From positions 124,001 to 188,000 of the forward strand of contig NZ_QFXK01000029.1 of the NCBI RefSeq assembly GCF_003261635.1: a DNA stretch of 64,000 nt, written 5' to 3'. Every line of letters begins with the position of its first letter. The first letter of the stretch is position 1. The position numbers were made by a program, and so were the translations under genes. Below, one piece after another: positions 1 through 64,000 of this stretch. The stretch is from Kribbella monticola. Its GTDB lineage: Bacteria; Actinomycetota; Actinomycetes; Propionibacteriales; Kribbellaceae. The notes beneath the pieces are model-generated. The model was not told the origin of the DNA. It did not search any database and saw only the letters and a list, made by a program, of their open reading frames with translations.

Positions 1-885
1 GGCGGAGTTTGCGTGGACCGTGCCGCAGCCACCCTCGTGTCCTGTATTGAGCGCACTCAGCAGGTCGACGACCTCAGCGCCTCGCACCTCCCCGATCACC
101 AGCCGATCTGGACGCATCCGCAGCGCTTGCCTGACCAGGTCGCGCAAGGTGATCTCGCCGGATCCCTCGACGTTGGGCGGCCTTGCCTCCAACCGGATCA
201 CGTGCGGATGATCCGGACGGAGCTCGCTCGCGTCCTCGACCAGCACCAACCGCTCGGACTCGTCCACTAGTGACAGCAGACAGTTGAGCAGCGTCGTCTT
301 CCCCGTTCCTGTGCCTCCACTGATCAGGAAGGCCAACCGTGCGTCCAGCAGATCCCGCAGCACCGATGCCCCACCGGGCGGCAATGAACCGGCGGCAACC
401 AACTCCTCCAGGTCGAAGACCTTGCGCGACGGCACGCGCAACGACAGACAAGTCCCAGGGGCGGCAACCGGTGACAGGACGGCGTGGAATCGCGTCCCGT
501 CTGGCAGCCGCACATCGACGTACGGCGTTGCGTCGTCGAGGCGGCGCCCGGCTGCTGCTGCGAGGCGGGTGGCCAAGCGGCGTACGGCGGATTCGTCGCC
601 GGTGCGGAGGGATACTCGCTCGAGACCTGAGCCGCGATCGACGTAGACCTCGTTCGCGCCGTTCACCAGGATGTCGGTGATGCCGGGCTCGGACAGCAGT
701 CCGTCGAGTGGCCCTGCGCCCAGGGCCTCTCGGCGCAGAGCGGCGACCACCGCGAGGACGGTGGAGTCGCCGAATACTCCGCCGTCGGCACGGAGAGCGG
801 CGGCAACCCTCGCGGGCGTCGGCTCGGATCCCTGCGCAGCAAGGGTTTTGCGGACTCGCTCGAGTAACTCGGCCGAGACGTTCAT
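1..885 (-). CDS. tadA: TadA/CpaF-family secretion ATPase (C-terminus beyond window edge)
   Basis: Hexameric ATPase that powers assembly of Flp/Tad-type pili or related type II/IV secretion machines at the inner face of the membrane. The 295 visible codons run from an ATG at 885 to base 1 with no stop. A Walker A motif (SGGTGTGKTT) is encoded near 285-325, followed by the acidic region VLVEDASELRPDHPHVIRLE and the GEVRGAEVVDLLSALNTGH segment with the His-box typical of the TadA branch. The start overlaps the stop of the upstream ssd gene as ATGA, so translation is probably coupled. Family assignment is firm; the pilus-versus-secretion role is inferred. In other actinobacteria tadB, tadC and the pilin genes follow, which here would lie outside the window. 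Confidence 0.93.
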   Translation of the reverse strand, partial: MNVSAELLERVRKTLAAQGSEPTPARVAAALRADGGVFGDSTVLAVVAALRREALGAGPLDGLLSEPGITDILVNGANEVYVDRGSGLERVSLRTGDESAVRRLATRLAAAAGRRLDDATPYVDVRLPDGTRFHAVLSPVAAPGTCLSLRVPSRKVFDLEELVAAGSLPPGGASVLRDLLDARLAFLISGGTGTGKTTLLNCLLSLVDESERLVLVEDASELRPDHPHVIRLEARPPNVEGSGEITLRDLVRQALRMRPDRLVIGEVRGAEVVDLLSALNTGHEGGCGTVHANSA

Positions 886-1964
886 GCTGCGGCCAGTTCG
901 TGGAGACCGAAAAGATCCAGCAGTTCGGCGGCCGCTCGGCCAAGCGCCGTTCGCGGTCGTGGATCGAAGCGTCCTTCGTCCATCTGAGCAGCCAGCTCAC
1001 GCTCGGCCCGGCCAACGTTCGCGGCCAGAGGAAGCGACAGATGATCCGCCACGTCGAGGGCAGACAAACCGTTCAGCGCGGGCTCTCGCGCCACCACTCT
1101 CAGGTCAGTGGCAACTTCGCGCAGCGGCGCCACCAGCCGAGCCGCCGCGGCGCACGCCCGCACATTCCGCGGTACGACCAGCAGCGTCGCCGTGGCCCGG
1201 ACGAAGGCTTCTTCCGAGGCTGGATCAGGCCGGCGCGGCAGGTCGAGCACGACGAGATCGCTGCTTCGCTGTGCGGCACCCACGACGGAGCGCATCGCCT
1301 CGGGCGGTAACGCGGGCACATCGGACTGATCCCACGACAACACGGCCAGCCCGTCTATCAAGGGCAGGGCAGCTCGCAGCGCGCCGGAACTGACCCGTCC
1401 GGCAGCATTGATCAGCTCCGGCCACCGTGACCCTTGCTCGGTCTCACTGCCCAACGCGAGGTCGATACCGCCACCCAGGGGGTCGCCGTCGATCAGCATC
1501 GTCCGCAGCCCTCGTCTGCTCCCGGTCACTGCGACGGCAGCGGCGAGTGTCGTGGCGCCGGCTCCGCCACAGCCACCGACGAACGCCAGCGTCAGGGCAG
1601 ACAGCACTCCGCCGTCCAGGGTGTCGGCGAGTTTGTCGCCGAGCGCGGCTTCTTCCGCCGGCAGCGGAAAGACGCCTTCGGCACCGATCGCGAGCGCGCG
1701 GCGATACGCCTCGGGGTCGTCGGGGTCCACGCCGGCCACGACGACGCCGGACCGGCGTACGGGTTGGGTGCGGGCCAGGGGCTCGACCAGGTCCTGGCCG
1801 ACCACGACGAGGACCGGCGATTGCCAGCAGCGGCGCAGGCCGAGCAGGTCGTGCTCCACCTGGGGGGTCACCTCGACGGCCGCGGCCAGGCGCAGCAGGT
1901 CGTCGAGCAGCATCTCGTCGGCGGTGGCGAACAGGACCGCCGGCGGCAGGGAAGTGTTGTCCAT
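882..1964 (-). CDS. ssd: Septum site-determining protein Ssd (CpaE/MinD-like)
   Basis: A 360-residue MinD/ParA-superfamily protein of the Ssd type (Rv3660c-like), linked to control of septation and to the Tad ATPase encoded just downstream. An N-terminal receiver-like region (about residues 1-120) precedes the P-loop domain. The loop reads GGCGGAGATT around residue 130: the lysine of the deviant Walker A motif (GKT) is alanine, so ATP use as in true MinD is doubtful. The following LRTMLIDGDPLGGGIDLALG matches the Walker A' / switch region of the family. Its stop overlaps the tadA start by 4 bases. In Mycobacterium the gene is divergent from a HAD phosphatase; here that partner sits 10 kb away at 12158. 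Confidence 0.88.
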   Translation of the reverse strand: MDNTSLPPAVLFATADEMLLDDLLRLAAAVEVTPQVEHDLLGLRRCWQSPVLVVVGQDLVEPLARTQPVRRSGVVVAGVDPDDPEAYRRALAIGAEGVFPLPAEEAALGDKLADTLDGGVLSALTLAFVGGCGGAGATTLAAAVAVTGSRRGLRTMLIDGDPLGGGIDLALGSETEQGSRWPELINAAGRVSSGALRAALPLIDGLAVLSWDQSDVPALPPEAMRSVVGAAQRSSDLVVLDLPRRPDPASEEAFVRATATLLVVPRNVRACAAAARLVAPLREVATDLRVVAREPALNGLSALDVADHLSLPLAANVGRAERELAAQMDEGRFDPRPRTALGRAAAELLDLFGLHELAAA

Positions 1965-2106
1965 GCCTAGAACGTGCCGTCTTCGGACGGCCCCGGAGAG
2001 GCCGATCGAAACCTGTGGACAACCGGTGTCGGATTTCCGTCAGCTGCGGCAACCCGCCAGCCCGAGCCCGCGACCAATGGGCGGCAAAACGCTACCGTTC
2101 GTTTTT

Positions 2107-2131
2107 GAAGCGTCTTTAACTAAGTTGCTTC
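2107..2131. promoter_or_regulatory. Candidate operator in the ssd/chitinase intergenic region
   Basis: The 249-bp gap between the divergent starts of ssd and the first chitinase holds GAAGC at 2107 and GCTTC at 2127 flanking an inner AACT-A-AGTT palindrome (2118-2126), the only AT-rich stretch in the gap. A second inverted repeat, GGACA-TCCG-TGTCC (2170-2183), lies in the chitinase leader. The symmetry is seen directly; binding of a sugar-responsive repressor (for example ROK or GntR family) is only a guess. No clear -35/-10 pair was found. Confidence 0.3.
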
Positions 2132-2213
2132 CAGAAAGCTCCGCCCCCGTCCACTGATGGACACCTGCAGGACATCCGTGTCCCGCTCCGCTCCTGACCG
2201 GAGGACCGCCCCC

Positions 2214-3956
<1,743 letters not shown>

Positions 3957-3984
3957 TCACGTACCGCCCACTGATCGGAGCATC

Positions 3985-5538
3985 ATGAAACGCAAGAAGT
4001 ACCTGTCCGTAGCAATAGCCGCGATAGCCGCCGTGGTGGCTTCGCTGATCGTCATCCCGGCGGCCCAGGCCGCAGGGGTGAGCGCCGCCTTCACCAAGGT
4101 GTCCGACTGGGGCAGCGGGTTCGAAGGCAAGGTGACCATCACCAACGGCACCACCAGTTCCCTCAGCACCTGGACGGTCGCACTGGACTTCCCGTCTGGC
4201 TACACCATCAGCAGTTCCTGGGACGCGACCAGGAGCAGCAGTGGCCAGACCCACACCTTCACGCCGCCCAGTTGGGCGGGACCGCTGGCACCGGGCGCCA
4301 CTGTCACGTTCGGCTTCAACGGCAGCCCAGGCAACTTCCCCGGCATCACGGGCTGTCGCCTGAACGGCGGCTCGTGCAGTGGCGGTGGAGGAGGAACCGT
4401 GCCCGGCGCACCCGGCGGACTAACGGGTACGTCGACCTCCTCGTCGGTAAGCCTGTCCTGGTCGGCAGTTAGCGGGGCCACCAGCTACAGCGTTTACCGC
4501 AACGGTACGAAGGTGGGCACTCCGACCGGTACGTCGTACACGGACTCCGGGCTCTCCGCGAGCACGAGCTACAGCTACCAGGTCAGCGCCTCGAACGCCG
4601 CGGGCGAAGGCGCCAAGAGCGGCGCTATCTCCGTCACCACCCAGGGCGGCGGCAATCCGGGCACCGGCTCCAAGAAGGCTGCCCCGTACCTCTACATGGG
4701 CTGGGGTGACCCGCCGAACCCGGTGACGGTCATGAACGCGACCGGCATCAAGTGGTTCACCATGGCCTTCATCCTCTCGTCCGGTGGCTGCAACCCGGCA
4801 TGGGACGGTTCCCGGCCGCTACAGGGCAGCGCAGATGCCAACGCGATCGCTGCGATCCACGCGGCCGGCGGCGACGTCGTACCGTCGATCGGTGGTTGGA
4901 GCGGCAACAAGCTGGGACCGAACTGCAGCACGCCGGAAGCACTGGCCGGCGCCTACCAGAAGGTGATCAGCGCCTACGGTCTGAAGGCGATCGACATCGA
5001 CATCGAGAACTCTGACGAGTTCGAGAACGAAGCTGTCCAGGACCGCATCCTCGGCGCGCTCAAGATCGTCAAGCAGAACAACCCCGGGATCCAGACGATC
5101 CTGACCTTCGGTACCTCGACCACCGGCCCGAACTACTACGGCAACCGGCTGATCGAGCGGTCGGCGGCACTCGGCGCGAACATCGACATCTTCACACTGA
5201 TGCCGTTCGACTTCGGCAGCAGCAACGTCTACAACGACACCGTCGGCGCCTCCACGGGCCTGAACAACAAGCTGAAGGCGACCTTCGGCTGGACCACCGC
5301 ACAGGCCTACGCCCACCAGGGCATCTCCGGGATGAACGGTCTGTCGGACCAGCAGGAGCTGACCTCGACGGCGACCTGGCAGAACATCACCAACTGGGCC
5401 CGCAGCAACGGACTCGGCCGGCTGGCGTTCTGGTCGGTGAACCGTGACCGCGGCTGTGCCGGTGGCGGCGTCGTCTCCAACTGCAGCGGCATCGCCCAGC
5501 CCGACTGGGAGTTCACCCGCATCACCGCGGGGTTCTAA
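3985..5538 (+). CDS. Secreted CBM2-FnIII-GH18 chitinase
   Basis: Second secreted chitinase, 517 aa, encoded 28 bp after the first. Domains: signal peptide (1-29, KRKK then a hydrophobic stretch ending in AQA), a CBM2 cellulose/chitin-binding module (about 30-132) with conserved Trp residues and paired Cys, a Gly/Ser linker, a fibronectin type III domain (about 140-220), and a short bacterial-type GH18 barrel (about 232-517). The catalytic signature is AIDIDIE, giving D337, D339 and E341. The layout resembles Streptomyces chitinases whose accessory modules act on crystalline chitin. Complementary action with the neighbouring enzyme is inferred from their differing architectures. Confidence 0.95.
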   Translation: MKRKKYLSVAIAAIAAVVASLIVIPAAQAAGVSAAFTKVSDWGSGFEGKVTITNGTTSSLSTWTVALDFPSGYTISSSWDATRSSSGQTHTFTPPSWAGPLAPGATVTFGFNGSPGNFPGITGCRLNGGSCSGGGGGTVPGAPGGLTGTSTSSSVSLSWSAVSGATSYSVYRNGTKVGTPTGTSYTDSGLSASTSYSYQVSASNAAGEGAKSGAISVTTQGGGNPGTGSKKAAPYLYMGWGDPPNPVTVMNATGIKWFTMAFILSSGGCNPAWDGSRPLQGSADANAIAAIHAAGGDVVPSIGGWSGNKLGPNCSTPEALAGAYQKVISAYGLKAIDIDIENSDEFENEAVQDRILGALKIVKQNNPGIQTILTFGTSTTGPNYYGNRLIERSAALGANIDIFTLMPFDFGSSNVYNDTVGASTGLNNKLKATFGWTTAQAYAHQGISGMNGLSDQQELTSTATWQNITNWARSNGLGRLAFWSVNRDRGCAGGGVVSNCSGIAQPDWEFTRITAGF

Positions 5539-5572
5539 GCACCGCAGGGCTCTAAGCAGCAAGGCCAGAGCC

Positions 5573-5608
5573 AGTACGGCGGGCGGGCGCCCCACCGCCC
5601 GCCGTACT
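5573..5608. terminator. Bidirectional hairpin between chitinase and SGNH hydrolase
   Basis: A perfect 14-bp stem (5573-5586 with 5595-5608, arm AGTACGGCGGGCGG) with an 8-base loop lies between convergent stops at 5538 and 5622. There is no T-run, which is usual for actinobacterial terminators. Confidence 0.75.
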
Positions 5609-5621
5609 CCGCTTCGCTCGG

Positions 5622-6356
5622 TCAGGTGATGGTCTGGGCGATCAGTTCGTTGCGGGCGTCCTGGCCGAGCGGCACCGTCGTGTGTACACCGTCGCGCAGG
5701 TACATCGTCGGCAACATCCGCGACGGCTTGGCGGCCAGGAACTCGGCCCAGTGCACGATCTTCAGGTTCGGGTACCGCTTCTGCGCGTCGGCGAGCTGCA
5801 CGTTGATCCAGCCACTGTTGCGCTGGTCCGCGAGCCGCACCGCGTCGGTGACGCTGGTCCGGGCGACCTGCACGTTCACCCAGTACACCGTCCGGGTGGG
5901 ACCGGCGATGCTCATCGTCCGGTCGATCTGGGCCGCCATCACCGGCGGGTTGAAGATGTCGTTGGAGCCGGTCGCCATCAGGATCCGCTGCGGCAGGCCA
6001 TACGTGGTCGCCCAATCGGCCAGCACGTCGACGGCAGGTGCTGTCGGCCGACCGGACCAGTTGTTGACCGCGAGCAGGATGCCGTCGGTGTTCAGCCGCA
6101 CGGCCAGGGCATAGCCGTCCTGCACCGAGATGCTGTCGCCGAACATGTAGATCCCGTTGGCGTCCCGGACCTGCCGGATCGTCGTCGGCGTGGCGATCTT
6201 GTTCGAGTTGCCCTCCCACGGGCCGAGCTCACCCGAACCGTAGTCGTCGGCCGCATAGGCGGCGGTGGTCGAGGCAACCGATGCGACCGTCGCTACCGCG
6301 CCGGCCGCGAACAGTTGCCGTCTGCTGGGCTTCAGGGACTTCCATGACTTCTCCAC
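5622..6356 (-). CDS. Secreted SGNH/GDSL hydrolase, Tat-type signal
   Basis: Probable extracellular SGNH-superfamily esterase or deacetylase of unknown substrate, 244 aa from a GTG start at 6356. A TTG at 6392 is also in frame and would add 12 residues; neither has a convincing ribosome site. The N-terminus SRRQLF followed by an Ala-rich hydrophobic stretch ending in AYA looks like a twin-arginine signal. All SGNH blocks are visible: GDS in FGDSIS (block I), GSND (block III), and DGVH (block V, catalytic Asp/His) near the C-terminus. Its place beside chitinases suggests activity on chitin-derived or acylated sugars, but that is context only. Confidence 0.82.
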   Translation of the reverse strand: MEKSWKSLKPSRRQLFAAGAVATVASVASTTAAYAADDYGSGELGPWEGNSNKIATPTTIRQVRDANGIYMFGDSISVQDGYALAVRLNTDGILLAVNNWSGRPTAPAVDVLADWATTYGLPQRILMATGSNDIFNPPVMAAQIDRTMSIAGPTRTVYWVNVQVARTSVTDAVRLADQRNSGWINVQLADAQKRYPNLKIVHWAEFLAAKPSRMLPTMYLRDGVHTTVPLGQDARNELIAQTIT

Positions 6357-6418
6357 GCGAAGACCTTGCCCGGCTGGACTCCGCCACGCCAAGACTCATT
6401 GCAGCAACCTGCAGAGAA

Positions 6419-7291
6419 TCACCACGCCTGCACGAAGGACCGGAAGCGTTCCGCAGCCGGGGACAGCTCACGGTGCAGGTGCCACGCCAGGCCGATGTCC
6501 CGACGAGCCCGTACGCCGGCCAGTGGCACCCCGGTCGCTCCGCTCTCCGTACCTCGTACTGCGCCGCCGGGCAGCACCGCGACGCCGAGCCCTGCGCCGA
6601 CCAGCCGATCGACCGTCGTCAGGTCCGTGCTCTCGAAGGCGACCGCAGGAGTGAAGCCTGCTGCTCTGCAGAGCTCGTCGGTGAGTCGACGGAAGCCGAA
6701 GTCGGAGCGCATAGCGATGAAGGGCTCGCCGGCCGCCTCAGCCAGCCGCACTCGGTCGCGACCGGCCAATGCGTGTCCTGGAGGGACGTAGAGACAGAGC
6801 CGTTGCCGTTCGAGCAGATGCCAGCCGAACGTGTGCTTGTCGGGTCTGGGACCCGTGATGGCCAACTCCGCGTCGCCGGACTCCAGATCCTGGACGATGT
6901 CGTGCGACGGCTGCTCCCGCAGCGCGAAGCGGATCGACGGTGCGGAGTGCCGGAAGGCAGTGAGCAGATCAGGCACCACTCCGGTAGCGACGGAGTGCAG
7001 GAACGCCAGGCGAACCGTTCCGGACTCGGGATCCAGCAACGCGTCGATGCGCTGCTGAGCCGAGTCCAACGCACCGGCGGCGGCCCGGGCGCCCTCCAAG
7101 ACGATCCGGCCGTACGGGTTCAGCCGTAGTCCGCGGTGCTCGCGTTCGAACAGCCGGGTGCCGAAGGCTTCCTCCACGCGCCGAAGTGAGCGCGACAGAT
7201 TCGGCTGACTGGTCTGCAGCGTTGCGGCTGCTTCGGTCAGATGCTCCGTCTCGGCGAGCACCACGAACCACCGCAGGTCGGTGACATTCAT
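6419..7291 (-). CDS. LysR-family transcriptional regulator
   Basis: A 290-residue LysR-type regulator. The N-terminal winged helix-turn-helix (about 3-62: LTEAAATLQTSQPNLSRSLRRVEE) is followed by a substrate-binding domain (about 88-290). The ATG at 7291 fits the usual family start MNVTDLRWFV; the frame extends 30 bases further upstream but that would be atypical. It is divergent from an MFS transporter gene with only 71 bp between the starts, the classic LysR/target arrangement, so it probably controls that transporter and itself. The inducer cannot be deduced. Confidence 0.92.
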   Translation of the reverse strand: MNVTDLRWFVVLAETEHLTEAAATLQTSQPNLSRSLRRVEEAFGTRLFEREHRGLRLNPYGRIVLEGARAAAGALDSAQQRIDALLDPESGTVRLAFLHSVATGVVPDLLTAFRHSAPSIRFALREQPSHDIVQDLESGDAELAITGPRPDKHTFGWHLLERQRLCLYVPPGHALAGRDRVRLAEAAGEPFIAMRSDFGFRRLTDELCRAAGFTPAVAFESTDLTTVDRLVGAGLGVAVLPGGAVRGTESGATGVPLAGVRARRDIGLAWHLHRELSPAAERFRSFVQAW

Positions 7292-7362
7292 GCCGAAAGC
7301 GTATCGGTCACAGCTGGGCAAGACATTTTACGTATGCCAACACATCTGGCACCGTCAACGAA

Positions 7363-8586
7363 GTGCAGACAAAGCCCGCCACATCGATCGGCTACTTGCC
7401 CGGAGACCCCGGGTATCGTCGCCTGTCGGTAGCCCTGTTCGCCGCGGGTCTGGCCACCTTCGCGATGCTCTACAGCACCCAGCCGCTGCTGCCCGAGTTG
7501 GCCGCGGAGTTCCAGGTATCCCCGAGCCAGAGCGCCTTCACCGTGTCGCTGGCCACTCTCGGGCTCGGTGTCGCGCTGCTGATCGCCGGGCCGGCTTCCG
7601 AGGTCTTCGGCAGGACGCGATTGATGCGATGGTCCGTCGCGATCGCGGCCGTCATCGCCGTACTGTGCGCGCTCGCGCCCAACTGGCCGGCCTTGCTGGT
7701 GCTACGAGGCGTTCAGGGCGTCGCACTGGCCGGGCTGCCGGCAGTAGCGATGGCCTATCTCCGGGAGGAGGTTGACGAGAGCAGCCACGCTCGGGCAAGC
7801 GGCCTGTACGTCGCCGGTACTGCAGTGGGAGGTATGACGGGTCGCCTGGTCGCAGGTGGCCTGGCTGAGCTGGGCGGCTGGCGTACGGCACTCGGCGGCA
7901 TAGCCCTGCTCGGCCTGATCTGCGCGGTACTCGTGGCGCTTCTTCTCCCCGCATCGCGCAACTTCGTCGCCATTCCACCCAGTCCGCGGAGGTTGCTGGA
8001 GCAGACCGCTCGCGTACTGAAGGACCCGGCGCTCCTTGTTCTGTACGGCATCGCCGCGACCGCAATGGGCGCCTTCGTCGCGGTCTACAACGCCACTGGC
8101 TTCCGGTTGGCGGCCGCGCCGTACGGGCTCGGGCCTGGGCTGGCAGGGCTGGTGTTCGCTGTCTATCTGGTCGGGTCGGCGGCCTCCGCAGTCGCCGGCA
8201 GGCTGGCGGACCGGTACGGGCGACGCGCTGTGGTTCCGATCGGCTGCCTGATCACCATGGCCGGTGTCGCGACGACGTTGGCTGCTCCACTCCCCTTGAT
8301 CGTCATCGGCCTTGCCGTGATGACAGCGGGGTTCTTCGCGGTTCACGGCGTAGCGAGTGGCTGGGTGGCGGTCCGTGCCCATGCCGGTGGAGGAGGCACC
8401 GGCCAAGCCGCGAGTCTCTACCTGTTCGCCTACTACCTGGGATCCTCTGTCTTCGGCGGCCTGGCCGGTACTGCGTGGAGCCGTGGTGCCTGGCCCGGTG
8501 TCGTCGCCGAGGCATCAGCCCTGTTCCTGCTGACCCTCGTACTCGCACTGCTGATCCGCAGGATTCCCAGCCGGATGCGAAACTGA
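7363..8586 (+). CDS. MFS transporter, YnfM/Bcr-like
   Basis: A 407-residue major facilitator with about 12 hydrophobic segments. The GTG start at 7363 gives a short cytosolic N-terminus before the first membrane helix (LSVALFAAGLATFAMLYSTQ). Recognisable features are TQPLLPELAAEFQVSPSQ after helix 1, FGRTRLMRW between helices 2 and 3, RGVQGVALAGLPAVAMAYL in helix 4 and a second half with DRYGRRAVVPIG. These resemble the YnfM subgroup of drug and metabolite exporters. It is divergent from a LysR gene that likely regulates it and 4 bp ahead of the ybaK-like gene. The substrate is unknown. Confidence 0.9.
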   Translation: MQTKPATSIGYLPGDPGYRRLSVALFAAGLATFAMLYSTQPLLPELAAEFQVSPSQSAFTVSLATLGLGVALLIAGPASEVFGRTRLMRWSVAIAAVIAVLCALAPNWPALLVLRGVQGVALAGLPAVAMAYLREEVDESSHARASGLYVAGTAVGGMTGRLVAGGLAELGGWRTALGGIALLGLICAVLVALLLPASRNFVAIPPSPRRLLEQTARVLKDPALLVLYGIAATAMGAFVAVYNATGFRLAAAPYGLGPGLAGLVFAVYLVGSAASAVAGRLADRYGRRAVVPIGCLITMAGVATTLAAPLPLIVIGLAVMTAGFFAVHGVASGWVAVRAHAGGGGTGQAASLYLFAYYLGSSVFGGLAGTAWSRGAWPGVVAEASALFLLTLVLALLIRRIPSRMRN

Positions 8587-8590
8587 CCAG

Positions 8591-9043
8591 GTGACCAGAG
8601 CAAGCGATGCAGCCGACGAACTGGGCCTTGCCTACGAACTCACCAAGCACGGCCGGGTGAACTCGCTCGAAGAGGCAGCGGCGGCCCGTGGAATCGAGCC
8701 GGCCAAGCTGATCAAGACAATCGTGGTCCGGCTGTCCGACAGCGACTACCGGTTCGTGCTGGTCCCTGGTGACCGCGAGATCGCATGGCCCAAGCTGCGC
8801 GCGTTGCTGGGGCTCAGCCGCATCTCGATGCCCAGTGCAGAGACAGCACTCGACGTCACCGGCTACGAGCGGGGGACGATCACACCGCTGGGCAGCACGA
8901 ACGCTTGGCCGGTGATCGCCGACGAGCGGATCACCGGGACGATCTCGATCGGCGGCGGCGAACACGGCACCGGGCTGACCGTCGACGCCGAGGACCTGAT
9001 CAAGACCCTCAACGCAACGGTCGCCGACGTCACGGACCAGTAG
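8591..9043 (+). CDS. YbaK/EbsC-family aminoacyl-tRNA deacylase
   Basis: A 150-residue single-domain member of the YbaK/ProX family, which hydrolyses mischarged aminoacyl-tRNAs such as Cys- or Ala-tRNA(Pro). It begins with a GTG only 4 bp after the MFS stop, so it is co-transcribed. The invariant lysine region is seen (EPAKLIKTIVVRLSD), as are FVLVPGDREIAWPKLRALLG and GYERGTITPLG with the substrate-binding GxxPxG-like loop. The stop TAG (9041-9043) directly abuts the stop of the convergent regulator gene, leaving no intergenic base. Confidence 0.88.
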   Translation: MTRASDAADELGLAYELTKHGRVNSLEEAAAARGIEPAKLIKTIVVRLSDSDYRFVLVPGDREIAWPKLRALLGLSRISMPSAETALDVTGYERGTITPLGSTNAWPVIADERITGTISIGGGEHGTGLTVDAEDLIKTLNATVADVTDQ

Positions 9044-9973
9044 CTAGATCAGCAACCCTCGTTGCCCCGCTCTCAGTCCCGCCTGGAATCGCGTGGTGGC
9101 ATCCAGGGACTTGAGGATGCGCTGCATCCGCCGCTCGACCGTCCGCTGGGCGACCCCGAGCCGCCGGGCTATCGCCTGATCAGTGAGTCCGGCAGCCGCC
9201 AGCGCAAGCAACTGGTGATCCTCTGCACTCAGCGGCCCGTCACCCGACGACTCGGGCGTCAGCGAGGTCGCCTGTTGCCAGAGCAGTTCGAACAGCCGGA
9301 CCAGCGCATCCAGCAGACTCGACGGCCCCAGCTCGATGACCTCCTGCCCGGTCTGCAACAACCCGGTACGCCGATCAGCAACCACCAGCTTCAGCGGCAC
9401 ATCGCTGAGCATCCGGCAGCTGGCCCCCGCGCTCCGGGCTGCAGCCAACTCGGCCGGATTGCCGAGCGCAGCCATGTCGTAGATCGTCCGGTAGCTCACG
9501 CCGTACGCGCGACGCGGTTCCACCGGCAACACGGCGTACGGCGGCTTGTCCAGCACCAGGACCTCGCTCTGGGCGCTCTGCTGGGCTTGGTAGAACCGCT
9601 GGGCGATCGCCTGCTCGCCACGGATGACGGTGAATGGTCCGGACTCGTGGGCAGCCCGGAACTCCTTGGTGAGGATGGAGGCGCTCAGCCTGGCCTGGAC
9701 GATCGCGGCCTGCTTGCGGAGAGCGAGTAGCTCGACCGCGGCCTCCGGGACGGCCGGCGTGTACCGGGCCGGGCGCCCCGCAGTACGGGACGCCAGGCCG
9801 AGTGACAGCAGCGACCTCAGGTGCCGGGCCACCCGTGCGGTGGCCCAGCCTGTGTCGTTGACAAGGTCGGTCGTGGTGGCTTCCGGCCGGGCCAGAAGCG
9901 CTCGGTAGAGCTGCTCGTCCTCGTAGCAGACTCCGAGCGCTTCCAGCACCTGCGCGGGTCGGTAGTTGTGCAT
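9044..9973 (-). CDS. TrmB-like/LuxR-type HTH regulator
   Basis: A 309-residue regulator with a helix-turn-helix at each end. The N-terminus (about 8-75: VLEALGVCYEDEQLYRALLA..., TTTDLVNDTGWATARVARHLRSL) resembles TrmB/MarR-type winged helices. The centre (about 110-230) has the phospholipase-D-like sensor fold common in TrmB-type proteins. The C-terminus (about 250-305: LSAEDHQLLALAAAGLTDQAIARRLGVAQRTVERRMQRI) is a LuxR/GerE DNA-binding domain. The ATG at 9973 is 5 bp downstream of the stop of the third chitinase, so the two probably share a transcript and the regulator may respond to chitin breakdown products. Ligand unknown. Confidence 0.85.
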   Translation of the reverse strand: MHNYRPAQVLEALGVCYEDEQLYRALLARPEATTTDLVNDTGWATARVARHLRSLLSLGLASRTAGRPARYTPAVPEAAVELLALRKQAAIVQARLSASILTKEFRAAHESGPFTVIRGEQAIAQRFYQAQQSAQSEVLVLDKPPYAVLPVEPRRAYGVSYRTIYDMAALGNPAELAAARSAGASCRMLSDVPLKLVVADRRTGLLQTGQEVIELGPSSLLDALVRLFELLWQQATSLTPESSGDGPLSAEDHQLLALAAAGLTDQAIARRLGVAQRTVERRMQRILKSLDATTRFQAGLRAGQRGLLI

Positions 9974-9978
9974 GCCTG

Positions 9979-11703
9979 TCAGGGGAGTGAGTGCACGTGG
10001 GAGCCGACCGTGCTGGAGAACCCGTTGCCGTTCAGGGCGTCCCAGTTGGTCGACCAGGTCATCGCGCCGCGCAGCGAAGGCCACGTGGTGCTCGGCTTGA
10101 AGCTGCCGCAGTTGGTACCTCTGGCGAGGCAGTCGAGCGCGTTGTCGACGATCGTCGGCGACACGTAGCCGCTGCCGGCCGCGCGAGACGAGGCAGGCAG
10201 ACCGAGACCGACCTGGTCCGGCCGCAGCCCGTTCTGCAGCATGATGCAGGCCTGGGCGGTGATGAAGTCGACGCTGCCCTGGGAGTAGACCTGCCCGTTG
10301 CAGCCGTTCATCGCACCGGAGTTGTAGTACTGCACGTTGACGATGGTCAGGATGTCCTTGATGTTCAGCGCCAGCTTGAAGTACTCGAACGAGGTGGCCT
10401 GCATGTCGATCGTCTGCGGAGCCATCGTGATGATCAGCCCACTGCCGAAGCTGCTCTGCAGGCTGCGCAACGCCTGACCCATGTACTGCGCGTTGACGCC
10501 GTTCTCCAGGTCGATGTCGACCCCGTCGAAGCCGTACTCGCGCAGGATGCCCAGCGCGCTACTGGCGAAGTTGGCCGCCGCTGTCGCGTTGGTGACCGAG
10601 ATCGTGCCGTTCTGACCACCGACCGACAGGATGACCCGCTTGCCGGCCTGGTGCTTGGCAGCGATGTCGGCCTTGAAGTCAGCCGCCGTGTAGCCGCCGA
10701 GGCGACTCGACAGCGTCGGGTCGAGCGTGAAGGTGATCCCACCCGGCTTGCTCGGGTCCGTGTCGGCGAAGGCCACCGCGATCAGGTCGTAGTTCGCCTG
10801 CACATCCCGGATCCGCTGGACCGTGGCGCCGTTGTCGAAGTTCTGCCAGTAGCCGGTCAGCACGTGTTTCGGCAGAGTGCCGCCGCCCGGCGGCGGGTCG
10901 GTCGGCCCGCTCGACGTCGTACCGGAGGCACTCGCGCCGTACGCCGAGCAGTTGCCGGCCGCGTCGCAGGCGCGCACCTTGAAGCTGTACGTCGTACTCG
11001 GGCTGAGGCCGGTCGCTGTCCAGCTGGTGACGCTACCGACGCTTTGCGCGGCACCCGTACCTCGGACCACGTCGTAGTGGTCCACACCGTTCGCATCCGA
11101 CGAGGCAGACCAGGTGAGCGCCAGCGAACTCGAGGTCGGGCTGCCCACGGTCAGACCACCGGGAGTGGTCGGCGGAGTGGTGTCCGGCGGCGGGGCGGTG
11201 CCGCCGGGACCGTCCAGGACGACGTCGTCCGCCTGGTACGCCGGGAGGCCGTACCAGCCGTGGAGGTAGACCGTGACCGTGGTTGCCGACGAGCTCGTGG
11301 TGAACGTGGTCGTCAACTGGTTCCAGGAGTCGTTGGTGCTCCACGTGCTGGTGCCGCCGTCGGCACCCAGGTACACGTTCGAGCCCTTCACCCAGGCCGA
11401 GAGCGTGTAGGTCGAGCTGGGTTTGACCGAGACCGACTGGCTGCAGCGGGCGTTGTCGCCGGAGGTGGGACTGCCCTGGAGAGCCCAGGTCCCGGTGTGC
11501 GCCGAGCCGCTGACGGCGGCGCCGGTACCGGAGGAGCAGGACCAGCCGGACAGGGTTCCGGTCTCGAAGGTGCCGTTCGAGATCAGGTTGGTTGCCGCCG
11601 AGCTCGTCGGTGAGAACACGAGCACGCCGGCGAGGGCGACAGCGGCGGACAACAGCGTGGAGATGATCGCGACGGTGGTGCGGGGGCGGGTTCGCGGTTT
11701 CAT
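9979..11703 (-). CDS. Secreted CBM-FnIII-GH18 chitinase
   Basis: Third GH18 chitinase of the island, 574 aa. Order: signal peptide (1-37, basic start then VAIISTLLSAAVALAGVLVF), an N-terminal beta-sandwich carbohydrate-binding module (about 38-165, NLISNGTFETGTLSGWSC..., CBM4/9/16-like), a Pro/Thr linker, an FnIII domain (about 178-268), a second linker and the GH18 barrel (about 280-574). The catalytic signature GFDGVDIDLE ends at E400. It is oriented away from the other two chitinase genes. The ATG lies 7 nt after a candidate -10 box, so the mRNA may be leaderless, and a LacI-type palindrome lies just upstream. Confidence 0.95.
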   Translation of the reverse strand: MKPRTRPRTTVAIISTLLSAAVALAGVLVFSPTSSAATNLISNGTFETGTLSGWSCSSGTGAAVSGSAHTGTWALQGSPTSGDNARCSQSVSVKPSSTYTLSAWVKGSNVYLGADGGTSTWSTNDSWNQLTTTFTTSSSATTVTVYLHGWYGLPAYQADDVVLDGPGGTAPPPDTTPPTTPGGLTVGSPTSSSLALTWSASSDANGVDHYDVVRGTGAAQSVGSVTSWTATGLSPSTTYSFKVRACDAAGNCSAYGASASGTTSSGPTDPPPGGGTLPKHVLTGYWQNFDNGATVQRIRDVQANYDLIAVAFADTDPSKPGGITFTLDPTLSSRLGGYTAADFKADIAAKHQAGKRVILSVGGQNGTISVTNATAAANFASSALGILREYGFDGVDIDLENGVNAQYMGQALRSLQSSFGSGLIITMAPQTIDMQATSFEYFKLALNIKDILTIVNVQYYNSGAMNGCNGQVYSQGSVDFITAQACIMLQNGLRPDQVGLGLPASSRAAGSGYVSPTIVDNALDCLARGTNCGSFKPSTTWPSLRGAMTWSTNWDALNGNGFSSTVGSHVHSLP

Positions 11704-11710
11704 GTCTCAC

Positions 11711-11739
11711 AAACTGTGACCAGTCAACTACATTGTCAA
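11711..11739 (-). promoter_or_regulatory. Promoter of the third chitinase
   Basis: On the minus strand a perfect -35 TTGACA (11739-11734), a 17-bp spacer and a weak -10 CAGTTT (11716-11711) end 7 nt before the ATG at 11703. That predicts a leaderless or nearly leaderless transcript. Confidence 0.5.
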
Positions 11740-11753
11740 GACCCTACATAAAG

Positions 11754-11767
11754 TGGAAGCGCTCTCA
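11754..11767. promoter_or_regulatory. LacI/CebR-like operator palindrome
   Basis: TGGAAGCGCTCTCA is a near-palindromic 14-mer close to the CebR/LacI-type consensus TGGGAGCGCTCCCA of actinobacterial sugar repressors. It lies 15 bp upstream of the chitinase -35 box. The match is seen in sequence; the regulator is not encoded in the window. Confidence 0.45.
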
Positions 11768-11856
11768 CGCTCACGAAAAGCAAAAATGAACAGTTTTCTA
11801 ACCTTGGTCGAAGCGCCTGGCAGGGAGCGTCATGCTCAACCTGGAAGAGGAAAGGC

Positions 11857-12050
11857 GACGGCCCCCGGCGGGGGGGTGACCGGGGGCCGTCTTCGGCCAC
11901 GGGCTCGGGGGGAGGAGCCGGGGGCCGATCAGGAGGCGACAGTCTGCCACTGTCGAGGAGTAAATACCCCCCGAAACCGGATCTCACACATCTCAGTTCC
12001 GTAAAACCGAGAGCCTGCTCTCCGGGCGCTCGGAAAGCCCTCAGCAGGCC
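11857..12050. other. Structured gene-free stretch between divergent chitinase and HAD genes
   Basis: The 454-bp gap 11704-12157 has four inverted repeats: a perfect 12-bp stem (11857-11868 with 11880-11891, arm GACGGCCCCCGG); TCGGCC...GGCCGA enclosing GGCTC/GAGCC (about 11893-11928); GACAGT-CTGCC-ACTGTC (11937-11953); and GCCTGCT...AGCAGGC (about 12012-12050), which on the minus strand is followed by a TTTT run. Hairpins of this strength inside a divergent promoter region are not explained by the flanking genes. A short leftward transcript with its own terminators is one possibility. Confidence 0.4.
11929..11991 (-). CDS. Possible 20-codon peptide upstream of hairpins
   Basis: An ATG at 11991 opens a 20-codon frame ending in TGA at 11929, immediately ahead (minus strand) of the GC-rich hairpins at 11893-11928 and 11857-11891. 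Peptide-then-hairpin is the layout of a leader peptide or a small independent gene. It has one Trp and no amino-acid run, no strong ribosome site, and no homologue I recognise, so this is a candidate only. Confidence 0.2.
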   Translation of the reverse strand: MCEIRFRGVFTPRQWQTVAS

Positions 12051-12144
12051 GCCCGAACCAGTGTCACTGTCACACTGCTCAACAGTCTAACGGGAGAGTA
12101 GGCCACACGAAAGGCCGGGCCCCTCGGCGTTTCGCGGCGACCCC

Positions 12145-12150
12145 TATCCT
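12145..12150 (+). promoter_or_regulatory. -10 box for leaderless HAD gene
   Basis: TATCCT fits TANNNT and ends 7 nt before the ATG at 12158; there is no Shine-Dalgarno sequence. A second possible promoter, TGTCAC-18 bp-TCTAAC, lies at 12062-12091. Confidence 0.5.
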
Positions 12151-12157
12151 CGTCTTC

Positions 12158-12979
12158 ATGGAGCACCTGGGGACGACCCGATCGGCCGCCTTCTTCGATC
12201 TGGACAAGACCATTATCGCCCGCTCCAGCACGCTGGCCTTCTCCCGCCCGTTCTACGCCGGCGGGCTGATCAACCGGCGCACCGTGCTGCGCAGCGCCTA
12301 TGCCCAGTTCGTCTACCTGCTCGGCGGCGCGGACCACGACCAGATGGAGCGGATGCGCGAGTACCTGTCCGCTATGTGCACGGGCTGGGACGTCCAGACG
12401 GTCCGCGCGATCGTCGCCGACACCCTGCACCACATCGTCGACCCGATCGTGTACGACGAGGCGGTGACCCTGATCGAGGAGCACCACGCGGCTGGCCGGG
12501 ACGTGGTGATCGTGTCCTCCTCCGGCTTCGAGGTGGTCGAGCCGATCGGGGCGATGCTCGGCGCCGACAAGGTGATCGCCACCCGGATGGTAGTTGCCGA
12601 TGGCAAGTACACCGGTGAGGTCGAGGAGTACGTCTACGGCCCGCACAAGGCGACTGCGATCGCCGCGCTGGCCGAGGCGGAAGGCTATCTGCTGAAGGAT
12701 TCCTACGGGTACTCCGACTCGATCACCGACGAGCCGATGCTCGCCGCGGTCGGCCATCCGTTCGCGGTGAACCCGGACCGCGCGCTGCGCCGGGTGGCCG
12801 TGTCCCGCGGCTGGCCGGTGCTGGATTTCAGCAAGCCGGTCGCTCTGGGCGAGCGCACCCGCTTCCACGAAGTACGCCGTCCGGCCGTCGCGGCGACCGT
12901 CGTCGGCGCGGGGCTGGCGGCGGCCGGTGTCTTGCTGTATGCGGCTCGCCGGCGGTCTCGCGGCAGCGGCACTGCGTGA
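12158..12979 (+). CDS. HAD-IB family phosphatase with C-terminal membrane helix
   Basis: A SerB-like HAD superfamily IB hydrolase, 273 aa. All motifs are present: FFDLDKT (motif I, nucleophile D), VSSS (motif II), the conserved Lys in GPHKATAI (motif III), and YSDSITDEPML (motif IV, metal Asps). A cap domain lies between motifs I and II. The C-terminus has one membrane helix (about 247-265) followed by basic RRRSR, suggesting membrane anchoring. It corresponds by position to Rv3661 of M. tuberculosis, which is divergent from ssd and precedes the Ms1 RNA and Rv3662c. Substrate unknown; the family includes phosphoserine and lysophospholipid phosphatases. Confidence 0.9.
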   Translation: MEHLGTTRSAAFFDLDKTIIARSSTLAFSRPFYAGGLINRRTVLRSAYAQFVYLLGGADHDQMERMREYLSAMCTGWDVQTVRAIVADTLHHIVDPIVYDEAVTLIEEHHAAGRDVVIVSSSGFEVVEPIGAMLGADKVIATRMVVADGKYTGEVEEYVYGPHKATAIAALAEAEGYLLKDSYGYSDSITDEPMLAAVGHPFAVNPDRALRRVAVSRGWPVLDFSKPVALGERTRFHEVRRPAVAATVVGAGLAAAGVLLYAARRRSRGSGTA

Positions 12980-13019
12980 CGGATCCTCAATTTTCACAGC
13001 TTCATGAAGACCGGCTTAG

Positions 13020-13039
13020 CCCTTCCCAGGAAGGGTTTT
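13020..13039 (+). terminator. Rho-independent terminator of the HAD gene
   Basis: CCCTTC-CCAG-GAAGGG followed by TTTT, 41 bp after the HAD stop. It is a textbook intrinsic terminator. Confidence 0.75.
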
Positions 13040-13051
13040 CCGGAGTACAAA

Positions 13052-13258
13052 AGAAGCACAAAGGACGGAGCCTTCCAGCGAAGTCCCGCAGAGAATCGCA
13101 CGGCAGCCAGGCACCCACGCGGCGACCAGCCCATCCCAACCGGGCAGCGCGACCTCACGTCAGGTTCGAGAGAACCACGACCGAGGCGGCAGACAAGGTG
13201 CACGCTTGGTAACCAGGATGGCGTGCCAGCGACGGCGCTCTCAGCTGAGAGCGCCGTT
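13052..13258 (+). ncRNA. Candidate Ms1 (6S-like) RNA
   Basis: This 314-bp gene-free interval lies between the Rv3661-type HAD gene and the leftward Rv3662c-position gene, the locus that encodes the abundant MTS2823/Ms1 RNA in mycobacteria. A possible promoter (TTCCCA 13023-13028, 17 bp, TACAAA 13046-13051) precedes about 200 bases with many local hairpins: GGTTC-GAGA-GAACC near 13161, GCACGC/GCGTGC around 13200-13227, and a very strong terminal palindrome at 13232-13257. No credible coding frame fits. Identity rests on synteny and structure; I could not align it to Ms1. The 5' end is uncertain. Confidence 0.5.
13232..13257. terminator. 26-bp perfect palindrome, terminator-like
   Basis: Each arm is ACGGCGCTCTCAG or its complement with no spacer, ending the candidate Ms1 RNA on the plus strand and lying 37 bp past the stop of the leftward gene at 13294. 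It could terminate both. Confidence 0.65.
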
Positions 13259-13293
13259 CGCATGTGCGGACCACAGTGTCCTTGCTGGGCGTC

Positions 13294-14085
13294 TTATTTC
13301 CCTTGCTGGGCAGAGATGTTGAGCGGTGAGCGTTCGGCACCGAGTGCGACCACCTCACACGATCGCAGCAACCAGTCCCGTACACCGGTCAGCCCGCCGC
13401 CGGCGTAGTCGCGCAGGCCTTGCGCGTACGACCCGGCCAGTTCGAGATGCCCGGCCTCGGGCACCGTGACCGAGACCGGGTCGATGCCGCGGGCAACGAG
13501 CAGGCCACGTTCGGCGGCCCGGGCGACCAGGCCGTTCGCGGTCGGGAACGGCCTCAGTACGGCGAGTTCGGCGTGCACGATCGCGGCGACCACGATCCCC
13601 GGCGCGCTCGTCGGCCGGCTCAGCGCGCGGGCCAGGCCCTGCAACCTGTCCCACATCTCGTCGGCACCGGGCGCCTCGGGAAGGCCTGGGATGTCATCCG
13701 GCAGTGGTTCCCGACTGGTACGCAAGTGGCCCAGCTGGTCCTCGGTGCCGAGTTCAGCGGCAGCCAGCTGGTGCAGCCTGGTCCAGACCTGTACCGGCGT
13801 CTTCTCCAGCTGCGGGGCGAGGCTCATCAGCTCGCCGGTCATCCGGACGGCACCGGCCGACCGCGGGTCGCCGGCGCCCCGGCGTACCTGCTCCAGGGTG
13901 TCCTGGCTGCCGGCCAGCGCCGCTGAGGCGTGGGCGCCGCGCAGCAGGGCCTCGGCGGTCATGTCCGAGCCGACCTTGCGCAGGCCGCGGTCGCGGAGCA
14001 GCACGTCGACGGCATCCCGGGCCGCGCGGGCGGCCGAACCGACCCCCTCCAGCGTCGCCAGCGGCTCGAACACATCAGCAGTCAT
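13294..14085 (-). CDS. Conserved protein with Fic-like motif (Rv3662c position)
   Basis: A 263-residue cytosolic protein at the place held by Rv3662c in mycobacteria. The start at 14085 is chosen because a TAGGGT -10 box ends 7 nt upstream (leaderless), although the frame stays open for 41 codons further. Near residue 190 the sequence VLRPFPTANGLVARAAERGLL resembles the Fic core HPFxxGNGRxxR, but His is replaced by Arg and the final Arg spacing is relaxed, so AMP-transfer activity is doubtful. The upstream all-helical part, with HASAALAGSQDTLEQVR, also resembles Fic proteins. Function unknown. Confidence 0.75.
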   Translation of the reverse strand: MTADVFEPLATLEGVGSAARAARDAVDVLLRDRGLRKVGSDMTAEALLRGAHASAALAGSQDTLEQVRRGAGDPRSAGAVRMTGELMSLAPQLEKTPVQVWTRLHQLAAAELGTEDQLGHLRTSREPLPDDIPGLPEAPGADEMWDRLQGLARALSRPTSAPGIVVAAIVHAELAVLRPFPTANGLVARAAERGLLVARGIDPVSVTVPEAGHLELAGSYAQGLRDYAGGGLTGVRDWLLRSCEVVALGAERSPLNISAQQGK

Positions 14086-14092
14086 GGGGTGC

Positions 14093-14098
14093 ACCCTA
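14093..14098 (-). promoter_or_regulatory. -10 box for leaderless Fic-like gene
   Basis: TAGGGT on the minus strand ends 7 nt before the ATG at 14085; no ribosome site is present. Confidence 0.5.
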
Positions 14099-14150
14099 GT
14101 GTCCGGGGTGAAGATCACCGGTCGTGGCCTGTGCCCTGCCGTCCGCAACC

Positions 14151-14156
14151 TAGGAT
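14151..14156 (+). promoter_or_regulatory. -10 box for leaderless GT2-TagF gene
   Basis: TAGGAT ends 8 nt before the ATG at 14165. It is back to back with the leftward -10 at 14093-14098, giving a compact divergent promoter pair. Confidence 0.5.
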
Positions 14157-14164
14157 GGCGTCTC

Positions 14165-16399
14165 ATGGCCGCCAGCACCGACTCCGCCGGGGTCCCGAGG
14201 TTCAGCATCGTGGTCCCGTGTCACAACGCGCGGGCCTGGCTGCGGCCGTGCCTCGATTCGGTCCTCGGCCAGTCCTTCACCGACCTCGAGGTGGTCGGCG
14301 TCGACGGCGCGAGCACGGACGGCTCGGGCCGGATCCTGGACGAGTACGCCGCGGCCGATCCGCGGGTCCGGGCCGTGCACCTGAGCGAGGACGTCGGGCT
14401 CGGGCTGACCCGCAACGCCGGTCTCAAGGAGTGCCGCGGCGAATACGTGTTGTTCCTGGACGCCGATGACGTCTACCTGCCCGGCTCGCTGGCGGCGATC
14501 TCGGCCCGGATCGACGACACGTCGCGGCCGGACCTGGTGATGTTCGACTACGAGCGGATCTTCTGGGACGGCAAGGTGGTCCGCAACCAGCGGCACGACG
14601 CGTTCGCCCGGGAGGGCCAGGGTGTCTTCACCGCGGCGGAACGGCCGGTCTTCCTGACCTTCCTCGAGGTGATCTGGAACAAGGCCTACCGGCGCGACTT
14701 CCTCAGCTTGCACGGCTTCGTCTTCACCACCGGGTACTACGAGGACGTGCCGTGGACCTACTCGACGATGCTCACGGCTGGCCGGATCGCCACCTTGGAC
14801 CGGGTCGTCGTGCACTACCGCCAGCACCGGACCGGCGGGAACATCCACGCCACCCGGACCCGGCGGCAGTTCGACATCTTCGACCAGTACGACCGGGTGC
14901 ACGCGTTCATCTCCGCCGATCCGGAGCTGACCGGCTGGCGGCGGTTCGCGTTCGACCGATCGCTGGACCACATCCTGGCCGTGCTGGCCAAGCCCGAGCG
15001 GATCGATCCGGATGACCGGGCCGAGTTCTTCCACGCCGGCGCCGCGTTCGCCAAGCGCTGGAAGCCTGAGGGGTACGCCGCCGATCGGACCGGCCGGGGA
15101 TTTCGCCGCTGGCTGCTGATCCACGACGACTACGCCACCTACTCGACACTCAAGCTCAGCTCGAAGATGCTGCGTGGCAGCGCCTCCCTGCCGAGTCCCC
15201 GCAAGGCCGTCGACCGGCTGCTGCACCGGGAGCTGGAGCCGAACCTGGTCCTCTACGCCGCGTACTGGTTCAAGCAGTACGCCTGCAATCCGCGGGCGAT
15301 CTTCGAGAAGGCGTCCGAGCTCGCACCGCAGTTCCGTGGCGTCTGGGTCGCCGACGCCGACCACGTCGACGCGATCCCGGAGGGCGTGGAGTATGTGGTG
15401 GCCGGCTCCCCGGCGTACGAGAAGCTGGTGAACCGGGCGACGTACTTCGTCAGCAACATGAACCTGCCGCGCGAGCTGGACAAGCGGGAGGGACAGATCC
15501 ATGTCCAGACCCAGCACGGCACGCCGCTGAAGACGATGGGGACGGATCTCAGGCACTTCCCGATCGCGGCGAAGGACCTGGACCTGGAGGAGTTGATGCG
15601 CCAGGTCGACCGCTGGGACTACAACATCTCCTCGAACCGGTACTCCTCGGAGATCTGGGAGCGCACCTACCCCTCGCATTTCGAGGAGCTCGAGTACGGC
15701 TTCCCGCGGAACGACCGGTTGCTGACCGCCACGCTGGACGAAGTACGGGCGATCCGGGCGTCGTTCGGCTTCGACGACTCGCATCTGGTCGTGCTCTACG
15801 CGCCGACCTGGCGGGACGGGCAGGACGCCGTACGGACTCCCAGCGGTCTCGTCGATCTCGGCGGCACGGGCATCCACCTCGACCTGGACCGGCTGGCCGC
15901 GGCTGTCGGTGAGCACGGGCGGGTGCTGGTCAGGACGCACTACTCGCTGTCGAAGCATCCCTCGGTTCATTCGAGCCGGGTGGTGGACGCGTCGGACCAC
16001 CCGCGGGTGGAGGACCTGATGCTCGCGGCCGACGTGCTGATCTCGGACTACTCGTCGATCACCTTCGACTACGCGAACCTGGACCGGCCGATCCTGCTGC
16101 TGGTCGACGACAAGGGGACCTACGAGAACGCCCGCGGGACGTACTTCGACATCACCGAGTTCCCGCCGGGGCTGGTGGCGCGATCGGCGGAGGAGTTGTT
16201 CGCCGCGTTGCAGACCGGCCGGTTCGCCGCCGCGGAGGCGGCCAAGCACCGGCAACTGTTCCGCGAGAAGTTCTGCGAATTCGACGACGGGCAAGCCGCA
16301 GAACGCGTTGTACGGCGGGTGTTTCTCGGCGAGACCGAGGTGCCACCGGTGATCCCGCTCGCTGACCGGCGACCGGCGCCGTCGCCACATCGGCTCTGA
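14165..16399 (+). CDS. GT2 glycosyltransferase fused to TagF-like polyol-phosphate polymerase
   Basis: A 744-residue two-domain enzyme for wall teichoic-acid-like polymer synthesis on the cytosolic face. Residues 1-240 are a GT-A family 2 domain: FSIVVPCHNARAWLRPCLDSVLGQ, VDGASTDGS, and FLDADDVY with the DxD metal motif. A linker precedes a CDP-glycerol:poly(glycerophosphate) transferase domain (about 350-725) with QTQHGTPLKTMGTDL (catalytic His region), YAPTWRDG, RTHYSL and the SDYSSITFDYANLDRPIL signature. Probably it adds a sugar and extends a polyol-phosphate chain in one polypeptide. No other gene here completes a teichoic pathway on this side; the main glycan region starts at 33 kb. Confidence 0.88.
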   Translation: MAASTDSAGVPRFSIVVPCHNARAWLRPCLDSVLGQSFTDLEVVGVDGASTDGSGRILDEYAAADPRVRAVHLSEDVGLGLTRNAGLKECRGEYVLFLDADDVYLPGSLAAISARIDDTSRPDLVMFDYERIFWDGKVVRNQRHDAFAREGQGVFTAAERPVFLTFLEVIWNKAYRRDFLSLHGFVFTTGYYEDVPWTYSTMLTAGRIATLDRVVVHYRQHRTGGNIHATRTRRQFDIFDQYDRVHAFISADPELTGWRRFAFDRSLDHILAVLAKPERIDPDDRAEFFHAGAAFAKRWKPEGYAADRTGRGFRRWLLIHDDYATYSTLKLSSKMLRGSASLPSPRKAVDRLLHRELEPNLVLYAAYWFKQYACNPRAIFEKASELAPQFRGVWVADADHVDAIPEGVEYVVAGSPAYEKLVNRATYFVSNMNLPRELDKREGQIHVQTQHGTPLKTMGTDLRHFPIAAKDLDLEELMRQVDRWDYNISSNRYSSEIWERTYPSHFEELEYGFPRNDRLLTATLDEVRAIRASFGFDDSHLVVLYAPTWRDGQDAVRTPSGLVDLGGTGIHLDLDRLAAAVGEHGRVLVRTHYSLSKHPSVHSSRVVDASDHPRVEDLMLAADVLISDYSSITFDYANLDRPILLLVDDKGTYENARGTYFDITEFPPGLVARSAEELFAALQTGRFAAAEAAKHRQLFREKFCEFDDGQAAERVVRRVFLGETEVPPVIPLADRRPAPSPHRL

Positions 16400-16405
16400 A
16401 TCGTG

Positions 16406-16411
16406 CATACT
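16406..16411 (+). promoter_or_regulatory. -10 box for the argS leader peptide
   Basis: CATACT ends 7 nt before the ATG of the 23-codon leader peptide at 16419, so the transcript would begin at or next to the leader start codon. Confidence 0.45.
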
Positions 16412-16418
16412 TGGAGCC

Positions 16419-16490
16419 ATGTGGACCTCGCCGGTGATCGCTAGCGCTGTGAGCGCTGCTTCCGGCCTGCGACGACGACGCACTGTCTGA
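16419..16490 (+). CDS. Arg-rich leader peptide of argS
   Basis: A 23-codon reading frame whose C-terminus is LRRRRTV: three CGA codons and one CGC in a row at 16470-16481, shortly before its stop at 16488. It lies 45 bp upstream of argS. A run of cognate codons in a short frame ahead of an aminoacyl-tRNA synthetase is the hallmark of ribosome-mediated attenuation, in which shortage of Arg-tRNA stalls the ribosome. CGA is a slow codon read by inosine tRNA, which would sharpen the response. The peptide has no recognisable function of its own, and no ribosome site at proper spacing is needed if the mRNA is leaderless. Confidence 0.65.
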   Translation: MWTSPVIASAVSAASGLRRRRTV

Positions 16491-16533
16491 ACACCTCAGC
16501 CCTGTTCCAGTGCCTCGTTTCGAAGGACCTTCG
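16480..16533 (+). promoter_or_regulatory. argS: Attenuator-like hairpins before argS
   Basis: GCACTG (16480-16485, overlapping the last Arg codon) can pair with CAGTGC (16508-16513). A second hairpin, CGAAG-GAC-CTTCG (16521-16533), covers the argS ribosome site GAAGGA. A further stem AGCGCT-GTG-AGCGCT (16443-16457) lies inside the leader frame. A ribosome stalled on the Arg codons would mask GCACTG and change the downstream fold. The pairings are seen; the mechanism is inferred. Confidence 0.5.
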
Positions 16534-16535
16534 TC

Positions 16536-18242
16536 ATGTCTTCTCTGCTGCCTGTCCTTGCCCTGCGGTTGTCCGCTGCCGCCGGCGCCGCCTTCGGTAC
16601 GCCGTACGCCGAGCTCGACCCTGAGTTGCGGGCGGCAACCAAACCCGAGTTCGGCCACTTCCAGACCAGCCTCGCGCTCCGGCTCGCCAAATCGCTCGGG
16701 CTACCGCCACGGGTGATCGCCGACCGGCTCGTCGCGGCTGCCGAGCTGGACGACCTGTGCTCGCTGTCGATCGCCGGGCCGGGTTTCGTCAACCTGACCG
16801 TGCATCCGCACGCGCTGGCCGAAGCCGTCAATTCGCTGCCCGGCCAGCTGCCTGCGCGCGGCGAGCGGGTCGTCGTGGACTATTCCCAGCCCAACGTGGC
16901 CAAGCAGATGCATGTCGGGCACCTGCGGTCGACCGTGATCGGGGACGCGCTGTGCAACGTGCTCGCGTACGTCGGGTACGAGGTCGTCCGGCAGAACCAC
17001 GTCGGCGACTGGGGTACGCAGTTCGGGATGATGGTCGAGCAGGTCCTCTTCGAGCAGCTCGAGGTGGAATCCCTTGATATAGAAGGGCTGCAGCAGCTTT
17101 ACCAACGGGGCCGGAAGCACTTCGACACCGAGCCGGCCTTTGCGGATCGGTCCCGGGCGCGGGTGGTCCTGCTGCAGTCCGGCGACGCGGAGACACTCGC
17201 GATCTGGGCACAGATGGTCGAGGTGTCGCTGGTGGAGTTCGACCGGCTGTACGCCGTACTCGGCTCTCCTTTGACGCGGGCCGATGTCGTTGGCGAGAGT
17301 GCGTACAACGACGACCTGCCGGTGATCGTCGACGAATTGGCGGCCGCTGGGTTGCTGACCGAGTCCGAGGGTGCGCAGTGCGCGTTCCTTCCTGGATTCG
17401 TCGGCCGGGACGGGGCACCGTTGCCGGTGATCGTACGGAAGTCCGACGGCGGATTCGGCTACAGCGCAACGGATCTGGCGGCCGTGCGGCATCGGGTGTC
17501 CGATCTGCACGCGGATCGGATCATTTATGTGGTCGACCATCGGCAGGGGTTGCATTTCCAGCAGATCTTCGCGCTGGCCCGGAGCGCCGGCTGGCTGCCT
17601 GATTCCGTTCCCGCCGAACATGTTGCCTTCGGCACCGTCTTGGGACCGGACGGGAAACCCTTCAAAACAAGGGACGGCGGGACCGTTCGGCTGGCCGCAC
17701 TGCTTGCCGACGCCGTAGCACGGTCTTCCGCGTTGCTGGCCGGACGGGATGACGACCTGTCGGAGACCGAGCGGCTGGCCATCGCCCAAGCGGTCGGGAT
17801 CGGAGCGGTGAAGTACGCCGACCTGGCGAGTGACCGGATCAACGACTACGTCTTCGACCTCGACCGGATGGTCGCGATGTCGGGCAACACCGGGCCGTAC
17901 CTGCAGTACGCGCACGCACGGCTGACTCGGCTGCTCGAGAAGGCCGGCGAAGCGCCCGGGGTGGTGACGGAGTTGACGGAACCTGCGGAGCAGCGGCTGG
18001 CCTTGCTCCTGACCGGCTTCGGCGACACCGTCGTACAGGTTGCCTCGTCGTTGCAGCCGCACAAGCTCTGCACGTATTTGTACGAGGTTGCGAGCGCGCT
18101 GTCGGCGTTCTACGAGAACTGTCCGGTGCTGACGAGCGCCGGTGAACAGCGGTCCAGTCGGCTGGCGCTGTGCGCGGCGACCCGGACGGTGTTGCACGAT
18201 GGCCTGGGCCTGCTCGGCATCACGGCCCCCGACTCGATGTGA
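16536..18242 (+). CDS. argS: Arginyl-tRNA synthetase
   Basis: Class I synthetase charging tRNA(Arg), 568 aa, full family length. An N-terminal Add-1 domain (about 1-110) precedes the catalytic domain with VDYSQPNVAKQMHVGHLRSTVIGD; HVGH (126-129) is the HIGH box. KMSK is replaced by GKPFKTRDGG, as in many ArgRS. The C-terminal helical anticodon domain includes GPYLQYAHARLTRLL and LCTYLYEVASALSAFYENCPVL. The ATG at 16536 has GAAGGA 8 bases upstream, held in a hairpin. Expression is probably controlled by the Arg leader peptide just upstream. The esterase gene follows after 9 bp. Confidence 0.97.
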   Translation: MSSLLPVLALRLSAAAGAAFGTPYAELDPELRAATKPEFGHFQTSLALRLAKSLGLPPRVIADRLVAAAELDDLCSLSIAGPGFVNLTVHPHALAEAVNSLPGQLPARGERVVVDYSQPNVAKQMHVGHLRSTVIGDALCNVLAYVGYEVVRQNHVGDWGTQFGMMVEQVLFEQLEVESLDIEGLQQLYQRGRKHFDTEPAFADRSRARVVLLQSGDAETLAIWAQMVEVSLVEFDRLYAVLGSPLTRADVVGESAYNDDLPVIVDELAAAGLLTESEGAQCAFLPGFVGRDGAPLPVIVRKSDGGFGYSATDLAAVRHRVSDLHADRIIYVVDHRQGLHFQQIFALARSAGWLPDSVPAEHVAFGTVLGPDGKPFKTRDGGTVRLAALLADAVARSSALLAGRDDDLSETERLAIAQAVGIGAVKYADLASDRINDYVFDLDRMVAMSGNTGPYLQYAHARLTRLLEKAGEAPGVVTELTEPAEQRLALLLTGFGDTVVQVASSLQPHKLCTYLYEVASALSAFYENCPVLTSAGEQRSSRLALCAATRTVLHDGLGLLGITAPDSM

Positions 18243-18251
18243 GGTTGCCTG

Positions 18252-19283
18252 ATGTTGCCCTGGTCCGCGGAACTGGCCGGCCGGTTCGAACAGCCGGTCT
18301 TCGACAGCACGGTACTGCGGGGGAACGTGCTCGGCGATCCCCATCAGCGACCGGTGCTGGTCTACCTGCCGCCGGGGTACGACGAGTCGTCGCGGCGCTA
18401 CCCGACGATCTACGTGGCGATGGGGTACACCGGGCACCTCGGGATGTGGTTCAACCGGCCGCCCTTCCGGCAGCCGTACCCGGAGTTGCTGGATGCGATG
18501 TTCGCGGCCGGTGACGTCCCGCCGGCGATCGTCGTCTTCGTCGACGGGTGGACCCGCCTGGGTGGCAGCCAGTACCTCGACTCCCCCGGCGCCGGGCAGT
18601 ACGAGACCTACCTGTGCGACGAGATCGTGCCGTGGATCGACGGGCGGTACCGGACTCTGGCGGATCGTGATCAGCGGGCCCTCACTGGGAAGTCGAGTGG
18701 CGGGTACGCCGCGATGGTGGTCCCGATGCATCGCCCCGACGTCTTCGGCGCGCTTGCGACGCACGCTGGTGACGCGTTGTTCGACGTCGCCTACCGGCCC
18801 GAGTTCGCCCAGCGTGCGCGGGAACTGCGGGACCTCTACGACGGGTCGTACGAGAAGTTCTTCGCCGACTTCGAAAGCCGACCGGGGCAGAACACTCGCG
18901 CCGATCTGGAGTTACTGGAGATGTACGGGTACGCCTCGGCGTACTCGGCGTTGCCGGACGGGACAGTCCAGATGCCGTTCAACGAGCTCGGCGTGGTGAT
19001 CCCGGAGATCTGGGAACGCTGGCTGGCGCTCGATCCGGTGGAGATGGCCCGGCAGCCGGCGTACGGCGAGGCGTTGCGGTCGATACGCGCCGTGTGGATC
19101 GACGCGGGCAAGCAGGACGAGTACTACCTCGACCTGGGTGCGACCGCCTTCCGCCAAGCCGTCCGCGAAGCCGGCGTACCGGATGAACGGGTGTACTTCG
19201 AGTTGTTCGAGGGAGCGCACGGCGGCATCGAATACCGCTATCCACTGGCTGTCGCGTGGCTCTGCCGGCAGCTGGCCGGCTAG
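18252..19283 (+). CDS. Alpha/beta-hydrolase, esterase D family
   Basis: A 343-residue cytosolic putative esterase of the Esterase_D/PHB-depolymerase-like type. Visible landmarks are VLVYLPPGYDESSRRYPTIYVAMGYTGH, the nucleophile elbow GKSSGG (Ser in G-x-S-x-G) and a C-terminal His region (FELFEGAHGGIEYRYPLAVAWL) that supplies the catalytic His. It starts 9 bp after argS, with GAGG upstream, and is probably co-transcribed with it. Such linkage to argS is not a known functional pair, so substrate and role remain open. Its stop TAG directly abuts the convergent gene's stop. Confidence 0.82.
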   Translation: MLPWSAELAGRFEQPVFDSTVLRGNVLGDPHQRPVLVYLPPGYDESSRRYPTIYVAMGYTGHLGMWFNRPPFRQPYPELLDAMFAAGDVPPAIVVFVDGWTRLGGSQYLDSPGAGQYETYLCDEIVPWIDGRYRTLADRDQRALTGKSSGGYAAMVVPMHRPDVFGALATHAGDALFDVAYRPEFAQRARELRDLYDGSYEKFFADFESRPGQNTRADLELLEMYGYASAYSALPDGTVQMPFNELGVVIPEIWERWLALDPVEMARQPAYGEALRSIRAVWIDAGKQDEYYLDLGATAFRQAVREAGVPDERVYFELFEGAHGGIEYRYPLAVAWLCRQLAG

Positions 19284-20582
19284 CTACGGGCAGAGGGCCT
19301 GCTCGATCAGGGCGTCGACAGCGCCGTCCGTGGAGTTGCGGTCTGGGCCCCATGGCGTGAGCGAGACGGTGGCCTGGCGACGGCGGTCGGCAGTGGTGAA
19401 GGAGTAGCTGAGGTAGGCGAGCGCGTCACCGTCGTTGCCGTACGCCGTGACGTGTGCTGCCGGTTGACCGCTGCCTGCCGCGACCCCGCAGGCGAGGGTG
19501 CGTTCGCGGAGGCCGGCGCCGTACGTGCTGCCTTCGGGCGGCTGCGTCATGAGCGGAAGCAGATCGCGCCGCACCACCTTGCCGTCCAACAGCGCGGCGA
19601 AGAAGCGGTTGAGGTCGCTGGTGGAGGAGACGAGCTCGCCTGCTGCGCCGAAGACTGACGGATTCAACTCGGTCAGGTCGACCGGGCGGATCGTGCCGTT
19701 GTCCTCCACCGGTAGGTAGCCGTGTGGGTGCGGGCCGTGGATGAACGGATCGGTTCCCGGCATCGTCGTCTGGTGGAGACCGAGCCGGTCGATCACCCGG
19801 TGCTGGATTTCGGTGCCGTAGGAGTGACCAGTGGTCCGCTCGACCACCATTCCGAGCAGCAGATAGCCGGCGTTGGAGTAGTGATACTGCCCCGGAGTCG
19901 TGGTCGGGTGCGCGGAGGCGAGCTTCAGCAGCTCCCAGGGATCCCATGTCTTCCACCGGACGGCGAGGAAGGCCGACGGCGGGCGGAGCGGTAGATCGCT
20001 CATGAAGTCGCCGAGGCCGCTGGTGTGGGTGAGCATCTGCTGGACCGTGATGTGCTCGGCGCCCGGAACCACGCCTGCGGACTGAGGCAGCAGGTCGGTC
20101 AGGTGGTCGTCGAGGGCGAGCTTGCGTTCTGCGACCAACTGCAGGACGACTGCTGCGAGGAAGGTCTTGGTGATGCTGCCGGCCCGGAACAAGCCGCGCG
20201 CCGGGACGGGCGTCGTACTGCCGAACTCGGAGACTCCACTCGTACCTCGCAAGATACCGCGATCCGTCCGCACCTCGGCCAGCGTCCCGACAGCACCGGC
20301 GGCGACGATCGCGTCCAGCGCTTGCTGCAACCCCGCACTCCGCTTGGCCGAGCCGACCTCGCTCGAGGCGGTGGTGGCTGAGGTGAGAGTGACCGAGTCG
20401 ACTGCAGTGGAGGCGGAAGCGGCCGAGACGAGCCCGCTCGAAGCGGCGGCGGCTGAGGCGGGAGTGGCTGAGACCGGGAAGGGGGTGGGTGGGATGGGGG
20501 TTGCCGTGGCTGTGGTGGCTGCAAGGGCGGCGAGGGTGGTGGTGACGGCGGATGCTGTGAGGATTCGGCGCAGGGTGGGCAT
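19284..20582 (-). CDS. Secreted serine beta-lactamase/D,D-peptidase-like hydrolase (S12)
   Basis: A 432-residue exported protein of the beta-lactamase class C / penicillin-binding protein family. From the ATG at 20582 it has a signal peptide (about 1-28, ending TATA) and an unusual low-complexity Ala/Ser/Thr/Val stretch (about 30-80) before the catalytic domain. The domain shows SITK (SxxK nucleophile/base), YSNAGYLLLGMVVE (YxN) and the common HTSGL segment. Peptidase, esterase or transferase activity are all possible; true beta-lactamase activity is unlikely to be deducible. It is convergent with the esterase gene (stops abut as TAGCTA) and divergent from the GNAT gene. Confidence 0.87.
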   Translation of the reverse strand: MPTLRRILTASAVTTTLAALAATTATATPIPPTPFPVSATPASAAAASSGLVSAASASTAVDSVTLTSATTASSEVGSAKRSAGLQQALDAIVAAGAVGTLAEVRTDRGILRGTSGVSEFGSTTPVPARGLFRAGSITKTFLAAVVLQLVAERKLALDDHLTDLLPQSAGVVPGAEHITVQQMLTHTSGLGDFMSDLPLRPPSAFLAVRWKTWDPWELLKLASAHPTTTPGQYHYSNAGYLLLGMVVERTTGHSYGTEIQHRVIDRLGLHQTTMPGTDPFIHGPHPHGYLPVEDNGTIRPVDLTELNPSVFGAAGELVSSTSDLNRFFAALLDGKVVRRDLLPLMTQPPEGSTYGAGLRERTLACGVAAGSGQPAAHVTAYGNDGDALAYLSYSFTTADRRRQATVSLTPWGPDRNSTDGAVDALIEQALCP

Positions 20583-20773
20583 CGTGCGGTGGTCCCGTCT
20601 GTAGCGACTGAAGAGCAACGTCCTCGCCATCCTCGTGACGCCCTGTCCCCATCACATCCGGAACGACCCCCAGCACGGCCCGGTGTCCGCCTCCGTCCTG
20701 CCCTGACCGCGACGGCGGCACGACCCTGGAATCCCCTGCAGCTAAAGGAGGTGCAGAGGTGAACGAGGCGGTC

Positions 20774-20779
20774 TACCGT
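20774..20779 (+). promoter_or_regulatory. -10 box for leaderless double-GNAT gene
   Basis: TACCGT ends 7 nt before the ATG at 20787. A separate perfect ribosome site, AAAGGAGGTG at 20744, instead serves a GTG at 20759 in another frame (47 codons, overlapping the GNAT start). Confidence 0.45.
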
Positions 20780-20786
20780 CGCCTGT

Positions 20787-21776
20787 ATGGGGAGATTCCA
20801 GGGGTGGCCGGCCGGGGTCGAGGCCCGGCCGATCGACAAGGCAGACACACCTGCCTGGGCCGAACTGCTGGCAGCGAAGGAAAAGGTCGACGCCGAAGGT
20901 GAGAACTACGACGCGGCCGATCTGCTCGAGGAACTCGAAGACCCCAGCCTGGACCTGGAACGCGACACGGTCGGGCTGTGGGCGGACGGCGTGATGGTCG
21001 GCTACGGCAAGGTGCATGCGCCGGACCAGGTCGTCGACGTCCACCGCATCCGGACCGAGGGGACCGTCCATCCCGAGTGGCGCGGCCGTGGCCTGGGCGC
21101 CGCGATTCTTGCCTGGCTCGATCGCAGAGCAACCGAACTCCACTCCGCTCGCCAGCCCGGCACCGCCGGCGAGATCAACACCCAGGCGATCTCCACGAAC
21201 ACCGGCGCCCACGACCTGTTCACCAGCCGCGGCTTCGAGCCCTGCCGCTACTTCTTCCACATGCACCGCTCGTTCGACCTGCCGATTCCCGCGGTCCCGC
21301 TCCCGGACGGACTCCGCCAGCTCACCTTCGACCCGTCGTACGACGAAGTCTTGCGGCTGACCCACAACGAGGTGTTCCTCGACCACTGGGGTTCGACGCC
21401 GAGGAGTCCGGAGTCCTGGCGCACCTGGTGCACGGGCACTCGGGCTCTTCGCCCGGACCTGTCGTTCCTGATTCTCGACGGCGATCAGATCGTGAGCTAT
21501 GCGCTCAGCTACGAGTACGAGGCCGACACGGCGGCCACTGGGATCCGCGAGATCTACATCGGTCAGGTCGGCACTCGTCGGAGTCATCGCGGCCGCGGGC
21601 TGGCTCGGGCTGCCCTGGCGCGGGTGATGAGCGATGCCGCGGGAGCCGGGTACGGTCGTGCGTCGCTCGGTGTCGACGCCGAGAATCCGACCGGCGCCCT
21701 CGGCCTCTACGAGAACCTCGGCTTCACCACCAGCGCGCAGATCGTCACCTACCGCCTGCCGCTGACCGAGCGCTGA
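20787..21776 (+). CDS. Tandem GNAT acetyltransferase
   Basis: A 329-residue protein with two GNAT folds, similar in layout to mycothiol synthase MshD and related actinobacterial enzymes. The N-terminal domain (about 12-160) has the acetyl-CoA loop WRGRGLGAAIL; the C-terminal domain (about 175-329) has RSHRGRGLARAALARVM and the ENPTGALGLYENLGF motif of active enzymes. The N-terminal copy is more divergent and may be structural. The substrate is unknown; mshD itself is usually longer-conserved at the C-terminus, so I do not use that symbol. Transcription ends at a strong hairpin shared with the convergent MFS gene. Confidence 0.85.
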   Translation: MGRFQGWPAGVEARPIDKADTPAWAELLAAKEKVDAEGENYDAADLLEELEDPSLDLERDTVGLWADGVMVGYGKVHAPDQVVDVHRIRTEGTVHPEWRGRGLGAAILAWLDRRATELHSARQPGTAGEINTQAISTNTGAHDLFTSRGFEPCRYFFHMHRSFDLPIPAVPLPDGLRQLTFDPSYDEVLRLTHNEVFLDHWGSTPRSPESWRTWCTGTRALRPDLSFLILDGDQIVSYALSYEYEADTAATGIREIYIGQVGTRRSHRGRGLARAALARVMSDAAGAGYGRASLGVDAENPTGALGLYENLGFTTSAQIVTYRLPLTER

Positions 21777-21891
21777 GATCCGAAGAGCCGGAGCCCAGAG
21801 TGCTGAGGTTCCGAGGTACCGGAGTACACAGCGCTGAGGTTCGAAGGGTTCGAGTGCAGCGCTGAGGTCCGAAGAACCGGAGTACGACAGT
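21772..21891. repeat. Four imperfect 28-31 bp tandem repeats
   Basis: Units begin GCTGAG at 21772, 21802, 21833 and 21861, each followed by a variant of GTCCGAAGAACCGGAGTAC. The first overlaps the GNAT stop codon and the last forms the left arm of the terminator at 21865-21911. They look like tandem duplications of a terminator half-stem that have since diverged. Confidence 0.65.
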
Positions 21892-21911
21892 GGCTCCGGT
21901 TCTTCGGACCT
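21865..21911. terminator. Strong bidirectional terminator hairpin
   Basis: A perfect 18-bp stem (21865-21882 with 21894-21911, arm AGGTCCGAAGAACCGGAG) and an 11-base loop, between convergent GNAT and MFS genes and 5 bp from the MFS stop. Confidence 0.85.
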
Positions 21912-21915
21912 TTCC

Positions 21916-23439
21916 TCAGATGTGTGAGTCCACGACCGCGGGCTCGACTGCGGCCGGCTCGGTGGCGACATCCGCGGCCGGCGCCTGGTTGCGGCGGATC
22001 CACGGACGGACGCCGAGGACGATCACCGTGAGGGTCAGGGCGGCGTACACCATCGAACCGATGAAGGCGGCGTGCACGCCGTCGGTCAGGATCTCCCGGG
22101 CACGCTCGACCGGGTCGGCGGAACCGCCGTCCGCGATGGACGCCCGGCTCGCCGTACCGAAGATCGTCACCAGGATGCCGAGGCCGAGGGCGCCACCGAC
22201 CTGCTGGAGAACATTCAGCAGACCCGAGGCGGCGCCGGCGTTCTCCGGCTGGACGCCGGCCAGCGCGCGGCCGGTCAGCGGGATGAAGATCATCCCGGCG
22301 CCCAGACCGAACAGCACCAGCGGACCGACCACTCCGGTGAGGTAGTGGCTGTCGATGGTCAACCGGGTCAGCCAGACCATGCCGGCGGTCACCGAGATCG
22401 CACCGGTGATCATCAACTTGCCGCCGTCGACCCGGCCGAGCAGGCGCGGGACGATCCGCGACGAGGTGAACAGCAACCCGGTCAGCGGCAGGAAGGCCAG
22501 GCCGGCCTGCAGCGGGCTCAGGCCGAGAACACCCTGCAGGTACTGCGTGAGGAAGAAGAACATCCCGAACATCGTCCCGACCAGCAGCAGCATGGTCAGG
22601 TACGCCGCGACGCGGTCCCGGTCGCGGAAGAGCCGCAGCGGCACGATCGGGTGGGTGGCGCGCCGCTCGATCAGGACGAAAGCGGCCAGCAGCACCAGGC
22701 CGGCGCCGAACGCTGCCAGCACCTCGGCCGAACCCCAGCCGGCCTCGGCGACCCGGATGAAGCCGTAGACGAGCGAGGTGATGCCGAGCGTCGAGGTCAG
22801 GGCGCCCGCGACGTCGAACTTGCCGGTCTCCGGCGGGGTCTCGGCCAGCACCTGCCGGGCGGCGATGACCAGGCCGATACCGATCGGGACGTTGATGAAC
22901 AGGCCCCAGCGCCAGGAGACCCAGTCGGTCAGCATGCCGCCGACGACCAGGCCGACGCTCGCGCCACCGGAGGAGACCAGGCTGTAGAGACCGAGCGCCT
23001 TCAGCCGCTCCGGGCCTTCGCGGAAGGTCAGCATCAGCAGGGTGAGTGCGGCCGGAGCCGCGATCGCGCCGCCGATGCCCTGCAGGACCCGGGCGGCGAG
23101 CAGCAGCTCGGCGCTCGGGGCGAGGCCACCGAGCAGCGAGGCGCCGGTGAAGACGGTGACACCGGTAATGAAGACCCGGCGACGGCCGAGCAGGTCGCCG
23201 GCGCGGGCGCCGAGCAGCAGCAGGCCGCCGAACGCGAGGGCGTAGGCGTTCTGCACCCAGGAGAGGTTGGACGGGCTGAAGTCGAGGGCGTGCTGGATCT
23301 TGGGCATCGCGATGTTCACCACGGTGCCGTCCAGGATCACCATCAACTGGGTGACCAGGATGACTGCGAGAACTACCGACGGCCGCCGCGCGGGCGTGCC
23401 GGTAGAGGCGCCGCTCGGCGCCGCGGATGTTGCCGACAT
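21916..23439 (-). CDS. DHA2-family MFS drug exporter (14 TM)
   Basis: A 507-residue proton-coupled multidrug exporter of the EmrB/QacA type. The signature WVQNAYALAFGGLLLLGARAGDLLGRRRVF (loop 2-3) and LQGIGGAIAAPAALTLLM (helix 4), plus the length with about 14 hydrophobic segments, define the DHA2 group. It is divergent from a TetR gene; a palindrome lies between its -35 and -10, so repression by that TetR protein and induction by a toxic ligand is the likely circuit. The C-terminal 30 residues are Ala/Val/Glu-rich and cytosolic. The substrate is unknown. Confidence 0.93.
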   Translation of the reverse strand: MSATSAAPSGASTGTPARRPSVVLAVILVTQLMVILDGTVVNIAMPKIQHALDFSPSNLSWVQNAYALAFGGLLLLGARAGDLLGRRRVFITGVTVFTGASLLGGLAPSAELLLAARVLQGIGGAIAAPAALTLLMLTFREGPERLKALGLYSLVSSGGASVGLVVGGMLTDWVSWRWGLFINVPIGIGLVIAARQVLAETPPETGKFDVAGALTSTLGITSLVYGFIRVAEAGWGSAEVLAAFGAGLVLLAAFVLIERRATHPIVPLRLFRDRDRVAAYLTMLLLVGTMFGMFFFLTQYLQGVLGLSPLQAGLAFLPLTGLLFTSSRIVPRLLGRVDGGKLMITGAISVTAGMVWLTRLTIDSHYLTGVVGPLVLFGLGAGMIFIPLTGRALAGVQPENAGAASGLLNVLQQVGGALGLGILVTIFGTASRASIADGGSADPVERAREILTDGVHAAFIGSMVYAALTLTVIVLGVRPWIRRNQAPAADVATEPAAVEPAVVDSHI

Positions 23440-23508
23440 AGTGTGACTTGCTCCTTACCCCGAAGGGGCTAGAGTGGAAAACAACAGAAGTGGAGCGCTC
23501 CTCCGGAT

Positions 23509-23538
23509 ACAATACGGAGGGTACCTCCGCTTTTTCAA
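23509..23538 (-). promoter_or_regulatory. MFS promoter with embedded TetR-type operator
   Basis: On the minus strand: -35 TTGAAA (23538-23533), an 18-bp spacer, then -10 TATTGT (23514-23509). The spacer holds the palindrome CGGAGG-GTA-CCTCCG (23515-23529); a further CCTCCG copy (23500-23505) and the palindrome GGAGCGCTCC (23492-23501) lie downstream. Repressor binding here would block RNA polymerase directly. Confidence 0.65.
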
Positions 23539-23606
23539 GTGATTTAACGGAGTGACTTTCCGAGCGCGCCCCCGGCGGGCGCCCCGAGCACGGCGAGGAG
23601 GCCGGC

Positions 23607-24260
23607 ATGAACCCCAGGTCGTCGGCTGCTGCGACATCGACGGCACCGTCGGAGGATGCCGCGGGTGCGGGTGGTCGGCGGGATGTGAAGCCGTTGCCGT
23701 GTACGCGGCCGTCGCGGGCCGACGCCGCGCGCAACTACGACCTGCTCGTGATGGCCGCGCGGCAGGCGTTCGAAGAGCACGGCACCGACACGTCGCTGGA
23801 AGAGATCGCGCGCCGGGCCGGGGTCGGGATCGGCACGTTGTACCGGCGGTTCCCGAGCCGGACCGCGCTGCTCGAGGCGGTCTACGTGGAGGAGATCCAG
23901 TCGGTCTGCGATCGCGCCCACGGGTTCGCCGACAAGCTGGGGCCGTTCGACGCGCTGGCGGCGTGGCTGCAGAGCTTCGTCGACTACAGCGTGTCGAAGA
24001 AGAGCCTGGCCAGCGAGCTGACCGTTGCCCTGGGCAAGGACTCCGAGTTCTTCACCGCTTGCAAGATGAACGTGCGCGAGGCCGGTGATCTCTTGCTGGA
24101 CCGGGCCAAGGAGGCTGGCACGGTGCGGCCCGAGCTGGAGCTGATGGACATCCTCCGGCTGGTCGGTGGCATCACCATGGGCCGCGAGATGGAGCCCGAC
24201 CAGGCCAACCGGCTGCTCGACATCGTCCTGGCCGGCCTCAAGGCAGCCCCCGCCAGCTGA
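23607..24260 (+). CDS. TetR-family repressor
   Basis: A 217-residue TetR regulator. The helix-turn-helix (about 43-90: LLVMAARQAFEEHGTDTSLEEIARRAGVGIGTLYRRFPSRTALLEAVY) is canonical; the rest is the helical ligand-binding and dimer domain. The start at 23607 follows GAGGAGG by 5 bases. The first 40 residues are an Ala/Pro/Arg-rich extension ahead of the HTH. Being divergent from the DHA2 exporter, with palindromes in the shared 167-bp region, it most likely represses that exporter and itself. Confidence 0.92.
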   Translation: MNPRSSAAATSTAPSEDAAGAGGRRDVKPLPCTRPSRADAARNYDLLVMAARQAFEEHGTDTSLEEIARRAGVGIGTLYRRFPSRTALLEAVYVEEIQSVCDRAHGFADKLGPFDALAAWLQSFVDYSVSKKSLASELTVALGKDSEFFTACKMNVREAGDLLLDRAKEAGTVRPELELMDILRLVGGITMGREMEPDQANRLLDIVLAGLKAAPAS

Positions 24261-24261
24261 A

Positions 24262-24289
24262 CCGTCCGCTCGACCCAGCTCGTGGACGG
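24262..24289. terminator. Weak hairpin between tetR and DUF2786 gene
   Basis: CCGTCC (24262-24267) pairs with GGACGG (24284-24289) across a 16-base loop in the 33-bp convergent gap. Confidence 0.35.
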
Positions 24290-24293
24290 ACTG

Positions 24294-25511
24294 TCAGCGG
24301 GTGACTGGGCGGCGGGTTTGCAGGTGGGCTCGGTCGGCGGCACTCAGCCCGGCGGCCCAGCCGGCGCCGTTGGAGACCCTGGTCCGCCGAAGCGTCGTCT
24401 CGGGGAACAGCTTGACGAAGAGCGCGTCCACCTGCTCCTCCCGCTTGCTCAACACCGGCAGCAACCGCCCCGCGTCCGCTTCCGGTACTGCGGCCCGCGT
24501 CGCCTCCGTCGTCGCTTGCAGGCGCTCGCCGATCCGTTGCGCATAAGCCATCAGGAACGATTGGCGGAACGACCTGGTCCGGGACTCTCCCCGGTGGCCG
24601 AAGTGTTTGCCGGCCGCGAGCATCGCGCGATTCGCCTGGACCAGCAGCGACGTACTCAGTAGCTCGGTCAGCTGCAGGTCGAGCTCGGCGCCCACGATCG
24701 TGACCACCGCGAGCTGTTCCATCGACACCGTGCGGCAACTGTTCGCTGAAGCGACCGCCGCGACCAGCTGCGCCTTGGCCGACACGTACGGCGTTTCGAC
24801 CCAGATCCGGCGCGCTCCGGAGTCGTCGTCGAGCACGTGCTCCGGATCGGCGTCCACCAGCGCCCGGTCGAGGGAGAACTTCGCCATCAGCTCCTGCGCC
24901 TTCGCCGACAGCGCCTCGGCCTCGTCGGGGAAGTCGGTCGCCTCCGCCTTCGCCAGCAGCCCGCGGATCCGGGCCAGCATCTTGCCGCCGGCGGCCGGCG
25001 CGGCAGCTTCCCGGCGACCGGCCGTGGCCGCGCCCGGCAGCGGAAACAGCCGGGCGATCCCTGGCAGTGTCTGCAGGAACCCGATCAGCGCCAGGGCGTG
25101 ATGCAGCGCCAGGTAGCGACCGAGCCGCCGTTGCGCGGCCCACGAGGTCAGCCCGAACTCGGCGTACGGCGGCTGGAGACCCAAATCGGTCAACTGGTCC
25201 AGCCAGCGCGGATCGATGGCGGTCGCCGGGTAGGACCGGTGCTCCGATGCGATCACCGCGAGCAGCAGGGACTCGATCGCCGGCTCGAGCTTGCGCCGGC
25301 CGTGCTGGACGACATCTCCGGGCGCCCAACCGCGCGACCAGGCGGCGCGGACCGCGCCCTCCAGCGTCACCTGGACACAACGATCCACCTGCGCCTGGTC
25401 GCGCTCGTCGTACTGGCCGAGCTGGGCCAGGTACTGGTCGGCCAGTCGCTCGTCCAGCGCGATCGCGGTCGCCGCCATCGGCAGCATCCGCAGGATTTCG
25501 TCGTCGGTCAC
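24294..25511 (-). CDS. DUF2786 domain protein
   Basis: A 405-residue cytosolic protein with a DUF2786-type segment near the middle (about 180-235: MLARIRGLLAKAEATDFPDEAEALSAKAQELMAKFSLDRAL), a helical motif found in phage and bacterial proteins of unknown role. The C-terminal half continues as a DUF7168-like region common in actinobacterial members (RIWVETPYVSAKAQLVAAVASANSCR). The GTG at 25511 is taken as start because MTDDEILRMLP fits the family; the open frame extends further upstream into the sigma-factor region. It lies 47 bp downstream of the ECF sigma gene and may share its transcript. Biochemical function unknown. Confidence 0.75.
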   Translation of the reverse strand: MTDDEILRMLPMAATAIALDERLADQYLAQLGQYDERDQAQVDRCVQVTLEGAVRAAWSRGWAPGDVVQHGRRKLEPAIESLLLAVIASEHRSYPATAIDPRWLDQLTDLGLQPPYAEFGLTSWAAQRRLGRYLALHHALALIGFLQTLPGIARLFPLPGAATAGRREAAAPAAGGKMLARIRGLLAKAEATDFPDEAEALSAKAQELMAKFSLDRALVDADPEHVLDDDSGARRIWVETPYVSAKAQLVAAVASANSCRTVSMEQLAVVTIVGAELDLQLTELLSTSLLVQANRAMLAAGKHFGHRGESRTRSFRQSFLMAYAQRIGERLQATTEATRAAVPEADAGRLLPVLSKREEQVDALFVKLFPETTLRRTRVSNGAGWAAGLSAADRAHLQTRRPVTR

Positions 25512-25558
25512 GCCCCGAAGTCTCGCATCCGCGACCACCCTGGCGCTCGGGCGCACGT

Positions 25559-26512
25559 TCAGCCTGTGGACAACCGGCTCACCGGCAACCCGAACGACGG
25601 GAACAACTCGGGCTGATGGAAGGAGAAGACGGACGACACCCCCGCCTTGGTCAGCGTCAGCACCGACAGGGAGTGCGCATGGAACACGTCGTCGCGACCG
25701 CGCACGTACCACGCGAACGCGGGCTGCCCGTTCGCCGACGTCTCCACCAGGATCCGCAGGCCCTCGCCCTTGATGACCCTTGCCTCGAGCAACCGTAGTA
25801 CGTCCGCGCGCCCGTTGAACCAGGTCGGGATGGGTGGCATCTCCCAGCGGGTGTCCTGGGTCAGGAGGCCTTCCAGAGCGGCCAGATCGGCCTTCTCGAA
25901 CGCGGTCGCGTACTGGTCGAGCAGCGCACGGCGTACGGGTTCTTCCGGTTCGCTGAACTCTTCTTCGGCCGGTGCGAGCCGGGCGATCTCGGCACGAGCG
26001 CGCTGCAGCGAACTGTTCACCGCAGCGGTCGACGTCTCCAGGAACTCGGCCACCTCCCCAGCAGGCCAGGCCAGCACGTCCCGTAGTACCAGTACTGCGC
26101 GCTGCCGCGGTGGCAGGTGCTGCAGCGCGGCGACCATGGCCAGCCGAAGGCTCTGCCGGGTCCCGACGACCGCGGCCGGATCCGCGTTGAGCATCAGGTC
26201 GGGAAAGGGCTCCAGCCAGCTGACCTCGAGTGCCTCGCGCACTATGTCGTTCGGGTCGCTACCAGGAGCGCCCAGTGCGGACGGGACCATCCGGCGACTG
26301 CTGTGCTGCAAGGCGTTCAAGCAGACGCGGGTGGCGATCCGGTAGAACCAGGTCTTGATCGACGAACGCCCCTCGAAGTCGGCGAAGCCCCGCCACGCGC
26401 GAAGGTAGGTCTCCTGCACGGCGTCCTCGGCATCGTGCAGCGACCCGAGCATCCGGTAGCAGTGGGCGACCAGCTCACCGCGGTACTGCGCGAACTCCTC
26501 CTCCAGGTTCAT
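25559..26512 (-). CDS. ECF sigma factor with C-terminal SnoaL-like domain
   Basis: A 317-residue RNA polymerase sigma-70 factor of the extracytoplasmic-function class. Region 2 (about 8-75: EFAQYRGELVAHCYRMLGSLHDAEDAVQETYLRAWRGF) and region 4 (about 125-178: LQHLPPRQRAVLVLRDVLAWPAGEVAEFLETSTAAVNSSLQRAR) are followed by a SnoaL/NTF2-like domain (about 195-310), as in SigG/SigJ-type actinobacterial factors. In that type the C-terminal domain is thought to regulate activity in place of an anti-sigma factor, and none is encoded nearby. Its ATG overlaps the upstream MFS stop as ATGA, so it is translationally coupled to an exporter. Confidence 0.92.
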   Translation of the reverse strand: MNLEEEFAQYRGELVAHCYRMLGSLHDAEDAVQETYLRAWRGFADFEGRSSIKTWFYRIATRVCLNALQHSSRRMVPSALGAPGSDPNDIVREALEVSWLEPFPDLMLNADPAAVVGTRQSLRLAMVAALQHLPPRQRAVLVLRDVLAWPAGEVAEFLETSTAAVNSSLQRARAEIARLAPAEEEFSEPEEPVRRALLDQYATAFEKADLAALEGLLTQDTRWEMPPIPTWFNGRADVLRLLEARVIKGEGLRILVETSANGQPAFAWYVRGRDDVFHAHSLSVLTLTKAGVSSVFSFHQPELFPSFGLPVSRLSTG

Positions 26513-27942
26513 CCCACCTCCTCAACCAGGCTGTCGACCAGGGCCGGAGCAGGAACCGACGGAGGTTCGGTACGCCGGCGCGCGATCCCCGCTCCGGCAG
26601 CAGCTCCGGCCAACGACAGTACGCCGCAGACCACCAGCGCCCGGGTGAAGCCGGCACTGAACAGGGCCGGCGAGCCGTAGCCGCCGTTGGTCGCGAACAC
26701 AGCAGCCAGTATGGCCACACCGACCGCGCCACCGAGTTGCCGCATCATGCCGTAGATCCCAGAGGCGATCCCCACCGCTTCGCGCGGCAGCGACCCGGTG
26801 GCTGCGCTCTGCGCCGCCGGCATCGCCATGGAGACGCCGCAACCCGCGACGATCATTGGAGCCACCAGCGCGCCGTAGCGCACGCCCGGGTCTGCGACCA
26901 GGCCGATCCAAGCCATGCCGATCGCGTTGAGCAGCAGACCGGTCACCACCAGCGGGCGCTCACCGATGCGGTCCACCAGCCGTCCGGCGACGGGTGCGAC
27001 CACGAAGAGCGTCGCGGTCCAGGGCATTAGCTGCAGACCGGCCTTGAGCGGCCCGGAGGCCAGCACAGCCTGCATGAACTGCGCGACGAAGAAGACCGCG
27101 CTGAACAGGGCTGCCGACAGGAAGAAGCCTGCCGCGTTGCCGGCGGAGAACGCCCGGTTGCGGAAGAAGCTCAGCGGCACCATGGGCTGCTCCGCACGCT
27201 TCTCCCATGCCAGGAACCCGCCCAGCAGCAGGGCTCCCGCAACGAATGAGCCGACTACCTCAAGGCTCGACCAGCCGGCTACTGCGCCGCGCACGACACC
27301 CCAGACGAGCCCGAGCACCGCCAGCGTGATCAGGGTCGCGCCGCGCGGGTCCAGTCGACGCGCGGCACCTCTGCTCTCCGGGATCCGCCGTAGTACCATG
27401 GGAATTGCCACGAGGCCGACCGGTACGTTGATCCAGAAGATCCACTGCCAGGCGAGGCCTTCCGTGACAGCGCCGCCGATCATCGGGCCACCGAGCACAG
27501 CCAGTCCTGTGATGCCGCTGAAGATGCCGATCGCCCAGCCGCGGCGTTCGGGTGGGAAGGCGGCGCCGAGCAGCCCCATCGCCAGTGGCATCACCACGGC
27601 CGCACCGGCACCCTGCACAGCGCGGGCAGCGATCAGCAGCGGCACCGAGGTCGCCAGAGCGCAGCCGACCGACGCCAGCGTGAACAGCGTGAGACCGGCC
27701 GCGAAGGTGCGTCGCCGACCCAGCCTGTCGCCGAGTGCGGCAGCAGTCATCAGCAACATGGCGAAGCTGAGGCTGTAGGCGTTCACCGTCCATTCGAGTT
27801 GTTCCATTGTCGCGCCCAGGTCCTGCCGGATCGTGGTCAGCGCCGCTGCCACCACCAGCACGTCGAGCGCGACCATCACCGAGCCGATCGAGGTCAGCGC
27901 CAGCACCCAACGCTGTTCGACCGTGGTCCGTTCCTTGCTCAC
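26509..27942 (-). CDS. DHA2-family MFS exporter
   Basis: A 477-residue multidrug-type exporter. The loop 2-3 motif GDRLGRRRTFAAGL, helix-4 RAVQGAGAAVVMPLAMGLLGAAF and WINVPVGLVAIPMVLRRIPES identify the EmrB/QacA-like DHA2 group. The GTG start has GGAGGAGCT directly upstream (spacing about 2-7 depending on the register used). It sits between a DUF1330 gene (64 bp upstream) and an ECF sigma gene with which it overlaps by 4 bases. This puts an exporter and its possible stress sigma factor in one transcript; the substrate is unknown. Confidence 0.92.
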   Translation of the reverse strand: MSKERTTVEQRWVLALTSIGSVMVALDVLVVAAALTTIRQDLGATMEQLEWTVNAYSLSFAMLLMTAAALGDRLGRRRTFAAGLTLFTLASVGCALATSVPLLIAARAVQGAGAAVVMPLAMGLLGAAFPPERRGWAIGIFSGITGLAVLGGPMIGGAVTEGLAWQWIFWINVPVGLVAIPMVLRRIPESRGAARRLDPRGATLITLAVLGLVWGVVRGAVAGWSSLEVVGSFVAGALLLGGFLAWEKRAEQPMVPLSFFRNRAFSAGNAAGFFLSAALFSAVFFVAQFMQAVLASGPLKAGLQLMPWTATLFVVAPVAGRLVDRIGERPLVVTGLLLNAIGMAWIGLVADPGVRYGALVAPMIVAGCGVSMAMPAAQSAATGSLPREAVGIASGIYGMMRQLGGAVGVAILAAVFATNGGYGSPALFSAGFTRALVVCGVLSLAGAAAGAGIARRRTEPPSVPAPALVDSLVEEVG

Positions 27943-28006
27943 AGCTCCTCCAGAAACTCGCAGTCACTGGTACAGACAGCTGCGAGCACCCGAAATCATC
28001 GCTTCG

Positions 28007-28327
28007 TCAGCTGAGGACGTCGGTGGCTCGGTGAGTGCGGTCCACTCCGGCCACCAGCATCGTGACGCTGTCGGAGTTCTCCGTCCGCAACGGCAGGATC
28101 TTCTGGTACTCCGGGGAGTCGTACCAGCCGCGGGCGTGGTCGTAGCTGGGGAACTCGATCACGACCAGGTGCCCGACCCACTCCCCCTCGACGGACTCCG
28201 GCGCGTCGCCGTGCACGATGAAATGGCCGTCGAAAGGCGCCAGCGTCGAGTCGATGCGCTCCAGGTACTCGACGATGTCGTCGCCCATCTGGACGCTCCG
28301 CATGTGGGCGATCGCGTAGTGCGTCAT
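28007..28327 (-). CDS. DUF1330 family protein
   Basis: A 106-residue protein of the dimeric alpha/beta-barrel DUF1330 family, with HYAIAHMRSVQMGDDIVEYLERIDSTL and the conserved VVIEFPSYDHARGWYDSPEYQKILPLR segment. GGAGAGG lies 8 bases before the ATG at 28327, which decides the start. Family members are small dimers of uncertain, possibly enzymatic, role. It is probably first in the leftward operon DUF1330 - MFS - ECF sigma. The divergent small gene at 28478 is also predicted to have a ferredoxin-like barrel fold. Confidence 0.85.
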   Translation of the reverse strand: MTHYAIAHMRSVQMGDDIVEYLERIDSTLAPFDGHFIVHGDAPESVEGEWVGHLVVIEFPSYDHARGWYDSPEYQKILPLRTENSDSVTMLVAGVDRTHRATDVLS

Positions 28328-28477
28328 GGTGTTGCCTCTCCTTCGGTCGGTTGGGACCAGCTTCGGACGAAAGGGTGCGGAAGAACGATTACCTCTGACG
28401 TCATGCGCAGGGTTCACGATGAGTTCCGCTGCCCGGCGTGGTCTGCACAAGTAAGAGCGACTGAGATGGAGGGCGAG

Positions 28478-28765
28478 ATGAGTACTTCGGTGATCCGGTA
28501 CCGGACCAAGGTGGAAGCGGCCGATGAGAATCAGCGGCTGATCGAGAACGTGTTCGCAGAGTTGGCGGTCAAGGCACCGGCCGGGCTGCGTTACAGCAGC
28601 TACCGGCTGGACGACGGCGTGAGTTTCCTGCACATCGCCGACGGCGACGGGCTGCAGGATCTGCCGGCCTTCCAGGAATTCCAGCGCGGCCTCGCCGACC
28701 GCCTGGTCGAAGGTCCCGACCGGGTCCAGGCCACCCAGGTCGGTGGTTACATCACACAGAGTTAG
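28478..28765 (+). CDS. Small conserved protein, ABM-like fold predicted
   Basis: A 95-residue soluble protein (STSVIRYRTKVEAADENQRLIENVFAELAVKAPAGLRYSSYRL...). The pattern of a strand, a long helix and two strands with a Tyr-rich hairpin resembles small antibiotic-biosynthesis-monooxygenase-like dimeric barrels. That is a fold guess from sequence pattern, not a recognised family. A second in-frame ATG lies 12 bases upstream (28466). GGAGGG precedes 28478 by 4 bases. It is divergent from the DUF1330 gene and could be co-regulated with it. Confidence 0.7.
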   Translation: MSTSVIRYRTKVEAADENQRLIENVFAELAVKAPAGLRYSSYRLDDGVSFLHIADGDGLQDLPAFQEFQRGLADRLVEGPDRVQATQVGGYITQS

Positions 28766-28888
28766 CGCCCGAGCGGGTCTTAAGGCTGGTTTAAGGGATC
28801 AGGGCAACTATCTCTCTCAGGAAGCTATCGCTGTGGTCGGAGCAGATCTACGGTGAAAACGCTGGACCAACCAGGGGGAGGACCACTC

Positions 28889-30283
28889 ATGACCCAACTT
28901 GCCGACAGCGGCATCGAAGACCTGAGAACCATGATCGGCGGGCCGGTGCTCGGCCCGGCCGATCCCGGCTACGACGACGCCCGGCGACTCTGGAACGCGG
29001 CGATCGACGGGCGACCTACCGTGATCACGCGATGCCGGAGCGCCGAGGACGTCGCGGCCGCCGTCACCTTCGCCGTACGCAACGGTCTGGAGATCGCCGT
29101 CCGGGGCGGTGCGCACAGCCCCGGCGGCCACAGCGTCGTGGACGACGGCCTGATGATCGACCTGAGCCTGCTCAACCAGGTCACGGTCGACCCCGAGGCG
29201 AAGCGGGCGCGAGTGGGTGGTGGCGCGCTGCTCGCGGACCTCGATGCGGCCACCCAGGAGTACGGTCTGGCCGTGCCGGCCGGCATGGTCAGCCATACCG
29301 GCGTCGGCGGCCTCACGCTCGGCGGCGGGATGGGCTGGCTCGCCCGCAAGCACGGACTCAGTATCGACAACCTGGTCTCGGCTCAGGTCGTCACGGCCGA
29401 CGGGCAGATCCGGCGCGCCGCCGAGGACGAGAACCCGGATCTGTTGTGGGCCCTGCGCGGCGGCGGCGGCAACTTCGGCGTGGTCACGGAGTTCGAGTTC
29501 CAGCTGCACGAGGTCGGGCCGATGGTCCAGTTCGGCTTGCTGTTCTGGGAACTTGCTCAAGGCACCGAAGTACTGCGGCTGGCCCGCGAGGTGATCGCGA
29601 CGCTGCCGCGCGAGCTGAACATCGTGATCGCGGGACTGAACGCGCCGCCCGCGCCCTTCGTCGCGCAGGAGCACCACTTCAAACCCGGTTACGCCTTGGT
29701 GGTCACGGGTTTCGGCGCGGCCGAGGAGCACGAAGCGGTGATGGCACAGCTCCGTACGGCGTTGCCGCCGCTGTTCGAGTTCGCGAGTCCGATGCCGTAC
29801 ACGGCGTTGCAGCAACTGCTGGACGAAGCGAACGCCTGGGGCCACTACACCTACGACAAGGGCACCTACCTCGACGAGCTCACGGACGAGGCGATCCAGG
29901 TCATCACCGATCACCTGCCCCGCAAGCAGTCGCCGATGTCAGTGATCCTGTTCTACCGGCTGGACCAGGCATATTCGGAGGTCGACGAGGACGCCACCGC
30001 CTTCAGTGGCAGCCGATCACCGGGCTACGCGCTCTTCGTGGTCGCAGTCTGTCCGACCGCTGACCTGCTCGACCAGGAACGTGAATGGGACCGGGCGTTC
30101 TGCGCAGCTCTCCAGCCGCACAGCCGCGGTATCGGCAGCTACGTCAACGCGATCAGCGACGAAGGTGCCGACGACCGGGTGCGTGCTTCGTACGGGGCGA
30201 AGTACGACCGGCTCGCGGCGATCAAGACGACCTACGACCCGGACAACGTGTTCCACCGGAACGCGAACATCAAGCCCGCGTAG
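28889..30283 (+). CDS. FAD-linked oxidoreductase, berberine-bridge type
   Basis: A 464-residue flavoprotein of the BBE/6-hydroxynicotine-oxidase-like PCMH family. The N-terminal FAD domain (about 35-205) has VRGGAHSPGGHS, where His76 is the predicted 8-alpha-histidyl FAD link. The position of the second, cysteinyl link of bicovalent enzymes reads MVSHTGVGG and has no Cys, so attachment is probably single. The C-terminal BBE motif YDPDNVFHRNANIKP is intact. The start at 28889 has GGGGGAGGA upstream; 12 earlier in-frame codons lack support. Likely oxidises a secondary metabolite or sugar. The last 14 bases overlap the convergent phosphopantetheinyl transferase gene. Confidence 0.9.
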   Translation: MTQLADSGIEDLRTMIGGPVLGPADPGYDDARRLWNAAIDGRPTVITRCRSAEDVAAAVTFAVRNGLEIAVRGGAHSPGGHSVVDDGLMIDLSLLNQVTVDPEAKRARVGGGALLADLDAATQEYGLAVPAGMVSHTGVGGLTLGGGMGWLARKHGLSIDNLVSAQVVTADGQIRRAAEDENPDLLWALRGGGGNFGVVTEFEFQLHEVGPMVQFGLLFWELAQGTEVLRLAREVIATLPRELNIVIAGLNAPPAPFVAQEHHFKPGYALVVTGFGAAEEHEAVMAQLRTALPPLFEFASPMPYTALQQLLDEANAWGHYTYDKGTYLDELTDEAIQVITDHLPRKQSPMSVILFYRLDQAYSEVDEDATAFSGSRSPGYALFVVAVCPTADLLDQEREWDRAFCAALQPHSRGIGSYVNAISDEGADDRVRASYGAKYDRLAAIKTTYDPDNVFHRNANIKPA

Positions 30284-30665
30284 GGGCCAGCGCCACCGTG
30301 ACGATGAGCGGACCCAGCTCGAGGGTCCGCCATCGCCCGGTGAAGTCCGCCGGTACGTCGAGGCCGTGCTCGGGCCACCACGCGAGCATCGGGACGTCGG
30401 CGAGTTTGCAGAGGCACTCCGCCCGGGTCCACCGCTGCCAGAACTCCTCGTCCCCGAACCGGCGCGCGAGCGGCGCGGGGACCACCTGGTCGGCGTACTC
30501 GGCGTCGATCGCGACCGACCAGCCGGCCGGCGGTACGCCGTACCAGCCGACGCAGCGGAAGTCGGGCAGGTGCGAGCGGGTGACGGCGTCGGCCATCTCC
30601 TCGGCCGATCCCACTCGCAGGTGAGTCTCGGCCGAGTCGAGGAGCTCAGATGGAGGCGGCACCAT
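30270..30665 (-). CDS. AcpS-sized 4'-phosphopantetheinyl transferase-like protein
   Basis: A 131-residue protein, last in the operon with an acyl carrier protein. SVAIDAEYADQ carries a D-x-E pair like the Mg-binding motif of holo-ACP synthases, and FWQRWTRAECLCKLADV matches the WxxxExxxK motif that binds CoA. Its length equals AcpS rather than Sfp. It would install the phosphopantetheine arm on the ACP encoded at 32638. Its start overlaps the reductase stop by 20 bases. The family match is remote but supported by both motifs and context. Confidence 0.7.
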   Translation of the reverse strand: MVPPPSELLDSAETHLRVGSAEEMADAVTRSHLPDFRCVGWYGVPPAGWSVAIDAEYADQVVPAPLARRFGDEEFWQRWTRAECLCKLADVPMLAWWPEHGLDVPADFTGRWRTLELGPLIVTVALAPTRA

Positions 30666-31392
30666 CGATGACGAGCACCTGGCCGTTGATGTTGGTGTTC
30701 TCCAGCAGCAGCATCCGGACCACCGGAACGACCTCCTCCGGCTCGGTCAGGTGACCGGTCGGGGTACGCCGGACGATCTGGTCGAGCTGGGTCTGGCCGA
30801 GCACAGCGGACATGTCGGAGGCGAAGAAGCCGGGAGCGACCGAGTTGACCAGCACGCGGCCCCCGAGTTCACGGGCCATCGAGCGGGTCGCGGAGTCCAT
30901 CCCGCCCTTGGTCGCGGAGTACGCCACCAAACCCGGGTAACCGCGCTGGGCGCAGATCGAGGTGACGTTCACGATCCGGCCCTTGAGGCCCTTGGCCATC
31001 ATCCGGCGCAGGACGAACCGGGTCAGCACCAGCGGCGCGGTCAGGTTCGTGTGGATGATGTTGGCGATCTGCTCGGCCGAGGTGTGCACGTGCAGCGAAT
31101 CCTGGCCGACGGCGGCGTTGTTCACCAGGCCGTCGATCGGGCCGAGCTTGGCCTCGACCTCCTTGACGAACGCCTGGGCGCCCTTCTCGTCGGTGACGTC
31201 GACGGAGCCGACGTGCACCTGGTCGGGGTACTTCTCGGCGAGCGCGGTCAGCTCAGGAGTGACCGTGCGGGCGAAGGCGGCCACCTTCACGCCGGCGTCG
31301 ATCAGGTCGTTCACGAAGGCCAGGCCGAGGCCCTTGGACCCGCCGGAGACGAGGACCACCTTCGAGGGCGGCACCAGAGTTGGTTCAGACAT
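30646..31392 (-). CDS. Short-chain dehydrogenase, FabG-like
   Basis: A 248-residue classical SDR. The nucleotide-binding GGSKGLGLA, NNAAV, and the catalytic Ser...Tyr-x-x-x-Lys (NVTSICAQRGYPGLVAYSATKGG) are all intact, with PGFFASDM after strand 6. NADP-dependent beta-ketoacyl reduction is typical of FabG-like members, and the neighbouring ACP and ligase genes point to an ACP-bound substrate. The ATG at 31392 overlaps the ligase stop by 8 bases. The exact reaction is unknown. Confidence 0.87.
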   Translation of the reverse strand: MSEPTLVPPSKVVLVSGGSKGLGLAFVNDLIDAGVKVAAFARTVTPELTALAEKYPDQVHVGSVDVTDEKGAQAFVKEVEAKLGPIDGLVNNAAVGQDSLHVHTSAEQIANIIHTNLTAPLVLTRFVLRRMMAKGLKGRIVNVTSICAQRGYPGLVAYSATKGGMDSATRSMARELGGRVLVNSVAPGFFASDMSAVLGQTQLDQIVRRTPTGHLTEPEEVVPVVRMLLLENTNINGQVLVIDGAASI

Positions 31393-32641
31393 CGCTTTTC
31401 AGGGTCTCCTTCTGGGGGATCTCGGCCAGGAAGCGGATCCGGCGCGGTACGCCGTAGTCCGGCAGCCGGTTCGTGCACCACTGCACCAGGTCGGCGTCGG
31501 TGATCGGCCCGAGGTCGGGATCGACGACCACCTCGGCGGCCACCATCCGGCCGACCAGCGGGGCCTTGCGGGCGAACACCCGCGCCCACGCGACAGCCGG
31601 GTGGGCCATCAGCACGTTGCGGACCAGGCCGGCCGACACCTTCGACCCACCGACGTTGATCTCGTCGGTGTCGAGGCGGCCGGTGATCAGCACCCGGTCG
31701 TCGACGAACTCGACCCGGTCGCCGGTCCGGTGCGCGCCTTCGAGACCGGCACCGTGGTGCGGCGAGCTGATCACCAGCTCGTCACCATCCACGTGCAGGA
31801 TCGGCCGCTCGGCCTCCGGATCGGGGTCTCGGTCGAGCCAGGCCTTGGGGAAGCCCGCCTTGCCGTCGTGGACGACGATCGAGGCGCCGACCTCCGACGA
31901 GGCGTAGATCCAGGAGATCCGGGCTTCGGGGAAGATCTCGTGCAGCCGGTCCAGGATCGCCTGGTCGACCGGCTCGCCGCCGAGGGTGATCTGCTCCAGC
32001 GGAACCTTGGCCAGCGCCTCGGTGTCGCGGTAGATCGTCTGCCGCCAGAAGGTCGGCGTACCGGAGGCCGCCGTGACGCCGTGCTCGGCCGCGATGGCGG
32101 GCCACGTCTCCAGCTCCGAAGGCTCGATCACGACCAGGCCCTGGTCGGCCTGGGTGAGCGAGATCGTGATGACCTGCCACCAGGCGTAGGTGCCCGGGGA
32201 GTACGGCACTAGCCAGGTGCGCGGCTGCTGCTGACCGCGAACGGTCGTCAGCGACTCGAGCGTGTGGCCGATCCGCTTGGGCCGGCCGGTCGAGCCGGAG
32301 GTGAGCAGCCAGACGCGGCCTGATTCCTCCACCCGCTTGAGTTTCGCCGGGGTGACGGAGTGCTCGTCGCCATTCGCGATCACCACCGCGAAGCCGGACT
32401 CGCCCAGCTCCTCGCGCATCGCGAGGTCGACCCGCGACGAGGTGGCGACCAGCAGTTCGGTGCCGTGCACGGCGTGATGCCGCACGGCCGCGAGCGCATC
32501 GGCGCCGTTGTCCACCAGGACAGCTGCCGGCGAGGGCAGCTGCGGCAGCTTGTGCAGAGTCCGCCAGGTCAGCGTCTTGCCACCGACGACGACACGGTTG
32601 TCGTCACCGATCAAGGCGGTCGTACGACGCTTGGCGGTCAC
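31385..32641 (-). CDS. Acyl-AMP ligase (ANL superfamily), compact
   Basis: A 418-residue adenylate-forming enzyme, shorter than the usual 500-550. Core motifs are present: WLLTSGSTGRPKRIGHT (P-loop, A3), SWIYASSEVG (A5), RTGDRVEFVDDRVLITGRLDTDEINVGGSKV (A7-A8 hinge) and a C-terminal lysine in QKETLKSDV (A10). The N-terminal domain is shortened by about 100 residues. It probably activates an acid and loads it on the adjacent ACP. The GTG start overlaps the ACP stop as GTGA. The substrate cannot be predicted. Confidence 0.87.
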   Translation of the reverse strand: MTAKRRTTALIGDDNRVVVGGKTLTWRTLHKLPQLPSPAAVLVDNGADALAAVRHHAVHGTELLVATSSRVDLAMREELGESGFAVVIANGDEHSVTPAKLKRVEESGRVWLLTSGSTGRPKRIGHTLESLTTVRGQQQPRTWLVPYSPGTYAWWQVITISLTQADQGLVVIEPSELETWPAIAAEHGVTAASGTPTFWRQTIYRDTEALAKVPLEQITLGGEPVDQAILDRLHEIFPEARISWIYASSEVGASIVVHDGKAGFPKAWLDRDPDPEAERPILHVDGDELVISSPHHGAGLEGAHRTGDRVEFVDDRVLITGRLDTDEINVGGSKVSAGLVRNVLMAHPAVAWARVFARKAPLVGRMVAAEVVVDPDLGPITDADLVQWCTNRLPDYGVPRRIRFLAEIPQKETLKSDV

Positions 32642-32889
32642 GCCGACTGAAGCTGCTCGATGAAGTCGAGGACGTCACCGACCTTGGCGATCTGCCGCAG
32701 GCCGGGGGCGTCGAAGTTCAGCTCGTCGCCGATCTCGTCCTCGACCCGCAGGGCCAGCTCGGAGAAGTCCAGCGACCGGAAGCCGATCTCACGCAGGTCC
32801 GCGCCGTCGTCACTCGGCAGCGTCTTGCCCTGCGCCTTCATCACCTCGCCCATCAGGTCCCGGATCTGCGCGCGCGTCAACTCACTCAT
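32638..32889 (-). CDS. Acyl carrier protein
   Basis: An 83-residue acidic ACP. The phosphopantetheine attachment serine lies in EIGFRSLDFSELALRVEDEIG (a variant of the usual DSL motif), flanked by the four-helix ACP pattern. It is first in the overlapping leftward operon ACP - ligase - reductase - phosphopantetheinyl transferase, so each later gene starts inside its predecessor's end. The ATG at 32889 is favoured because it begins the ACP helix; earlier in-frame codons add a non-conserved tail. Confidence 0.9.
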   Translation of the reverse strand: MSELTRAQIRDLMGEVMKAQGKTLPSDDGADLREIGFRSLDFSELALRVEDEIGDELNFDAPGLRQIAKVGDVLDFIEQLQSA

Positions 32890-32972
32890 GACGCCAGAGC
32901 CTAGCGGCTCCCGCGTCGTCGTCCGACTTCGCGGCAGGACGGTGGTGGTCCAGGTCACTGACCGGGCCCCGC

Positions 32973-33155
32973 TCAGGGGGTTTCGGGGGCCGGTTGCTGG
33001 TCGGCAGCCTCGGTACGGCGCAGAGCCGATCTGAACCGGCGGAGGCGGTCGCGGATCTCCCAGCCGATCAGGGCGATCACGGGAGTGGCGGTGGCGATGG
33101 CGGCGAGCAACAGTTCCTCGACCGGCATGCCTTCGATGTGCTGGCTGATCAACAA
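32973..33155 (-). CDS. Small single-pass membrane protein
   Basis: A 60-residue open frame with one hydrophobic segment (about 15-34, LLLAAIATATPVIALIGWEI) and a basic, then acidic, tail. The TTG start has GGGAGG 7 bases upstream, a strong site that supports translation. No family is recognised. It lies 83 bp upstream of the ACP operon on the same strand. Confidence 0.45.
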   Translation of the reverse strand: MLISQHIEGMPVEELLLAAIATATPVIALIGWEIRDRLRRFRSALRRTEAADQQPAPETP

Positions 33156-33334
33156 GGTGCCTCCCGGTGCTGTGCGTGACAGATTGGAGGGAGTCGCCTA
33201 CTCAGTGTAAGAAGAACGGCGCGCGCGGTAAACAGCTCGTATCGATCGACCTGTCATCCCGAAGGGTTGGGAACTTTCTGCCACCGAAGGTCCTCTTGAT
33301 TGAGTAGGTAGGACGTGGACAGAAGGGACCAGGG

Positions 33335-35614
33335 GTGAACAAGGGCGGGCGGGCCGCGGTGATCGCGGCACTGGCGAGCGTGCCGGTGCTGCCGCTGGGC
33401 TGGTTCGCCGGGCTTCAGGCACAACCTGCCTGGATGCCCGCCGCCTACCTCGGTTATCTGCTGTTCGTGATCGCCGTCCCCGGCACGCTGTTCTGGCGGC
33501 GGCTCACCGGCGGCACGGGCTGGTTCGCAGTCGACGCAGTCCTCGGTACGACGTTCGGTCTCGCGTGCGAAGCGCTGATCTACCCACTGGGACGCTGGCT
33601 CGACATCCCGCTGCTCGCCTTGGTCATGCCGGCTCTGGCGCTCGGAATGGTGCTGGCGCTGCCGCGGCGGAAGGAGACCGATCGGCCGACCCCGTGGTGG
33701 GCTGTCGCCGGGGTGATGGTCTCCGTCGGCGTCGTGTCCGCCTGGTTCATCCGGATCGGCTCCAGGCTCATCGCGCTCGACGGACCGGCCGCCCTCAGGC
33801 CCAACTCCGACTCGCCGTACCAGCTGTCCCTTGCGGCCGAGCTGACCCATCACTTCCCACCGCAGGTGCCATATGTGGCCGGTGAACCGCTCACCTACCA
33901 CTGGATGGTCTACAACCACATCGCTTCCGCGCACTGGATCACCGGGATCGAGCTCGACGTCCTGACCCAGCGGATCGTCCCGTTCGCGTTCATCCTGCTC
34001 ACAGCACTCGGCGCTGCGGCAGTCGGCATGGTGCTGACCGGCCGGGCCGTAGCGGCGCCGATCGCGGCAGCGCTGACGGTGATGGCCGGCGACCTGTCGC
34101 CGTGGGCGTGGACGACGACCAACACTCTCTACAACGACAGCCCGCTCTCGATGGGCCAGATGATCAGTCCGACCCAGGCGTTCTCCACCGTGCTGATGCT
34201 GCCGCTGATCGCGGTCACCGCGCTCATCCTGCGCCGGAAACGTGAGCACACCCGTGGCCGCTTGGCGGGGCTCTTCCTCGTCGCAGCCGTGCTCATCGCT
34301 GTCCTCTCAGTCGCCAAGGCCACCGAACTGCCCGTGTACGCCGCTGGGCTGCCCGCCGCGTGGATCTACCTATCGGTGCGCGCGCGGCGGGTCAACCTGC
34401 GCACACTCGTCCTCGCCGTACTGGCCGTCATCGGCTACGGAGTCAACTTCCTGCTGATCGTGCGCGGCGCGAGCCAGGGGATGGCGATCAAGCCGGCCGG
34501 GACCTTCCGGTCGATGCTGCAAGGGATGACCGTCGGCCTCGCCCCCGACGTGCGGCCGGGTCGATCGGTGCTGGTGATCGTCTCGGCGGCGATCGTCGTC
34601 GGCTGGCTGATGCCGGTCGTCGGCGCGCTGCTGATCCGCCGCCGGATCCCGCGCGACCCGATGGCGGTGTTCCTGGTGGCCGGCTTCGTCCTCGCGATCG
34701 GGGCCGCCTCGATCTTGTACCAGTTCGCCCAGGCCCAGGTCTTCTTCGCCCGGAACGCCTTCATCTACGGGGTTCTGATCGCCACCTGGGGACTGGCGTC
34801 GCTCGACCGTCGGCTCTATCTCGCGGTCGGGCCGGCCCTGGCCCTCGGCGTCGCCGCTATTTACTACGCCAGATCACGGTTGGACGGCGGTCTGATCCGA
34901 AGCTGCCGGGACACCGGTTGCCTGGACCGGATCTTCGCCGAACCGTTGCTCACAGCACTGATAGTCGTTGCCGTCGGCATCGTCGTACTCGGTCTGGTGT
35001 TCCGCGGATCGGGCCGGACCTGGGCGGCGATCGCGGTGGCGGCTCTGCTCGGGCTGACCGTGTCGCCGACGATCGCGAGCCTGCAGAGATTCGCGAATCC
35101 CGGCGGTTCGACGTACGAGTCCATTGCTCCGGGTGGGATCGAGGCGGCGCGCTTCATCCGGCGGCAGTCGGGACCCGACGAGCTGATCGCCACCAACATC
35201 CATTGCCATCGACCGACCAGTACGGTCGCCGGTGGCGGCCTGTCCGTGGGCAAGCGGGCGGACCAGAGATGCCACAGCGGCTCGTTCTGGATCCCCGGCT
35301 ATGCGGAGCGCCGCGTCCTCGTCGAAGGCTGGGCGTACACGGCCAAGGCCAACAACCACGCCGACACCTCGAGCGAAGCGCTCTACAGCCCGTTCTGGGA
35401 CCAGGAGAAGCTCCGCCTGAACGACGCCGCCTTCACCACCCCGACCCGAGAAGGCCTGGCGACCCTACACACGAAGTACGGCGTCAACTGGCTCTTCGCC
35501 GACTCCCGCGTCAACCCCATCCCGGACACCCTCAGCAAACTGGCCGAACTGAGATTCCACTCCGGCACAGTCAGCGTCTACCAACTCCGCCCGACCCCAC
35601 CCGCCGGTCAGTGA
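33335..35614 (+). CDS. Large polytopic membrane protein, putative GT-C glycosyltransferase (paralogue A)
   Basis: A 759-residue protein with about 13-14 membrane segments and a soluble C-terminal domain (about 600-759). It shares with three others in this window a first-loop motif (FPPQVPYVAGEPLTYHWM), and in the C-terminal domain an ATNIHC segment, VLVEGWAYT and YGVNWLFAD followed by a final VYQL. An Asp ahead of the first-loop block (NSDSPYQLSL) could be the catalytic acid of a GT-C enzyme, which transfers sugars from polyprenyl-phosphate donors outside the membrane. The GTG start follows AGAAGGG. The GT-C label is inferred from topology and context. Confidence 0.65.
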   Translation: MNKGGRAAVIAALASVPVLPLGWFAGLQAQPAWMPAAYLGYLLFVIAVPGTLFWRRLTGGTGWFAVDAVLGTTFGLACEALIYPLGRWLDIPLLALVMPALALGMVLALPRRKETDRPTPWWAVAGVMVSVGVVSAWFIRIGSRLIALDGPAALRPNSDSPYQLSLAAELTHHFPPQVPYVAGEPLTYHWMVYNHIASAHWITGIELDVLTQRIVPFAFILLTALGAAAVGMVLTGRAVAAPIAAALTVMAGDLSPWAWTTTNTLYNDSPLSMGQMISPTQAFSTVLMLPLIAVTALILRRKREHTRGRLAGLFLVAAVLIAVLSVAKATELPVYAAGLPAAWIYLSVRARRVNLRTLVLAVLAVIGYGVNFLLIVRGASQGMAIKPAGTFRSMLQGMTVGLAPDVRPGRSVLVIVSAAIVVGWLMPVVGALLIRRRIPRDPMAVFLVAGFVLAIGAASILYQFAQAQVFFARNAFIYGVLIATWGLASLDRRLYLAVGPALALGVAAIYYARSRLDGGLIRSCRDTGCLDRIFAEPLLTALIVVAVGIVVLGLVFRGSGRTWAAIAVAALLGLTVSPTIASLQRFANPGGSTYESIAPGGIEAARFIRRQSGPDELIATNIHCHRPTSTVAGGGLSVGKRADQRCHSGSFWIPGYAERRVLVEGWAYTAKANNHADTSSEALYSPFWDQEKLRLNDAAFTTPTREGLATLHTKYGVNWLFADSRVNPIPDTLSKLAELRFHSGTVSVYQLRPTPPAGQ

Positions 35615-35618
35615 GTCG

Positions 35619-36893
35619 CTACGGTCCCAGCAGGGCCGCCGGCACCACTGCAATGCCGTCGCGGCGCCGATAAGCTTCCGATCCGCTACAGATCACCACC
35701 GAATCCAGCAGGTCGCTGCCGATCTTCTCCTTCAGCCACAGCAGATGCTTGACATCGTCATCGGTGATGAACGGGGTGAGCTTCACCTCGATCGCGAGCA
35801 CCCGCTGGTCCGGACGCTCGATGATGAGGTCGACCTCGTGATCCCCGTTGCGAGTGCGCAGATGCCGGACATTCGCCTCAGCAGCCTGGGCATAGACCTG
35901 TAGATCAAGAGTTACCAGCGATTCGAACAGCTGTCCGAGCAGGACTCCGTCCCGAACCATCGGACGGTTGCCTATCGAATCATCCAGCAATGCTTGCGAG
36001 TCCGCTCCAAGCAGAGCCGCCGCGAGCGCAGGGTCAGCCAGATGGTGTTTCGGAGCGGCACCCAGCCTGTTGAGCTGATTGCGGGTCGGCAGCCATGCCT
36101 GGACGGGATCGACCAACCACAACTGGCTGAGCACATCCCGATAGGCGATGGTCGTCGTCTTGGCCGGCTTGTCGGTGTCGCCTGCTGTCGCGGCGTCGAG
36201 GATCGCGGTGTACGACGTGGTGGTGGCCGTCGCGGCGGCGTACGCGGCCAACCAGGCGCGGAGAACGCCCGGCCGCCGAACGAGATGCCCTTGCTCGGGG
36301 AAATCCCGCTCGACGATTCGGTCCAGATATCCGGACAGCTGCGCGCGCCGGGCACGAGCCGGCAGGTTCCTGATCCCGGGAAAACCGGACCTGACGATCT
36401 CTTCGGCATAGACCGGCAGCGTCAGTTCAGTTCGTCCGCTGATCTCCGCCTGATCGCCGGACAGCAGCCGCCTAAGGCTCACGGTCGGCTGCTCGAGTCC
36501 GCGTTCCGACAGGGCCATCGGCCGCATCCGTAGCCGCACGATGCGGCCCGCACCCGAGTGGGTCGGCGAGGTGACCGGGCTCGCGCTGCCGGTCAGCAGG
36601 AACCGACCGGGCTCGGCCTGCCGGTCGACACTACGGCGAACCAGATCCCAGACTGGTGGATGCAACTGCCACTCGTCCACGAGGACCGGTGGGTCAGCCC
36701 GTGCCAGTCGCCCCGGATCGGCTTCGAGCAGCAACCGCTGCGCTGGATTGTCGAGTTCGAACACGCTTCGAGCGCGGCGAAGAGCCGTCTCGGTCTTGCC
36801 GACTCCCTTGGGTCCGTCCAAGGTGATCGCCGGCAGCCCACCCAACAGCTCATCCAGCTCCGCGTCGACAACCCGCAGCTGATAGTCGCTCAT
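35619..36893 (-). CDS. AAA ATPase with DUF4143
   Basis: A 424-residue protein of the AAA_14/DUF4143 family, common and often mobile in bacteria but without a settled function. Walker A GPKGVGKTETAL (about 28-39), Walker B VLVDEWQ, the sensor LLTGSASP, a winged-helix DUF4143 region (about 210-330) and a C-terminal nuclease-like GDHEVDLIIE...LAIEVKL (PD-(D/E)XK-type residues E, D, E-x-K) are visible. The ATG at 36893 lies 6 nt after TAGTTT, so it is probably leaderless; a GTG precedes it by one codon. The promoter carries a tandem repeat array, suggesting self-regulation. Confidence 0.88.
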   Translation of the reverse strand: MSDYQLRVVDAELDELLGGLPAITLDGPKGVGKTETALRRARSVFELDNPAQRLLLEADPGRLARADPPVLVDEWQLHPPVWDLVRRSVDRQAEPGRFLLTGSASPVTSPTHSGAGRIVRLRMRPMALSERGLEQPTVSLRRLLSGDQAEISGRTELTLPVYAEEIVRSGFPGIRNLPARARRAQLSGYLDRIVERDFPEQGHLVRRPGVLRAWLAAYAAATATTTSYTAILDAATAGDTDKPAKTTTIAYRDVLSQLWLVDPVQAWLPTRNQLNRLGAAPKHHLADPALAAALLGADSQALLDDSIGNRPMVRDGVLLGQLFESLVTLDLQVYAQAAEANVRHLRTRNGDHEVDLIIERPDQRVLAIEVKLTPFITDDDVKHLLWLKEKIGSDLLDSVVICSGSEAYRRRDGIAVVPAALLGP

Positions 36894-36899
36894 CACCCT

Positions 36900-36905
36900 A
36901 AACTA
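36900..36905 (-). promoter_or_regulatory. -10 box of the AAA/DUF4143 gene
   Basis: TAGTTT ends 6 nt before the ATG at 36893 and overlaps the conserved GGTAGT of the nearest 23-bp repeat, so anything bound to the repeats would cover the promoter. Confidence 0.5.
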
Positions 36906-36993
36906 CCATTAGCAGACTTGTCAGACTACCTTTAGCAGGATCTGAGCACTACCGATAGCAGGACTTGCAGACGACCGTTGGCAGGAATCTCTC
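36902..36993. repeat. Four 23-bp tandem repeats upstream of the AAA/DUF4143 gene
   Basis: Units start at 36902, 36925, 36948 and 36971, exactly 23 bp apart. The plus-strand core is ACTACCnnTAGCAG(G/A), degrading in the last copy (ACGACCGTTGGCAG). Within each core CTA and TAG form a small inverted repeat. The 23-bp period (about two helical turns) suits cooperative binding on one face of DNA. The array fills the gap to the GHL10 gene. Confidence 0.75.
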
Positions 36994-38559
36994 TTAACTG
37001 ATCGCGGGGATCGGGAGGCTCTGGTTCCAGGTGCGGTCCAGGGCGGTGATTGTGTAGAGGTAGTGGTGGCCGGGGACGGCGGTGGGGTCTGTGTAGGTGG
37101 TGGTTCGCTGGGTGGCGAGGAGGTTGCGGGCGTCGTTGTCGGGGCACCAATCGCCGGCGGTGAGGTCGCGGCGGTAGATCGCGTACGACGTGGTGTCGGC
37201 TGAGGTCGGGCGCCACTGCAGGCGTACGCCGGTGGTGGTGTTGCTCGCCTTCACCGCGTGGACGGGGAGCGGCGGGCGGGAGTCGAGGTGTGGCATCGGC
37301 GGGATCAGCGCGGGACGCGTGTACCAGTTGCTGTTCAGCAGCGTGGTCGCACCGAGGCGGTCGGCGCGGACATCCTTGGCGGAGAAGTAGATGTCGCCCT
37401 TGACCTCGGGAACCGTTGCATTGAAGGCCAAATGGTCACTCAGCTCGGCCGGGTCGGACCAGTCGGGCGACTGCGTCGACGTACCCACCTTGTAGGTGGC
37501 CTGGCCGATGTAGAGGTGTACGTCGGTACCGCGGACCTGCTCGGCCCACCAGGGCACGATCTTGTTGTAGTCGGCCGGAGCGAAGCCGCCGGCCCAGTAC
37601 ACCTGCGGGACGATGTAGTCGATCCACTCCTCGCGGACCCAGCGCCGGGTGTCCGCCGCGAGGTCGTCGTACGTCTGGACCCCTGCGGTGGTGTCCGAAC
37701 CGAGCGGGTCGGTCGCCTTGTTCCGCCAGACCGCGAACGGGGAGATGCCGAACTTCACCCACGGCTTGGCCGCCTTGATCCGATGCTGGAGCTCCTGGAT
37801 CAGCAGGTTGATGTTGTTCCGCCGCCATTCGGCCAGCGTCGGGATACCGCCGCCGTACTGCGCGTAGGTGGCCGCGTCGTCGAAGACCTGCCCTGCCACC
37901 GGGTAGGGGTAGAAGTAGTCGTCGAAGTGGACGCCGTCGATGTCGTAGTTCGACACCGCGTCCATGATGGCGTCCTCGACCAGCTTGCGGACCGCTGGGA
38001 TCCCCGGGTTGTAGTAGAGCTTGCCGCCGTACGGGAGGACCCAGTCCGGGTGCTGCCTCGCGGGGTGCTCGGGGACGAGTGCGCTGAGGTCGGTGTTCAT
38101 CGATACGCGGTACGGGTTGAACCACGCGTGCAGCTCGAGGTTCCGCTTGTGCGCCTCGGCGACTGCGAAGGCGAGCGGGTCGTAGCCGGGGTCCCCACCT
38201 TGTACGCCGGTCAGATAGCGCGACCACGGCTCCACCTTCGACGGCCAGAAGGCGTCGGCGGTGGGGCGTACTTGCAGTACTACGGCGTTGTGATGCTGGC
38301 GGACAGCGTCGTCGAACCAGCCGACGAGCTCGGCCTGCTGCTGGGCCGCTGTGAGCCCCGTTCTCGACGGCCAGTCGATGTTCACCACCGAGGAGACCCA
38401 GGTCGCCCGGAACTGGCGTAGCGGCGTACTGGGATTAGCAGCGCAGGCCGCCTCGGCCTCTGCCGGCAGGGCGCCCGCAGTACGGGCTGACGCAGGGAGG
38501 GCGCCGAAGACGAGGCCCGCTGTCGCGCCGAGGACGCCGACGATCCGCATCACACTCAT
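36994..38559 (-). CDS. Secreted GHL10-type glycoside hydrolase with FnIII domain
   Basis: A 521-residue exported protein of the DUF187/GHL10 family (YngK-like). A signal peptide (about 1-28) precedes the TIM-barrel domain (about 45-400), which has RATWVSSVVNIDWPS, HAWFNPYR, DIDGVHFDDYFYPYP and WIDYIVPQVYW, the conserved Asp-rich segments of the family. A C-terminal FnIII-like domain (about 430-521) follows. GGAGAG 5 bases upstream decides the ATG at 38559 over one at 38580. Family members are poorly characterised and may cleave wall polysaccharides or peptidoglycan-linked glycans, which fits the neighbourhood. Confidence 0.88.
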   Translation of the reverse strand: MSVMRIVGVLGATAGLVFGALPASARTAGALPAEAEAACAANPSTPLRQFRATWVSSVVNIDWPSRTGLTAAQQQAELVGWFDDAVRQHHNAVVLQVRPTADAFWPSKVEPWSRYLTGVQGGDPGYDPLAFAVAEAHKRNLELHAWFNPYRVSMNTDLSALVPEHPARQHPDWVLPYGGKLYYNPGIPAVRKLVEDAIMDAVSNYDIDGVHFDDYFYPYPVAGQVFDDAATYAQYGGGIPTLAEWRRNNINLLIQELQHRIKAAKPWVKFGISPFAVWRNKATDPLGSDTTAGVQTYDDLAADTRRWVREEWIDYIVPQVYWAGGFAPADYNKIVPWWAEQVRGTDVHLYIGQATYKVGTSTQSPDWSDPAELSDHLAFNATVPEVKGDIYFSAKDVRADRLGATTLLNSNWYTRPALIPPMPHLDSRPPLPVHAVKASNTTTGVRLQWRPTSADTTSYAIYRRDLTAGDWCPDNDARNLLATQRTTTYTDPTAVPGHHYLYTITALDRTWNQSLPIPAIS

Positions 38560-38754
38560 GTCACTCTCCGACCGATCCATAGATGAAGTCGGAAAAATAG
38601 TTACACGCCCGGGCTCCGAGCAGAAGAGGTTGCGGCCGGCGATTCGATCCGGTGATGACCCGATGCGGTAGCTGTCTGGCAGGTGAATGGCTGGTCGCCG
38701 GGGCCAGCCAGTACCGTGGGGACCGGATCAACCAGGGACCGAGAGGGCGGGAAA

Positions 38755-39276
38755 GTGCTGCGTACGGCCACCGACGGCGACGTCGACATCATCCGGGTGC
38801 TGCGCAACCAGGAGCCCAACCGCGAGGTCAGCGTCAACGCCCACGAGATCTCGCCCGACGAGCACGCGGCCTGGTGGGCAAAGGCCAGCGTCGACCCGAC
38901 CCGGCGGGTGCTGATCTACGAACGCGACGGGGTCACCGCCGGAGTGGTGAACTTCTTCGACCTGGAACTCGAGACCGAGCCCAGGACCGGCGCCTGGGGC
39001 TTCTTCCTGGACGCCGAGGGCCTGGCCGAGCGCGGCGAGACGCTGCCCGCGTGGATCGAGGTCATGAAGGACGCCACCAACTACGCGTTCGACGAGCTCG
39101 GCCTGGACGAGCTGCACGGTGAGGTGCTCGAGCACAACGCCGTGGTCCGGCAGATGAACCGGCGGTTCCGCTTCGTCGAAGGTGAACCGGAGACCCGGTA
39201 CGCCGACGGCCGCGAGATCACCGTGTTCCCGATCAGCCTGCACAAAGACAACCGGCGGAAGCCGAAGGGAAACTGA
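38755..39276 (+). CDS. GNAT acetyltransferase, PseH-like
   Basis: A 173-residue acetyltransferase resembling PseH, which N-acetylates the 4-amino group of UDP-4-amino-4,6-dideoxy sugars in pseudaminic acid synthesis. The region DGDVDIIRVLRNQEPNREVSVNAHEISPDEHAAWW matches the family N-terminus, and the late motif VLEHNAVVRQMNRRFRFVEG is the usual N-A-xxxx-x-x-y-x-kxGF-like tail. The GTG at 38755 follows GAGAGGGCGGG. It is 5 bp upstream of the nonulosonate synthase, so the two form an operon. The direct substrate is inferred from this pairing. Confidence 0.78.
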   Translation: MLRTATDGDVDIIRVLRNQEPNREVSVNAHEISPDEHAAWWAKASVDPTRRVLIYERDGVTAGVVNFFDLELETEPRTGAWGFFLDAEGLAERGETLPAWIEVMKDATNYAFDELGLDELHGEVLEHNAVVRQMNRRFRFVEGEPETRYADGREITVFPISLHKDNRRKPKGN

Positions 39277-39281
39277 ACCTC

Positions 39282-40340
39282 ATGAGTGCCAGCAAGACCA
39301 TCAACTTCGGCGACGTCCCGGTCGGCCCGGACCACCAGCCGTTCATCATCGCGGAGATGTCCGGCAACCACAACGGCGACCTCGAGCGGGCCAAGGACAT
39401 CGTCCGCGCGATGGGCGAGACCGGTGTCCAGGCGCTGAAGCTGCAGACGTACACCGCCGACACGATCACGCTCGACGTCGACCTGCCGGCGTTCCGGCTG
39501 CCGTCGGAGCACGAGCTGTGGGGCGGCGCCCGGCTGTACGACCTGTACCAGGAGGCGCACACGCCGTGGGAGTGGCACGAGCCGCTGTTCGAGCTGGCCA
39601 ACTCGCTCGGCATGCTGGCGTTCTCGTCGCCGTTCGACCCGACCGCGATCGACTTCCTGGAGAAGCTGAACGTCCCGGCGTACAAGGTCGCCTCCAACGA
39701 GATCGGCGACCTGCCGCTGGTGCGCGGGATGGCCGAGACCGGCAAGCCGATCATCATCTCGACCGGTTCGGCGACGCTGATGGACATCGACGCGGCGGTT
39801 CGCGCGGCCCGGTCCACCGGTAACGAGCAGATCATCGTGCTGTCCTGTACGGCGAGCTACCCGGCGCCGGCCGACCAGTCGAACCTCCGCTCGATCCCGG
39901 TACTGCGGGACGCTCTCGGCGTCCAGATCGGCCTGTCCGACCACACGATGGGGATCGGCGCCTCGATCGCGGCCGTGGCGCTCGGCGCGACGGTGATCGA
40001 GAAGCATGTCACGCTGTCCCGCGCCGACGGCGGCGTCGACTCGGCGTTCTCGCTGGAACCGGCCGAGGTGAAGCTGCTGGTCGAGGGCACCAAGGTCGCC
40101 CAGCAGGCCCTCGGTGAGCCGATCGTCGGCCCGAAGCAGGCCGAGCAGAACGTGCTCCGCTTCCGCCGCTCGCTCTACATCACCCGCGACGTCAAGGCCG
40201 GTGAAAAGGTGGCCGCCGACAACGTCCGCTCCGTCCGCCCCGCCGGCGGCCTCGCCCCCGACGCCTTCACTTCCGTCGAAGGCCGCGAATTCCGCGTCGA
40301 CGCAGTAGCCGGCACCCCCCTCACCTGGGACGTCCTCTGA
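39282..40340 (+). CDS. pseI: Nonulosonic acid synthase (PseI/NeuB family)
   Basis: A 352-residue enzyme that condenses phosphoenolpyruvate with a 6-carbon amino-sugar to give a nine-carbon sialic-type acid. FIIAEMSGNHNGDLERAKDIV, KLQTYTADTITLD, KVASNEIGDLPLV, LSCTASYPAP and GLSDHTMG define the NeuB barrel; a C-terminal SAF (antifreeze-like) domain (about 295-352) closes the active site. Length and HTPWEWHEPLF fit PseI (pseudaminic acid) better than NeuB, but Kdn or legionaminic acid cannot be excluded. The partner enzymes PseB, C, F and G are not in the window. Confidence 0.88.
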   Translation: MSASKTINFGDVPVGPDHQPFIIAEMSGNHNGDLERAKDIVRAMGETGVQALKLQTYTADTITLDVDLPAFRLPSEHELWGGARLYDLYQEAHTPWEWHEPLFELANSLGMLAFSSPFDPTAIDFLEKLNVPAYKVASNEIGDLPLVRGMAETGKPIIISTGSATLMDIDAAVRAARSTGNEQIIVLSCTASYPAPADQSNLRSIPVLRDALGVQIGLSDHTMGIGASIAAVALGATVIEKHVTLSRADGGVDSAFSLEPAEVKLLVEGTKVAQQALGEPIVGPKQAEQNVLRFRRSLYITRDVKAGEKVAADNVRSVRPAGGLAPDAFTSVEGREFRVDAVAGTPLTWDVL

Positions 40341-40353
40341 GCCTCAGCAGCTG

Positions 40354-40384
40354 AACAGGCCCGGCGACGATCGCCGGGCCTGTT
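40354..40384. terminator. Bidirectional terminator after the nonulosonate synthase
   Basis: A perfect 14-bp stem (arm AACAGGCCCGGCGA at 40354-40367 with 40371-40384) and a 3-base loop, followed on the plus strand by T residues. It fills the gap between convergent stops at 40340 and 40385. Confidence 0.85.
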
Positions 40385-41203
40385 TCATGTCAGCTTCGCA
40401 GCAGCCAGATCCCACGCCTGCCGGGAGAAAACCAGGAAGTCCGCCTCCGGACCGGACGGCGCATACAAGACCGTCTCCACCACGTAGCGCGGAGTTCGGT
40501 AGAGCAGGATCCGCTCCGTCCACGGCTTCCCGGCCCGCGGATAGCTACGCACGAGGTACGTCGATCGATCCCCGAGCCCGGGCAGAGATCGCTTGCTGAC
40601 AGAGGCACGATCATTGCTGTCGTCGAATCTGATGCTTGCGCACGCCGGGTCGATGTCGGGCAGCTGGGCCATGAAACGGTCCGCCACAGCGCCTGTCGCT
40701 TCAGCGACGACGACACTCACGAAGGCGTCGGGCCCACCAAGATCCGCCTGTCCTCCTGCGGCAGGTGTCTGCGACGGTATTCCGTCCCAGTTCAGCAAAC
40801 CCAACCCCCGCACAGCCGAGCGACACTCCTCGGGGGCGATCCTCCGCCCGGCCAGCGGATCAGGACGACGCGTCGCTGTCAGATTCGGGAAGAAGATGTA
40901 GGTATCCGGGTCCAGATCGTGGCCGTGGTAGCTGGTAGGCACAGCTTTGGCCAGCTGGAAGACGTCGTACCGGTAGCTGATCGACACCGGAGGCGTGCTG
41001 GGCGGCGCCGAAGAGTTGGGCACCGGAGGCGACGTCCGCCCCACCTCGGTGTTCGCAGGTGGATCGCAGGCGATGAGGACGAGACCGGCCGCGCAGACCG
41101 CGGCCGTGATCGCGAGACGACGCCTTCGGGAACCTGTCCTGCTGCGCGGAGGGAGAGCAAGAAAGAGGACCGAGGCGGACAACTTGAGTGGCGGTCTGCG
41201 CAT
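40385..41203 (-). CDS. Putative lipoprotein
   Basis: A 272-residue exported protein. A basic segment (SRRRRL) precedes a hydrophobic stretch and the lipobox LIAC, with Cys46 as the predicted lipidated residue. A Pro/Ser/Thr-rich linker (about 48-75) leads to a globular domain of unknown family containing two Cys in the region (ECRSAV, ACASIR) that may form a disulphide. It starts 3 bases after the GtrA stop and probably shares its transcript. The 28-residue N-terminal extension before the Arg block is unusual; a later start was not found. A role in the envelope is likely; anything more is unknown. Confidence 0.7.
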   Translation of the reverse strand: MRRPPLKLSASVLFLALPPRSRTGSRRRRLAITAAVCAAGLVLIACDPPANTEVGRTSPPVPNSSAPPSTPPVSISYRYDVFQLAKAVPTSYHGHDLDPDTYIFFPNLTATRRPDPLAGRRIAPEECRSAVRGLGLLNWDGIPSQTPAAGGQADLGGPDAFVSVVVAEATGAVADRFMAQLPDIDPACASIRFDDSNDRASVSKRSLPGLGDRSTYLVRSYPRAGKPWTERILLYRTPRYVVETVLYAPSGPEADFLVFSRQAWDLAAAKLT

Positions 41204-41206
41204 CTT

Positions 41207-41653
41207 CTAGTTGTGGGATTTGTCGCGGAAGGTCCAGAAGTTGTGGAGGAGGTAGGAGGCGACCGGGACGGCGCCGATGACGAGGGCCTGGGCGAGGAGG
41301 ACCGGGAGGCCGAAGACCTCGATCAGCAGCGGCATGCCGAGCAGGGAGCAGCCGAGGCCGAACAGGTAGACCGTGTAGAACTTGGCGAAACCGCGGATCC
41401 AGCCGGCCGAGGTGGAGCCGAAGACGAAGTCGCGGTACAGCGGGTAGACGATCAGGGCGGTGGTGAAGTTCGCCGCCGCGGTGACCGCGAGGTACGGGAT
41501 CGAGTGCTGGAGGAAGTGCCAGCCGAGCCAGAACAGGCCGAAGTACAAGACATTCGTGCCGACGCCGACGATCAGGTAGCGGACCCGGTGGTCCCCGGCG
41601 ACCTTCGCGAGCTTGCTCGCGGCGGGCTTGGGGCCGAGCTGAGCGACAGAAAT
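41207..41653 (-). CDS. GtrA-family membrane protein, probable ATT start
   Basis: A 148-residue GtrA-like protein with four membrane helices, the family thought to flip polyprenyl-phosphate-linked sugars. The conserved first helix (RYLIVGVGTNVLYFGLFW) lies upstream of the first usual start codon: reading back from the TTG at 41548 there is no ATG, GTG or TTG in frame. An ATT at 41653 has AGAAGAGG 7-8 bases upstream and gives the normal family length. ATT initiation is rare (known for infC), so this is a proposal; a base error is the alternative. It is divergent from a GtrB-like GT2 gene. Confidence 0.78.
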   Translation of the reverse strand: MSVAQLGPKPAASKLAKVAGDHRVRYLIVGVGTNVLYFGLFWLGWHFLQHSIPYLAVTAAANFTTALIVYPLYRDFVFGSTSAGWIRGFAKFYTVYLFGLGCSLLGMPLLIEVFGLPVLLAQALVIGAVPVASYLLHNFWTFRDKSHN

Positions 41654-41773
41654 GGCAGGACCTCTTCTGGTCGGTGGAAGAATAAGGGCAGTTCGAAGAC
41701 GTGGAACAATCGCAGCGGCGGAACCGCCGTGACCGCCTCCCCCGCGCCTGTGTCACCAGCAGAAGGGCCAGCA

Positions 41774-42727
41774 GTGTTCGTCTCCGTCGTCGTGCCATGT
41801 TACCGGTCGGCAGCCACGCTGCCGCGCCTCGTCGAGAATCTGACCCAGGTCTTACCCGACGTGACATCCGGCTACGAGATCATCCTGGTCGTCGACGGCA
41901 GCCCGGACGACACCTGGCAGGTCGCCAGCGAACTGTCGAACAAGTACGCCAAGACCCGGGCCATGCGGCTGGCCCGCAACTACGGCCAGCACAACGCTTT
42001 GATCGCCGGCGTGCGAAACGCGCGGTACGAGGTGGTCATCACGATGGATGACGACCTGCAGCACCCCGCCGACCAGGTCCCGGTCCTGCTCCGGGCCCTC
42101 ACCGACGACGTCGACCTGGTCTACGGCGTACCGGTCGAGGAGGAGCACGGCGTACTGCGCAGCTTCGCCTCCCGGCTGGTCAAGGGGGCGATGTCTGCCA
42201 CGCTGTCGGTGAAGGGCGCCCGGTCCATCAGCGCCTTCCGGGCCTTCCGGACCTTCCTGCGCGACGGTTTCGACGGGCTGGACGGCCCGCACGCGTCGGT
42301 CGACGTGGCGTTGTCGTGGTCGACCACCCGGATCGCGCAGACCACTGTGCGGATGGAGGATCGCGCCGAGGGCAAGTCGAACTACACGACCTGGATGCTG
42401 GTCAAACACGCGCTCACCCTGATCACCGGCTACTCCACCGAGCCGCTGCGGCTGGTCGGCTACCTCGGCTTCATCTGTGCGGTGTTCGGGGTCGGCCTGT
42501 TCGGCCTGATCATCTACAAGTACGTCGCGGGCGCAACGACCGTGGCCGGTTTCACCACGATCGCCTCGATGGTTGCCCTGTTCTCCGGTGCCCAGATGCT
42601 CGCGCTCGGCGTTCTCGGCGAGTACGTCGGACGCCTGCACTCCGGCTCGATGGGCCGCCCGACGTACGTGATCCGCGAGCGCACCGACGTCGACGCGCAC
42701 CCCGACATCACGAGCGAGAGCGACTGA
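41774..42727 (+). CDS. Polyprenyl-phosphate glycosyltransferase, GtrB/DPM1-like
   Basis: A 317-residue GT2 enzyme that transfers a sugar from a nucleotide donor to undecaprenyl or decaprenyl phosphate. SVVVPCYRSAATLPRLVENL, VVDGSPDDTW, NYGQHNALIAGV and ITMDDDLQHP (metal-binding DDD) mark the catalytic domain; two C-terminal membrane helices (about 228-290) anchor it, as in GtrB/ArnC. The GTG at 41774 has AGAAGGG 6 bases upstream; earlier GTGs at 41729 and 41750 are weaker. It is divergent from the GtrA flippase gene and its stop directly abuts the next ATG. Confidence 0.9.
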   Translation: MFVSVVVPCYRSAATLPRLVENLTQVLPDVTSGYEIILVVDGSPDDTWQVASELSNKYAKTRAMRLARNYGQHNALIAGVRNARYEVVITMDDDLQHPADQVPVLLRALTDDVDLVYGVPVEEEHGVLRSFASRLVKGAMSATLSVKGARSISAFRAFRTFLRDGFDGLDGPHASVDVALSWSTTRIAQTTVRMEDRAEGKSNYTTWMLVKHALTLITGYSTEPLRLVGYLGFICAVFGVGLFGLIIYKYVAGATTVAGFTTIASMVALFSGAQMLALGVLGEYVGRLHSGSMGRPTYVIRERTDVDAHPDITSESD

Positions 42728-44209
42728 ATGTACCTGCTTTTTCCTGGCCGGCATCACGTCCTGACCCGGTTTCAGGCCGCCTTCCTCAAAGAACAAGATC
42801 GCACGGTGGTCTGGGCCGTGACGTCGGCGAATCACCACACCACCAAGCGAAATCCCGTTCCGTACCACCGGCGCGAGGCCGCGATCGAACGCTTCAGCCT
42901 CCAGAACGGCCTTCGGTCGCTGGTGATCGGCGTGACCGACACCCCACCGACAGACGACTTCGCCGATGTCACGATCAAGGCGATCGAGGCCGGCACCGAC
43001 GACCAAGTGCAGCTCGACCCGGCCAACACCGTGGTCGCGTGTTCGACGCCCGAGGTCGCCAAGCTCTACGAGCAACTCGGCTACCAGGTGATCGACGTCG
43101 AGCCGCCGGGCGAACCGCGGCCGTGGGACGTCCTGCTCATGATTGCCGAGGGCAACGACGGGTGGCGGGACCTCGCGGACCCAAGCACCGTTGACGTTTT
43201 CGACCGGTACGCGCTCGACGCGCACATCCGGCGCTGCGTCAACGACCCGGTCGTCGGCGACGACGGCGGACTCACCACGACGCGCGACTACAAGACCTAC
43301 GCCGATGCCTTCGAGACCGCGGCCGACCGGAAATGGCTGCAGATCAAGGACTTCGTCCGTCCCGGCCGGATCCTCGACATCGGTTGCGCGACCGGCGCCA
43401 CCCTGCAACTCATCGACGCGGACCCGCGCTTCCACGAGTCCGACCTGATCGGCGTCGAGGTGGCCCGTCACCTGTACGCCGAATGCGTGCACAAGAAGGA
43501 ACAGGGCCTCTTCCACAACCCGAACGTGTACTTCTACCAGCGCAACATGCTCGGCTCGGCCGTCTTCCCACCGAGGTCGATCGACACCACCCTGACGCTG
43601 GCACTGACCCACGAGATCTGGTCGTACGCCGACGGCTCGCGACCCGCGACGGTCCAGCGCTTCGCCGACGCCGTCTACGCACACACGGCTCCCGGTGGCG
43701 TATGGGTCAACTCCGACGTCTGCGGACCGGCCGAGCCCGAGCGCCCCGTAGTACTGGCTCTCGACGACAGCGACGGGGCCAACCCGGACGATGTCACCGA
43801 GTTGGAGGCGCTGCACGATCCGGCCGCGTACGTTGCCGGATTGTCAACCAGGGCACGGTTCTTCCAGTTCGCGCACGACTTCCGGCGGAACGCGAAGGTG
43901 CCGTTCGCGTACGCCGAACGCGCCGGCAAGCTGGTCCTGCGGCTGGCCGACGCGATGGACTTCCTGACCCGCAAGGACTACGTCGACAACTGGCTCAGCG
44001 AAACCCACGAGCAGTTCTGCGGCCTGAACTTCGCCGGCTGGTCCGCGGTCGCCGAGCAGGCCGGTTTCAGCATCGACCCGGCCTCGAAGCCGTGGCGCAA
44101 CGACTGGGTGATCACCCACCGGATCGCGCCGGTCGCCGCGATCACGACCGCCACCGGCGACCCGATCGACTGGCCCGACACCCACCAGCTCCTGATCGCC
44201 CGCCGCTGA
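42728..44209 (+). CDS. Nucleotidyltransferase-like domain fused to SAM methyltransferase
   Basis: A 493-residue apparent fusion. Residues 1-125 resemble archaeal-type NMN adenylyltransferases and related cytidylyltransferases: MYLLFPGRHHVLTRFQ in place of GRFQPFHxGH, then TSANHHTTKRNPVPYHRREAAIERF like the NPF..eR motif, and a late strand-helix pair. Residues about 190-400 are a class I methyltransferase with ILDIGCATGATLQLID (motif I) and IDTTLTLALTHEIWSY. It starts immediately after the GtrB-like stop. A sugar-nucleotide or CDP-linked substrate of the glycan pathway is conceivable. The N-terminal family call is by motif only. Confidence 0.72.
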   Translation: MYLLFPGRHHVLTRFQAAFLKEQDRTVVWAVTSANHHTTKRNPVPYHRREAAIERFSLQNGLRSLVIGVTDTPPTDDFADVTIKAIEAGTDDQVQLDPANTVVACSTPEVAKLYEQLGYQVIDVEPPGEPRPWDVLLMIAEGNDGWRDLADPSTVDVFDRYALDAHIRRCVNDPVVGDDGGLTTTRDYKTYADAFETAADRKWLQIKDFVRPGRILDIGCATGATLQLIDADPRFHESDLIGVEVARHLYAECVHKKEQGLFHNPNVYFYQRNMLGSAVFPPRSIDTTLTLALTHEIWSYADGSRPATVQRFADAVYAHTAPGGVWVNSDVCGPAEPERPVVLALDDSDGANPDDVTELEALHDPAAYVAGLSTRARFFQFAHDFRRNAKVPFAYAERAGKLVLRLADAMDFLTRKDYVDNWLSETHEQFCGLNFAGWSAVAEQAGFSIDPASKPWRNDWVITHRIAPVAAITTATGDPIDWPDTHQLLIARR

Positions 44210-44215
44210 AAAGCA

Positions 44216-44247
44216 ACGCCCGAAGAACCGGAGGGCTCTTCGGGCGT
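44216..44247. terminator. Hairpin between convergent genes
   Basis: An 11-bp stem (ACGCCCGAAGA at 44216-44226 with TCTTCGGGCGT at 44237-44247) and a 10-base loop, 7 bp after the methyltransferase stop and 8 bp before the leftward gene's stop. Confidence 0.75.
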
Positions 44248-44255
44248 CAGAAAGA

Positions 44256-46028
44256 TCAGCCGAGTTTGTTGCGGAGTTGGCGGTTCACCTTGCGCTTGAC
44301 CTTGCCGGCGAACTTGCGCGGGTTGCGGATCATCGCGGCCTTGCGGATCAGCTTGACCGCGGTGTACGCCTTGGAGTTGCGCAGCCGGGTGCGCTCCGCG
44401 TTGGCCTTCTGCACCTGCGTGCGCATCTCGCGGATCCGGGTCTCGCGCGTCTTCAGCGCTTTGTCGCGGAAGCCGAGGGTCCGCTCCAGGCCGAAGATCT
44501 GCCCGGCCAGCTCGAACGACTCCTTCTTCGCCCGCTCGGCCTCGGCGAGCGCCGTCTGGACGTCGGGGGTCTGCGAGGCATCCGCCGGAATACCCAGTAC
44601 GCCGGTCAGCGCGGCGGCCAGTTCCTTGCCCCGGGCAACATGGGCGACCGAGGCGGACGGGGTGTCCGCGGCGGTGGCCGGGACCGGCTTCGGTGCCTCG
44701 ATACCGGACATCGCGACCCAGGCCGCGACGAGGTCGTCGCCGACCATCCACGGCGGCCACGGGTGCCGGCGGTGGCCGCTGATCAGCCGGTCGTGGAACC
44801 GCGCCCAGGCCGCTGCCAGCCGATCCTTGTCGCTCTCGTCCGCGACGGTCTGCCAGGGCGAGACGCCGAAGGCGAAGCTGTCACCGTCGACGACCACGTC
44901 GTCCCAGCGCAGCAGCGTCCGCGAACCGGTCTGCGAGCGGGCCCAGTCCCCCAGCCGCGCCGCGAGGTCGCGGAAGGCGGGCACGTCCTCGGCCGCGGCA
45001 AGACGGAACAGCAGGGTCTCGGCAGTGACGCCACCCGGCACCGAAGCAGGAACGGCCGCCGCGTCGAACTGCAGCAACCCTTCTGCCTCAGCCGGAGCAG
45101 CATCCACCGCAACAGCCCAGCCCGCCTCAGCAGCATCCGCAGTCAGTACCGCGGTGTGCCCCGGCGTCTTCGCATAAACGCTGTGGCCGGCAGCGCCACC
45201 GGCAACCGCGATCCAGCCGCTGGGCGTAGCGCCGAGGAGCCCAGCGCGCGCAGCGGACTCCGCACCCTCAGCGATCGGAGCCAGCAGCGGTACTACGGCA
45301 GCCGACGCCTCCAAGGCCTCCACGGCGAGCCGCGCAGGCAACTGCCCCGGACGAGCAGCGGCAGCGACCTCTGCGCTCACCAGCGCGAACGGCGTCTCTT
45401 CGACCGAGAAAGCGGCGTACGACACAGAGGTGCCGAGCCCGACTCGCGACAGCTCAGCGGCAAGCTGGTCGGTGGAGACTGGGCGAGTCGGGTCGTCGTG
45501 CAGCGGGCGCCACTCGTCGTCGCCGTGCCGCTCGTCCGCAGGTCGCCGGTCCAGCAGGTTGGTCAGGGAGAACTCGTTCTCCAGCCCAAGCACGACCACG
45601 GCGCCGGGAGCGGCCACTGCGGCCAGCGCGTCCAGCCGCTGCGTCCAGTTCAGGTCGTCGCTGTCGTACCCCAGGACGCGGTCAAGCCCGTCAGCGGCAA
45701 CCACTACGTCGAAGGGCGCCCGGTCGTCGCCGACAAGCCCATCCAGAGCGCCGGCGATCACCTGCACCTGACCGAACTGCTCAGTGAGCTCAGTGGCGTC
45801 GGAGACCGAGCGGACCAATACAGTCGTCTCGGCCGCCTTGGCGACCACTGCCTCGACCAGATCGGCGGCGTGCGGACCGAGGATCAGCGTGCGTCCCCCG
45901 TCGGGCAGTACGTCGGACAGCAGCGCGCGCAGCACCGGTCCCTGGACGGCCCCCCGCTTGCCGCTGTAGTCGCTCCACGGCTGCATCTCGCCGCGGACCA
46001 CATCGACGGCCAGCTGGTTGTCAGACAC
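44256..46028 (-). CDS. Methyltransferase-like protein with basic coiled-coil tail
   Basis: A 590-residue cytosolic protein. The N-terminal part (about 30-200) has a Rossmann pattern typical of SAM methyltransferases (TLILGPHAADLVEAVVAKA, then FDVVVAADGLDRVLGYD), but motif I is degenerate. The middle is Ala-rich and unassigned. The C-terminus (about 500-590) is a predicted coiled coil (AEAERAKKESFELAGQIFGLERTLGFRDKALKTRETRIREM) ending in a very basic tail, as seen in glycan-synthesis proteins that bind membranes or polyanions. It overlaps the upstream gene by 8 bases, the last of a three-gene leftward operon. Confidence 0.6.
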   Translation of the reverse strand: MSDNQLAVDVVRGEMQPWSDYSGKRGAVQGPVLRALLSDVLPDGGRTLILGPHAADLVEAVVAKAAETTVLVRSVSDATELTEQFGQVQVIAGALDGLVGDDRAPFDVVVAADGLDRVLGYDSDDLNWTQRLDALAAVAAPGAVVVLGLENEFSLTNLLDRRPADERHGDDEWRPLHDDPTRPVSTDQLAAELSRVGLGTSVSYAAFSVEETPFALVSAEVAAAARPGQLPARLAVEALEASAAVVPLLAPIAEGAESAARAGLLGATPSGWIAVAGGAAGHSVYAKTPGHTAVLTADAAEAGWAVAVDAAPAEAEGLLQFDAAAVPASVPGGVTAETLLFRLAAAEDVPAFRDLAARLGDWARSQTGSRTLLRWDDVVVDGDSFAFGVSPWQTVADESDKDRLAAAWARFHDRLISGHRRHPWPPWMVGDDLVAAWVAMSGIEAPKPVPATAADTPSASVAHVARGKELAAALTGVLGIPADASQTPDVQTALAEAERAKKESFELAGQIFGLERTLGFRDKALKTRETRIREMRTQVQKANAERTRLRNSKAYTAVKLIRKAAMIRNPRKFAGKVKRKVNRQLRNKLG

Positions 46029-46851
46029 GCTCTCTCCAATCGAACAACATGCGCAGTTCCTCGGCCGGCATCATCCATGGGACGCCGAGCTCGAGGTCGG
46101 TGGTCGCGCGGGCGGCGGCCAGGTCGATGTCCTTACCGAGCATCTCAGGCCACAGCCTGGCGATCCGGCTCTGCCCGCCGAACAGCGGGTTCTCGCCCTC
46201 CATCTCCATCGGGTCGCCGTACACGGCCGGCTCGCAGCCGGCGGCGATGCCGTAGAAGATCGCGGTGGACAGCCGGTTCGCGGCCACCCGCTTGTGCTTG
46301 CGCAGCTCGGCCAGCTGCTTGTACAGGAAGCGCGGATCCGTGCCCTCGTAGGAGAACCCGCGACGGCCGAACGAGACCACCCGGAAGCCGGCGTCCTCGT
46401 AGGACTTGCGCACCTCGGGCCGGTCGTACTCGGTGTAGTACAGGCTGAACGTGACCGGGCCGGGCTCGGTCTCGCGGATCTCGTCGATCAGGCGCTTGTG
46501 GTCGCCCTGGATCTTGCCGCCCTCCCAGCCGTGGAAGAGGAACCAGAGCGTGCCTTCCCGCTCTTCCTCCGGTACGACGCCGAGGTCGGGCTCCAGCTCC
46601 TGCAGGTACAGGAAGGGGGCGCCGATGCTGTGGTAGTTCCGGCGGCCCAGTGCGTGCCCACGGCGGCGCGGGCCGTCGCTCCAGGTGAACCGCCAGGCGC
46701 CGTCGTAGAACTCGTGCACCGGGTTCCAGCCGTCGGCGATGTTCCAGCCGTGCTGCAGGTAGCCGCGCAGGCGGGGCGGGTACTCGTCGTCCAGACCGGC
46801 GTACCGGGCCAGGATGTGTGCCTGGCCGTAGTAGTGGTTGTGGTGATGCAT
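46021..46851 (-). CDS. Putative GT-B-type glycosyltransferase-like protein
   Basis: A 276-residue soluble protein. LRGYLQHGWN near the N-terminus and the late segment RVAANRLSTAIFYGIAAGCEPAVYGDPM resemble the acceptor-side and donor-binding ends of capsule or teichoic GT-B proteins, in which N/S-rich 'lsta..ya...G.p...yG' contacts the nucleotide. No catalytic motif can be assigned with confidence. The ATG shares a base with the upstream stop (TGATG), so it is coupled to the large GT2 gene; it also overlaps the next gene. A wall-polymer role is inferred from this operon. Confidence 0.55.
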   Translation of the reverse strand: MHHHNHYYGQAHILARYAGLDDEYPPRLRGYLQHGWNIADGWNPVHEFYDGAWRFTWSDGPRRRGHALGRRNYHSIGAPFLYLQELEPDLGVVPEEEREGTLWFLFHGWEGGKIQGDHKRLIDEIRETEPGPVTFSLYYTEYDRPEVRKSYEDAGFRVVSFGRRGFSYEGTDPRFLYKQLAELRKHKRVAANRLSTAIFYGIAAGCEPAVYGDPMEMEGENPLFGGQSRIARLWPEMLGKDIDLAAARATTDLELGVPWMMPAEELRMLFDWRERV

Positions 46852-49178
46852 CAGCGGACCTCGACGTGGAGAGTGCCGGCGTGCGGGCGCAACGCGGCGG
46901 TGTGGCCGTCCTGCTCGAGCTCGATCGGCAACCGGCTGGACAGGAACGGCTCGCACTGGACCGCGTGCGACGAACCGTCGGGCGCGATCGCGAACAGGAT
47001 CCAGTCCGCCAGGCTGGCCAGCGGGTCCGCCGAGCTGACCGTGACCTCGGCCGGGATCAGCTCGGTCAAACCGACCGAGGCGGTCCAGACACCGTCGGCC
47101 ACCGTCCGGCGGCACTCGATGTCCTCGTGCTCGTCGTTGTCGTCCAGGTAGCGCCGCCAGCAGAACGAGTACGCCGCCTCGCCGTCGAGCGCCGCCCCGG
47201 TGATCCGGAGTTCCGGTCCGTTGCTCCCGGCAACCTCTTCGGCCCGGTCGGCGGCCAGCCGGAACGGCGACTCTTGCAGGTTCACGTAACCGCCGGTCGA
47301 GCGGGTCAGCGTCACCAGCCGGCCCTGCTCGGTGTGGCTGGCAGCCCGCTCCGGGGCGGTCCACAGCAGCAGCCGCTCGTCGCCACCGGTGCCGACCAGT
47401 CGGAACGCCCAGGTCGTCCGCTGGGTGAACGGGTCGTCGGGGTTGGTGTCCTCGATGATCGGCCGGATCGGGATCCGGGCGGAGAAGTCGCGGCCGTCGC
47501 CGGACAGTGTGAGCGGCACCGACTGGTCCTGACCGGCCAGCGGCCGGGTGACCTGCAGCTTGGGATCCTTCAGATCGGCCGGGACGCGGCCGTGCAGCAC
47601 CAGGGCGTCGGCGGTCTGCTCCACCGAGGTGAGCCGGCACGGGTCGACCATCCGGCGCAGCACGAACGCGCCGTCCGCACCGGGACCGGGCTGGATCCAG
47701 CTCTTGGCGTCGATCCACGCGCCCGGCGGCCAGCCGGGGCTACCGGGCCGCTGGCCCCGCAGCTTGCCGTGCCGCCGCAACCGCCCGGAGCGCATCCGTA
47801 CGACGAAGTGCGCCGGGGCGGCGGTGTCCTTGAGCCGGGCCAGCAGCGCCTTGTCGAGGCGAACCTCGAACCCGACGAGCGCGGGGTCGCCGTGCGTGTC
47901 GGTCGCGTCGTACCGGCGTACGGCCAGGGGGGTCTCGGCGCCGGCGATGACGAGCGCGATCCGCAGGCTGGAGGACGTCTTGGTCTCCAGGTGCCGGATC
48001 TCGGCGGTGCCCTTCACGGACAGCTCGCTGCCGTGCCAGGCCACCTCGGTCACGCTGGTCGCCAGCGTCAGGTCCTTCATCGGCAGCCGGTAGAGCTCCC
48101 GTGGCACCGAGCTGTTCTGATCGTGGACGCCCGGGTAGTTGTGCTCGAACTGCCAGGAGCGGCGCGGACGCGCGAGCGCCCGGGCACCGCCACGCAGGCC
48201 GCCGTCGTTGCGGAAGTTGGCCAGCCGGCGGAGCAGGTCGACGTCACCGGCGCGCAGCGCCGAGTGCTGCAGGCGGTCGTAGCTGTGCGCCCGCTCGAGC
48301 ACCTTCTCGTCCAGCCGGTCCAGCAGCCGTCGAGCGAGCTTGATCAGGTTCTGCTCTTCTTCGGGCGGTGCGGCGCCGAACGCCATCATCAGCGTGAGCA
48401 TGTCGATCTGGGTGAAGTGCGCGTGCACCCGCGGCCGCACCTCGCCGATCGCGTTCTCGACCAGGTCCATCACCATCTCGGCCGACTTGACCCGGTCCTC
48501 GAGGTTGCCGAACTGGAACTTCTGCTGGGTGATCGACTCGCCGGACTCGCGCTCGCGCCAGTAGTAGACCGGCACCGCCAGCGCGTCCACGGTGACGGCG
48601 TCCAGGTGCGCCTTCAGCGTGACCGGGTAGTCCTCGTAGCGGATCGCGGGGAACTCGTAGCCGTACTCGTCCCAGAAGGACCGCCGGTAGACCTTGTTCC
48701 AGACCATCCGGTCCAGGATCAGGTCCGGGGTCTCGATCACGTGCGTGGCCAGCCGGTCCTTGGCGAACGGCAGCCGGTGGATCCACGACGGCCGGACACC
48801 GGAGGAGTTGTTGAACCGCCGCGCGTTACCGCCGGCGAACGACGAACCGGTCTCGTCCAGGGTCCGGATCAGCTTCTCGAAGCCGTGCCGGGTGACCAGG
48901 TCGTCGCTGTCGACGAAGGTGATGTACTCCCCATCGGCGTGCCGGACCCCGGTGTTGCGGGCCGGGCCGAGGCCCTGGTTCTCCTGCGTCACGATCCGGA
49001 ACCGCGGGTCGCGGTCGCAGAACTCCTTGGCGATCGCGGCGCTGTCGTCCGGGGACCCGTCGTCGACCAGGATCGCCTCGAAGTCGGTCCACGTCTGCCG
49101 GGCGATCGAGTCCAGACACTCCCCGATGTAGTCGCGGACGTTGTAGAAAGGCACAACGACACTCAGCCGCGGCGTCAC
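46851..49178 (-). CDS. GT2 glycosyltransferase with long C-terminal extension
   Basis: A 775-residue protein. Residues 1-230 are a GT-A family 2 domain (LSVVVPFYNVRDYIGECLDSI, LVDDGSPDDS, QENQGLGPARNTG, FVDSDDLV with DxD, and the acceptor-side IRYEDYPV). The remaining 540 residues contain a helical linker and several beta-rich repeats (for example EVRLDKALLARLKDTAAPAHFVVRMRSGR), similar in plan to TarS/TarP-like or SCO-type wall glycosyltransferases whose C-termini mediate oligomerisation. GTG start at 49178. A TAACAT -10-like box near 49310 could drive the three-gene operon independently of the genes further upstream. Confidence 0.82.
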   Translation of the reverse strand: MTPRLSVVVPFYNVRDYIGECLDSIARQTWTDFEAILVDDGSPDDSAAIAKEFCDRDPRFRIVTQENQGLGPARNTGVRHADGEYITFVDSDDLVTRHGFEKLIRTLDETGSSFAGGNARRFNNSSGVRPSWIHRLPFAKDRLATHVIETPDLILDRMVWNKVYRRSFWDEYGYEFPAIRYEDYPVTLKAHLDAVTVDALAVPVYYWRERESGESITQQKFQFGNLEDRVKSAEMVMDLVENAIGEVRPRVHAHFTQIDMLTLMMAFGAAPPEEEQNLIKLARRLLDRLDEKVLERAHSYDRLQHSALRAGDVDLLRRLANFRNDGGLRGGARALARPRRSWQFEHNYPGVHDQNSSVPRELYRLPMKDLTLATSVTEVAWHGSELSVKGTAEIRHLETKTSSSLRIALVIAGAETPLAVRRYDATDTHGDPALVGFEVRLDKALLARLKDTAAPAHFVVRMRSGRLRRHGKLRGQRPGSPGWPPGAWIDAKSWIQPGPGADGAFVLRRMVDPCRLTSVEQTADALVLHGRVPADLKDPKLQVTRPLAGQDQSVPLTLSGDGRDFSARIPIRPIIEDTNPDDPFTQRTTWAFRLVGTGGDERLLLWTAPERAASHTEQGRLVTLTRSTGGYVNLQESPFRLAADRAEEVAGSNGPELRITGAALDGEAAYSFCWRRYLDDNDEHEDIECRRTVADGVWTASVGLTELIPAEVTVSSADPLASLADWILFAIAPDGSSHAVQCEPFLSSRLPIELEQDGHTAALRPHAGTLHVEVR

Positions 49179-49353
49179 AACGGCGTTCTCCTCGGCTCAG
49201 TCGGCAGTTCGGTCAGCATCGACATCCCGGTCGGCATCACGCCGGACCCGATGCTGCTGCGGCTCGCTCGCTCCGGAGCAACCAGAGGCCGGGCGGCGAC
49301 CAAAGATCTCGCGGTCATGTTAGCACCGGGCAGGACCCTCACCGACCTGTGCG

Positions 49354-50145
49354 TCACCCTTCGCGACCGGCCGCTTCCGGTTCACCGGACAGCAATCCCG
49401 GCGTCACGAGATGGACAGTCAACAGGGTGTGCACGGGCTCGAAGCCGTACCTGGCCCACGCCCGTTGCACTCCGGTGTTCTGCCCCTGCGTGGAGATCAC
49501 CAGCCGGCGCGACGTACTCGCGTCCTCTACTGCAGCCAGCAGGTGACCGTAGCGTCCCCGGCCCTGCTCAGCCGGTACTACGCCCGCGAGCTCGATTTCT
49601 GTCCACGACTCCTGTTGGTCGACGGTTGCCAGCCCGAGCACCCGGTGGTCCGGACCACGCAGTACGACCGCACCCTCGTCGGCGATGCTGCGCCGGGCCC
49701 ACTCCTGGTAGCCCGCGAGAGCCAATGCCCTGTCGAACAAGGGGTTCGCGCAGTAGTGATTGCCGTAGTCACCGAAGATGTCGCCGACCAGGTCGTCCAC
49801 CAGGTCGTCGTCGATCGCCCGCTCGAGTCCGGCGTTGAACCCCGCCAGGGGAGCCGGGCGGCGGCCCTTGCCGACCGGGAGCGACCAGTAGACCAGGCTG
49901 TCGGCCAGCAAGGCGGTCCGCGGCCCACTGGCGAGCGCGGCGAACCACTGCACCTCGCGAGCCGGATAACGCAGTACGACGACGTCGGCCGTCGACTTGT
50001 CGACCGCTGTGAGCACCTCGGCCAACTGGCTCCCGGCCGAGGCCGAGACGGTGACCCGGTCGACCGAGACGCCGAACCGCTTCGATTCGTACGCCGAAGG
50101 CGCGGTGATCAGCTCGCCCGCCTCGAGCGCGTCGTACCAGCCCAT
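49354..50145 (-). CDS. GNAT acetyltransferase, WecD/RffC-like
   Basis: A 263-residue two-part GNAT protein, similar in size and layout to dTDP-fucosamine acetyltransferase WecD. The C-terminal GNAT core has TEIELAGVVPAEQGRGRYGHLLAAVEDAS (acetyl-CoA loop QGRGRYG) and TQGQNTGVQRAWARYGFEPV. The N-terminal half includes SLVYWSLPVG and FGDYGNHYCANPLFD, as in WecD. Its ATG shares a base with the WecE-like stop (TGATG), so the aminotransferase product is its likely substrate. The final product would be a 4-acetamido-4,6-dideoxyhexose on dTDP. Confidence 0.82.
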   Translation of the reverse strand: MGWYDALEAGELITAPSAYESKRFGVSVDRVTVSASAGSQLAEVLTAVDKSTADVVVLRYPAREVQWFAALASGPRTALLADSLVYWSLPVGKGRRPAPLAGFNAGLERAIDDDLVDDLVGDIFGDYGNHYCANPLFDRALALAGYQEWARRSIADEGAVVLRGPDHRVLGLATVDQQESWTEIELAGVVPAEQGRGRYGHLLAAVEDASTSRRLVISTQGQNTGVQRAWARYGFEPVHTLLTVHLVTPGLLSGEPEAAGREG

Positions 50146-51290
50146 CAGAGCTGGTACGAGAACAGGCCGTCGAGGACGCGGTCCTGCTCTGTCTCGGTGA
50201 GCTGGCTGAACAACGGGAGCCGCACCAGCCGGCTGCTGAGGTCCTCGGTGACGTCGCAGCCGCCCGGACCGACCCGGCCGTACTTCTTCCCGGCCGGAGC
50301 CGAGTGCAGCGGCACGTAGTGGAACGCCGCGGTGATGTTGCGCTCGCGCAGGTGCGCGATCAGCCCGAGCTGGTGCTCATGGGAGGGCATCAGCACGTAG
50401 TACATGTGCGCGGGGTGCACACAGTCGGCAGGGACCGTCGGCAGGCCGACGCCGTTCGCCTCGGCCCAGTCGGGGAGCTTGTCGTGGTAACGCTGCCACA
50501 TAGCCAGCCGCGGTGCCTGGATCTCCTCGAACAGTTCCAGCTGGGCGGTCAGGAACGCAGCGAGTGGGTCGGCCAGCAGGTAACTGGAGCCGATGTCGAT
50601 CCAGCGGTACTTGTCGACCTGGCCGCGGAAGAACTGGCTGCGGTTCGTGCCCTTCTCCCGGATCACCTCCGCGCGGTGGAGCAGGTCGGCGTCGTTCAGC
50701 ACCAGCGCGCCGCCCTCACCGCAGTGCACGTTCTTGGTGCCGTGGAACGACTGCGTCGCCATCTGCCCGAGCGAACCGAGCGGACGGCCCTTGTACGAAC
50801 CGCCGAGGCCGTGCGCGTTGTCCTCGATCACCGTCAGCCCGTGCTTCTCGGCGATCGCCAGCACGGTGTCCATCTCGACCGCGACGCCGGCGTAGTGGAC
50901 CACGACGATCGCCTTGGTCCGGTCGGTGATCGCAGCCTCGACCTGGGTCTCGTCGAGGTTCAGCGTGTCCGGCCGGATGTCGACGAACACCGGTACGGCG
51001 CCGCGCAGCGCGTATGCGTTGGCCGTCGAGACGAAGGTGAACGACGGCATGATCACCTCGTCGCCGGGCTCCAGGTCGAGCAGCAGCGCGGTCATCTCCA
51101 GCGCATGCGTGCAGGAGGGCGTCAGCAGTGCCCCGACGCCACCGGCCAGCTTCGTGAGCAGCTCGGAGGCGCGGGCGGTGAACGGGCCGTCCCCGACCAC
51201 CGCGGCCGAGGCGAAGGACTGGTTGACGTAGGCGAGTTCGTCGCCCGCCACAAAGGCCTTGACGAAGGGGATCGGAGACAGGTCGGGCAT
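50145..51290 (-). CDS. wecE: dTDP-4-amino-4,6-dideoxyhexose transaminase (WecE/RffA)
   Basis: A 381-residue PLP enzyme of the DegT/DnrJ/EryC1 family that converts dTDP-4-keto-6-deoxyglucose to dTDP-4-amino-4,6-dideoxy-galactose using glutamate. Near-complete WecE signatures are seen: FVSTANAYALRGAVPVFVDI, VHYAGVAVEMD, VIEDNAHGLGGSYKGRPLG and SFHGTKNVHCGEGGAL, with Lys186 as the PLP lysine. FHYVPLHSAPAGKKYGR is typical of WecE. It is coupled to the WecD-like gene. RmlA and RmlB, which supply the substrate, are not in the window. Confidence 0.93.
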   Translation of the reverse strand: MPDLSPIPFVKAFVAGDELAYVNQSFASAAVVGDGPFTARASELLTKLAGGVGALLTPSCTHALEMTALLLDLEPGDEVIMPSFTFVSTANAYALRGAVPVFVDIRPDTLNLDETQVEAAITDRTKAIVVVHYAGVAVEMDTVLAIAEKHGLTVIEDNAHGLGGSYKGRPLGSLGQMATQSFHGTKNVHCGEGGALVLNDADLLHRAEVIREKGTNRSQFFRGQVDKYRWIDIGSSYLLADPLAAFLTAQLELFEEIQAPRLAMWQRYHDKLPDWAEANGVGLPTVPADCVHPAHMYYVLMPSHEHQLGLIAHLRERNITAAFHYVPLHSAPAGKKYGRVGPGGCDVTEDLSSRLVRLPLFSQLTETEQDRVLDGLFSYQL

Positions 51291-51301
51291 GGTGGAGGAG
51301 C

Positions 51302-52333
51302 CTACCCGTGGTCGGTAGCGCGGTCCGAAACAGCTTGAGCGGCAGCGTCGGCAGTGGCTTCGTCAAGGGCTTCGGCGTACGAATGATGACCGGGGTCCTC
51401 GAGGCTGTCGTAGCCGATCATGAACTGCGGCCGCCGCTGGCTGGCCTGGAACAAGCGGGCCACGTACTCCCCCAGCAACCCGAGGCAGAGCAACTGGAGC
51501 GCACCGATCGTCCCGACGGCGAGCACCGTAGAGGTCCAGCCGGGAATGCTCCGGCCGGTCAGCTTGATCGCCAACGCAGCAACCACGACCCCCACCGACA
51601 GCAACCCGCCGAGCAGCCCGAGCCACGTCGCGAGCCGCAGTGGCGCCGCCGAGAAGGCAGTCAGGCTGTCGAAGGCCAGCCGGAACATCTTGGACAGCGT
51701 GTACTTCGTACTTCCGGCGGCCCGCTCTGCGCGGACGTACTTCACCTCCGCGCTCGGGAAGCCCAGCCACGGGATCACCAGCCGGAAGACCCGGCCGTCC
51801 TCGGGTAGCTGGTTCACTGCGTCCACCACGCGCCGGGAGACGAGCCGGAAGTCACCCGCGTCGAACGGCAGATCGCGGCCGACCAAGCGGCACATGAGCC
51901 GGTAGTAGAGGCGCGCGGTCGTCCGCTTCGCCCAGCTGTCGCTGGAGCGATCGGAACGTACGCCGTACACGACGTCGACGTCGTCCTCGCGCGCTGTGGC
52001 GAGCAGCTCGGCGATGACCTCGGGTGGATCCTGCAGGTCGGCGTCGATGGTGACCAGGTATTCACCGCGAGCCAGCTGGAATCCGGCCGACAGGGCCGCC
52101 TGGTGGCCGCTGTTGCGCAGCAACCGGACCAACCGGAGCTCTGGCCAGTCCGCGCTCGCCCTGGTGAGTAATGCGGCGGTCCGGTCGCGGCTTCCGTCGT
52201 CGACCACCACCAGCTCGTAGCTGAGCCCCAGGCCGTCCAGCAGTGGGTGCATCCGGTCGAGGAAGATCGGCAGCACGTCCTCCTCGTCGTACATTGGTAC
52301 GACGACGGACAGTACGGGCCGAGTGGTTTGCAT
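51302..52333 (-). CDS. Polyprenyl-phosphate glycosyltransferase, ArnC/DPM1-like
   Basis: A 343-residue GT2 enzyme with VLSVVVPMYDEEDVLPIFLDRM, VVDDGSRDRT, RNSGHQAALSAGF and TIDADLQDPPEV (DxD), a specificity segment FDAGDFRLVSRRVVDAVNQLPEDGRVFR, and two C-terminal membrane helices (about 228-300) as in ArnC and GtrB. It would load a sugar on polyprenyl phosphate for use by GT-C enzymes. GGAGGAGGG lies 8 bases before the ATG. It is 11 bp upstream of wecE and divergent from paralogue B of the large membrane family, a pairing that suggests donor and user. Confidence 0.9.
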   Translation of the reverse strand: MQTTRPVLSVVVPMYDEEDVLPIFLDRMHPLLDGLGLSYELVVVDDGSRDRTAALLTRASADWPELRLVRLLRNSGHQAALSAGFQLARGEYLVTIDADLQDPPEVIAELLATAREDDVDVVYGVRSDRSSDSWAKRTTARLYYRLMCRLVGRDLPFDAGDFRLVSRRVVDAVNQLPEDGRVFRLVIPWLGFPSAEVKYVRAERAAGSTKYTLSKMFRLAFDSLTAFSAAPLRLATWLGLLGGLLSVGVVVAALAIKLTGRSIPGWTSTVLAVGTIGALQLLCLGLLGEYVARLFQASQRRPQFMIGYDSLEDPGHHSYAEALDEATADAAAQAVSDRATDHG

Positions 52334-52388
52334 GCGAGAAGCCCTCCTCCGGCGAGGTTACCCGGCTCGGCTCACCTGGGGATCCCGC

Positions 52389-52394
52389 TACCCT
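52389..52394 (+). promoter_or_regulatory. -10 box for leaderless paralogue B
   Basis: TACCCT ends 6 nt before the GTG at 52401; no ribosome site is present near that GTG or the later ATG at 52410. Confidence 0.45.
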
Positions 52395-52400
52395 CTGGTG

Positions 52401-54761
52401 GTGCCGACGATGACCAATGACACCGCCAGTAGCCTCGCTACTGCGGAGCGTGAGGTCAGTCCGTCCATGCCGTCGCTGCTCAGTCTGTTGCCGTGGCGGC
52501 CTATCGGCGCCGGCGCGGTGAAGGTGGCAGCCGGGGTCGCCCTGGCCTGGTTGACGATCTGGCTGATGGCCAGTCACTCGTCCAGCCACGACATCGTCGC
52601 GCTGCTGCGCTTCTGGGTCTTCGGGATCACCCTGCCGGGCACGCTGCTGTGGCGCCTGGCCAGCCCGTTCCGGCACAACCTGATCGAGGACTTCGCCGCT
52701 GGCTCACTGGTCGGCGTGTCCCTGCTGATCCTGGTCTATCTGGGGGTTGCTCCCCTCGGCGGCCAGCGGTGGGCCTGGCTGTGGGCCGCGCCCGTGATCA
52801 TCGCGGTGACCGTCGTACCGAGCTGGCGACGACGCTGCCTCCAGCGCGTCGAGCGACCCGTCTCACCCTTGACGGCCTGGTTGGTCGCCACCACGCTTGC
52901 CCTGCCGCTCTACGCCATCGGGCGGTACCGCGCGCTGGCTCCCGCGCCGTACACCGATGCCCGCTCCCACGTGCCGGACATGGCCTTCCACCAGGCGCTG
53001 GCCGCGAGCGCCAAGTACGACGTACCGCTGCAGGCGCCGTACGTGAACGGCGAGCGGATGGACTACCACTACTTCTGGCACCAGCTCACCGCCGCCACTT
53101 CCTGGGCCACCGGAGTGGACCTCACCGACCTGATCTACAACATCGGCTGGATCCCCCTGCTGCTGGCCGGTTGTGCGCTGATCTACGCGCTCACCGACCG
53201 GATCGCACCCGGCTCGCGCTGGGCCGGGCCGCTGGCCATCGCCGTCGCCGGTATCGCCGGCACCGTCGATGCGTACCCGTCCGTGCGCCTCCCGGCGGAG
53301 AGCCTGATCAGCTACTACTGGGGCAGCCCGACGCAGAATCTCGGCGGTGCCCTGATCACTTTGCTGGCACTGATCGGTGTCGATCTGCTGCGCGGGCGAA
53401 GCGGCCCTGCCACCTGGGTGCTCTTCGTCGTGATCGCCGCCGCCGCGTCGGGTTCGAAGGCGACCGTGCTGCCGATGATCATCTGCGGGCTCGGGCTGGT
53501 GGTGTTCATCCGGCTGCTCTACGGCCGCTTCGCCAAGGGCGCGCTGCTGATCGCGATCGTGCTCGGCGGCATCTTCGTGGCCGCCATTTTCGTTGTCTTC
53601 GGCAACAAGTCGTCCGGCCTCGCGGTCCGGCCGTGGGTGACGTTCGCGAAGGTCGGCATCTATCCGCTGGTCGCCAAACCGGTCGAGGGCGGTGGGTTCG
53701 ACCATGCCGCGATGTGGATCGGCGGCATCACCTTGTGCCTCGGCCTGCTGCTCGGCTCGGCCGGCCTGCTGGTGCTGCTCGGTACGGCGGCCCGCTGGTT
53801 CCGCGATCCGGGCATGATCTTCCTGGTCGGCATCGCGATCGCCGGCTTCGGCGGCCTGGTCCTGACCGACCAGCCGGGCACCAGCCAGCTGTACTTCCAC
53901 CGGACCGCGGTGCCGATCATCGCCGCCCTCGCCGCAGCGGGCGTGTGGATGCTGGTGTTCTGGTTTGCCGACCGGCGGTCGGGCGTGCTCGTGTTCGTCT
54001 CGCTGCTCGGCGGGATCGGGGCGACCGCGGCCGCCCGGTCGATCGTGAAGGCCAACCCGGGCGACGGCAAGCCGTTCCTGACAGCGGACGGACGGCTGAC
54101 CGGGCTGATCGCGCCGTGGGTCTGGACGATCACCTTCCTGCTCGCGGTCGCGATCCTGGTGACCGTTCTGTGGAAGCTCGCCAAGCGCCGAGGGCGGCCG
54201 ACCAGAGTCGCGACGGCATCCTTCGTCCTGGCGGGGATGGGCGCCGGACTCTTCCTGCCCCTGCAGGCGATGGCTTCGTATCACCGGACCGACCTGCCTC
54301 CGCTGTCCGACGACTTCAAGCTCGGTCCCTCGGCGACCCAGACGACAGCCGCCCTGTGGCTGCGCGACCACACCGCACCTGGCGAGCTGATCGCCACCAA
54401 CGCGCACTGCACGATGAAGAACACCACCGGCTGCGACTCCCGGCACTTCTGGATCGCTGCCCTGAGCGAACGCCACGTGCTGGTCGAAGGCTGGGGCTAC
54501 ACCAACACCATCAACGAGCTCGTCGCGGACACCGGGATGAGCCCGAACGGCCTGCCGTTCTGGGACCAGCAGAAACTCGAGGACAACGACCGCGCCTTCA
54601 TCACCCCGACCCGCGACAACCTGCGGCTCCTGAAGGTCAAGTACGGCGTCCGCTGGCTCTACGCCGATCCCGGGCAGACCGTGGTCGAGACGGCGAAGCT
54701 CGACACGCTCGCGACGCTGCGATTCAAAGCGTCCGACGCGCTGATCTACGAACTTCCTTGA
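52401..54761 (+). CDS. Large polytopic membrane protein, putative GT-C glycosyltransferase (paralogue B)
   Basis: A 786-residue protein with about 13 membrane helices and a C-terminal soluble domain. It resembles paralogue A most closely: VPLQAPYVNGERMDYHYFWHQL in the first large loop, ATNAHCTMKNTTGCDSRHFW, VLVEGWGYT, FWDQQKLEDNDRAFITPTR and YGVRWLYAD near the end. The GTG at 52401 is preferred because of the -10 box 6 nt upstream; the ATG at 52410 is a close alternative. It is divergent from the ArnC-like GT2 gene. The GT-C function is inferred; the shared C-terminal Cys, Trp and Asp residues suggest a conserved, possibly substrate-binding, exterior domain. Confidence 0.65.
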   Translation: MPTMTNDTASSLATAEREVSPSMPSLLSLLPWRPIGAGAVKVAAGVALAWLTIWLMASHSSSHDIVALLRFWVFGITLPGTLLWRLASPFRHNLIEDFAAGSLVGVSLLILVYLGVAPLGGQRWAWLWAAPVIIAVTVVPSWRRRCLQRVERPVSPLTAWLVATTLALPLYAIGRYRALAPAPYTDARSHVPDMAFHQALAASAKYDVPLQAPYVNGERMDYHYFWHQLTAATSWATGVDLTDLIYNIGWIPLLLAGCALIYALTDRIAPGSRWAGPLAIAVAGIAGTVDAYPSVRLPAESLISYYWGSPTQNLGGALITLLALIGVDLLRGRSGPATWVLFVVIAAAASGSKATVLPMIICGLGLVVFIRLLYGRFAKGALLIAIVLGGIFVAAIFVVFGNKSSGLAVRPWVTFAKVGIYPLVAKPVEGGGFDHAAMWIGGITLCLGLLLGSAGLLVLLGTAARWFRDPGMIFLVGIAIAGFGGLVLTDQPGTSQLYFHRTAVPIIAALAAAGVWMLVFWFADRRSGVLVFVSLLGGIGATAAARSIVKANPGDGKPFLTADGRLTGLIAPWVWTITFLLAVAILVTVLWKLAKRRGRPTRVATASFVLAGMGAGLFLPLQAMASYHRTDLPPLSDDFKLGPSATQTTAALWLRDHTAPGELIATNAHCTMKNTTGCDSRHFWIAALSERHVLVEGWGYTNTINELVADTGMSPNGLPFWDQQKLEDNDRAFITPTRDNLRLLKVKYGVRWLYADPGQTVVETAKLDTLATLRFKASDALIYELP

Positions 54762-54773
54762 CAGCGGTAGGGC

Positions 54774-55760
54774 TTACGCGGGCAGCACCTGCACACCACT
54801 GACGTCCACCGAACCGGCGTCCTCGACCACGATCGGCCGGCGCCCTCGGCGTGGCGGTGGGTTGCCGACCTCGACCGGCAGCGGCTGGACCGTCACGTCG
54901 CGAAGATCGAGGTCGACGAACGGCCGGGTGCTGATCGCTCCGTCGACCTCGCTCCGGCCCCAGCCCGCGACCCGGATCGCGTACAGATCACCGCACCAGC
55001 CGATGGCGCAGTCGCGGATCGACAGCCCGTGGTTGATCCCGCGCCCGGCACCTTCCTCGCGGTACCGGTCGGTGTTGTCGCCGGGCAGCAACCTGAAGCC
55101 GATCTCCACCCGTTCGCACTGCACGTCGCGGACTTCGACGTCGTGCACCGAGCTGAGACAGAACGCCTCGAAAGCGTCGTACACCCGGAGTCCGTCGACT
55201 TGGAAGTGATGAGGGTGCAGTGAGTATCCGGTGATGTCGCTGACGCCGGCGCCGACGGCACCCCAGTGCGCGATGAACGCCGTACCGCCGCCGTGTACTT
55301 CGAGATCCGACAACCGCACGTCCCGGACTGCGCCGATGAGAGTGAGGTTGTTGGCCGCACAGCGTCCGGCGCGCCGGACCACCAGCCGTCGTACGGCGAT
55401 CCGCTCGATCCACTCCGGCTGCTCGGCGTAGAAGTACCGGCCGATCGTGACGGCGGTCCACTCGGCTCCGTCGTGCGGACCGGGTGAGGCGTCCGGAAGC
55501 TCCACGGTCAGGTCGGTGACGGTGACGTCGGAGCCGAGGACGTGGATCAGCGGCGCCGACTCGGCCCGCGCGCGCCACAACGTCGTACCGGAGCCCGACA
55601 GGGACCACGAGTCGGTGAGGACGAGGCCGCCGCTGATCGGGTACGACCCGGCAGGCAGGAGCAACCGGCCACGTTCGGATTCGGTCAACAGCGCGCGAAG
55701 CAGCTCGCCGTTGTCGTCGCCGTCGTCACCGAGCCGTGGCCGGTAGTCGGGAACAGTCAG
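54774..55760 (-). CDS. Right-handed beta-helix protein, uncertain start
   Basis: A pectate-lyase-like beta-helix protein, 328 aa if read from a CTG at 55760, 304 aa from a TTG at 55688. No ATG or GTG is in frame upstream of the helix. The CTG overlaps the preceding stop as CTGA, like the ATGA couplings elsewhere here, and its extra residues (about DDGDDNGELLRALLTESERG) continue the N-terminal cap, so I favour it. Repeats of about 22 residues with VTVTDLTVEL, VRDVRLSDLEVHGG, VHDVEVRDVQCERV and LSIRDCAIGW form the coil. No signal peptide. Polysaccharide binding or modification is likely; the catalytic residues are not evident. Confidence 0.65.
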   Translation of the reverse strand: MTVPDYRPRLGDDGDDNGELLRALLTESERGRLLLPAGSYPISGGLVLTDSWSLSGSGTTLWRARAESAPLIHVLGSDVTVTDLTVELPDASPGPHDGAEWTAVTIGRYFYAEQPEWIERIAVRRLVVRRAGRCAANNLTLIGAVRDVRLSDLEVHGGGTAFIAHWGAVGAGVSDITGYSLHPHHFQVDGLRVYDAFEAFCLSSVHDVEVRDVQCERVEIGFRLLPGDNTDRYREEGAGRGINHGLSIRDCAIGWCGDLYAIRVAGWGRSEVDGAISTRPFVDLDLRDVTVQPLPVEVGNPPPRRGRRPIVVEDAGSVDVSGVQVLPA

Positions 55761-56977
55761 GACCCGGCCCGTACGACGAGGTCCCAGCGCACCGTCGCGC
55801 CCTCGGCGATGTCAGGCACGTCGCCCAGCCCTGACGGGTCGACCGTCAACCGGACCAGCGCCGGAACCGTCAGCGGCCCGTCGGTGACGATCTCGACCTC
55901 GGTGCCCTCCTGCGCCCGCACCTGCACACCAGGCACCGGACCGGCTTCGAGACCGGCCAGCTCCACCTGGACGACGTTCCGGCCGACCAGGTCTGCCATC
56001 GCGTCGGCGAGCGGGTTCGGCGGCGGTCCTGGCGGAACCACCGGCGCGGGCGGTGGGGGCGGAGGTGGCGGCGGCGCGGCCGGCCGGCCCTTGGCAGCAC
56101 GCACGATTCTGCGCTTGAGCGCGGCCGCGCGCCTGCTCGTCTTCTTCGCCACCGGGACCGCGGCGACCGGGACGACCCAGCGGGCCGCACGCTTGACGCT
56201 GCGCTTCAACCGACGGGCGGCGCTCGGTCGCTGCGGCACCGGCGGAGGGAGCGGTTCGGGCTCGGGTTCCGGCTCGGGCTCGATCGGGGGCGGCGGTTCG
56301 ATCAGAGTCGCCCGGGCGATCCAGCGGCGCGGGCCGTCGCCAGGATTGGCCACGAAGTAGTCGCCCTGGATCGGCCACGTGGTGTCTGCCGGAACGTTGC
56401 CGGTCGAAACCAGGCCGGCGGTCCGTTCGCCGTCCACCTCGGTGAACTCGACCCGCTTCACCAGTACGCCGACCGCACCGGCCGAAGCAGCCGGGGCCCA
56501 CGACGGGCGGCCGTGGTCGACGCTGACCACCTCGAGGACGAACAGCCCTGCGCTACTCAGCTCCTCCGGCCCGAGATCGAAGCTGACCACCCCGTCGGCG
56601 ACGCCCGAAGCGACTCCTCGGCGGTTCAGCAGCACAGCGCCGCGAGTCTTGCCCTGCGAACGAACCAGCAACAGGCGGGGCAGCTCGGCCTCCCGCAACG
56701 ACACATCCTCCGCGACTTGCTCCTGCCACCAGCCCAGGGCCATACCGTCGAAGCTGAAGTGCGCGGTCACCCGGACGGGCCGGCCACTCGGAGCCACCTT
56801 GGCGCCGAGCAGAGCCGGCGATGCGACGAAGCGGCCGATCACGGCGACACCGCGAGACATGCAGTCGATCAGGACCAGGTCGCTCGGCTGTCCGGAGCTC
56901 AGGACGCCGGGCACTGCGAGCGGCACCGGCACGATGTCGAACGCGGTCTGGAAACGCGGCGTGGTAAAGACCTTCAC
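55757..56977 (-). CDS. Protein of unknown function with basic, Pro-rich linkers
   Basis: A 406-residue protein, GTG start overlapping the upstream stop as GTGA. The N-terminal half (about 1-215) is beta-rich and unassigned, with PRLLLVRSQGKTRGAVLLNRRG. A segment of Glu-Pro repeats (about 222-240) is followed by a strongly basic block (RRLKRSVKRAARWV... RRAAALKRRIVRAAKGRP, about 245-300), a Pro run, and a small beta domain. Alternating acidic-Pro, basic and Pro-rich stretches are unusual and suggest a scaffold or polyanion-binding protein. It lies between a polymer-synthesis gene and the beta-helix gene with overlapping ends. Confidence 0.6.
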   Translation of the reverse strand: MKVFTTPRFQTAFDIVPVPLAVPGVLSSGQPSDLVLIDCMSRGVAVIGRFVASPALLGAKVAPSGRPVRVTAHFSFDGMALGWWQEQVAEDVSLREAELPRLLLVRSQGKTRGAVLLNRRGVASGVADGVVSFDLGPEELSSAGLFVLEVVSVDHGRPSWAPAASAGAVGVLVKRVEFTEVDGERTAGLVSTGNVPADTTWPIQGDYFVANPGDGPRRWIARATLIEPPPPIEPEPEPEPEPLPPPVPQRPSAARRLKRSVKRAARWVVPVAAVPVAKKTSRRAAALKRRIVRAAKGRPAAPPPPPPPPPAPVVPPGPPPNPLADAMADLVGRNVVQVELAGLEAGPVPGVQVRAQEGTEVEIVTDGPLTVPALVRLTVDPSGLGDVPDIAEGATVRWDLVVRAGS

Positions 56978-58665
56978 AGCTCGTTCACCCCGCCCAGTGC
57001 CATCGCGAACTCCTCGGCCGACAACGTCAGATCGGTCCTGGTCAGGAACGGATCCTTGCGGACCCACATCCTCCGGACGGCGGTGAAGGCGGGGTCGGCA
57101 TCGGCCTCGATGTGCTGCATGGCCACCCTCAGGGCGACCATCAGGAACTCCATCCGGCCCATCTCCCAGTGCTGCACCAGCGGCGTCGAGACGTCCGCTC
57201 CGCTGCGGTAGAGCCACGCCCACAGCCGCGCCCGCTCGATCTGCTCGTCGGTCACCAGCGGCCGTCCGGCCAGCAGACCCTCGATCGACTCGTCCAGCTT
57301 GGTCCAGTAGTCGTCGGCGTCCTCGGCCAGGATGGTGAAGCCGCAATGGCTCCACTCAGACCAGCCGGCCTGGATCGCGGCGATGCCGTACGCCGGTAGC
57401 TCGGTGCTGATGCTGCCGCGCACGGTGACGCCCAGATCGACCAGGCTCCACATCACGTTCTTGCTCATCTCCAGGCTGGGCAGGAAGACCAGCGGCGTAC
57501 CGGCGTGCTTGTCCTTGAGGTTGTCGAAGAAGCCGGTCGAGTCGTACAGGTGCTGGCTCGGGTGGTCGATGAACAACCAGTTGACGTCGTCGCGCTTGGC
57601 CGCGTAGTCGGCGGTCGCCTCGTACCAGGCGCCGAGGTCCTCGAAGCATTCGACGTTGGTGTTGAGCGCGTCGGAGACGGCGTGGTTGTAGACCGCGATC
57701 ACCGGCTTGCCGGGATCGAAGCCGTACCTGGCCAGCGCGTGCTCGCGGACCGAGAGCCGCTCCTCGGGGGTCTGCAACTCGATCGCCGAGATCGAGCCGC
57801 CGCGCCACCACGACGGCTTGCCCCAGGTGCCCTTCACCCGCGACGCGGTCAGCTCCGCGCTGTTGCGCAACTGGTCGCGGTTCGGCCAGACGTAGGACTC
57901 GAAGAAGTCGGCGATCTGGTGGGTGAGCTCGGCCCGGAAGGTCGGCGCACCGCGCTTGGTCTCCGGGAAGAGCGCGTACGCCTTCAGGCTGCCGGTGCTC
58001 TGGACGTGCACGGTCGGCACGTTGAACCGGGCCGCCGACTCGACCGCGAGACCCCACAGGTTGTAGTCGACGTGACTGGTGATCAGCGCGACCGGGTCGA
58101 GCCCGGCGAACAGCGCGTCGTACACGTTGGAGAACTCCGCGCTGCGTTCCTGGACCTGCGCGTACTTCGCGCCGGCCCGGATCTCGTCGGTCACCCGCGG
58201 CGTCTTGAGCACCCGGCAGACCGTCGCCCGGACGATCTCCTCGAGCACGGCCGGATCGATTCCCGATCCGGTCACCGGCAGGTCCTGACCGGCCACGTGC
58301 AGGCCGCCGGGATCCGGATTGCCGATCCGGCTGTCGACCAGGTCATGGATGTCGATCACGTCAACGGCGCCGTACGCGTGCGAGATCGCCGACAGCGCGT
58401 CGCCCTCGAAGAACGTCCAGAGAATGTCGTGCCAGTCGTCGTCCGCGCCGGTGAAGACGACCAGCCGGGCCGGCACGAACCGGCGCAGCGCGTTCGCCAC
58501 GGTCAGGTTGCGCAGCGTCACCCGGAGGTCCTGGCTCATCGCCTCGACCAGGATCACCCGCTCGGAGTCCGGGAGCACGTTCCGCTGCCAGAACTCGGAG
58601 GCCGCCGCCAGATAGAGCGGGAACTCCTTGATGTCCATCGTGCGTTTCGGAACGGTCACTGTCAC
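56974..58665 (-). CDS. Capsule/teichoic-type GT-B polysaccharide synthesis protein
   Basis: A 563-residue soluble protein of the broad capsule-polysaccharide biosynthesis group. An N-terminal Rossmann half (ILVEAMSQDLRVTLRNLTVANALRRF) precedes a second half with VIAVYNHAVSDALN, NWLFIDHPSQHLYD (His region) and VDLGVTVRGSISTELPAYGIAAIQAGWS (donor-binding 'GS.s.E.p.yg'). These echo Kdo-transferase-like and CDP-glycerol-transferase-like GT-B enzymes. The GTG at 58665 is set by TATAAC 6 nt upstream. It heads a three-gene leftward operon with the basic-linker and beta-helix proteins. Confidence 0.68.
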   Translation of the reverse strand: MTVTVPKRTMDIKEFPLYLAAASEFWQRNVLPDSERVILVEAMSQDLRVTLRNLTVANALRRFVPARLVVFTGADDDWHDILWTFFEGDALSAISHAYGAVDVIDIHDLVDSRIGNPDPGGLHVAGQDLPVTGSGIDPAVLEEIVRATVCRVLKTPRVTDEIRAGAKYAQVQERSAEFSNVYDALFAGLDPVALITSHVDYNLWGLAVESAARFNVPTVHVQSTGSLKAYALFPETKRGAPTFRAELTHQIADFFESYVWPNRDQLRNSAELTASRVKGTWGKPSWWRGGSISAIELQTPEERLSVREHALARYGFDPGKPVIAVYNHAVSDALNTNVECFEDLGAWYEATADYAAKRDDVNWLFIDHPSQHLYDSTGFFDNLKDKHAGTPLVFLPSLEMSKNVMWSLVDLGVTVRGSISTELPAYGIAAIQAGWSEWSHCGFTILAEDADDYWTKLDESIEGLLAGRPLVTDEQIERARLWAWLYRSGADVSTPLVQHWEMGRMEFLMVALRVAMQHIEADADPAFTAVRRMWVRKDPFLTRTDLTLSAEEFAMALGGVNEL

Positions 58666-58671
58666 CAGAGA

Positions 58672-58677
58672 GTTATA
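58672..58677 (-). promoter_or_regulatory. -10 box for leaderless GT-B gene
   Basis: TATAAC on the minus strand, nearly consensus, ends 6 nt before the GTG at 58665. Confidence 0.55.
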
Positions 58678-58736
58678 GCAGTCAACCCCTCTTCGTGTTA
58701 TCTGTGCCACGTCACCGATCTAGACCGGTCCGGATT

Positions 58737-61064
58737 TCACCGCCCGGTGAGCTCGTAGACCTTCACCCGGGATTCCTGATGCCGCAGCGAAGCCAGCCGG
58801 TCCAGGGCCGGTGAGACGGGGCCGTCCCGAAGGTCCGCGTAGATCCAGCGCACGCCGTACTGCGATCGCAGGCGGTCCAGCAGTTGCGGGGTCGGCGCGG
58901 TGAGTGCCTGGTGGGTGAGCTCGACCCGATCCAGCCAGGGCGAGGGCTGGAAGAAGTACTTGATGCCGTTGACCCCGTTGTTCGCCATCCCCTGCTGCGT
59001 GTAGGCCCAGCCCTCCAGCAGAACGCGCCGGCCGGCGATGCCGCTCACGATGTACCCGCGGGCATCGCACCCGGGTCGCTGCGGGCCGGCAGGGCGGCAG
59101 TAGGTGTTGGCGAGCACGACGTCGTTCGGTGCGGAGTTCTTCGCCAGCCAGCGCGCTGCGGCGAGCTCGTCGGGGTACACCCGCCAGCCTGCCGAGACGA
59201 AGTGGCCTGAGCCGTGGAGGTGGCGAACTCGCCACGCATCGGTTACGACCGTGCCGATCGGTAGTCCGATCACGACGAGCATCGCGAAGGCCATGCCCAG
59301 TCCCGTGAGGCACTGCCGACGGCGAGCCCACAGCCAGACGATCAACGCCAGTACGGCGAGCAGGACAGTCACCAGGAGGGGACGGGCGAGCACCTCGATC
59401 TGGGCGGCGCGGAACCCGGTGGCGTTCTTCCTGACCAGCCCTGCGCAGACCGCGATCGCAGTACCGGTCCCCAGCCCGACCAGGCCGGTACGAAGGATCG
59501 TGCGCCGGCTGCGGCCTCGGACGCCGACTGCGATCAGCCAGCCGACCGCTGCGGCCGCGAACGGCAGACCGGAGCGCAGGAAGTAGTACTGGCTCGCAGA
59601 GGGATGGTTCACCAGGCTCACGCCGAGCCAGGAAGCGGTCAACCCTCCGACCAGGAACCAGGCGACAGGGCTCTGCCGCAGCGCGCGGACCCCGATCAGT
59701 CCGAAGCCGGCCAGCAGCGCCGCGTGCGCGAGCACGAAGCCGGCCAGGATCACCAGGGCTCCTGCGACCGCCACGTGGTCCCCGGTCAGAGACCGGAGCA
59801 CCAGGCCGCCGGTACCGGCCAGCGAACCGTCGCCGGTCGCTCCGCGATAGCCGGGCTGGAACTTGGCGATCGCGAAGAGCTGGATCCCGGACCCGCTCGT
59901 GCTCCCGGCCACAGTGAGCATCGTCCACACGGTGATCGCGACCAGCAGTCCACCGATCGCGACGGCCCGCCAAGGGATGCGCCGTTCCTTCACCAGCAGG
60001 AACAGCGCCGACAGCCCCACGCCACCGATGAGGATCGGCAGCACGGTCGGCTTCGAACCACCTCCGACGACGGCCGCCGCCACCGCGAGCGCCCAGACTC
60101 CTCGACCACCACCGCGATAAAGAGCAGCGATCACGAAGTACGCCGCCGCGGCGAGAACCAACGTCGCCAAGGTCTGCGAGGGAGTCATCAGGCCGGCCGG
60201 GCCCACGAGGTCCACCTGAGACCAGGCCGGTACGAAGAAGCCCAGTTGCGGTACGACGAACGCCAGGCCGGCCAGCAAGCCGGTCCACCAAACCTTGCTG
60301 ACCTGACGAGCCAGTGCGGCTCCGGCCAGCAGACCGGCGAACATCACCGGCAGCAGCCACAGCCGGTACATCACCAGGATCGGCGAGAGCCTGGTGATGT
60401 CGACGGCGCCGGCCATGTCGGCATTGGGGAACCAGTGGTACTCCAATGCCTCGCCTGACACCTGGGGCAGCTGCGGTGGAACGCTGCGGAGCAGTTCGTT
60501 CACCATCGACAGGTGGTAGAGCCCGTCGGGGTAGTACGCGATGCCGTGCGGTGGTGGGGCGTGATCCGCCATCACGCCCAGCGTCGTCGCCAGCGCGAGC
60601 AGAGTCAGGCAGATCGACAGACCCCAGGACCACGCCATCGGCAATGGTTCAGGCTCGGCAATCCGCCAGTACTGCCGTAGCCCCGGAACCAGCGCGAAAG
60701 CCAGCAGGACCAGCAAAGGCCAGACGACGAGAAACTGCTGCACACCAAGCCAGGTGAAGAGAGCCCAACCGCCAAGCTGGTAAGCGATTCCGACAGCGGC
60801 TCCTAGACCGACGTCCTCGGCCCAGTTGCCTGTACTGCGCCAGAGAGCCCGCATGAGCAGGACGCCCGGCAGCACGACGCACGCCCCGAAGTACACGCCG
60901 TACCGGAGGATCGCTTCGAGCGGCACGTCGATGATCAGTAGCCCGACCACGGAGGCCACCACAGGGACAAGCCACGGCAGCAGCCCGTGCCGAATCCGGG
61001 CAGCTGGTCGCGGTGGCTCGACGGACAGGGCGTGGGTCTGCTCGTGCGGGATGACCGTGGCCAT
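58737..61064 (-). CDS. Large polytopic membrane protein, putative GT-C glycosyltransferase (paralogue C)
   Basis: A 775-residue protein with about 14 membrane helices; tandem neighbour and close paralogue of the next gene. Shared motifs are YYPDGLYHLSMVNELL and VPPQLPQVSGEALEYHWF (first exterior loop), SKPTVLPILIGGVGLSALFLL, IQLFAIAKFQPGY, LANTYCRPAG, CDARGYIVSGIAGRRVLLEGWAYTQQ and YGVRWIYADLRDGP. The Asp-His pair in the first loop (DGLYH) would suit a GT-C active site. Its ATG shares a base with the stop of paralogue D (TGATG). The two may act in one polymerisation step or on different sugars. Confidence 0.65.
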   Translation of the reverse strand: MATVIPHEQTHALSVEPPRPAARIRHGLLPWLVPVVASVVGLLIIDVPLEAILRYGVYFGACVVLPGVLLMRALWRSTGNWAEDVGLGAAVGIAYQLGGWALFTWLGVQQFLVVWPLLVLLAFALVPGLRQYWRIAEPEPLPMAWSWGLSICLTLLALATTLGVMADHAPPPHGIAYYPDGLYHLSMVNELLRSVPPQLPQVSGEALEYHWFPNADMAGAVDITRLSPILVMYRLWLLPVMFAGLLAGAALARQVSKVWWTGLLAGLAFVVPQLGFFVPAWSQVDLVGPAGLMTPSQTLATLVLAAAAYFVIAALYRGGGRGVWALAVAAAVVGGGSKPTVLPILIGGVGLSALFLLVKERRIPWRAVAIGGLLVAITVWTMLTVAGSTSGSGIQLFAIAKFQPGYRGATGDGSLAGTGGLVLRSLTGDHVAVAGALVILAGFVLAHAALLAGFGLIGVRALRQSPVAWFLVGGLTASWLGVSLVNHPSASQYYFLRSGLPFAAAAVGWLIAVGVRGRSRRTILRTGLVGLGTGTAIAVCAGLVRKNATGFRAAQIEVLARPLLVTVLLAVLALIVWLWARRRQCLTGLGMAFAMLVVIGLPIGTVVTDAWRVRHLHGSGHFVSAGWRVYPDELAAARWLAKNSAPNDVVLANTYCRPAGPQRPGCDARGYIVSGIAGRRVLLEGWAYTQQGMANNGVNGIKYFFQPSPWLDRVELTHQALTAPTPQLLDRLRSQYGVRWIYADLRDGPVSPALDRLASLRHQESRVKVYELTGR

Positions 61065-63337
61065 CAGCCTGCACCGAGCTCGTAGATCTTGACTTCACCC
61101 TCCTGGTAACGCAGTACCGCCAGCTCGTCCAGCTTGGCGGACGTCGGTCCGTCCCACCCGTCAGCGTAGATCCAGCGCACGCCGTACTGCTGACGAACCT
61201 CCGTCAGCAACTGCGCGGTCGGCGCTGTCAGGATCTGTTCGGTCAACTGGACTCGGTCGGGCCAGGGCGAGTCCTGGTACGCGTACCGCTTGCCGCCGAC
61301 TCCACTGGTCTCCAGCGCCTGCTGGGTATAGGCCCAGCCCTCCATCAGGGTTCGGCGACCGGCGATCCCGCTGACGAGATAGCCCCGCGCATCGCAACCG
61401 GGCTGCTGTGCGCCGGGCGGCTGGCACCAGGTGCCGGTGAGTACCACGTCGGCTGGGTCGGAGTGCGCGCCGAGCCACAGGGCGGCAGCCTGCTCGTCCG
61501 GATGGACCTGGCCGTTCACCGCGCGGTAGGTCCCATCCGTCTGGAAGGCGAAGTACGAGTACTTGGCCATGCCGACCAGAGACACTGCAATCGCCACGAG
61601 GACGGGCACAGCCGAGCCGAGTCCTGGCTGCTTCACCCGACGGCGTCTACTGAGCAGCCACCCGCAGACCAGCAGCGCGGTCAGTACGCCGGTTACGAGC
61701 AGCGGCCGGGCCAGCGCGTCGACCTGAGCCGCTCTGGAATCTTCGGAACGGAGCTTGGCGGGCTGCATGGCCACGAAGAACCCGACGCCGAGCACCAGTG
61801 CAGTGGCGCTCACCAGCAGGATCGTCCGGCCACTGCGGCCTTTGAACGCTACGGCAACCAGCCAACCCGCTGCCGCGGCCGCGAACGGCACGACGCTGCG
61901 CAGGAAGTACTGCTGACCCGCTGCGGGGTGATTCGCCACCAACAGCCCGATCCATGCACTCGCCAAAGTTCCTGCCAGCAGCCAGGCGACTGGATCACGC
62001 CTGGTCGATCGCACGAACAGCAAACCGAAGCCGGTCAGCAGTCCGGCCGACGACAACAAGATCAGTCCCAGCAGTACGGCGACCCCACTGATCGTCGTCG
62101 AGTCTCCCGAGGTCAGCCACGCTGGGACCAGCCCGCCGGTGCCCGGCACCGACGTGTCACCGGTGATCGCGGGGTACGCCGGCTGGAACCTGGCGATGGC
62201 GAAGAGCTGGAATCCCGATCCGCTCGGCCCCGCAATGAAGCGCAAGGTGACGAGCATGGCGAGCACCAGGACGAGGCCGGCGCCGACCGACCGCCAGAGC
62301 AGCTTCCGCTCCCGGACGAGGAGGAACAGCGCGGCCAGACCGACGCCGCCAGCCAGGATCGGCAGCATCGACGGCTTCGATCCACCAGCGACAACCGCCA
62401 GCGCCGCGGCGAGCACCCAGGCACCACGACCACCGCTGCGACGGAACACCGCATCGACGACGAAGATCGCCGCCGCTGTCCCCGCGACGATGCTGAACGT
62501 CAGAGATGGGCTGAGCAGACTCGCTGAGCCGGTCGGCAGCACCACCACTGCGGCGAGCACACCGGTCCACCACACCTTGCTGACCTGCCGGGCCAGCGCA
62601 GCGGACACAAGCAGCACGACAACCGCCTGCGGCAACAGCCAGAGGCGAAACAGCACGAGGGCCGGTGAGAGGCGGGTGATGTCCACGGCGCTCGCCATGT
62701 CAGCATCGGCGAACCAGTGGTACTGCAGCGGTTCGCCTGCCGCCTGCGGTAGCTGCGGCGGCACCGACCGCATCACCTCGTGCACCAACGACAGGTGAAA
62801 CAGCAGGTCCTGGTAGTACGCCGTACCGCTCGGCGGCGGCTGGTGATCGGCCAGCACGTTGAAGGTGGTGATGAGGACCAGCACCGTGGCACAGCCGGCG
62901 ACACCCCAGGACCAGGCCACCGGAAGCGGCACCGGCGCCACAATCCGCCAGCAAGACCGCAGCCGAGGCACGGCCGCGAAGACCGCCAGCACGAGCGCTG
63001 GCCAGGCGCACAACCAGGACTGCAGCCCCAGTGCAGTGAAGATCGCCCACCCCAGCAACTGGTACGCCGCCCCGACCGCTGCACCGAGCCCGAAGTCCTC
63101 AGCCCAGTTGCCAGTGCTCCGCCATGCGCCCCTGAGCAGCAGTACGCCGGGCAGAACCACGCAAAAGACGAAATAGCCGCTGTACTTCGCGATGTCCGCC
63201 AGCGGCACGTCGATCGCAAGCAGCCCACCCACCCCCGCGGCAACCGGGAGCAGCCACGGAATCAGCCGGCCAAGAACAGCGGAACCGGGCGCACGGGGAC
63301 TCGTGGCAACGGCGGGCTCCGCTTCGATCGCCGTCAC
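61064..63337 (-). CDS. Large polytopic membrane protein, putative GT-C glycosyltransferase (paralogue D)
   Basis: A 757-residue protein with about 14 membrane helices, first of a coupled tandem pair. It keeps the same blocks as paralogue C: YYQDLLFHLSLVHEVM, VPPQLPQAAGEPLQYHWFADADMASAVDITRLSPALVLFRLW, FQLFAIARFQPAY, VLTGTWCQPPG, CDARGYLVSGIAGRRTLMEGWAYTQQ and YGVRWIYADGWDGP. The GTG at 63337 has AGGAGAG upstream. Strong similarity over the whole length indicates a recent tandem duplication, in contrast with the more distant A/B copies 8-30 kb away. Confidence 0.65.
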   Translation of the reverse strand: MTAIEAEPAVATSPRAPGSAVLGRLIPWLLPVAAGVGGLLAIDVPLADIAKYSGYFVFCVVLPGVLLLRGAWRSTGNWAEDFGLGAAVGAAYQLLGWAIFTALGLQSWLCAWPALVLAVFAAVPRLRSCWRIVAPVPLPVAWSWGVAGCATVLVLITTFNVLADHQPPPSGTAYYQDLLFHLSLVHEVMRSVPPQLPQAAGEPLQYHWFADADMASAVDITRLSPALVLFRLWLLPQAVVVLLVSAALARQVSKVWWTGVLAAVVVLPTGSASLLSPSLTFSIVAGTAAAIFVVDAVFRRSGGRGAWVLAAALAVVAGGSKPSMLPILAGGVGLAALFLLVRERKLLWRSVGAGLVLVLAMLVTLRFIAGPSGSGFQLFAIARFQPAYPAITGDTSVPGTGGLVPAWLTSGDSTTISGVAVLLGLILLSSAGLLTGFGLLFVRSTRRDPVAWLLAGTLASAWIGLLVANHPAAGQQYFLRSVVPFAAAAAGWLVAVAFKGRSGRTILLVSATALVLGVGFFVAMQPAKLRSEDSRAAQVDALARPLLVTGVLTALLVCGWLLSRRRRVKQPGLGSAVPVLVAIAVSLVGMAKYSYFAFQTDGTYRAVNGQVHPDEQAAALWLGAHSDPADVVLTGTWCQPPGAQQPGCDARGYLVSGIAGRRTLMEGWAYTQQALETSGVGGKRYAYQDSPWPDRVQLTEQILTAPTAQLLTEVRQQYGVRWIYADGWDGPTSAKLDELAVLRYQEGEVKIYELGAG

Positions 63338-63487
63338 GCCTGTTCGCTCTCCTGCGTGCGCACCGCCCTATTGGAGCACGGTGCACCTCCACCGGCGGCG
63401 CAGCTCGAGGCCGCGGCCAGCGACCCGAAGTACTGGCAGTGGCCGGGCTCCGGGCCACCTCGTCGTGCTCCTTGCCCTCGATCTCAG

Positions 63488-63493
63488 TAGGGT
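63488..63493 (+). promoter_or_regulatory. -10 box for leaderless methyltransferase gene
   Basis: TAGGGT ends 6 nt before the ATG at 63500; no ribosome site. Confidence 0.5.
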
Positions 63494-63499
63494 GTGCCA

Positions 63500-64000
63500 A
63501 TGACCGAAGCCGGATCGCCGTCGATCCAGAGCCCTGACTACTGGTGGTACCGCGCCCGCGCCGAGCTTCTCGAGACAGTGCTCAGCGAGCACGTCGGGGA
63601 GCCGCGGCGGCTGCTGGACGTCGGCAGCGCCGACGGCCCCAGCGTGTCCTGGCTGCGCGGACACGGTAAGCAGGTCGCGCTGGACGTTGACCCGCGCGGG
63701 CTCGGACCCGGCGGGGTCTGCGGCTCGGCACTCGAGCTGCCGTTCTCCGACCAGGTGTTCGACGTCGTCGCCGCGTTCGACGTGATCGAGCATTGCGAGC
63801 CCGAGGACCAGGCGCTCGCCGAGGTGTACCGCGTGCTGTCTCCCGGTGGGCGCTTCCTGATGTCGGTGCCGGCCTACCAGTGGGCCTGGACCCACTTCGA
63901 CGAGCACAACCACCACTTCCGCCGGTACACCCGTGCCCGCGCGACCCGGGCCCTGCGGGCGAGCGGTTTCGAGATCCTGCGGGCGACCCACATCTTCGGT
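63500..64000 (+). CDS. Class I SAM-dependent methyltransferase (partial)
   Basis: The first 167 residues of a UbiE/Methyltransf_11-type enzyme, running off the window edge. SPDYWWYRARAELLETVLSEH leads to motif I LLDVGSADGPSVSWL, the acidic LDVDPRG, FDVVAAFDVIEH (motif II) and LSPGGRFLMSVPAYQWAW with HFDEHNHHFRRYT after it. The YxWxWxxFDExxHHxRRY block is typical of methyltransferases in polysaccharide loci that act on lipid-linked or sugar substrates. It is divergent from paralogue D and appears leaderless. Confidence 0.87.
   Translation, partial: MTEAGSPSIQSPDYWWYRARAELLETVLSEHVGEPRRLLDVGSADGPSVSWLRGHGKQVALDVDPRGLGPGGVCGSALELPFSDQVFDVVAAFDVIEHCEPEDQALAEVYRVLSPGGRFLMSVPAYQWAWTHFDEHNHHFRRYTRARATRALRASGFEILRATHIFG

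What the first reader, a model, noticed from the sequence alone, without database searches (positions are those of the whole stretch)
12980..13293. Probable Ms1 (6S-like) RNA locus
The order HAD-IB phosphatase, 314-bp gene-free gap, leftward gene of the Rv3662c position copies the mycobacterial Rv3661 - MTS2823/Ms1 - Rv3662c locus. The gap has a possible promoter (TTCCCA, 17 bp, TACAAA), about 200 bases rich in hairpins, and a 26-bp perfect palindrome at the end. Ms1 binds core RNA polymerase in mycobacteria; a homologue in this lineage would extend that regulator.
Basis: partly seen in the sequence, partly recalled or inferred. Interest (0 to 1): 0.75.

Follow-up and report, generated by a model that had tools for sequence, protein, structure and literature searches.

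The report
Ms1 small RNA gene in Kribbella
The gap holds the gene for Ms1, a known small RNA that in related soil bacteria and mycobacteria clings to RNA polymerase when growth stops; Kribbella was already on the published list of bacteria predicted to have it, so this is a solid but expected find.

Summary
The 314-bp gap (12980-13293) between a HAD-IB phosphatase gene and a leftward Fic-like gene holds a structured RNA on the + strand, predicted start A13058, predicted end about 13257-13261 (about 200 nt). A covariance model built only from Streptomycetaceae loci, the family in which Ms1 (scr3559) is experimentally shown to bind core RNA polymerase, finds this place as its single hit in the 8-Mb genome (49.7 bits, E 1.6e-6). 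A model without any mycobacterial member then finds the loci that Rfam's Ms1 family (RF02566) recognises, so Kribbella, Streptomyces and mycobacterial RNAs form one family at one locus. Promoter position, TACAAA box, 5' hairpin, long hairpin and 3' palindrome are conserved; helices covary. Rfam's Ms1 model misses the window, but it also misses Streptomyces loci, so that negative carries little weight. 37 of 38 genomes of the genus have one copy. The extension to this lineage is not new: Vankova Hausnerova et al. 2022 list Kribbella. Polymerase binding in Kribbella is untested. Side lead: an Ms1-like minimal hairpin in one genome of another actinobacterial class.

The parts
12158..12979 (+). 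HAD-IB family phosphatase gene (SCO3558 / MSMEG_6173-type flanking gene)
   Evidence: TIGR01490 196.5 bits; homologues lie beside the RNA in Streptomyces, Nocardioides and RF02566-bearing genomes
13023..13028 (+). -35-like element TTCCCA
   Evidence: same position in 30 Kribbella loci as TTCCC/TTCAC; mycobacteria-type loci have CTTGCTG/CTTGATG at the same spacing
13046..13051 (+). -10 element TACAAA, in the conserved block AGTACAAA
   Evidence: invariant in 30 Kribbella loci; mycobacteria-type loci have TACAAAGGAA, Streptomyces TACAAA/TAGAAA
13058..13261 (+). Ms1 RNA gene (predicted transcript, about 200-204 nt)
   Evidence: held-out CM hit 13077-13235; start placed by the rule -10 + 12, which matches the RF02566 start in L113 and gives 220-225 nt to the hairpin end in Streptomyces against the 228 nt mapped by RACE
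13063..13086 (+). 5' short hairpin
   Evidence: fold; in most relatives a short stem often capped by UUCG, with pairs changed on both sides (helix 1)
13098..13226 (+). long imperfect hairpin: outer helix 13098-13111/13213-13226, inner helix 13115-13127/13197-13209
13110..13127 (+). 5' conserved core GGCACCCACGCGGCGACC
   Evidence: near-invariant in Kribbella; its ACCCACGCG part is shared with Streptomyces and mycobacteria-type loci
13197..13214 (+). 3' conserved core GGTGCACGCTTGGTAACC
   Evidence: its GCACGC..TGGTAACC part is shared as above
13147..13190 (+). apical arm, lengthened in this species and a few relatives
   Evidence: core-to-core distance 94 in the window and 93-94 in L136, L139, L141, but 77-80 in the other Kribbella
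13229..13261 (+). 3' hairpin (contains the 26-bp palindrome 13232-13257), terminator-like, no U-run
   Evidence: 10 of its 15 pairs changed on both sides across 16 Propionibacteriales-type loci (helix 6)
13294..14085 (-). Fic-like protein gene (the Rv3662c-position gene)
   Evidence: Pfam Fic E 8e-4, sub-threshold; homologues on the far side of the RNA in Streptomyces and most RF02566-bearing loci

Best explanation
The gap is the Kribbella Ms1 gene. A sigma-A-type promoter (13023-13051) starts a free-standing RNA of about 200 nt at A13058, which ends after the 3' hairpin (about 13257-13261). Shown here: the RNA is homologous by sequence, structure and locus to Streptomyces scr3559/Ms1 and to mycobacterial Ms1/MTS2823. 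Inferred from those relatives: it builds up when growth slows, its long open-promoter-like hairpin binds core RNA polymerase without the primary sigma factor, and it thereby controls how much polymerase is kept and released for outgrowth.
For: Streptomycetaceae-only model R1: single hit in the genome at 13077-13235 +, 49.7 bits, E 1.3e-8 in the window and 1.6e-6 in 8 Mb. R2 (Streptomycetaceae and Propionibacteriales, no mycobacteria): hits in 37 of 38 genomes of the genus, one copy each; 107 of 148 in the order, 147 of 297 in the class; its f5 hits coincide with RF02566 Ms1 at 147-310 bits and lie beside HAD and mostly Fic-like homologues. Structure: 96% of cells paired, 14 pairs changed on both sides, 0 of 500 shuffles as good, slid versions far worse; the window's own fold holds in 30 Kribbella. 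Polymerase binding of the Streptomyces homologue at this locus: PMC9130861 and RIP-seq PMC11077062.
Against: Rfam's Ms1 model does not reach the window. No expression data. The -35 is weak and a strict sigma-70 scan finds no promoter. The 3' hairpin has no U-run. The predicted RNA (about 200 nt; about 174 nt in relatives L003 and L004) is shorter than mycobacterial Ms1 (about 304 nt). Inner-helix pairs are invariant, so they give no covariation evidence.
Confidence: 0.95

Rival explanations
1. A true 6S RNA: it binds the holoenzyme with the primary sigma factor and acts as a promoter decoy.
For: Overall hairpin shape is 6S-like; the same Streptomyces locus was once called ssrS/6S.
Against: No RF00013 match in the whole genome even at E 10; the Streptomyces homologue binds core, not HrdB holoenzyme, for the most part.
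Confidence: 0.03
2. A cis-acting element: a long 5' leader or 3' end of a neighbouring mRNA, or only a bidirectional terminator between two convergent genes.
For: The flanking genes converge and the palindrome could terminate both strands.
Against: The element has its own conserved promoter position; the + strand folds better against shuffles than the - strand; conserved single-copy core over many actinobacterial families; in L051 the RNA lies inverted between its neighbours, which a leader or 3' end would not tolerate.
Confidence: 0.02
3. A short protein gene, ORF 13004-13408 + or 12994-13263 -.
For: The ORFs exist.
Against: Insertions and deletions that are not multiples of three, and stop codons in relatives.
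Confidence: 0.01

Closest known systems
Ms1 of Streptomyces coelicolor (scr3559, Str13; PMC9130861, PMC11077062)
   Same: Same locus (HAD-IB upstream), same promoter position, same two conserved cores, long hairpin, GC-rich 3' hairpin; detected by a model from this family
   Different: About 200 nt here against 228 nt; inner arms differ; apical arm with an extra GAGA-capped hairpin; polymerase binding not tested in Kribbella
Ms1 / MTS2823 of mycobacteria (Rfam RF02566; PMC4191392)
   Same: Same flanking genes, TACAAA promoter box, A start, core motifs, 5' and 3' short hairpins around a long hairpin
   Different: Mycobacterial RNA is about 304 nt with much longer internal arms; RF02566 does not match the window
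Ms1 candidates of Kribbella in Table 4 of PMC9130861
   Same: Same genus and very probably the same gene, predicted there by synteny and BLAST
   Different: That list gives no covariance model and no experiment for Kribbella; its supplementary sequences could not be read here
6S RNA (RF00013)
   Same: Open-promoter-like hairpin that binds RNA polymerase
   Different: No sequence or model match; binds holoenzyme

Membership tests
Ms1 RNA | Locus: downstream of the HAD-IB hydrolase gene, next to an oxidoreductase/Fic-type gene | tested here: met
   criteria in PMC9130861
Ms1 RNA | Sequence-structure similarity to an experimentally proven Ms1 (Streptomyces) | tested here: met
   held-out model R1, 49.7 bits, only hit in the genome
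Ms1 RNA | Match to Rfam Ms1 model RF02566 | tested here: not met
   no match at E 10; the model also misses Streptomyces loci, so it tests the mycobacterial branch only and is not a defining feature of the wider family
Ms1 RNA | Indirect link to RF02566 members by a model without mycobacteria | tested here: met
   R2 finds ten loci that carry RF02566
Ms1 RNA | Long hairpin with an internal bubble and two short hairpins near the ends | tested here: met
   description in PMC4191392. Which internal loop corresponds to the mycobacterial central bubble was not settled
Ms1 RNA | Own sigma-A-like promoter and start at A | tested here: met
   by alignment only
Ms1 RNA | Abundant in stationary phase | not testable with these tools
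   no RNA data held for this genome
[quoted passage not shown]
   needs RNA immunoprecipitation; shown for M. smegmatis and S. coelicolor in the papers cited
6S RNA | Match to RF00013 | tested here: not met
   no match in the genome at E 10

The most novel reading that the evidence does not exclude
The Ms1 family reaches beyond the class to which the published Ms1 carriers belong: one genome of another actinobacterial class (G006, locus L112) has a minimal, roughly 114-nt Ms1-like hairpin with the same two cores (AACCCACGCG and GCGCATGGTACC), closed by a 16-bp perfect stem, with promoter-like hexamers upstream and no HAD neighbour, which would put the origin of Ms1 earlier than thought.
Probability: 0.3. 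Interest if true: 0.45.

Novelty: already known. Interest (0 to 1): 0.22.

Why it matters
It confirms by an independent, held-out covariance test what was so far a synteny-based prediction for this genus, gives likely borders, and shows that Streptomyces, Kribbella and mycobacterial Ms1 are linked by one profile although plain BLAST did not link S. coelicolor to M. smegmatis (PMC9130861). It also shows that Rfam's Ms1 model covers only the mycobacterial branch and leaves the gene unannotated in many actinobacteria.

Tried and rejected
Rfam scan of the gap at E up to 10: only chance-level hits such as PVT1_3 and Scr3920, rejected. Plasmid collection: no match. Protein-coding reading of the ORFs 13004-13408 + and 12994-13263 -: rejected because spacings between conserved blocks vary by lengths not divisible by three. 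6S RNA: rejected. A strict sigma-70 consensus scan finds no promoter, which says little for actinobacteria; conservation was used instead. The single U-rich terminator-like site at 13276-13292 lies outside the conserved RNA; it was not taken as the Ms1 end. The class of G006 was searched for more L112-like loci: it holds only three genomes here, one with a match. A literature search for later work on Kribbella small RNAs gave nothing beyond PMC9130861.

Full report
Place and genome. The window lies in an 8.0-Mb genome (G000, 90 contigs). The best homologues of its HAD protein are from Kribbella (81-83% identity), so the genome is Kribbella or very near it; 37 further genomes of the same genus are held.

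The observation. HAD-IB gene 12158-12979 +, gap 12980-13293, then a leftward Fic-like gene. The + strand of 13054-13262 folds with z -4.4 against dinucleotide shuffles.

Test of identity. Vankova Hausnerova et al. 2022 (PMC9130861) showed that S. coelicolor scr3559, between sco3558 (HAD) and sco3559, binds core RNA polymerase, mapped its ends (3,934,693 to 3,934,920, 228 nt), and listed 146 genera with Ms1 candidates, Kribbella among them. I extracted the gap after the HAD gene from 47 Streptomycetaceae-type loci, built model R1 from them alone and searched the window: 13077-13235 +, 49.7 bits, next best 12.2 bits. In the whole genome it is the only match (E 1.6e-6). R1 also finds the other Kribbella, Nocardioides and related loci. 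These E-values come from a shortened calibration and are rough.

Link to mycobacteria. Model R2, built from R1 matches in Streptomycetaceae and Propionibacteriales-type loci without mycobacteria, was run on 396 genomes of the phylum. Its hits in family f5 are about 216 nt long, lie beside HAD and mostly Fic-like homologues, and the ten of them that were scanned match Rfam Ms1 (RF02566) at 147-310 bits, eight above the gathering score. The same Rfam scan gave no Ms1 hit in the Streptomyces-type loci L088 and L098, so the absence of an RF02566 hit in the window is not evidence against Ms1.

Anatomy. In an alignment made without reference to structure (A2) the RNAalifold structure keeps 96% of cells paired with 14 pairs changed on both sides; none of 500 shuffles equals this and slid structures drop to 27-46% paired. 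Most of this support comes from the 3' hairpin (10 pairs), with further pairs in the outer helix and the apical arm; the inner core helix is invariant. The window's own fold holds in 30 Kribbella sequences (93.9% of cells), except for its extra apical hairpin, which is specific to this species (a different insertion of like length is in L136, L139 and L141). The 5' hairpin is a short stem, often UUCG-capped, in relatives and is lengthened here.

Ends. AGTACAAA is invariant in the genus and most mycobacteria-type loci have TACAAAGGAA. In L113 the RF02566 match starts at the A 12 bases after the first base of TACAAA. The same rule gives A13058 here and 220-225 nt from start to hairpin end in twelve Streptomycetaceae loci, against 228 nt by RACE in S. 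coelicolor. Predicted RNA here: 13058 to 13257-13261.

Distribution. One copy per genome: 37 of 38 in the genus, 107 of 148 in the order (most listed misses are small genomes of family f77), 147 of 297 in the class, with filters that lose weak matches. This agrees with the published distribution and its remarks on genome size (PMC9130861).

Function. By homology (PMC4191392, PMC9130861, PMC11077062) the RNA should accumulate in stationary phase and bind core polymerase without the primary sigma factor. Nothing here tests that for Kribbella.

Side lead. The only phylum-level hit outside the class, L112 in G006 (36 bits, E 8.8e-5 for that genome, so about 0.03 expected over 396 genomes), folds as a long hairpin around both Ms1 cores with promoter-like hexamers upstream. 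It lacks the HAD neighbour and was not found in the two other genomes of its class. It is a lead only.

Noticed in passing
L112 (G006:C213:12694-12805 -), also L154: Minimal Ms1-like hairpin in a genome of another actinobacterial class, with both conserved cores, a 16-bp closing stem and promoter-like hexamers; no HAD or Fic neighbour (a patatin-like ORF is near).
   Followed up: partly
L051, 3833-3978 - strand: In Nocardioides flavescens the Ms1 gene is inverted between its usual neighbours, while the model still hits it at 50 bits.
   Followed up: no
whole genome G000: 6C RNA (RF01066), which lies close to Ms1 in mycobacteria-type loci, was not found in this genome at E 0.001.
   Followed up: partly
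G431 (same genus): The only genome of the genus without an R2 match; it is a draft of about 350 contigs, so a gap in the assembly is possible.
   Followed up: no
window 15225-15307 -: ARAGORN calls a tRNA-Ser(tga) inside the long glycosyltransferase ORF; probably a false positive.
   Followed up: no
L148, L149, L150, L151: Within the class and order some genomes give only partial model matches (92-111 nt), which may reflect compact or diverged variants of Ms1.
   Followed up: partly

Follow-up and report, generated by a model that had tools for sequence, protein, structure and literature searches.

The window analysed here, a 64,000-nucleotide stretch of the Kribbella monticola genome, contains four genes for large membrane proteins, named paralogs A to D (open frames of 757-812 codons). 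Paralogs A (33335..35614, 759 aa) and B (52401..54761) are encoded on the + strand, and C (58737..61064, 775 aa) and D (61064..63337, 757 aa) on the - strand. The open frame of B runs from 52323, with a start near 52401-52410, and the gene lies head to head with a sugar synthase gene at 51302. D is directly upstream of C, and their stop and start codons have one base in common. The paralogy proposed in the initial annotation was clear: BLASTP E-values were at most 1e-31 in all pairs (1e-31 to 0; shuffled copies scored 26 bits or less), and GEx[LM]xYH[WY], EGW[AG]YT and YGVxWxxAD were each present once in every protein. The C-terminal signature described in the same annotation was found in full in A, B and D, including its TxxC element (TNIHC, TNAHC and TGTWC respectively); C has EGW(A/G)YT and YGVxWxxAD but carries ANTYC in place of TxxC.

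The K. monticola genome has nine copies of this family. Six of them lie within 39 kb (C75:157455-195623), a segment that begins inside the window and extends beyond its end; two of these follow shortly after that end, and the remaining three copies are elsewhere in the genome. One distant paralog adjoins a TatD gene and an Rpf-like gene (L010:5696-12812, G000:C76), with probable ksgA and ispE genes farther out. All 24 of the other Kribbella genomes examined had at least three family matches, some of them fragments, compared to one of 14 non-Kribbella genomes of the same order (one copy). A phylum-wide scan detected the family in at least 2 of 396 genomes, a lower bound because only two candidates were scored per genome. 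Relatives were also present in Streptosporangiaceae, Micromonosporaceae, Intrasporangiaceae, a few other Actinomycetota and one Chloroflexi MAG.

C and D had been described as a fresh tandem duplication. They are in tandem in this genome, but share only 56% identity. At least three other Kribbella species carry distinct orthologs of C and of D, the two genes being head to head in three of them; the duplication therefore predates those species. In a tree of 70 sequences (quick method, root placed for drawing only), C, D and a copy located near the origin, outside the window, formed three sister groups, each with orthologs in other Kribbella, while A and B fell into other clades. Since the Kribbella copies belong to separate clades, the expansion suggested initially is made of several old lineages.

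Neither the four proteins nor the alignments found more than chance matches in Pfam and NCBIfam, in agreement with the earlier statement that no named family could be recognised. Profile searches against the sequences of solved structures also detected no relative, and kinship to GT-C enzymes, presented below, therefore rests on structure and not on sequence. There was no match in the genome to AftA_N (PF12250), to DUF2298 (YYY, PF10060) or, at E <= 10, to STT3 (PF02516). Our literature search found no account of this GT-C family, and searching Kribbella together with teichulosonic or pseudaminic acid led mainly to a taxonomy paper. The sequence family is new to the curated catalogues searched, while the structural class, GT-C, is already known.

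An AlphaFold model was built for paralog C alone, from 62 sequences (pLDDT 92, pTM 0.92). The closest solved fold was yeast STT3 (Z 16.3, 440 residues, rmsd 5.9), followed by EmbB (Z 13.2), ArnT (12.7), DPY19 (12.5) and AftA (12.1), and PMT4 was also matched; about 415-475 residues were aligned with the GT-C enzymes. Transporter-type folds did not exceed Z 6.4. The alignment with most GT-C relatives begins at approximately residue 135, so that the common core excludes four N-terminal helices, three long and one short; it begins at residue 25 for one ArnT entry and at 31 for AftA, which covers nearly the entire model (residues 31-774, 474 residues, rmsd 5.0). Seventeen transmembrane (TM) helices are predicted in C, and the alternation of Lys/Arg between inside and outside fits this number, with the N-terminus inside and the exterior domain outside. 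The GT-C topology suspected from the sequence was borne out by this structure prediction, and the GT-C identity of the family is well supported by the model.

The exterior C-terminal domain of C (58740..59213, - strand), modelled alone, adopted an STT3/AglB-type globular fold. It aligned with the equivalent C-terminal domains of AglB (3vu0; Z 9.9, rmsd 2.3 Å, 110 residues), PglB (3aag; Z 9.8) and yeast STT3 (Z 10.8). The first 33 structures in the ranking were all GT-C enzymes, after which Z dropped to 4.1. This domain had been regarded as unusual; as modelled, it has the known fold that oligosaccharyltransferases and DPY19 show in their C-terminal globular domain, combined with a sequence signature of its own. 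Cysteines C656 and C666 are nearly invariant in the alignment of 62 sequences and possibly form a disulfide.

D180 and K338 (C numbering) were invariant in 62 of 62 relatives. As the family was retrieved with a pattern in the EGW region, the invariance of that region is partly built in; D180 and K338 lie outside the pattern and are free of this bias. In the model of C, the exterior-loop helix that comes first after the fifth TM helix has D180 as its second residue; the corresponding invariant Asp of the first exterior loop (EL1) in A is D159. In all GT-CA enzymes, the tip of juxtamembrane (JM) helix 1 carries an essential Asp (PMC12041299), and D180 occupies this position in the model, at the JM1 tip between core TM1 and TM2, which suggests a catalytic role. 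In the same model K338 lies where a TM helix reaches the outer face, and it may contact the carrier phosphate.

The known products of ArnC/PgfS-like synthases are single sugars linked through a monophosphate. Two GT2 polyprenyl-phosphate sugar synthase genes are present in the glycan cluster, as anticipated in the initial annotation: one ArnC/PgfS-like (51302..52333, - strand) and a second one (41729..42727, + strand), each with two C-terminal TM helices. The second is divergent from a GtrA-type flippase gene (41207..41653, - strand; PF04138, 59 bits, cut-off 26), whose end coordinate is the limit of the open frame tested, the start codon not being fixed. In the 8 Mb genome there were five matches to ArnC/PgfS-like GT2 enzymes, and the strongest four were all near GT-C family members: three lie next to B, the near-origin copy and the copy at C75:190346, respectively, and the fourth adjoins GtrA in the cluster. 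Two C-terminal TM segments were present in the three that were checked. In the loci of relatives, an ArnC/PgfS-like GT2 was found in 51 of 75 (within 400 bp or overlapping in 25) and was not seen within the flank examined in the remaining 24; no GT2 adjoins paralog A. A GT2 enzyme with TM helices and a GtrA flippase, both present in this cluster, are components of the GT2, GtrA and GT-C scheme known as multi-component transmembrane glycosylation (PMC8035078).

Pseudaminic acid and amino-sugar genes surround the paralogs. On the + strand, a gene for a PseH-like N-acetyltransferase (38683..39276, below the curated cut-off) is followed by the gene for the pseudaminic acid synthase PseI (39282..40340; 447.6 bits, cut-off 340). 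PseB and PseC are encoded just past the window end, both above curated cut-offs; PseG (below cut-off) and a cytidylyltransferase are more weakly supported than PseB, PseC and PseI. These four genes (L009:9614-16669) extend the PseH-like/PseI pathway of the window. Two small ORFs lie between PseG and PseB (L009:10712-11369), the first resembling an AbrB/VapB-type antitoxin and the second perhaps encoding its PIN-type partner. The - strand carries genes for a GT2 glycosyltransferase with a TarS-type linker (46851..49178), a possible WecD-like acyltransferase (49354..50145; weak match, 21.5 bits, cut-off 219) and a WecE-type dTDP-4-amino-4,6-dideoxygalactose transaminase (50145..51290; 542 bits, cut-off 375), the last 11 bases from the ArnC/PgfS-like GT2 gene. 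WecE-type genes were present in 20 of the 75 relatives' loci. A secreted protein resembling GHL10-type glycosyl hydrolases is encoded between paralog A and the pseudaminic acid genes (36994-38580). Four stretches (44256-46028, 54774-55688, 56974-58710 and L009:13636-15944) encode proteins with no Pfam match that recur in this same cluster in other Kribbella, and relatives of the 44256 and L009:15108 proteins recur in Nonomuraea loci too. Kribbellaceae walls contain teichuronic or teichulosonic acid (PMC6113628), and we infer that this cluster may make that polymer.

The four proteins are very probably sugar-transferring GT-C enzymes that decorate the cell exterior, and polyprenyl-phosphate sugars are their probable donors. 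Our preferred reading, to which we give a probability of roughly 0.72, is that A-D are GT-CA enzymes moving polyprenyl-phosphate sugars outside the membrane, with a pseudaminic acid wall glycopolymer as the most likely acceptor. An ArnC/PgfS-type GT2 would load one sugar onto polyprenyl phosphate on the cytoplasmic side, and a GtrA-type flippase would turn the product outward. The GT-C protein would then move the sugar at the outer membrane face, with the Asp (D180 in C) as the catalytic residue and Lys338 placed near the carrier phosphate. The acceptor would most likely be a pseudaminic acid-containing wall glycopolymer (teichulosonic acid) from the pathway of the neighbouring genes. As the WecE gene adjoins the GT2 gene next to B, the sugar that B transfers may be a 4-amino-4,6-dideoxyhexose. 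The separate paralogs might differ in the sugar they add or in their site of action. In this scheme the family, its fold and topology, the invariant residues and the co-location with GT2 and GtrA genes are computed results, while catalysis, donor sugar, acceptor and the roles of individual paralogs are proposals.

Some members could instead glycosylate surface proteins and not a wall polymer, the near-origin ortholog acting on a giant sortase-tailed protein, which we regard as unlikely. In 14 Kribbella loci, the near-origin copy or its ortholog is preceded by a GT2 gene and followed by the gene for a giant surface protein (at L059 the contig starts within the GT-C gene); in each of three loci inspected, the GT2 stop and GT-C start overlapped as ATGA. 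The surface proteins have approximately 1,900-2,100 residues (12-13% Thr); the K. monticola one (L012:5148-10955, G000:C77:13148-18955) is secreted, has 1935 aa with CshA and cadherin-like repeats and ends in an LPATGG tail. In the 13 further loci the tail is (L/I)PxTGG-like or degenerate, followed by a hydrophobic stretch and a basic end. The nearest named GT2 is PgfS, from the Streptococcus mutans Pgf operon that modifies surface adhesins (PMC5856776). However, the GT-C and surface protein genes are separated by about 130 bp in the loci inspected, so separate transcription is possible; no such surface protein neighbour was found for any window copy, and gene adjacency alone does not make the surface protein the acceptor. 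A mixed arrangement, one family with two kinds of acceptor, in which the near-origin GT2/GT-C pair would glycosylate the giant surface protein and the cluster paralogs the wall polymer, is a similarly tentative idea.

The extensive AftA alignment, the EmbB match and the clustering of several copies would also suit AftA/Emb-like enzymes that assemble the backbone of an exterior polymer rather than decorate it. We consider this quite doubtful, as the GT2 with the TarS-type linker could make the chain in the cytoplasm and AftA_N is absent from the genome matches. STT3 is the nearest fold for both the whole model of C and its exterior domain, but transfer of a whole oligosaccharide from polyprenyl diphosphate to asparagine is very improbable: W[WF]D[YWFH]G, the WWDYG sequon-binding type, was present in none of 70 family sequences, no PF02516 protein was matched, and the partner synthases are of the monophosphate, single-sugar type. 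That the proteins are transporters or flippases, as their numerous TM helices might suggest, is scarcely credible given the rank of GT-C folds far above transport folds and the place of the invariant Asp, which matches that of the catalytic Asp in GT-CA enzymes.

Decoration of a pseudaminic acid wall glycopolymer by A-D would give a likely function and partner genes to a family with no Pfam or NCBIfam model. To our knowledge, little is known of the enzymes that decorate nonulosonic acid wall polymers of actinobacteria on the cell exterior. The GT2-GtrA-GT-C scheme comes so far mostly from Firmicutes and, if our reading is true, reaches these polymers. The S. mutans Pgf system (PMC5856776) is similar in its PgfS-like GT2, and the near-origin ortholog adjoins a sortase-tailed surface protein; Pgf modifies proteins, whereas protein glycosylation in Kribbella is a candidate function. 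With ArnB-ArnC-ArnT the cluster shares the proximity of genes for a DegT-family aminotransferase, an ArnC-like GT2 and a GT-C enzyme, but Kribbella has a dTDP-sugar WecE and an actinobacterial wall with no lipid A, making this an analogy only. Multi-component transmembrane glycosylation (PMC8035078) is resembled in the GT2 with C-terminal TM helices and the GtrA gene beside the GT-C family, and in the probable wall-polymer setting; a difference is that no Pfam model matches the Kribbella GT-C proteins. STT3/AglB/PglB and DPY19 (GT-CA) share the order of the 13-TM core, the Asp at the JM1 tip and the exterior globular fold; in contrast to them, the Kribbella family has, in the model of C, an N-terminal extension of four TM helices, lacks WWDxG and detectable sequence similarity, and is partnered by monophosphate-sugar synthases.

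Follow-up and report, generated by a model that had tools for sequence, protein, structure and literature searches.

A gene joining a predicted NadM-type NMN adenylyltransferase fold to a class I SAM methyltransferase in Actinobacteria and Bacteroidota

The catalytic signatures of NMN adenylyltransferases (NMNATs) are the HxGH motif and the S/T-xx-R region (SGTxxR or ISSTxxR), which is ATP-binding. The closest described systems to the gene analysed here are the archaeal NadM enzymes, such as MJ0541 and the Methanothermobacter NMNAT, and the NadM-Nudix NMNAT/ADP-ribose pyrophosphatases, in which an NMNAT is likewise combined with a second catalytic domain. NrtR was reportedly the subject of a study by Rodionov in 2008, and NAD pathways are said to have been treated by de Souza and Aravind in 2012. 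The gene is located at 42728..44209 (+) in the window, a 64,000-nucleotide stretch of Kribbella monticola DNA, and encodes a 493-amino acid protein (ATG start) consisting of a predicted NMNAT-fold domain and a class I SAM methyltransferase. It is the sole copy in the host genome of 8.0 Mb, where the next match has an E-value of 0.8.

The N-terminal domain, residues 1-172 (42728..43243, +), is predicted to adopt the NadM-type NMN adenylyltransferase fold, that is, the fold of a HIGH-superfamily NMNAT. In the predicted structures (38 relatives; L064-L066 were not included), the blocks covering residues 1-170 mostly have pLDDT values of 83-95, with two blocks dipping to 66-69, and the methyltransferase part is less certain than this domain. 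The best 13 matches in a Foldseek search of the domain against the PDB are all archaeal NMNATs (E-values from 1.0e-9 to 3.4e-8), and the VIA comparison with the Methanothermobacter NMNAT yielded a Z-score of 19.7 over 159 aligned residues (rmsd 1.9, 20% identity). Independently of the structure match, a 15-sequence profile recovered the MJ0541 NMNAT with an E-value of 3.3e-5. No Pfam family matched the N-terminal part alone, and weak CTP_transf_like matches were obtained for 5 of 15 relatives (best E-value 0.04). A preliminary description of this DNA had proposed a nucleotidyltransferase-like N-terminus, to be checked by structure prediction; that prediction was run and a HIGH-type fold was found, in agreement with the proposal.

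The motif register used here is that of the MJ0541 alignment together with the structural start, where model residue 1 coincides with residue 4 of the VIA chain. In this register, GRFQPFHKGH of MJ0541 aligns with GRHHVLTRFQ (residues 7-16; 42746..42775, +). This segment had previously been called NadM-like, which holds for the conserved G and R, but the motif is not intact, as both HxGH histidines are replaced. The profile-profile comparison with the Bacteroidota NadM pairs TRFQ with ARFQ, placing the motif several residues away from its position in the MJ0541 alignment, and the HMM alignment underlying the MJ0541 profile match is likewise shifted. Conservation was assessed in alignment A1, which contains the window protein and 37 of the 48 relative loci (38 members); 10 loci were left out as near duplicates (L012, L013, L016, L017, L036, L038, L041, L044, L045 and L046), as was L021, whose reading frame is broken. 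Alignments A2, A3 and A5 contain 15, 16 and 33 sequences, respectively. T-x-[FY]-Q occupies the HxGH site in 38/38 members, with T13 and Q16 fixed; G7, R8 and H9 are also present in all of them and H10 in 37. Within TTKRNPVPYHRREAAIERF (residues 38-56 of the 493-amino acid protein), the segment TTKRNPVPYHRR (residues 38-49; 42839..42874, +) is the counterpart of T..NPF...ER of NadM and is retained as T.RNP.....R, with T39, R41, N42, P43 and R49 invariant. The invariant CSTP (residues 105-108; 43040..43051, +) corresponds to the SGNP loop of NadM. At the site of SGTxxR (SGTEIR in MJ0541), the family has PWDxx, in which the Thr and Arg are gone: PWD occupies residues 132-134 (43121..43129, +), P132 and D134 are found in 38/38 members and W133 in 37, position 136 is L or V and position 137 is L or E.

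Because both signatures have been rewritten, the N-terminal domain, as judged from these alignments, is probably a nucleotide-binding module and not a working adenylyltransferase. Amino acid sequence identities between the actinobacterial and Bacteroidota proteins are similar for the N-terminal (35.7-41.3%) and C-terminal (38.7-42.2%) domains, indicating that the N-terminal domain is not decaying. This, together with the fixation of the replaced positions, points to constraint on a changed site.

Residues ~188-493 (residues 188-493 correspond to 43289..44206, +) make up a class I SAM methyltransferase domain that contains an insert and has an intact SAM-site motif. Motif I, DIGCATG (43376..43396, +), conforms to D-x-G-x-x-x-G, and D217, I218, G219, C220 and G223 are present in 38/38 members; the acidic residue after strand 2 is also present (position 244 is E in 31 members and D in 7). 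The Rossmann-type methyltransferase fold was detected by VIA with Z-scores of up to 14.5 (187 residues, rmsd 3.8). The window protein falls below the cut-off of every curated methyltransferase model, including Pfam Methyltransf_12 (E-value 8.9e-5; 23.6 bits against a cut-off of 30), and the NCBIfam model PRK06922 matches 35 of the 38 members at E-values of ≤0.01. The VIA matches of this domain, with Z-scores of ~13-14.5, are spread over many unrelated enzymes, and the model singles out no substrate. Nicotinamide N-methyltransferase chains make up much of the Foldseek list at ~10% identity, this enzyme having very many PDB deposits, and the enzyme is not among the 50 matches listed by VIA. Two further segments are invariant in the family, namely LTHE (residues 293-296; 43604..43615, +), a candidate active-site segment, and the family signature RKDYVDNW (residues 415-422; 43970..43993, +), a candidate substrate-binding segment.

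The two-domain gene is kept across Actinobacteria and Bacteroidota at 36-87% identity, a conservation far beyond chance. The nearest relatives are Kribbella proteins (82-87% identical), and both domains co-occur in the true relatives found, which belong to Kribbella, the Actinoplanes group, Cellulosimicrobium and Bacteroidota. The two domains share one reading frame in all true relatives read except L021, where the frame breaks, and the fusion to a class I methyltransferase that had been proposed from the window was confirmed. In a tree of 19 members, the Bacteroidota proteins are separated from those of Actinobacteria with full support. The gene is rare, being present in 2 of 396 sampled actinobacterial genomes and 3 of 345 sampled Bacteroidota genomes; a third actinobacterial match (G167, L067) was discarded as a false positive because it matched none of the A1, A2 and A3 profiles. 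No match to the gene was found in 50,697 phage or 72,556 plasmid records. The viral_contigs set contained a single weak match (L055), confined to the methyltransferase core (residues 203-258), and no match to the Bacteroidota NadM. PHROGs gave a weak tRNA-methyltransferase match and nothing else, and the matches in a viral structure library were all weak, most of them covering a single domain. Contigs labelled Streptomyces sp. SID13031 (L036) and Sphaerisporangium cinnabarinum (L052) carry Kribbella- and Cellulosimicrobium-type loci, respectively, and are probably misnamed or mixed assemblies.

In Bacteroidota, the gene is an accessory of NAD-salvage operons of the NrtR-NadM-NadV-Prs type. The gene order in L053 is NrtR, NadM-Nudix, NadV/NAMPT, PRPP synthetase, a 139-amino acid protein, ADP-ribosylglycohydrolase, the fusion gene and NADAR, and the Nudix protein of this locus carries a NadM-type N-terminus. 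NrtR, NadM-Nudix, NadV, Prs and the 139-amino acid gene are located upstream of the fusion gene in six of the seven Bacteroidota loci (L049, L050, L051, L053, L054 and L064), and L065, the remaining locus, has a divergent nrtR adjoining the gene, with NadM and NadV on another contig. As these genomes are related, the seven loci do not represent seven independent events. The three Bacteroidota genomes with the gene all fall among the nine (of 345) with an operon NadM, a coincidence with a hypergeometric probability of 1.2e-5 when relatedness is ignored and with a NadM profile that was built from such operons and favours near relatives. The gene is missing from the other six of these nine genomes, two of which (L080 and L081) were read directly, and its accessory status follows from this absence. 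Standard NadM proteins with an intact ARFQ..LHEGH-type motif are encoded in the same operons. The conserved operon (L053:2492-10146) has variable extras, namely ADP-ribosylglycohydrolase (also present in L049), NADAR, and, in L054, a NAD-kinase-2-like gene (E-value 8e-8) and a Band_7 protein. No match to the L053 NAD-operon proteins was found within ~8 kb of any actinobacterial copy at an E-value of 1e-5.

The Kribbella copy lies in what seems to be a pseudaminic-acid locus equipped with a nucleotide activator of its own. Upstream of the gene, the window encodes a PseH-like acetyltransferase (38683..39276, +; TIGR03585, 64.5 bits, below the cut-off of 93.1), the pseudaminic acid synthase PseI (39282..40340, +; TIGR03586, 447.6 bits, above the cut-off of 340.25), a GtrA-like membrane protein (41207..41548, -; PF04138, E-value 9.3e-14) and, directly adjacent, a GtrB-like glycosyltransferase (41750..42727, +; PF00535, E-value 6.4e-27) whose start codon is not settled. 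The TGA of the last gene abuts the ATG of the fusion gene with zero gap. This flush arrangement, pointed out in the preliminary description, is correct for the window, but a GtrB-like gene lies between PseI and the fusion gene in only 5 of the 17 other Kribbella-type loci and is found near none of the non-Kribbella copies. PseH-like and PseI genes are located upstream in all 17, and in 5 of them PseI ends ≤8 bases from the gene. The contig continues with genes for PseB (over its cut-off) and a PseG-like protein (below its cut-off) and a CTP_transf_3 gene (over its cut-off), all of which lie 8-14 kb past the window. PseF (TIGR03584) had no match in the genome at E-values of ≤0.001, which prompted us to consider the fusion protein as a replacement CMP-Pse synthetase; this was ruled out by the CTP_transf_3 gene, which, standing with PseB and the PseG-like gene, gives the locus an activator of its own, so that the fusion protein is not needed as the only one. 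Downstream, window positions 46851-52333 encode a TarS-linker glycosyltransferase, a GNAT protein and a WecE-type aminotransferase (TIGR02379, over cut-off), which suggests that a branch for a 4-amino-4,6-dideoxysugar adjoins the pseudaminic-acid genes. A gene on the opposite strand (44256-46028), found near the fusion gene in Kribbella loci, encodes a 590-amino acid protein with no Pfam match over cut-off.

Outside Kribbella, no homologues of the PseH, PseI and GtrB proteins of the window locus were found within ~8 kb of the Actinoplanes-group, Cellulosimicrobium and Bacteroidota copies, ruling out an obligate partnership there. In the Actinoplanes group (15 loci; L022-L035 and L048), no neighbour is common to at least three loci, and blastn detected flanking DNA (>200 bp) shared by three locus pairs only. 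With so few shared neighbours or flanks, no partner can be named, and the data suggest that the gene is mobile or often relocated in this group. In 10 of the 11 Cellulosimicrobium-type loci, the fusion gene is followed by a 198-amino acid gene with a C-terminal HTH-like match (L041:9696-10292), after which L041 carries a gene with a mycothiol-S-transferase domain.

Our preferred reading, to which we give about an even chance, is that the gene encodes a NAD-linked SAM methyltransferase whose pseudo-NMNAT domain binds a pyridine nucleotide or an ADP-ribose compound. It draws on the fold, which indicates that a nucleotide is recognized, on the lost motifs, which speak against adenylyl transfer, and on the Bacteroidota operons, which suggest a connection with NAD; against it stand the actinobacterial copies, for which no NAD-operon neighbours were found within ~8 kb, and the placement of the Kribbella copy in a sugar locus. 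According to this reading, the N-terminal domain descends from a NadM-type NMN adenylyltransferase, as the predicted fold and the sequence profile indicate, and has lost both adenylyl-transfer signatures, with other pocket positions fixed in the alignment. It would most likely bind its ligand without adenylylating it, and either hand the ligand to the methyltransferase or switch the latter on or off accordingly. The methyltransferase would probably methylate a small compound arising in the NAD cycle, for example nicotinamide, NMN or a derivative of ADP-ribose. In Actinobacteria the gene lies in unrelated settings, including the pseudaminic-acid locus of Kribbella. A more specific version, in which the protein is an undescribed NAD enzyme whose pseudo-NMNAT domain takes up NMN, NAD or a compound of the ADP-ribose type, passes it to the methyltransferase and yields a methylated pyridine-nucleotide product, is put forward tentatively and is rather doubtful; such a product could serve as a signal, as a shielded form of NAD or as a waste exit.

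Three other explanations were weighed against this NAD-linked reading. The preliminary description envisaged an enzyme that activates a sugar or polyol nucleotide and methylates a wall precursor. The activating part finds no support, given the replacement of both catalytic motifs and the CTP_transf_3 activator on the contig, and the wall part, which draws on the Kribbella context, is not supported in view of the Bacteroidota copies in NAD operons. A narrower form, in which a nucleotide-linked sugar such as CMP-pseudaminic acid is recognized and its sugar methylated for a teichulosonic-type wall polymer, agrees with the constant company of PseH and PseI, with the pseudaminic-acid genes beyond the window and with the teichuronic or teichulosonic acid recorded for Kribbella walls in PMC6113628. 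As no such neighbours were found within ~8 kb of the copies from the other groups, we regard this wall or glycan role in Kribbella as unlikely. The N-terminal domain might instead sense NAD or ADP-ribose status for a methyltransferase acting on protein or RNA, possibly as part of a conflict with phages. NADAR and ADP-ribosylglycohydrolase, the neighbours in L053, are described as members of ADP-ribose processing networks in the available part of PMC9503650, which mentions neither 'methylase' nor 'methyltransferase'; weak TrmB-type matches in 33 of the 38 members and the variable placement in Actinoplanes-group genomes would also suit such a role. These TrmB-type matches are confined to the SAM-binding core, no RNA-binding add-on domain was seen and the phage and plasmid records contained no match, making a macromolecular substrate improbable. 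The last explanation, whose mechanism is that of the preliminary description, takes T-x-[FY]-Q and the paired His9/His10 as a new catalytic site of a bifunctional enzyme, by which a phosphorylated substrate would be both activated and methylated. The substituted positions are indeed fixed rather than drifting, but with both NMNAT signatures gone and a standard NadM encoded in the same Bacteroidota operons, we consider such an enzyme very improbable.

If the NAD link proves true, bacteria would have a SAM-dependent methylation step coupled to NAD recycling that present maps of the pathway do not show, and two central cofactors would be linked on the base of a dead NMNAT domain. The fold result by itself describes a domain fusion that is conserved in two phyla and not recognized as a fusion by the curated models searched, and annotation pipelines would label the protein merely as a methyltransferase. 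No curated family among those searched covers the two domains together, and no description of the fusion was found in the open-licence literature searched; the protein is a new architecture composed of two known kinds of domain. Compared with class I SAM methyltransferases (Methyltransf_12/25 and PRK06922), with which it has the DIGCxxG motif and the Rossmann core in common, the window protein adds a conserved insert and the RKDYVDNW signature. The NadM-Nudix proteins (2qjo, 2qjt and 2r5w; Z-scores of 14.4-15.3) resemble it in carrying a second catalytic domain, but in the window protein a SAM methyltransferase takes the place of the Nudix domain and the NMNAT motifs are lost. With archaeal NadM, the window protein shares the predicted fold over residues 1-172 at 18-21% identity, the GR start, the N-P-x-x-x-x-x-R segment and a C-terminal W..L....VDV segment; it differs in the conversion of HxGH to T-x-[FY]-Q and of SGTxxR to PWDxx, and in the methyltransferase that is fused to it.
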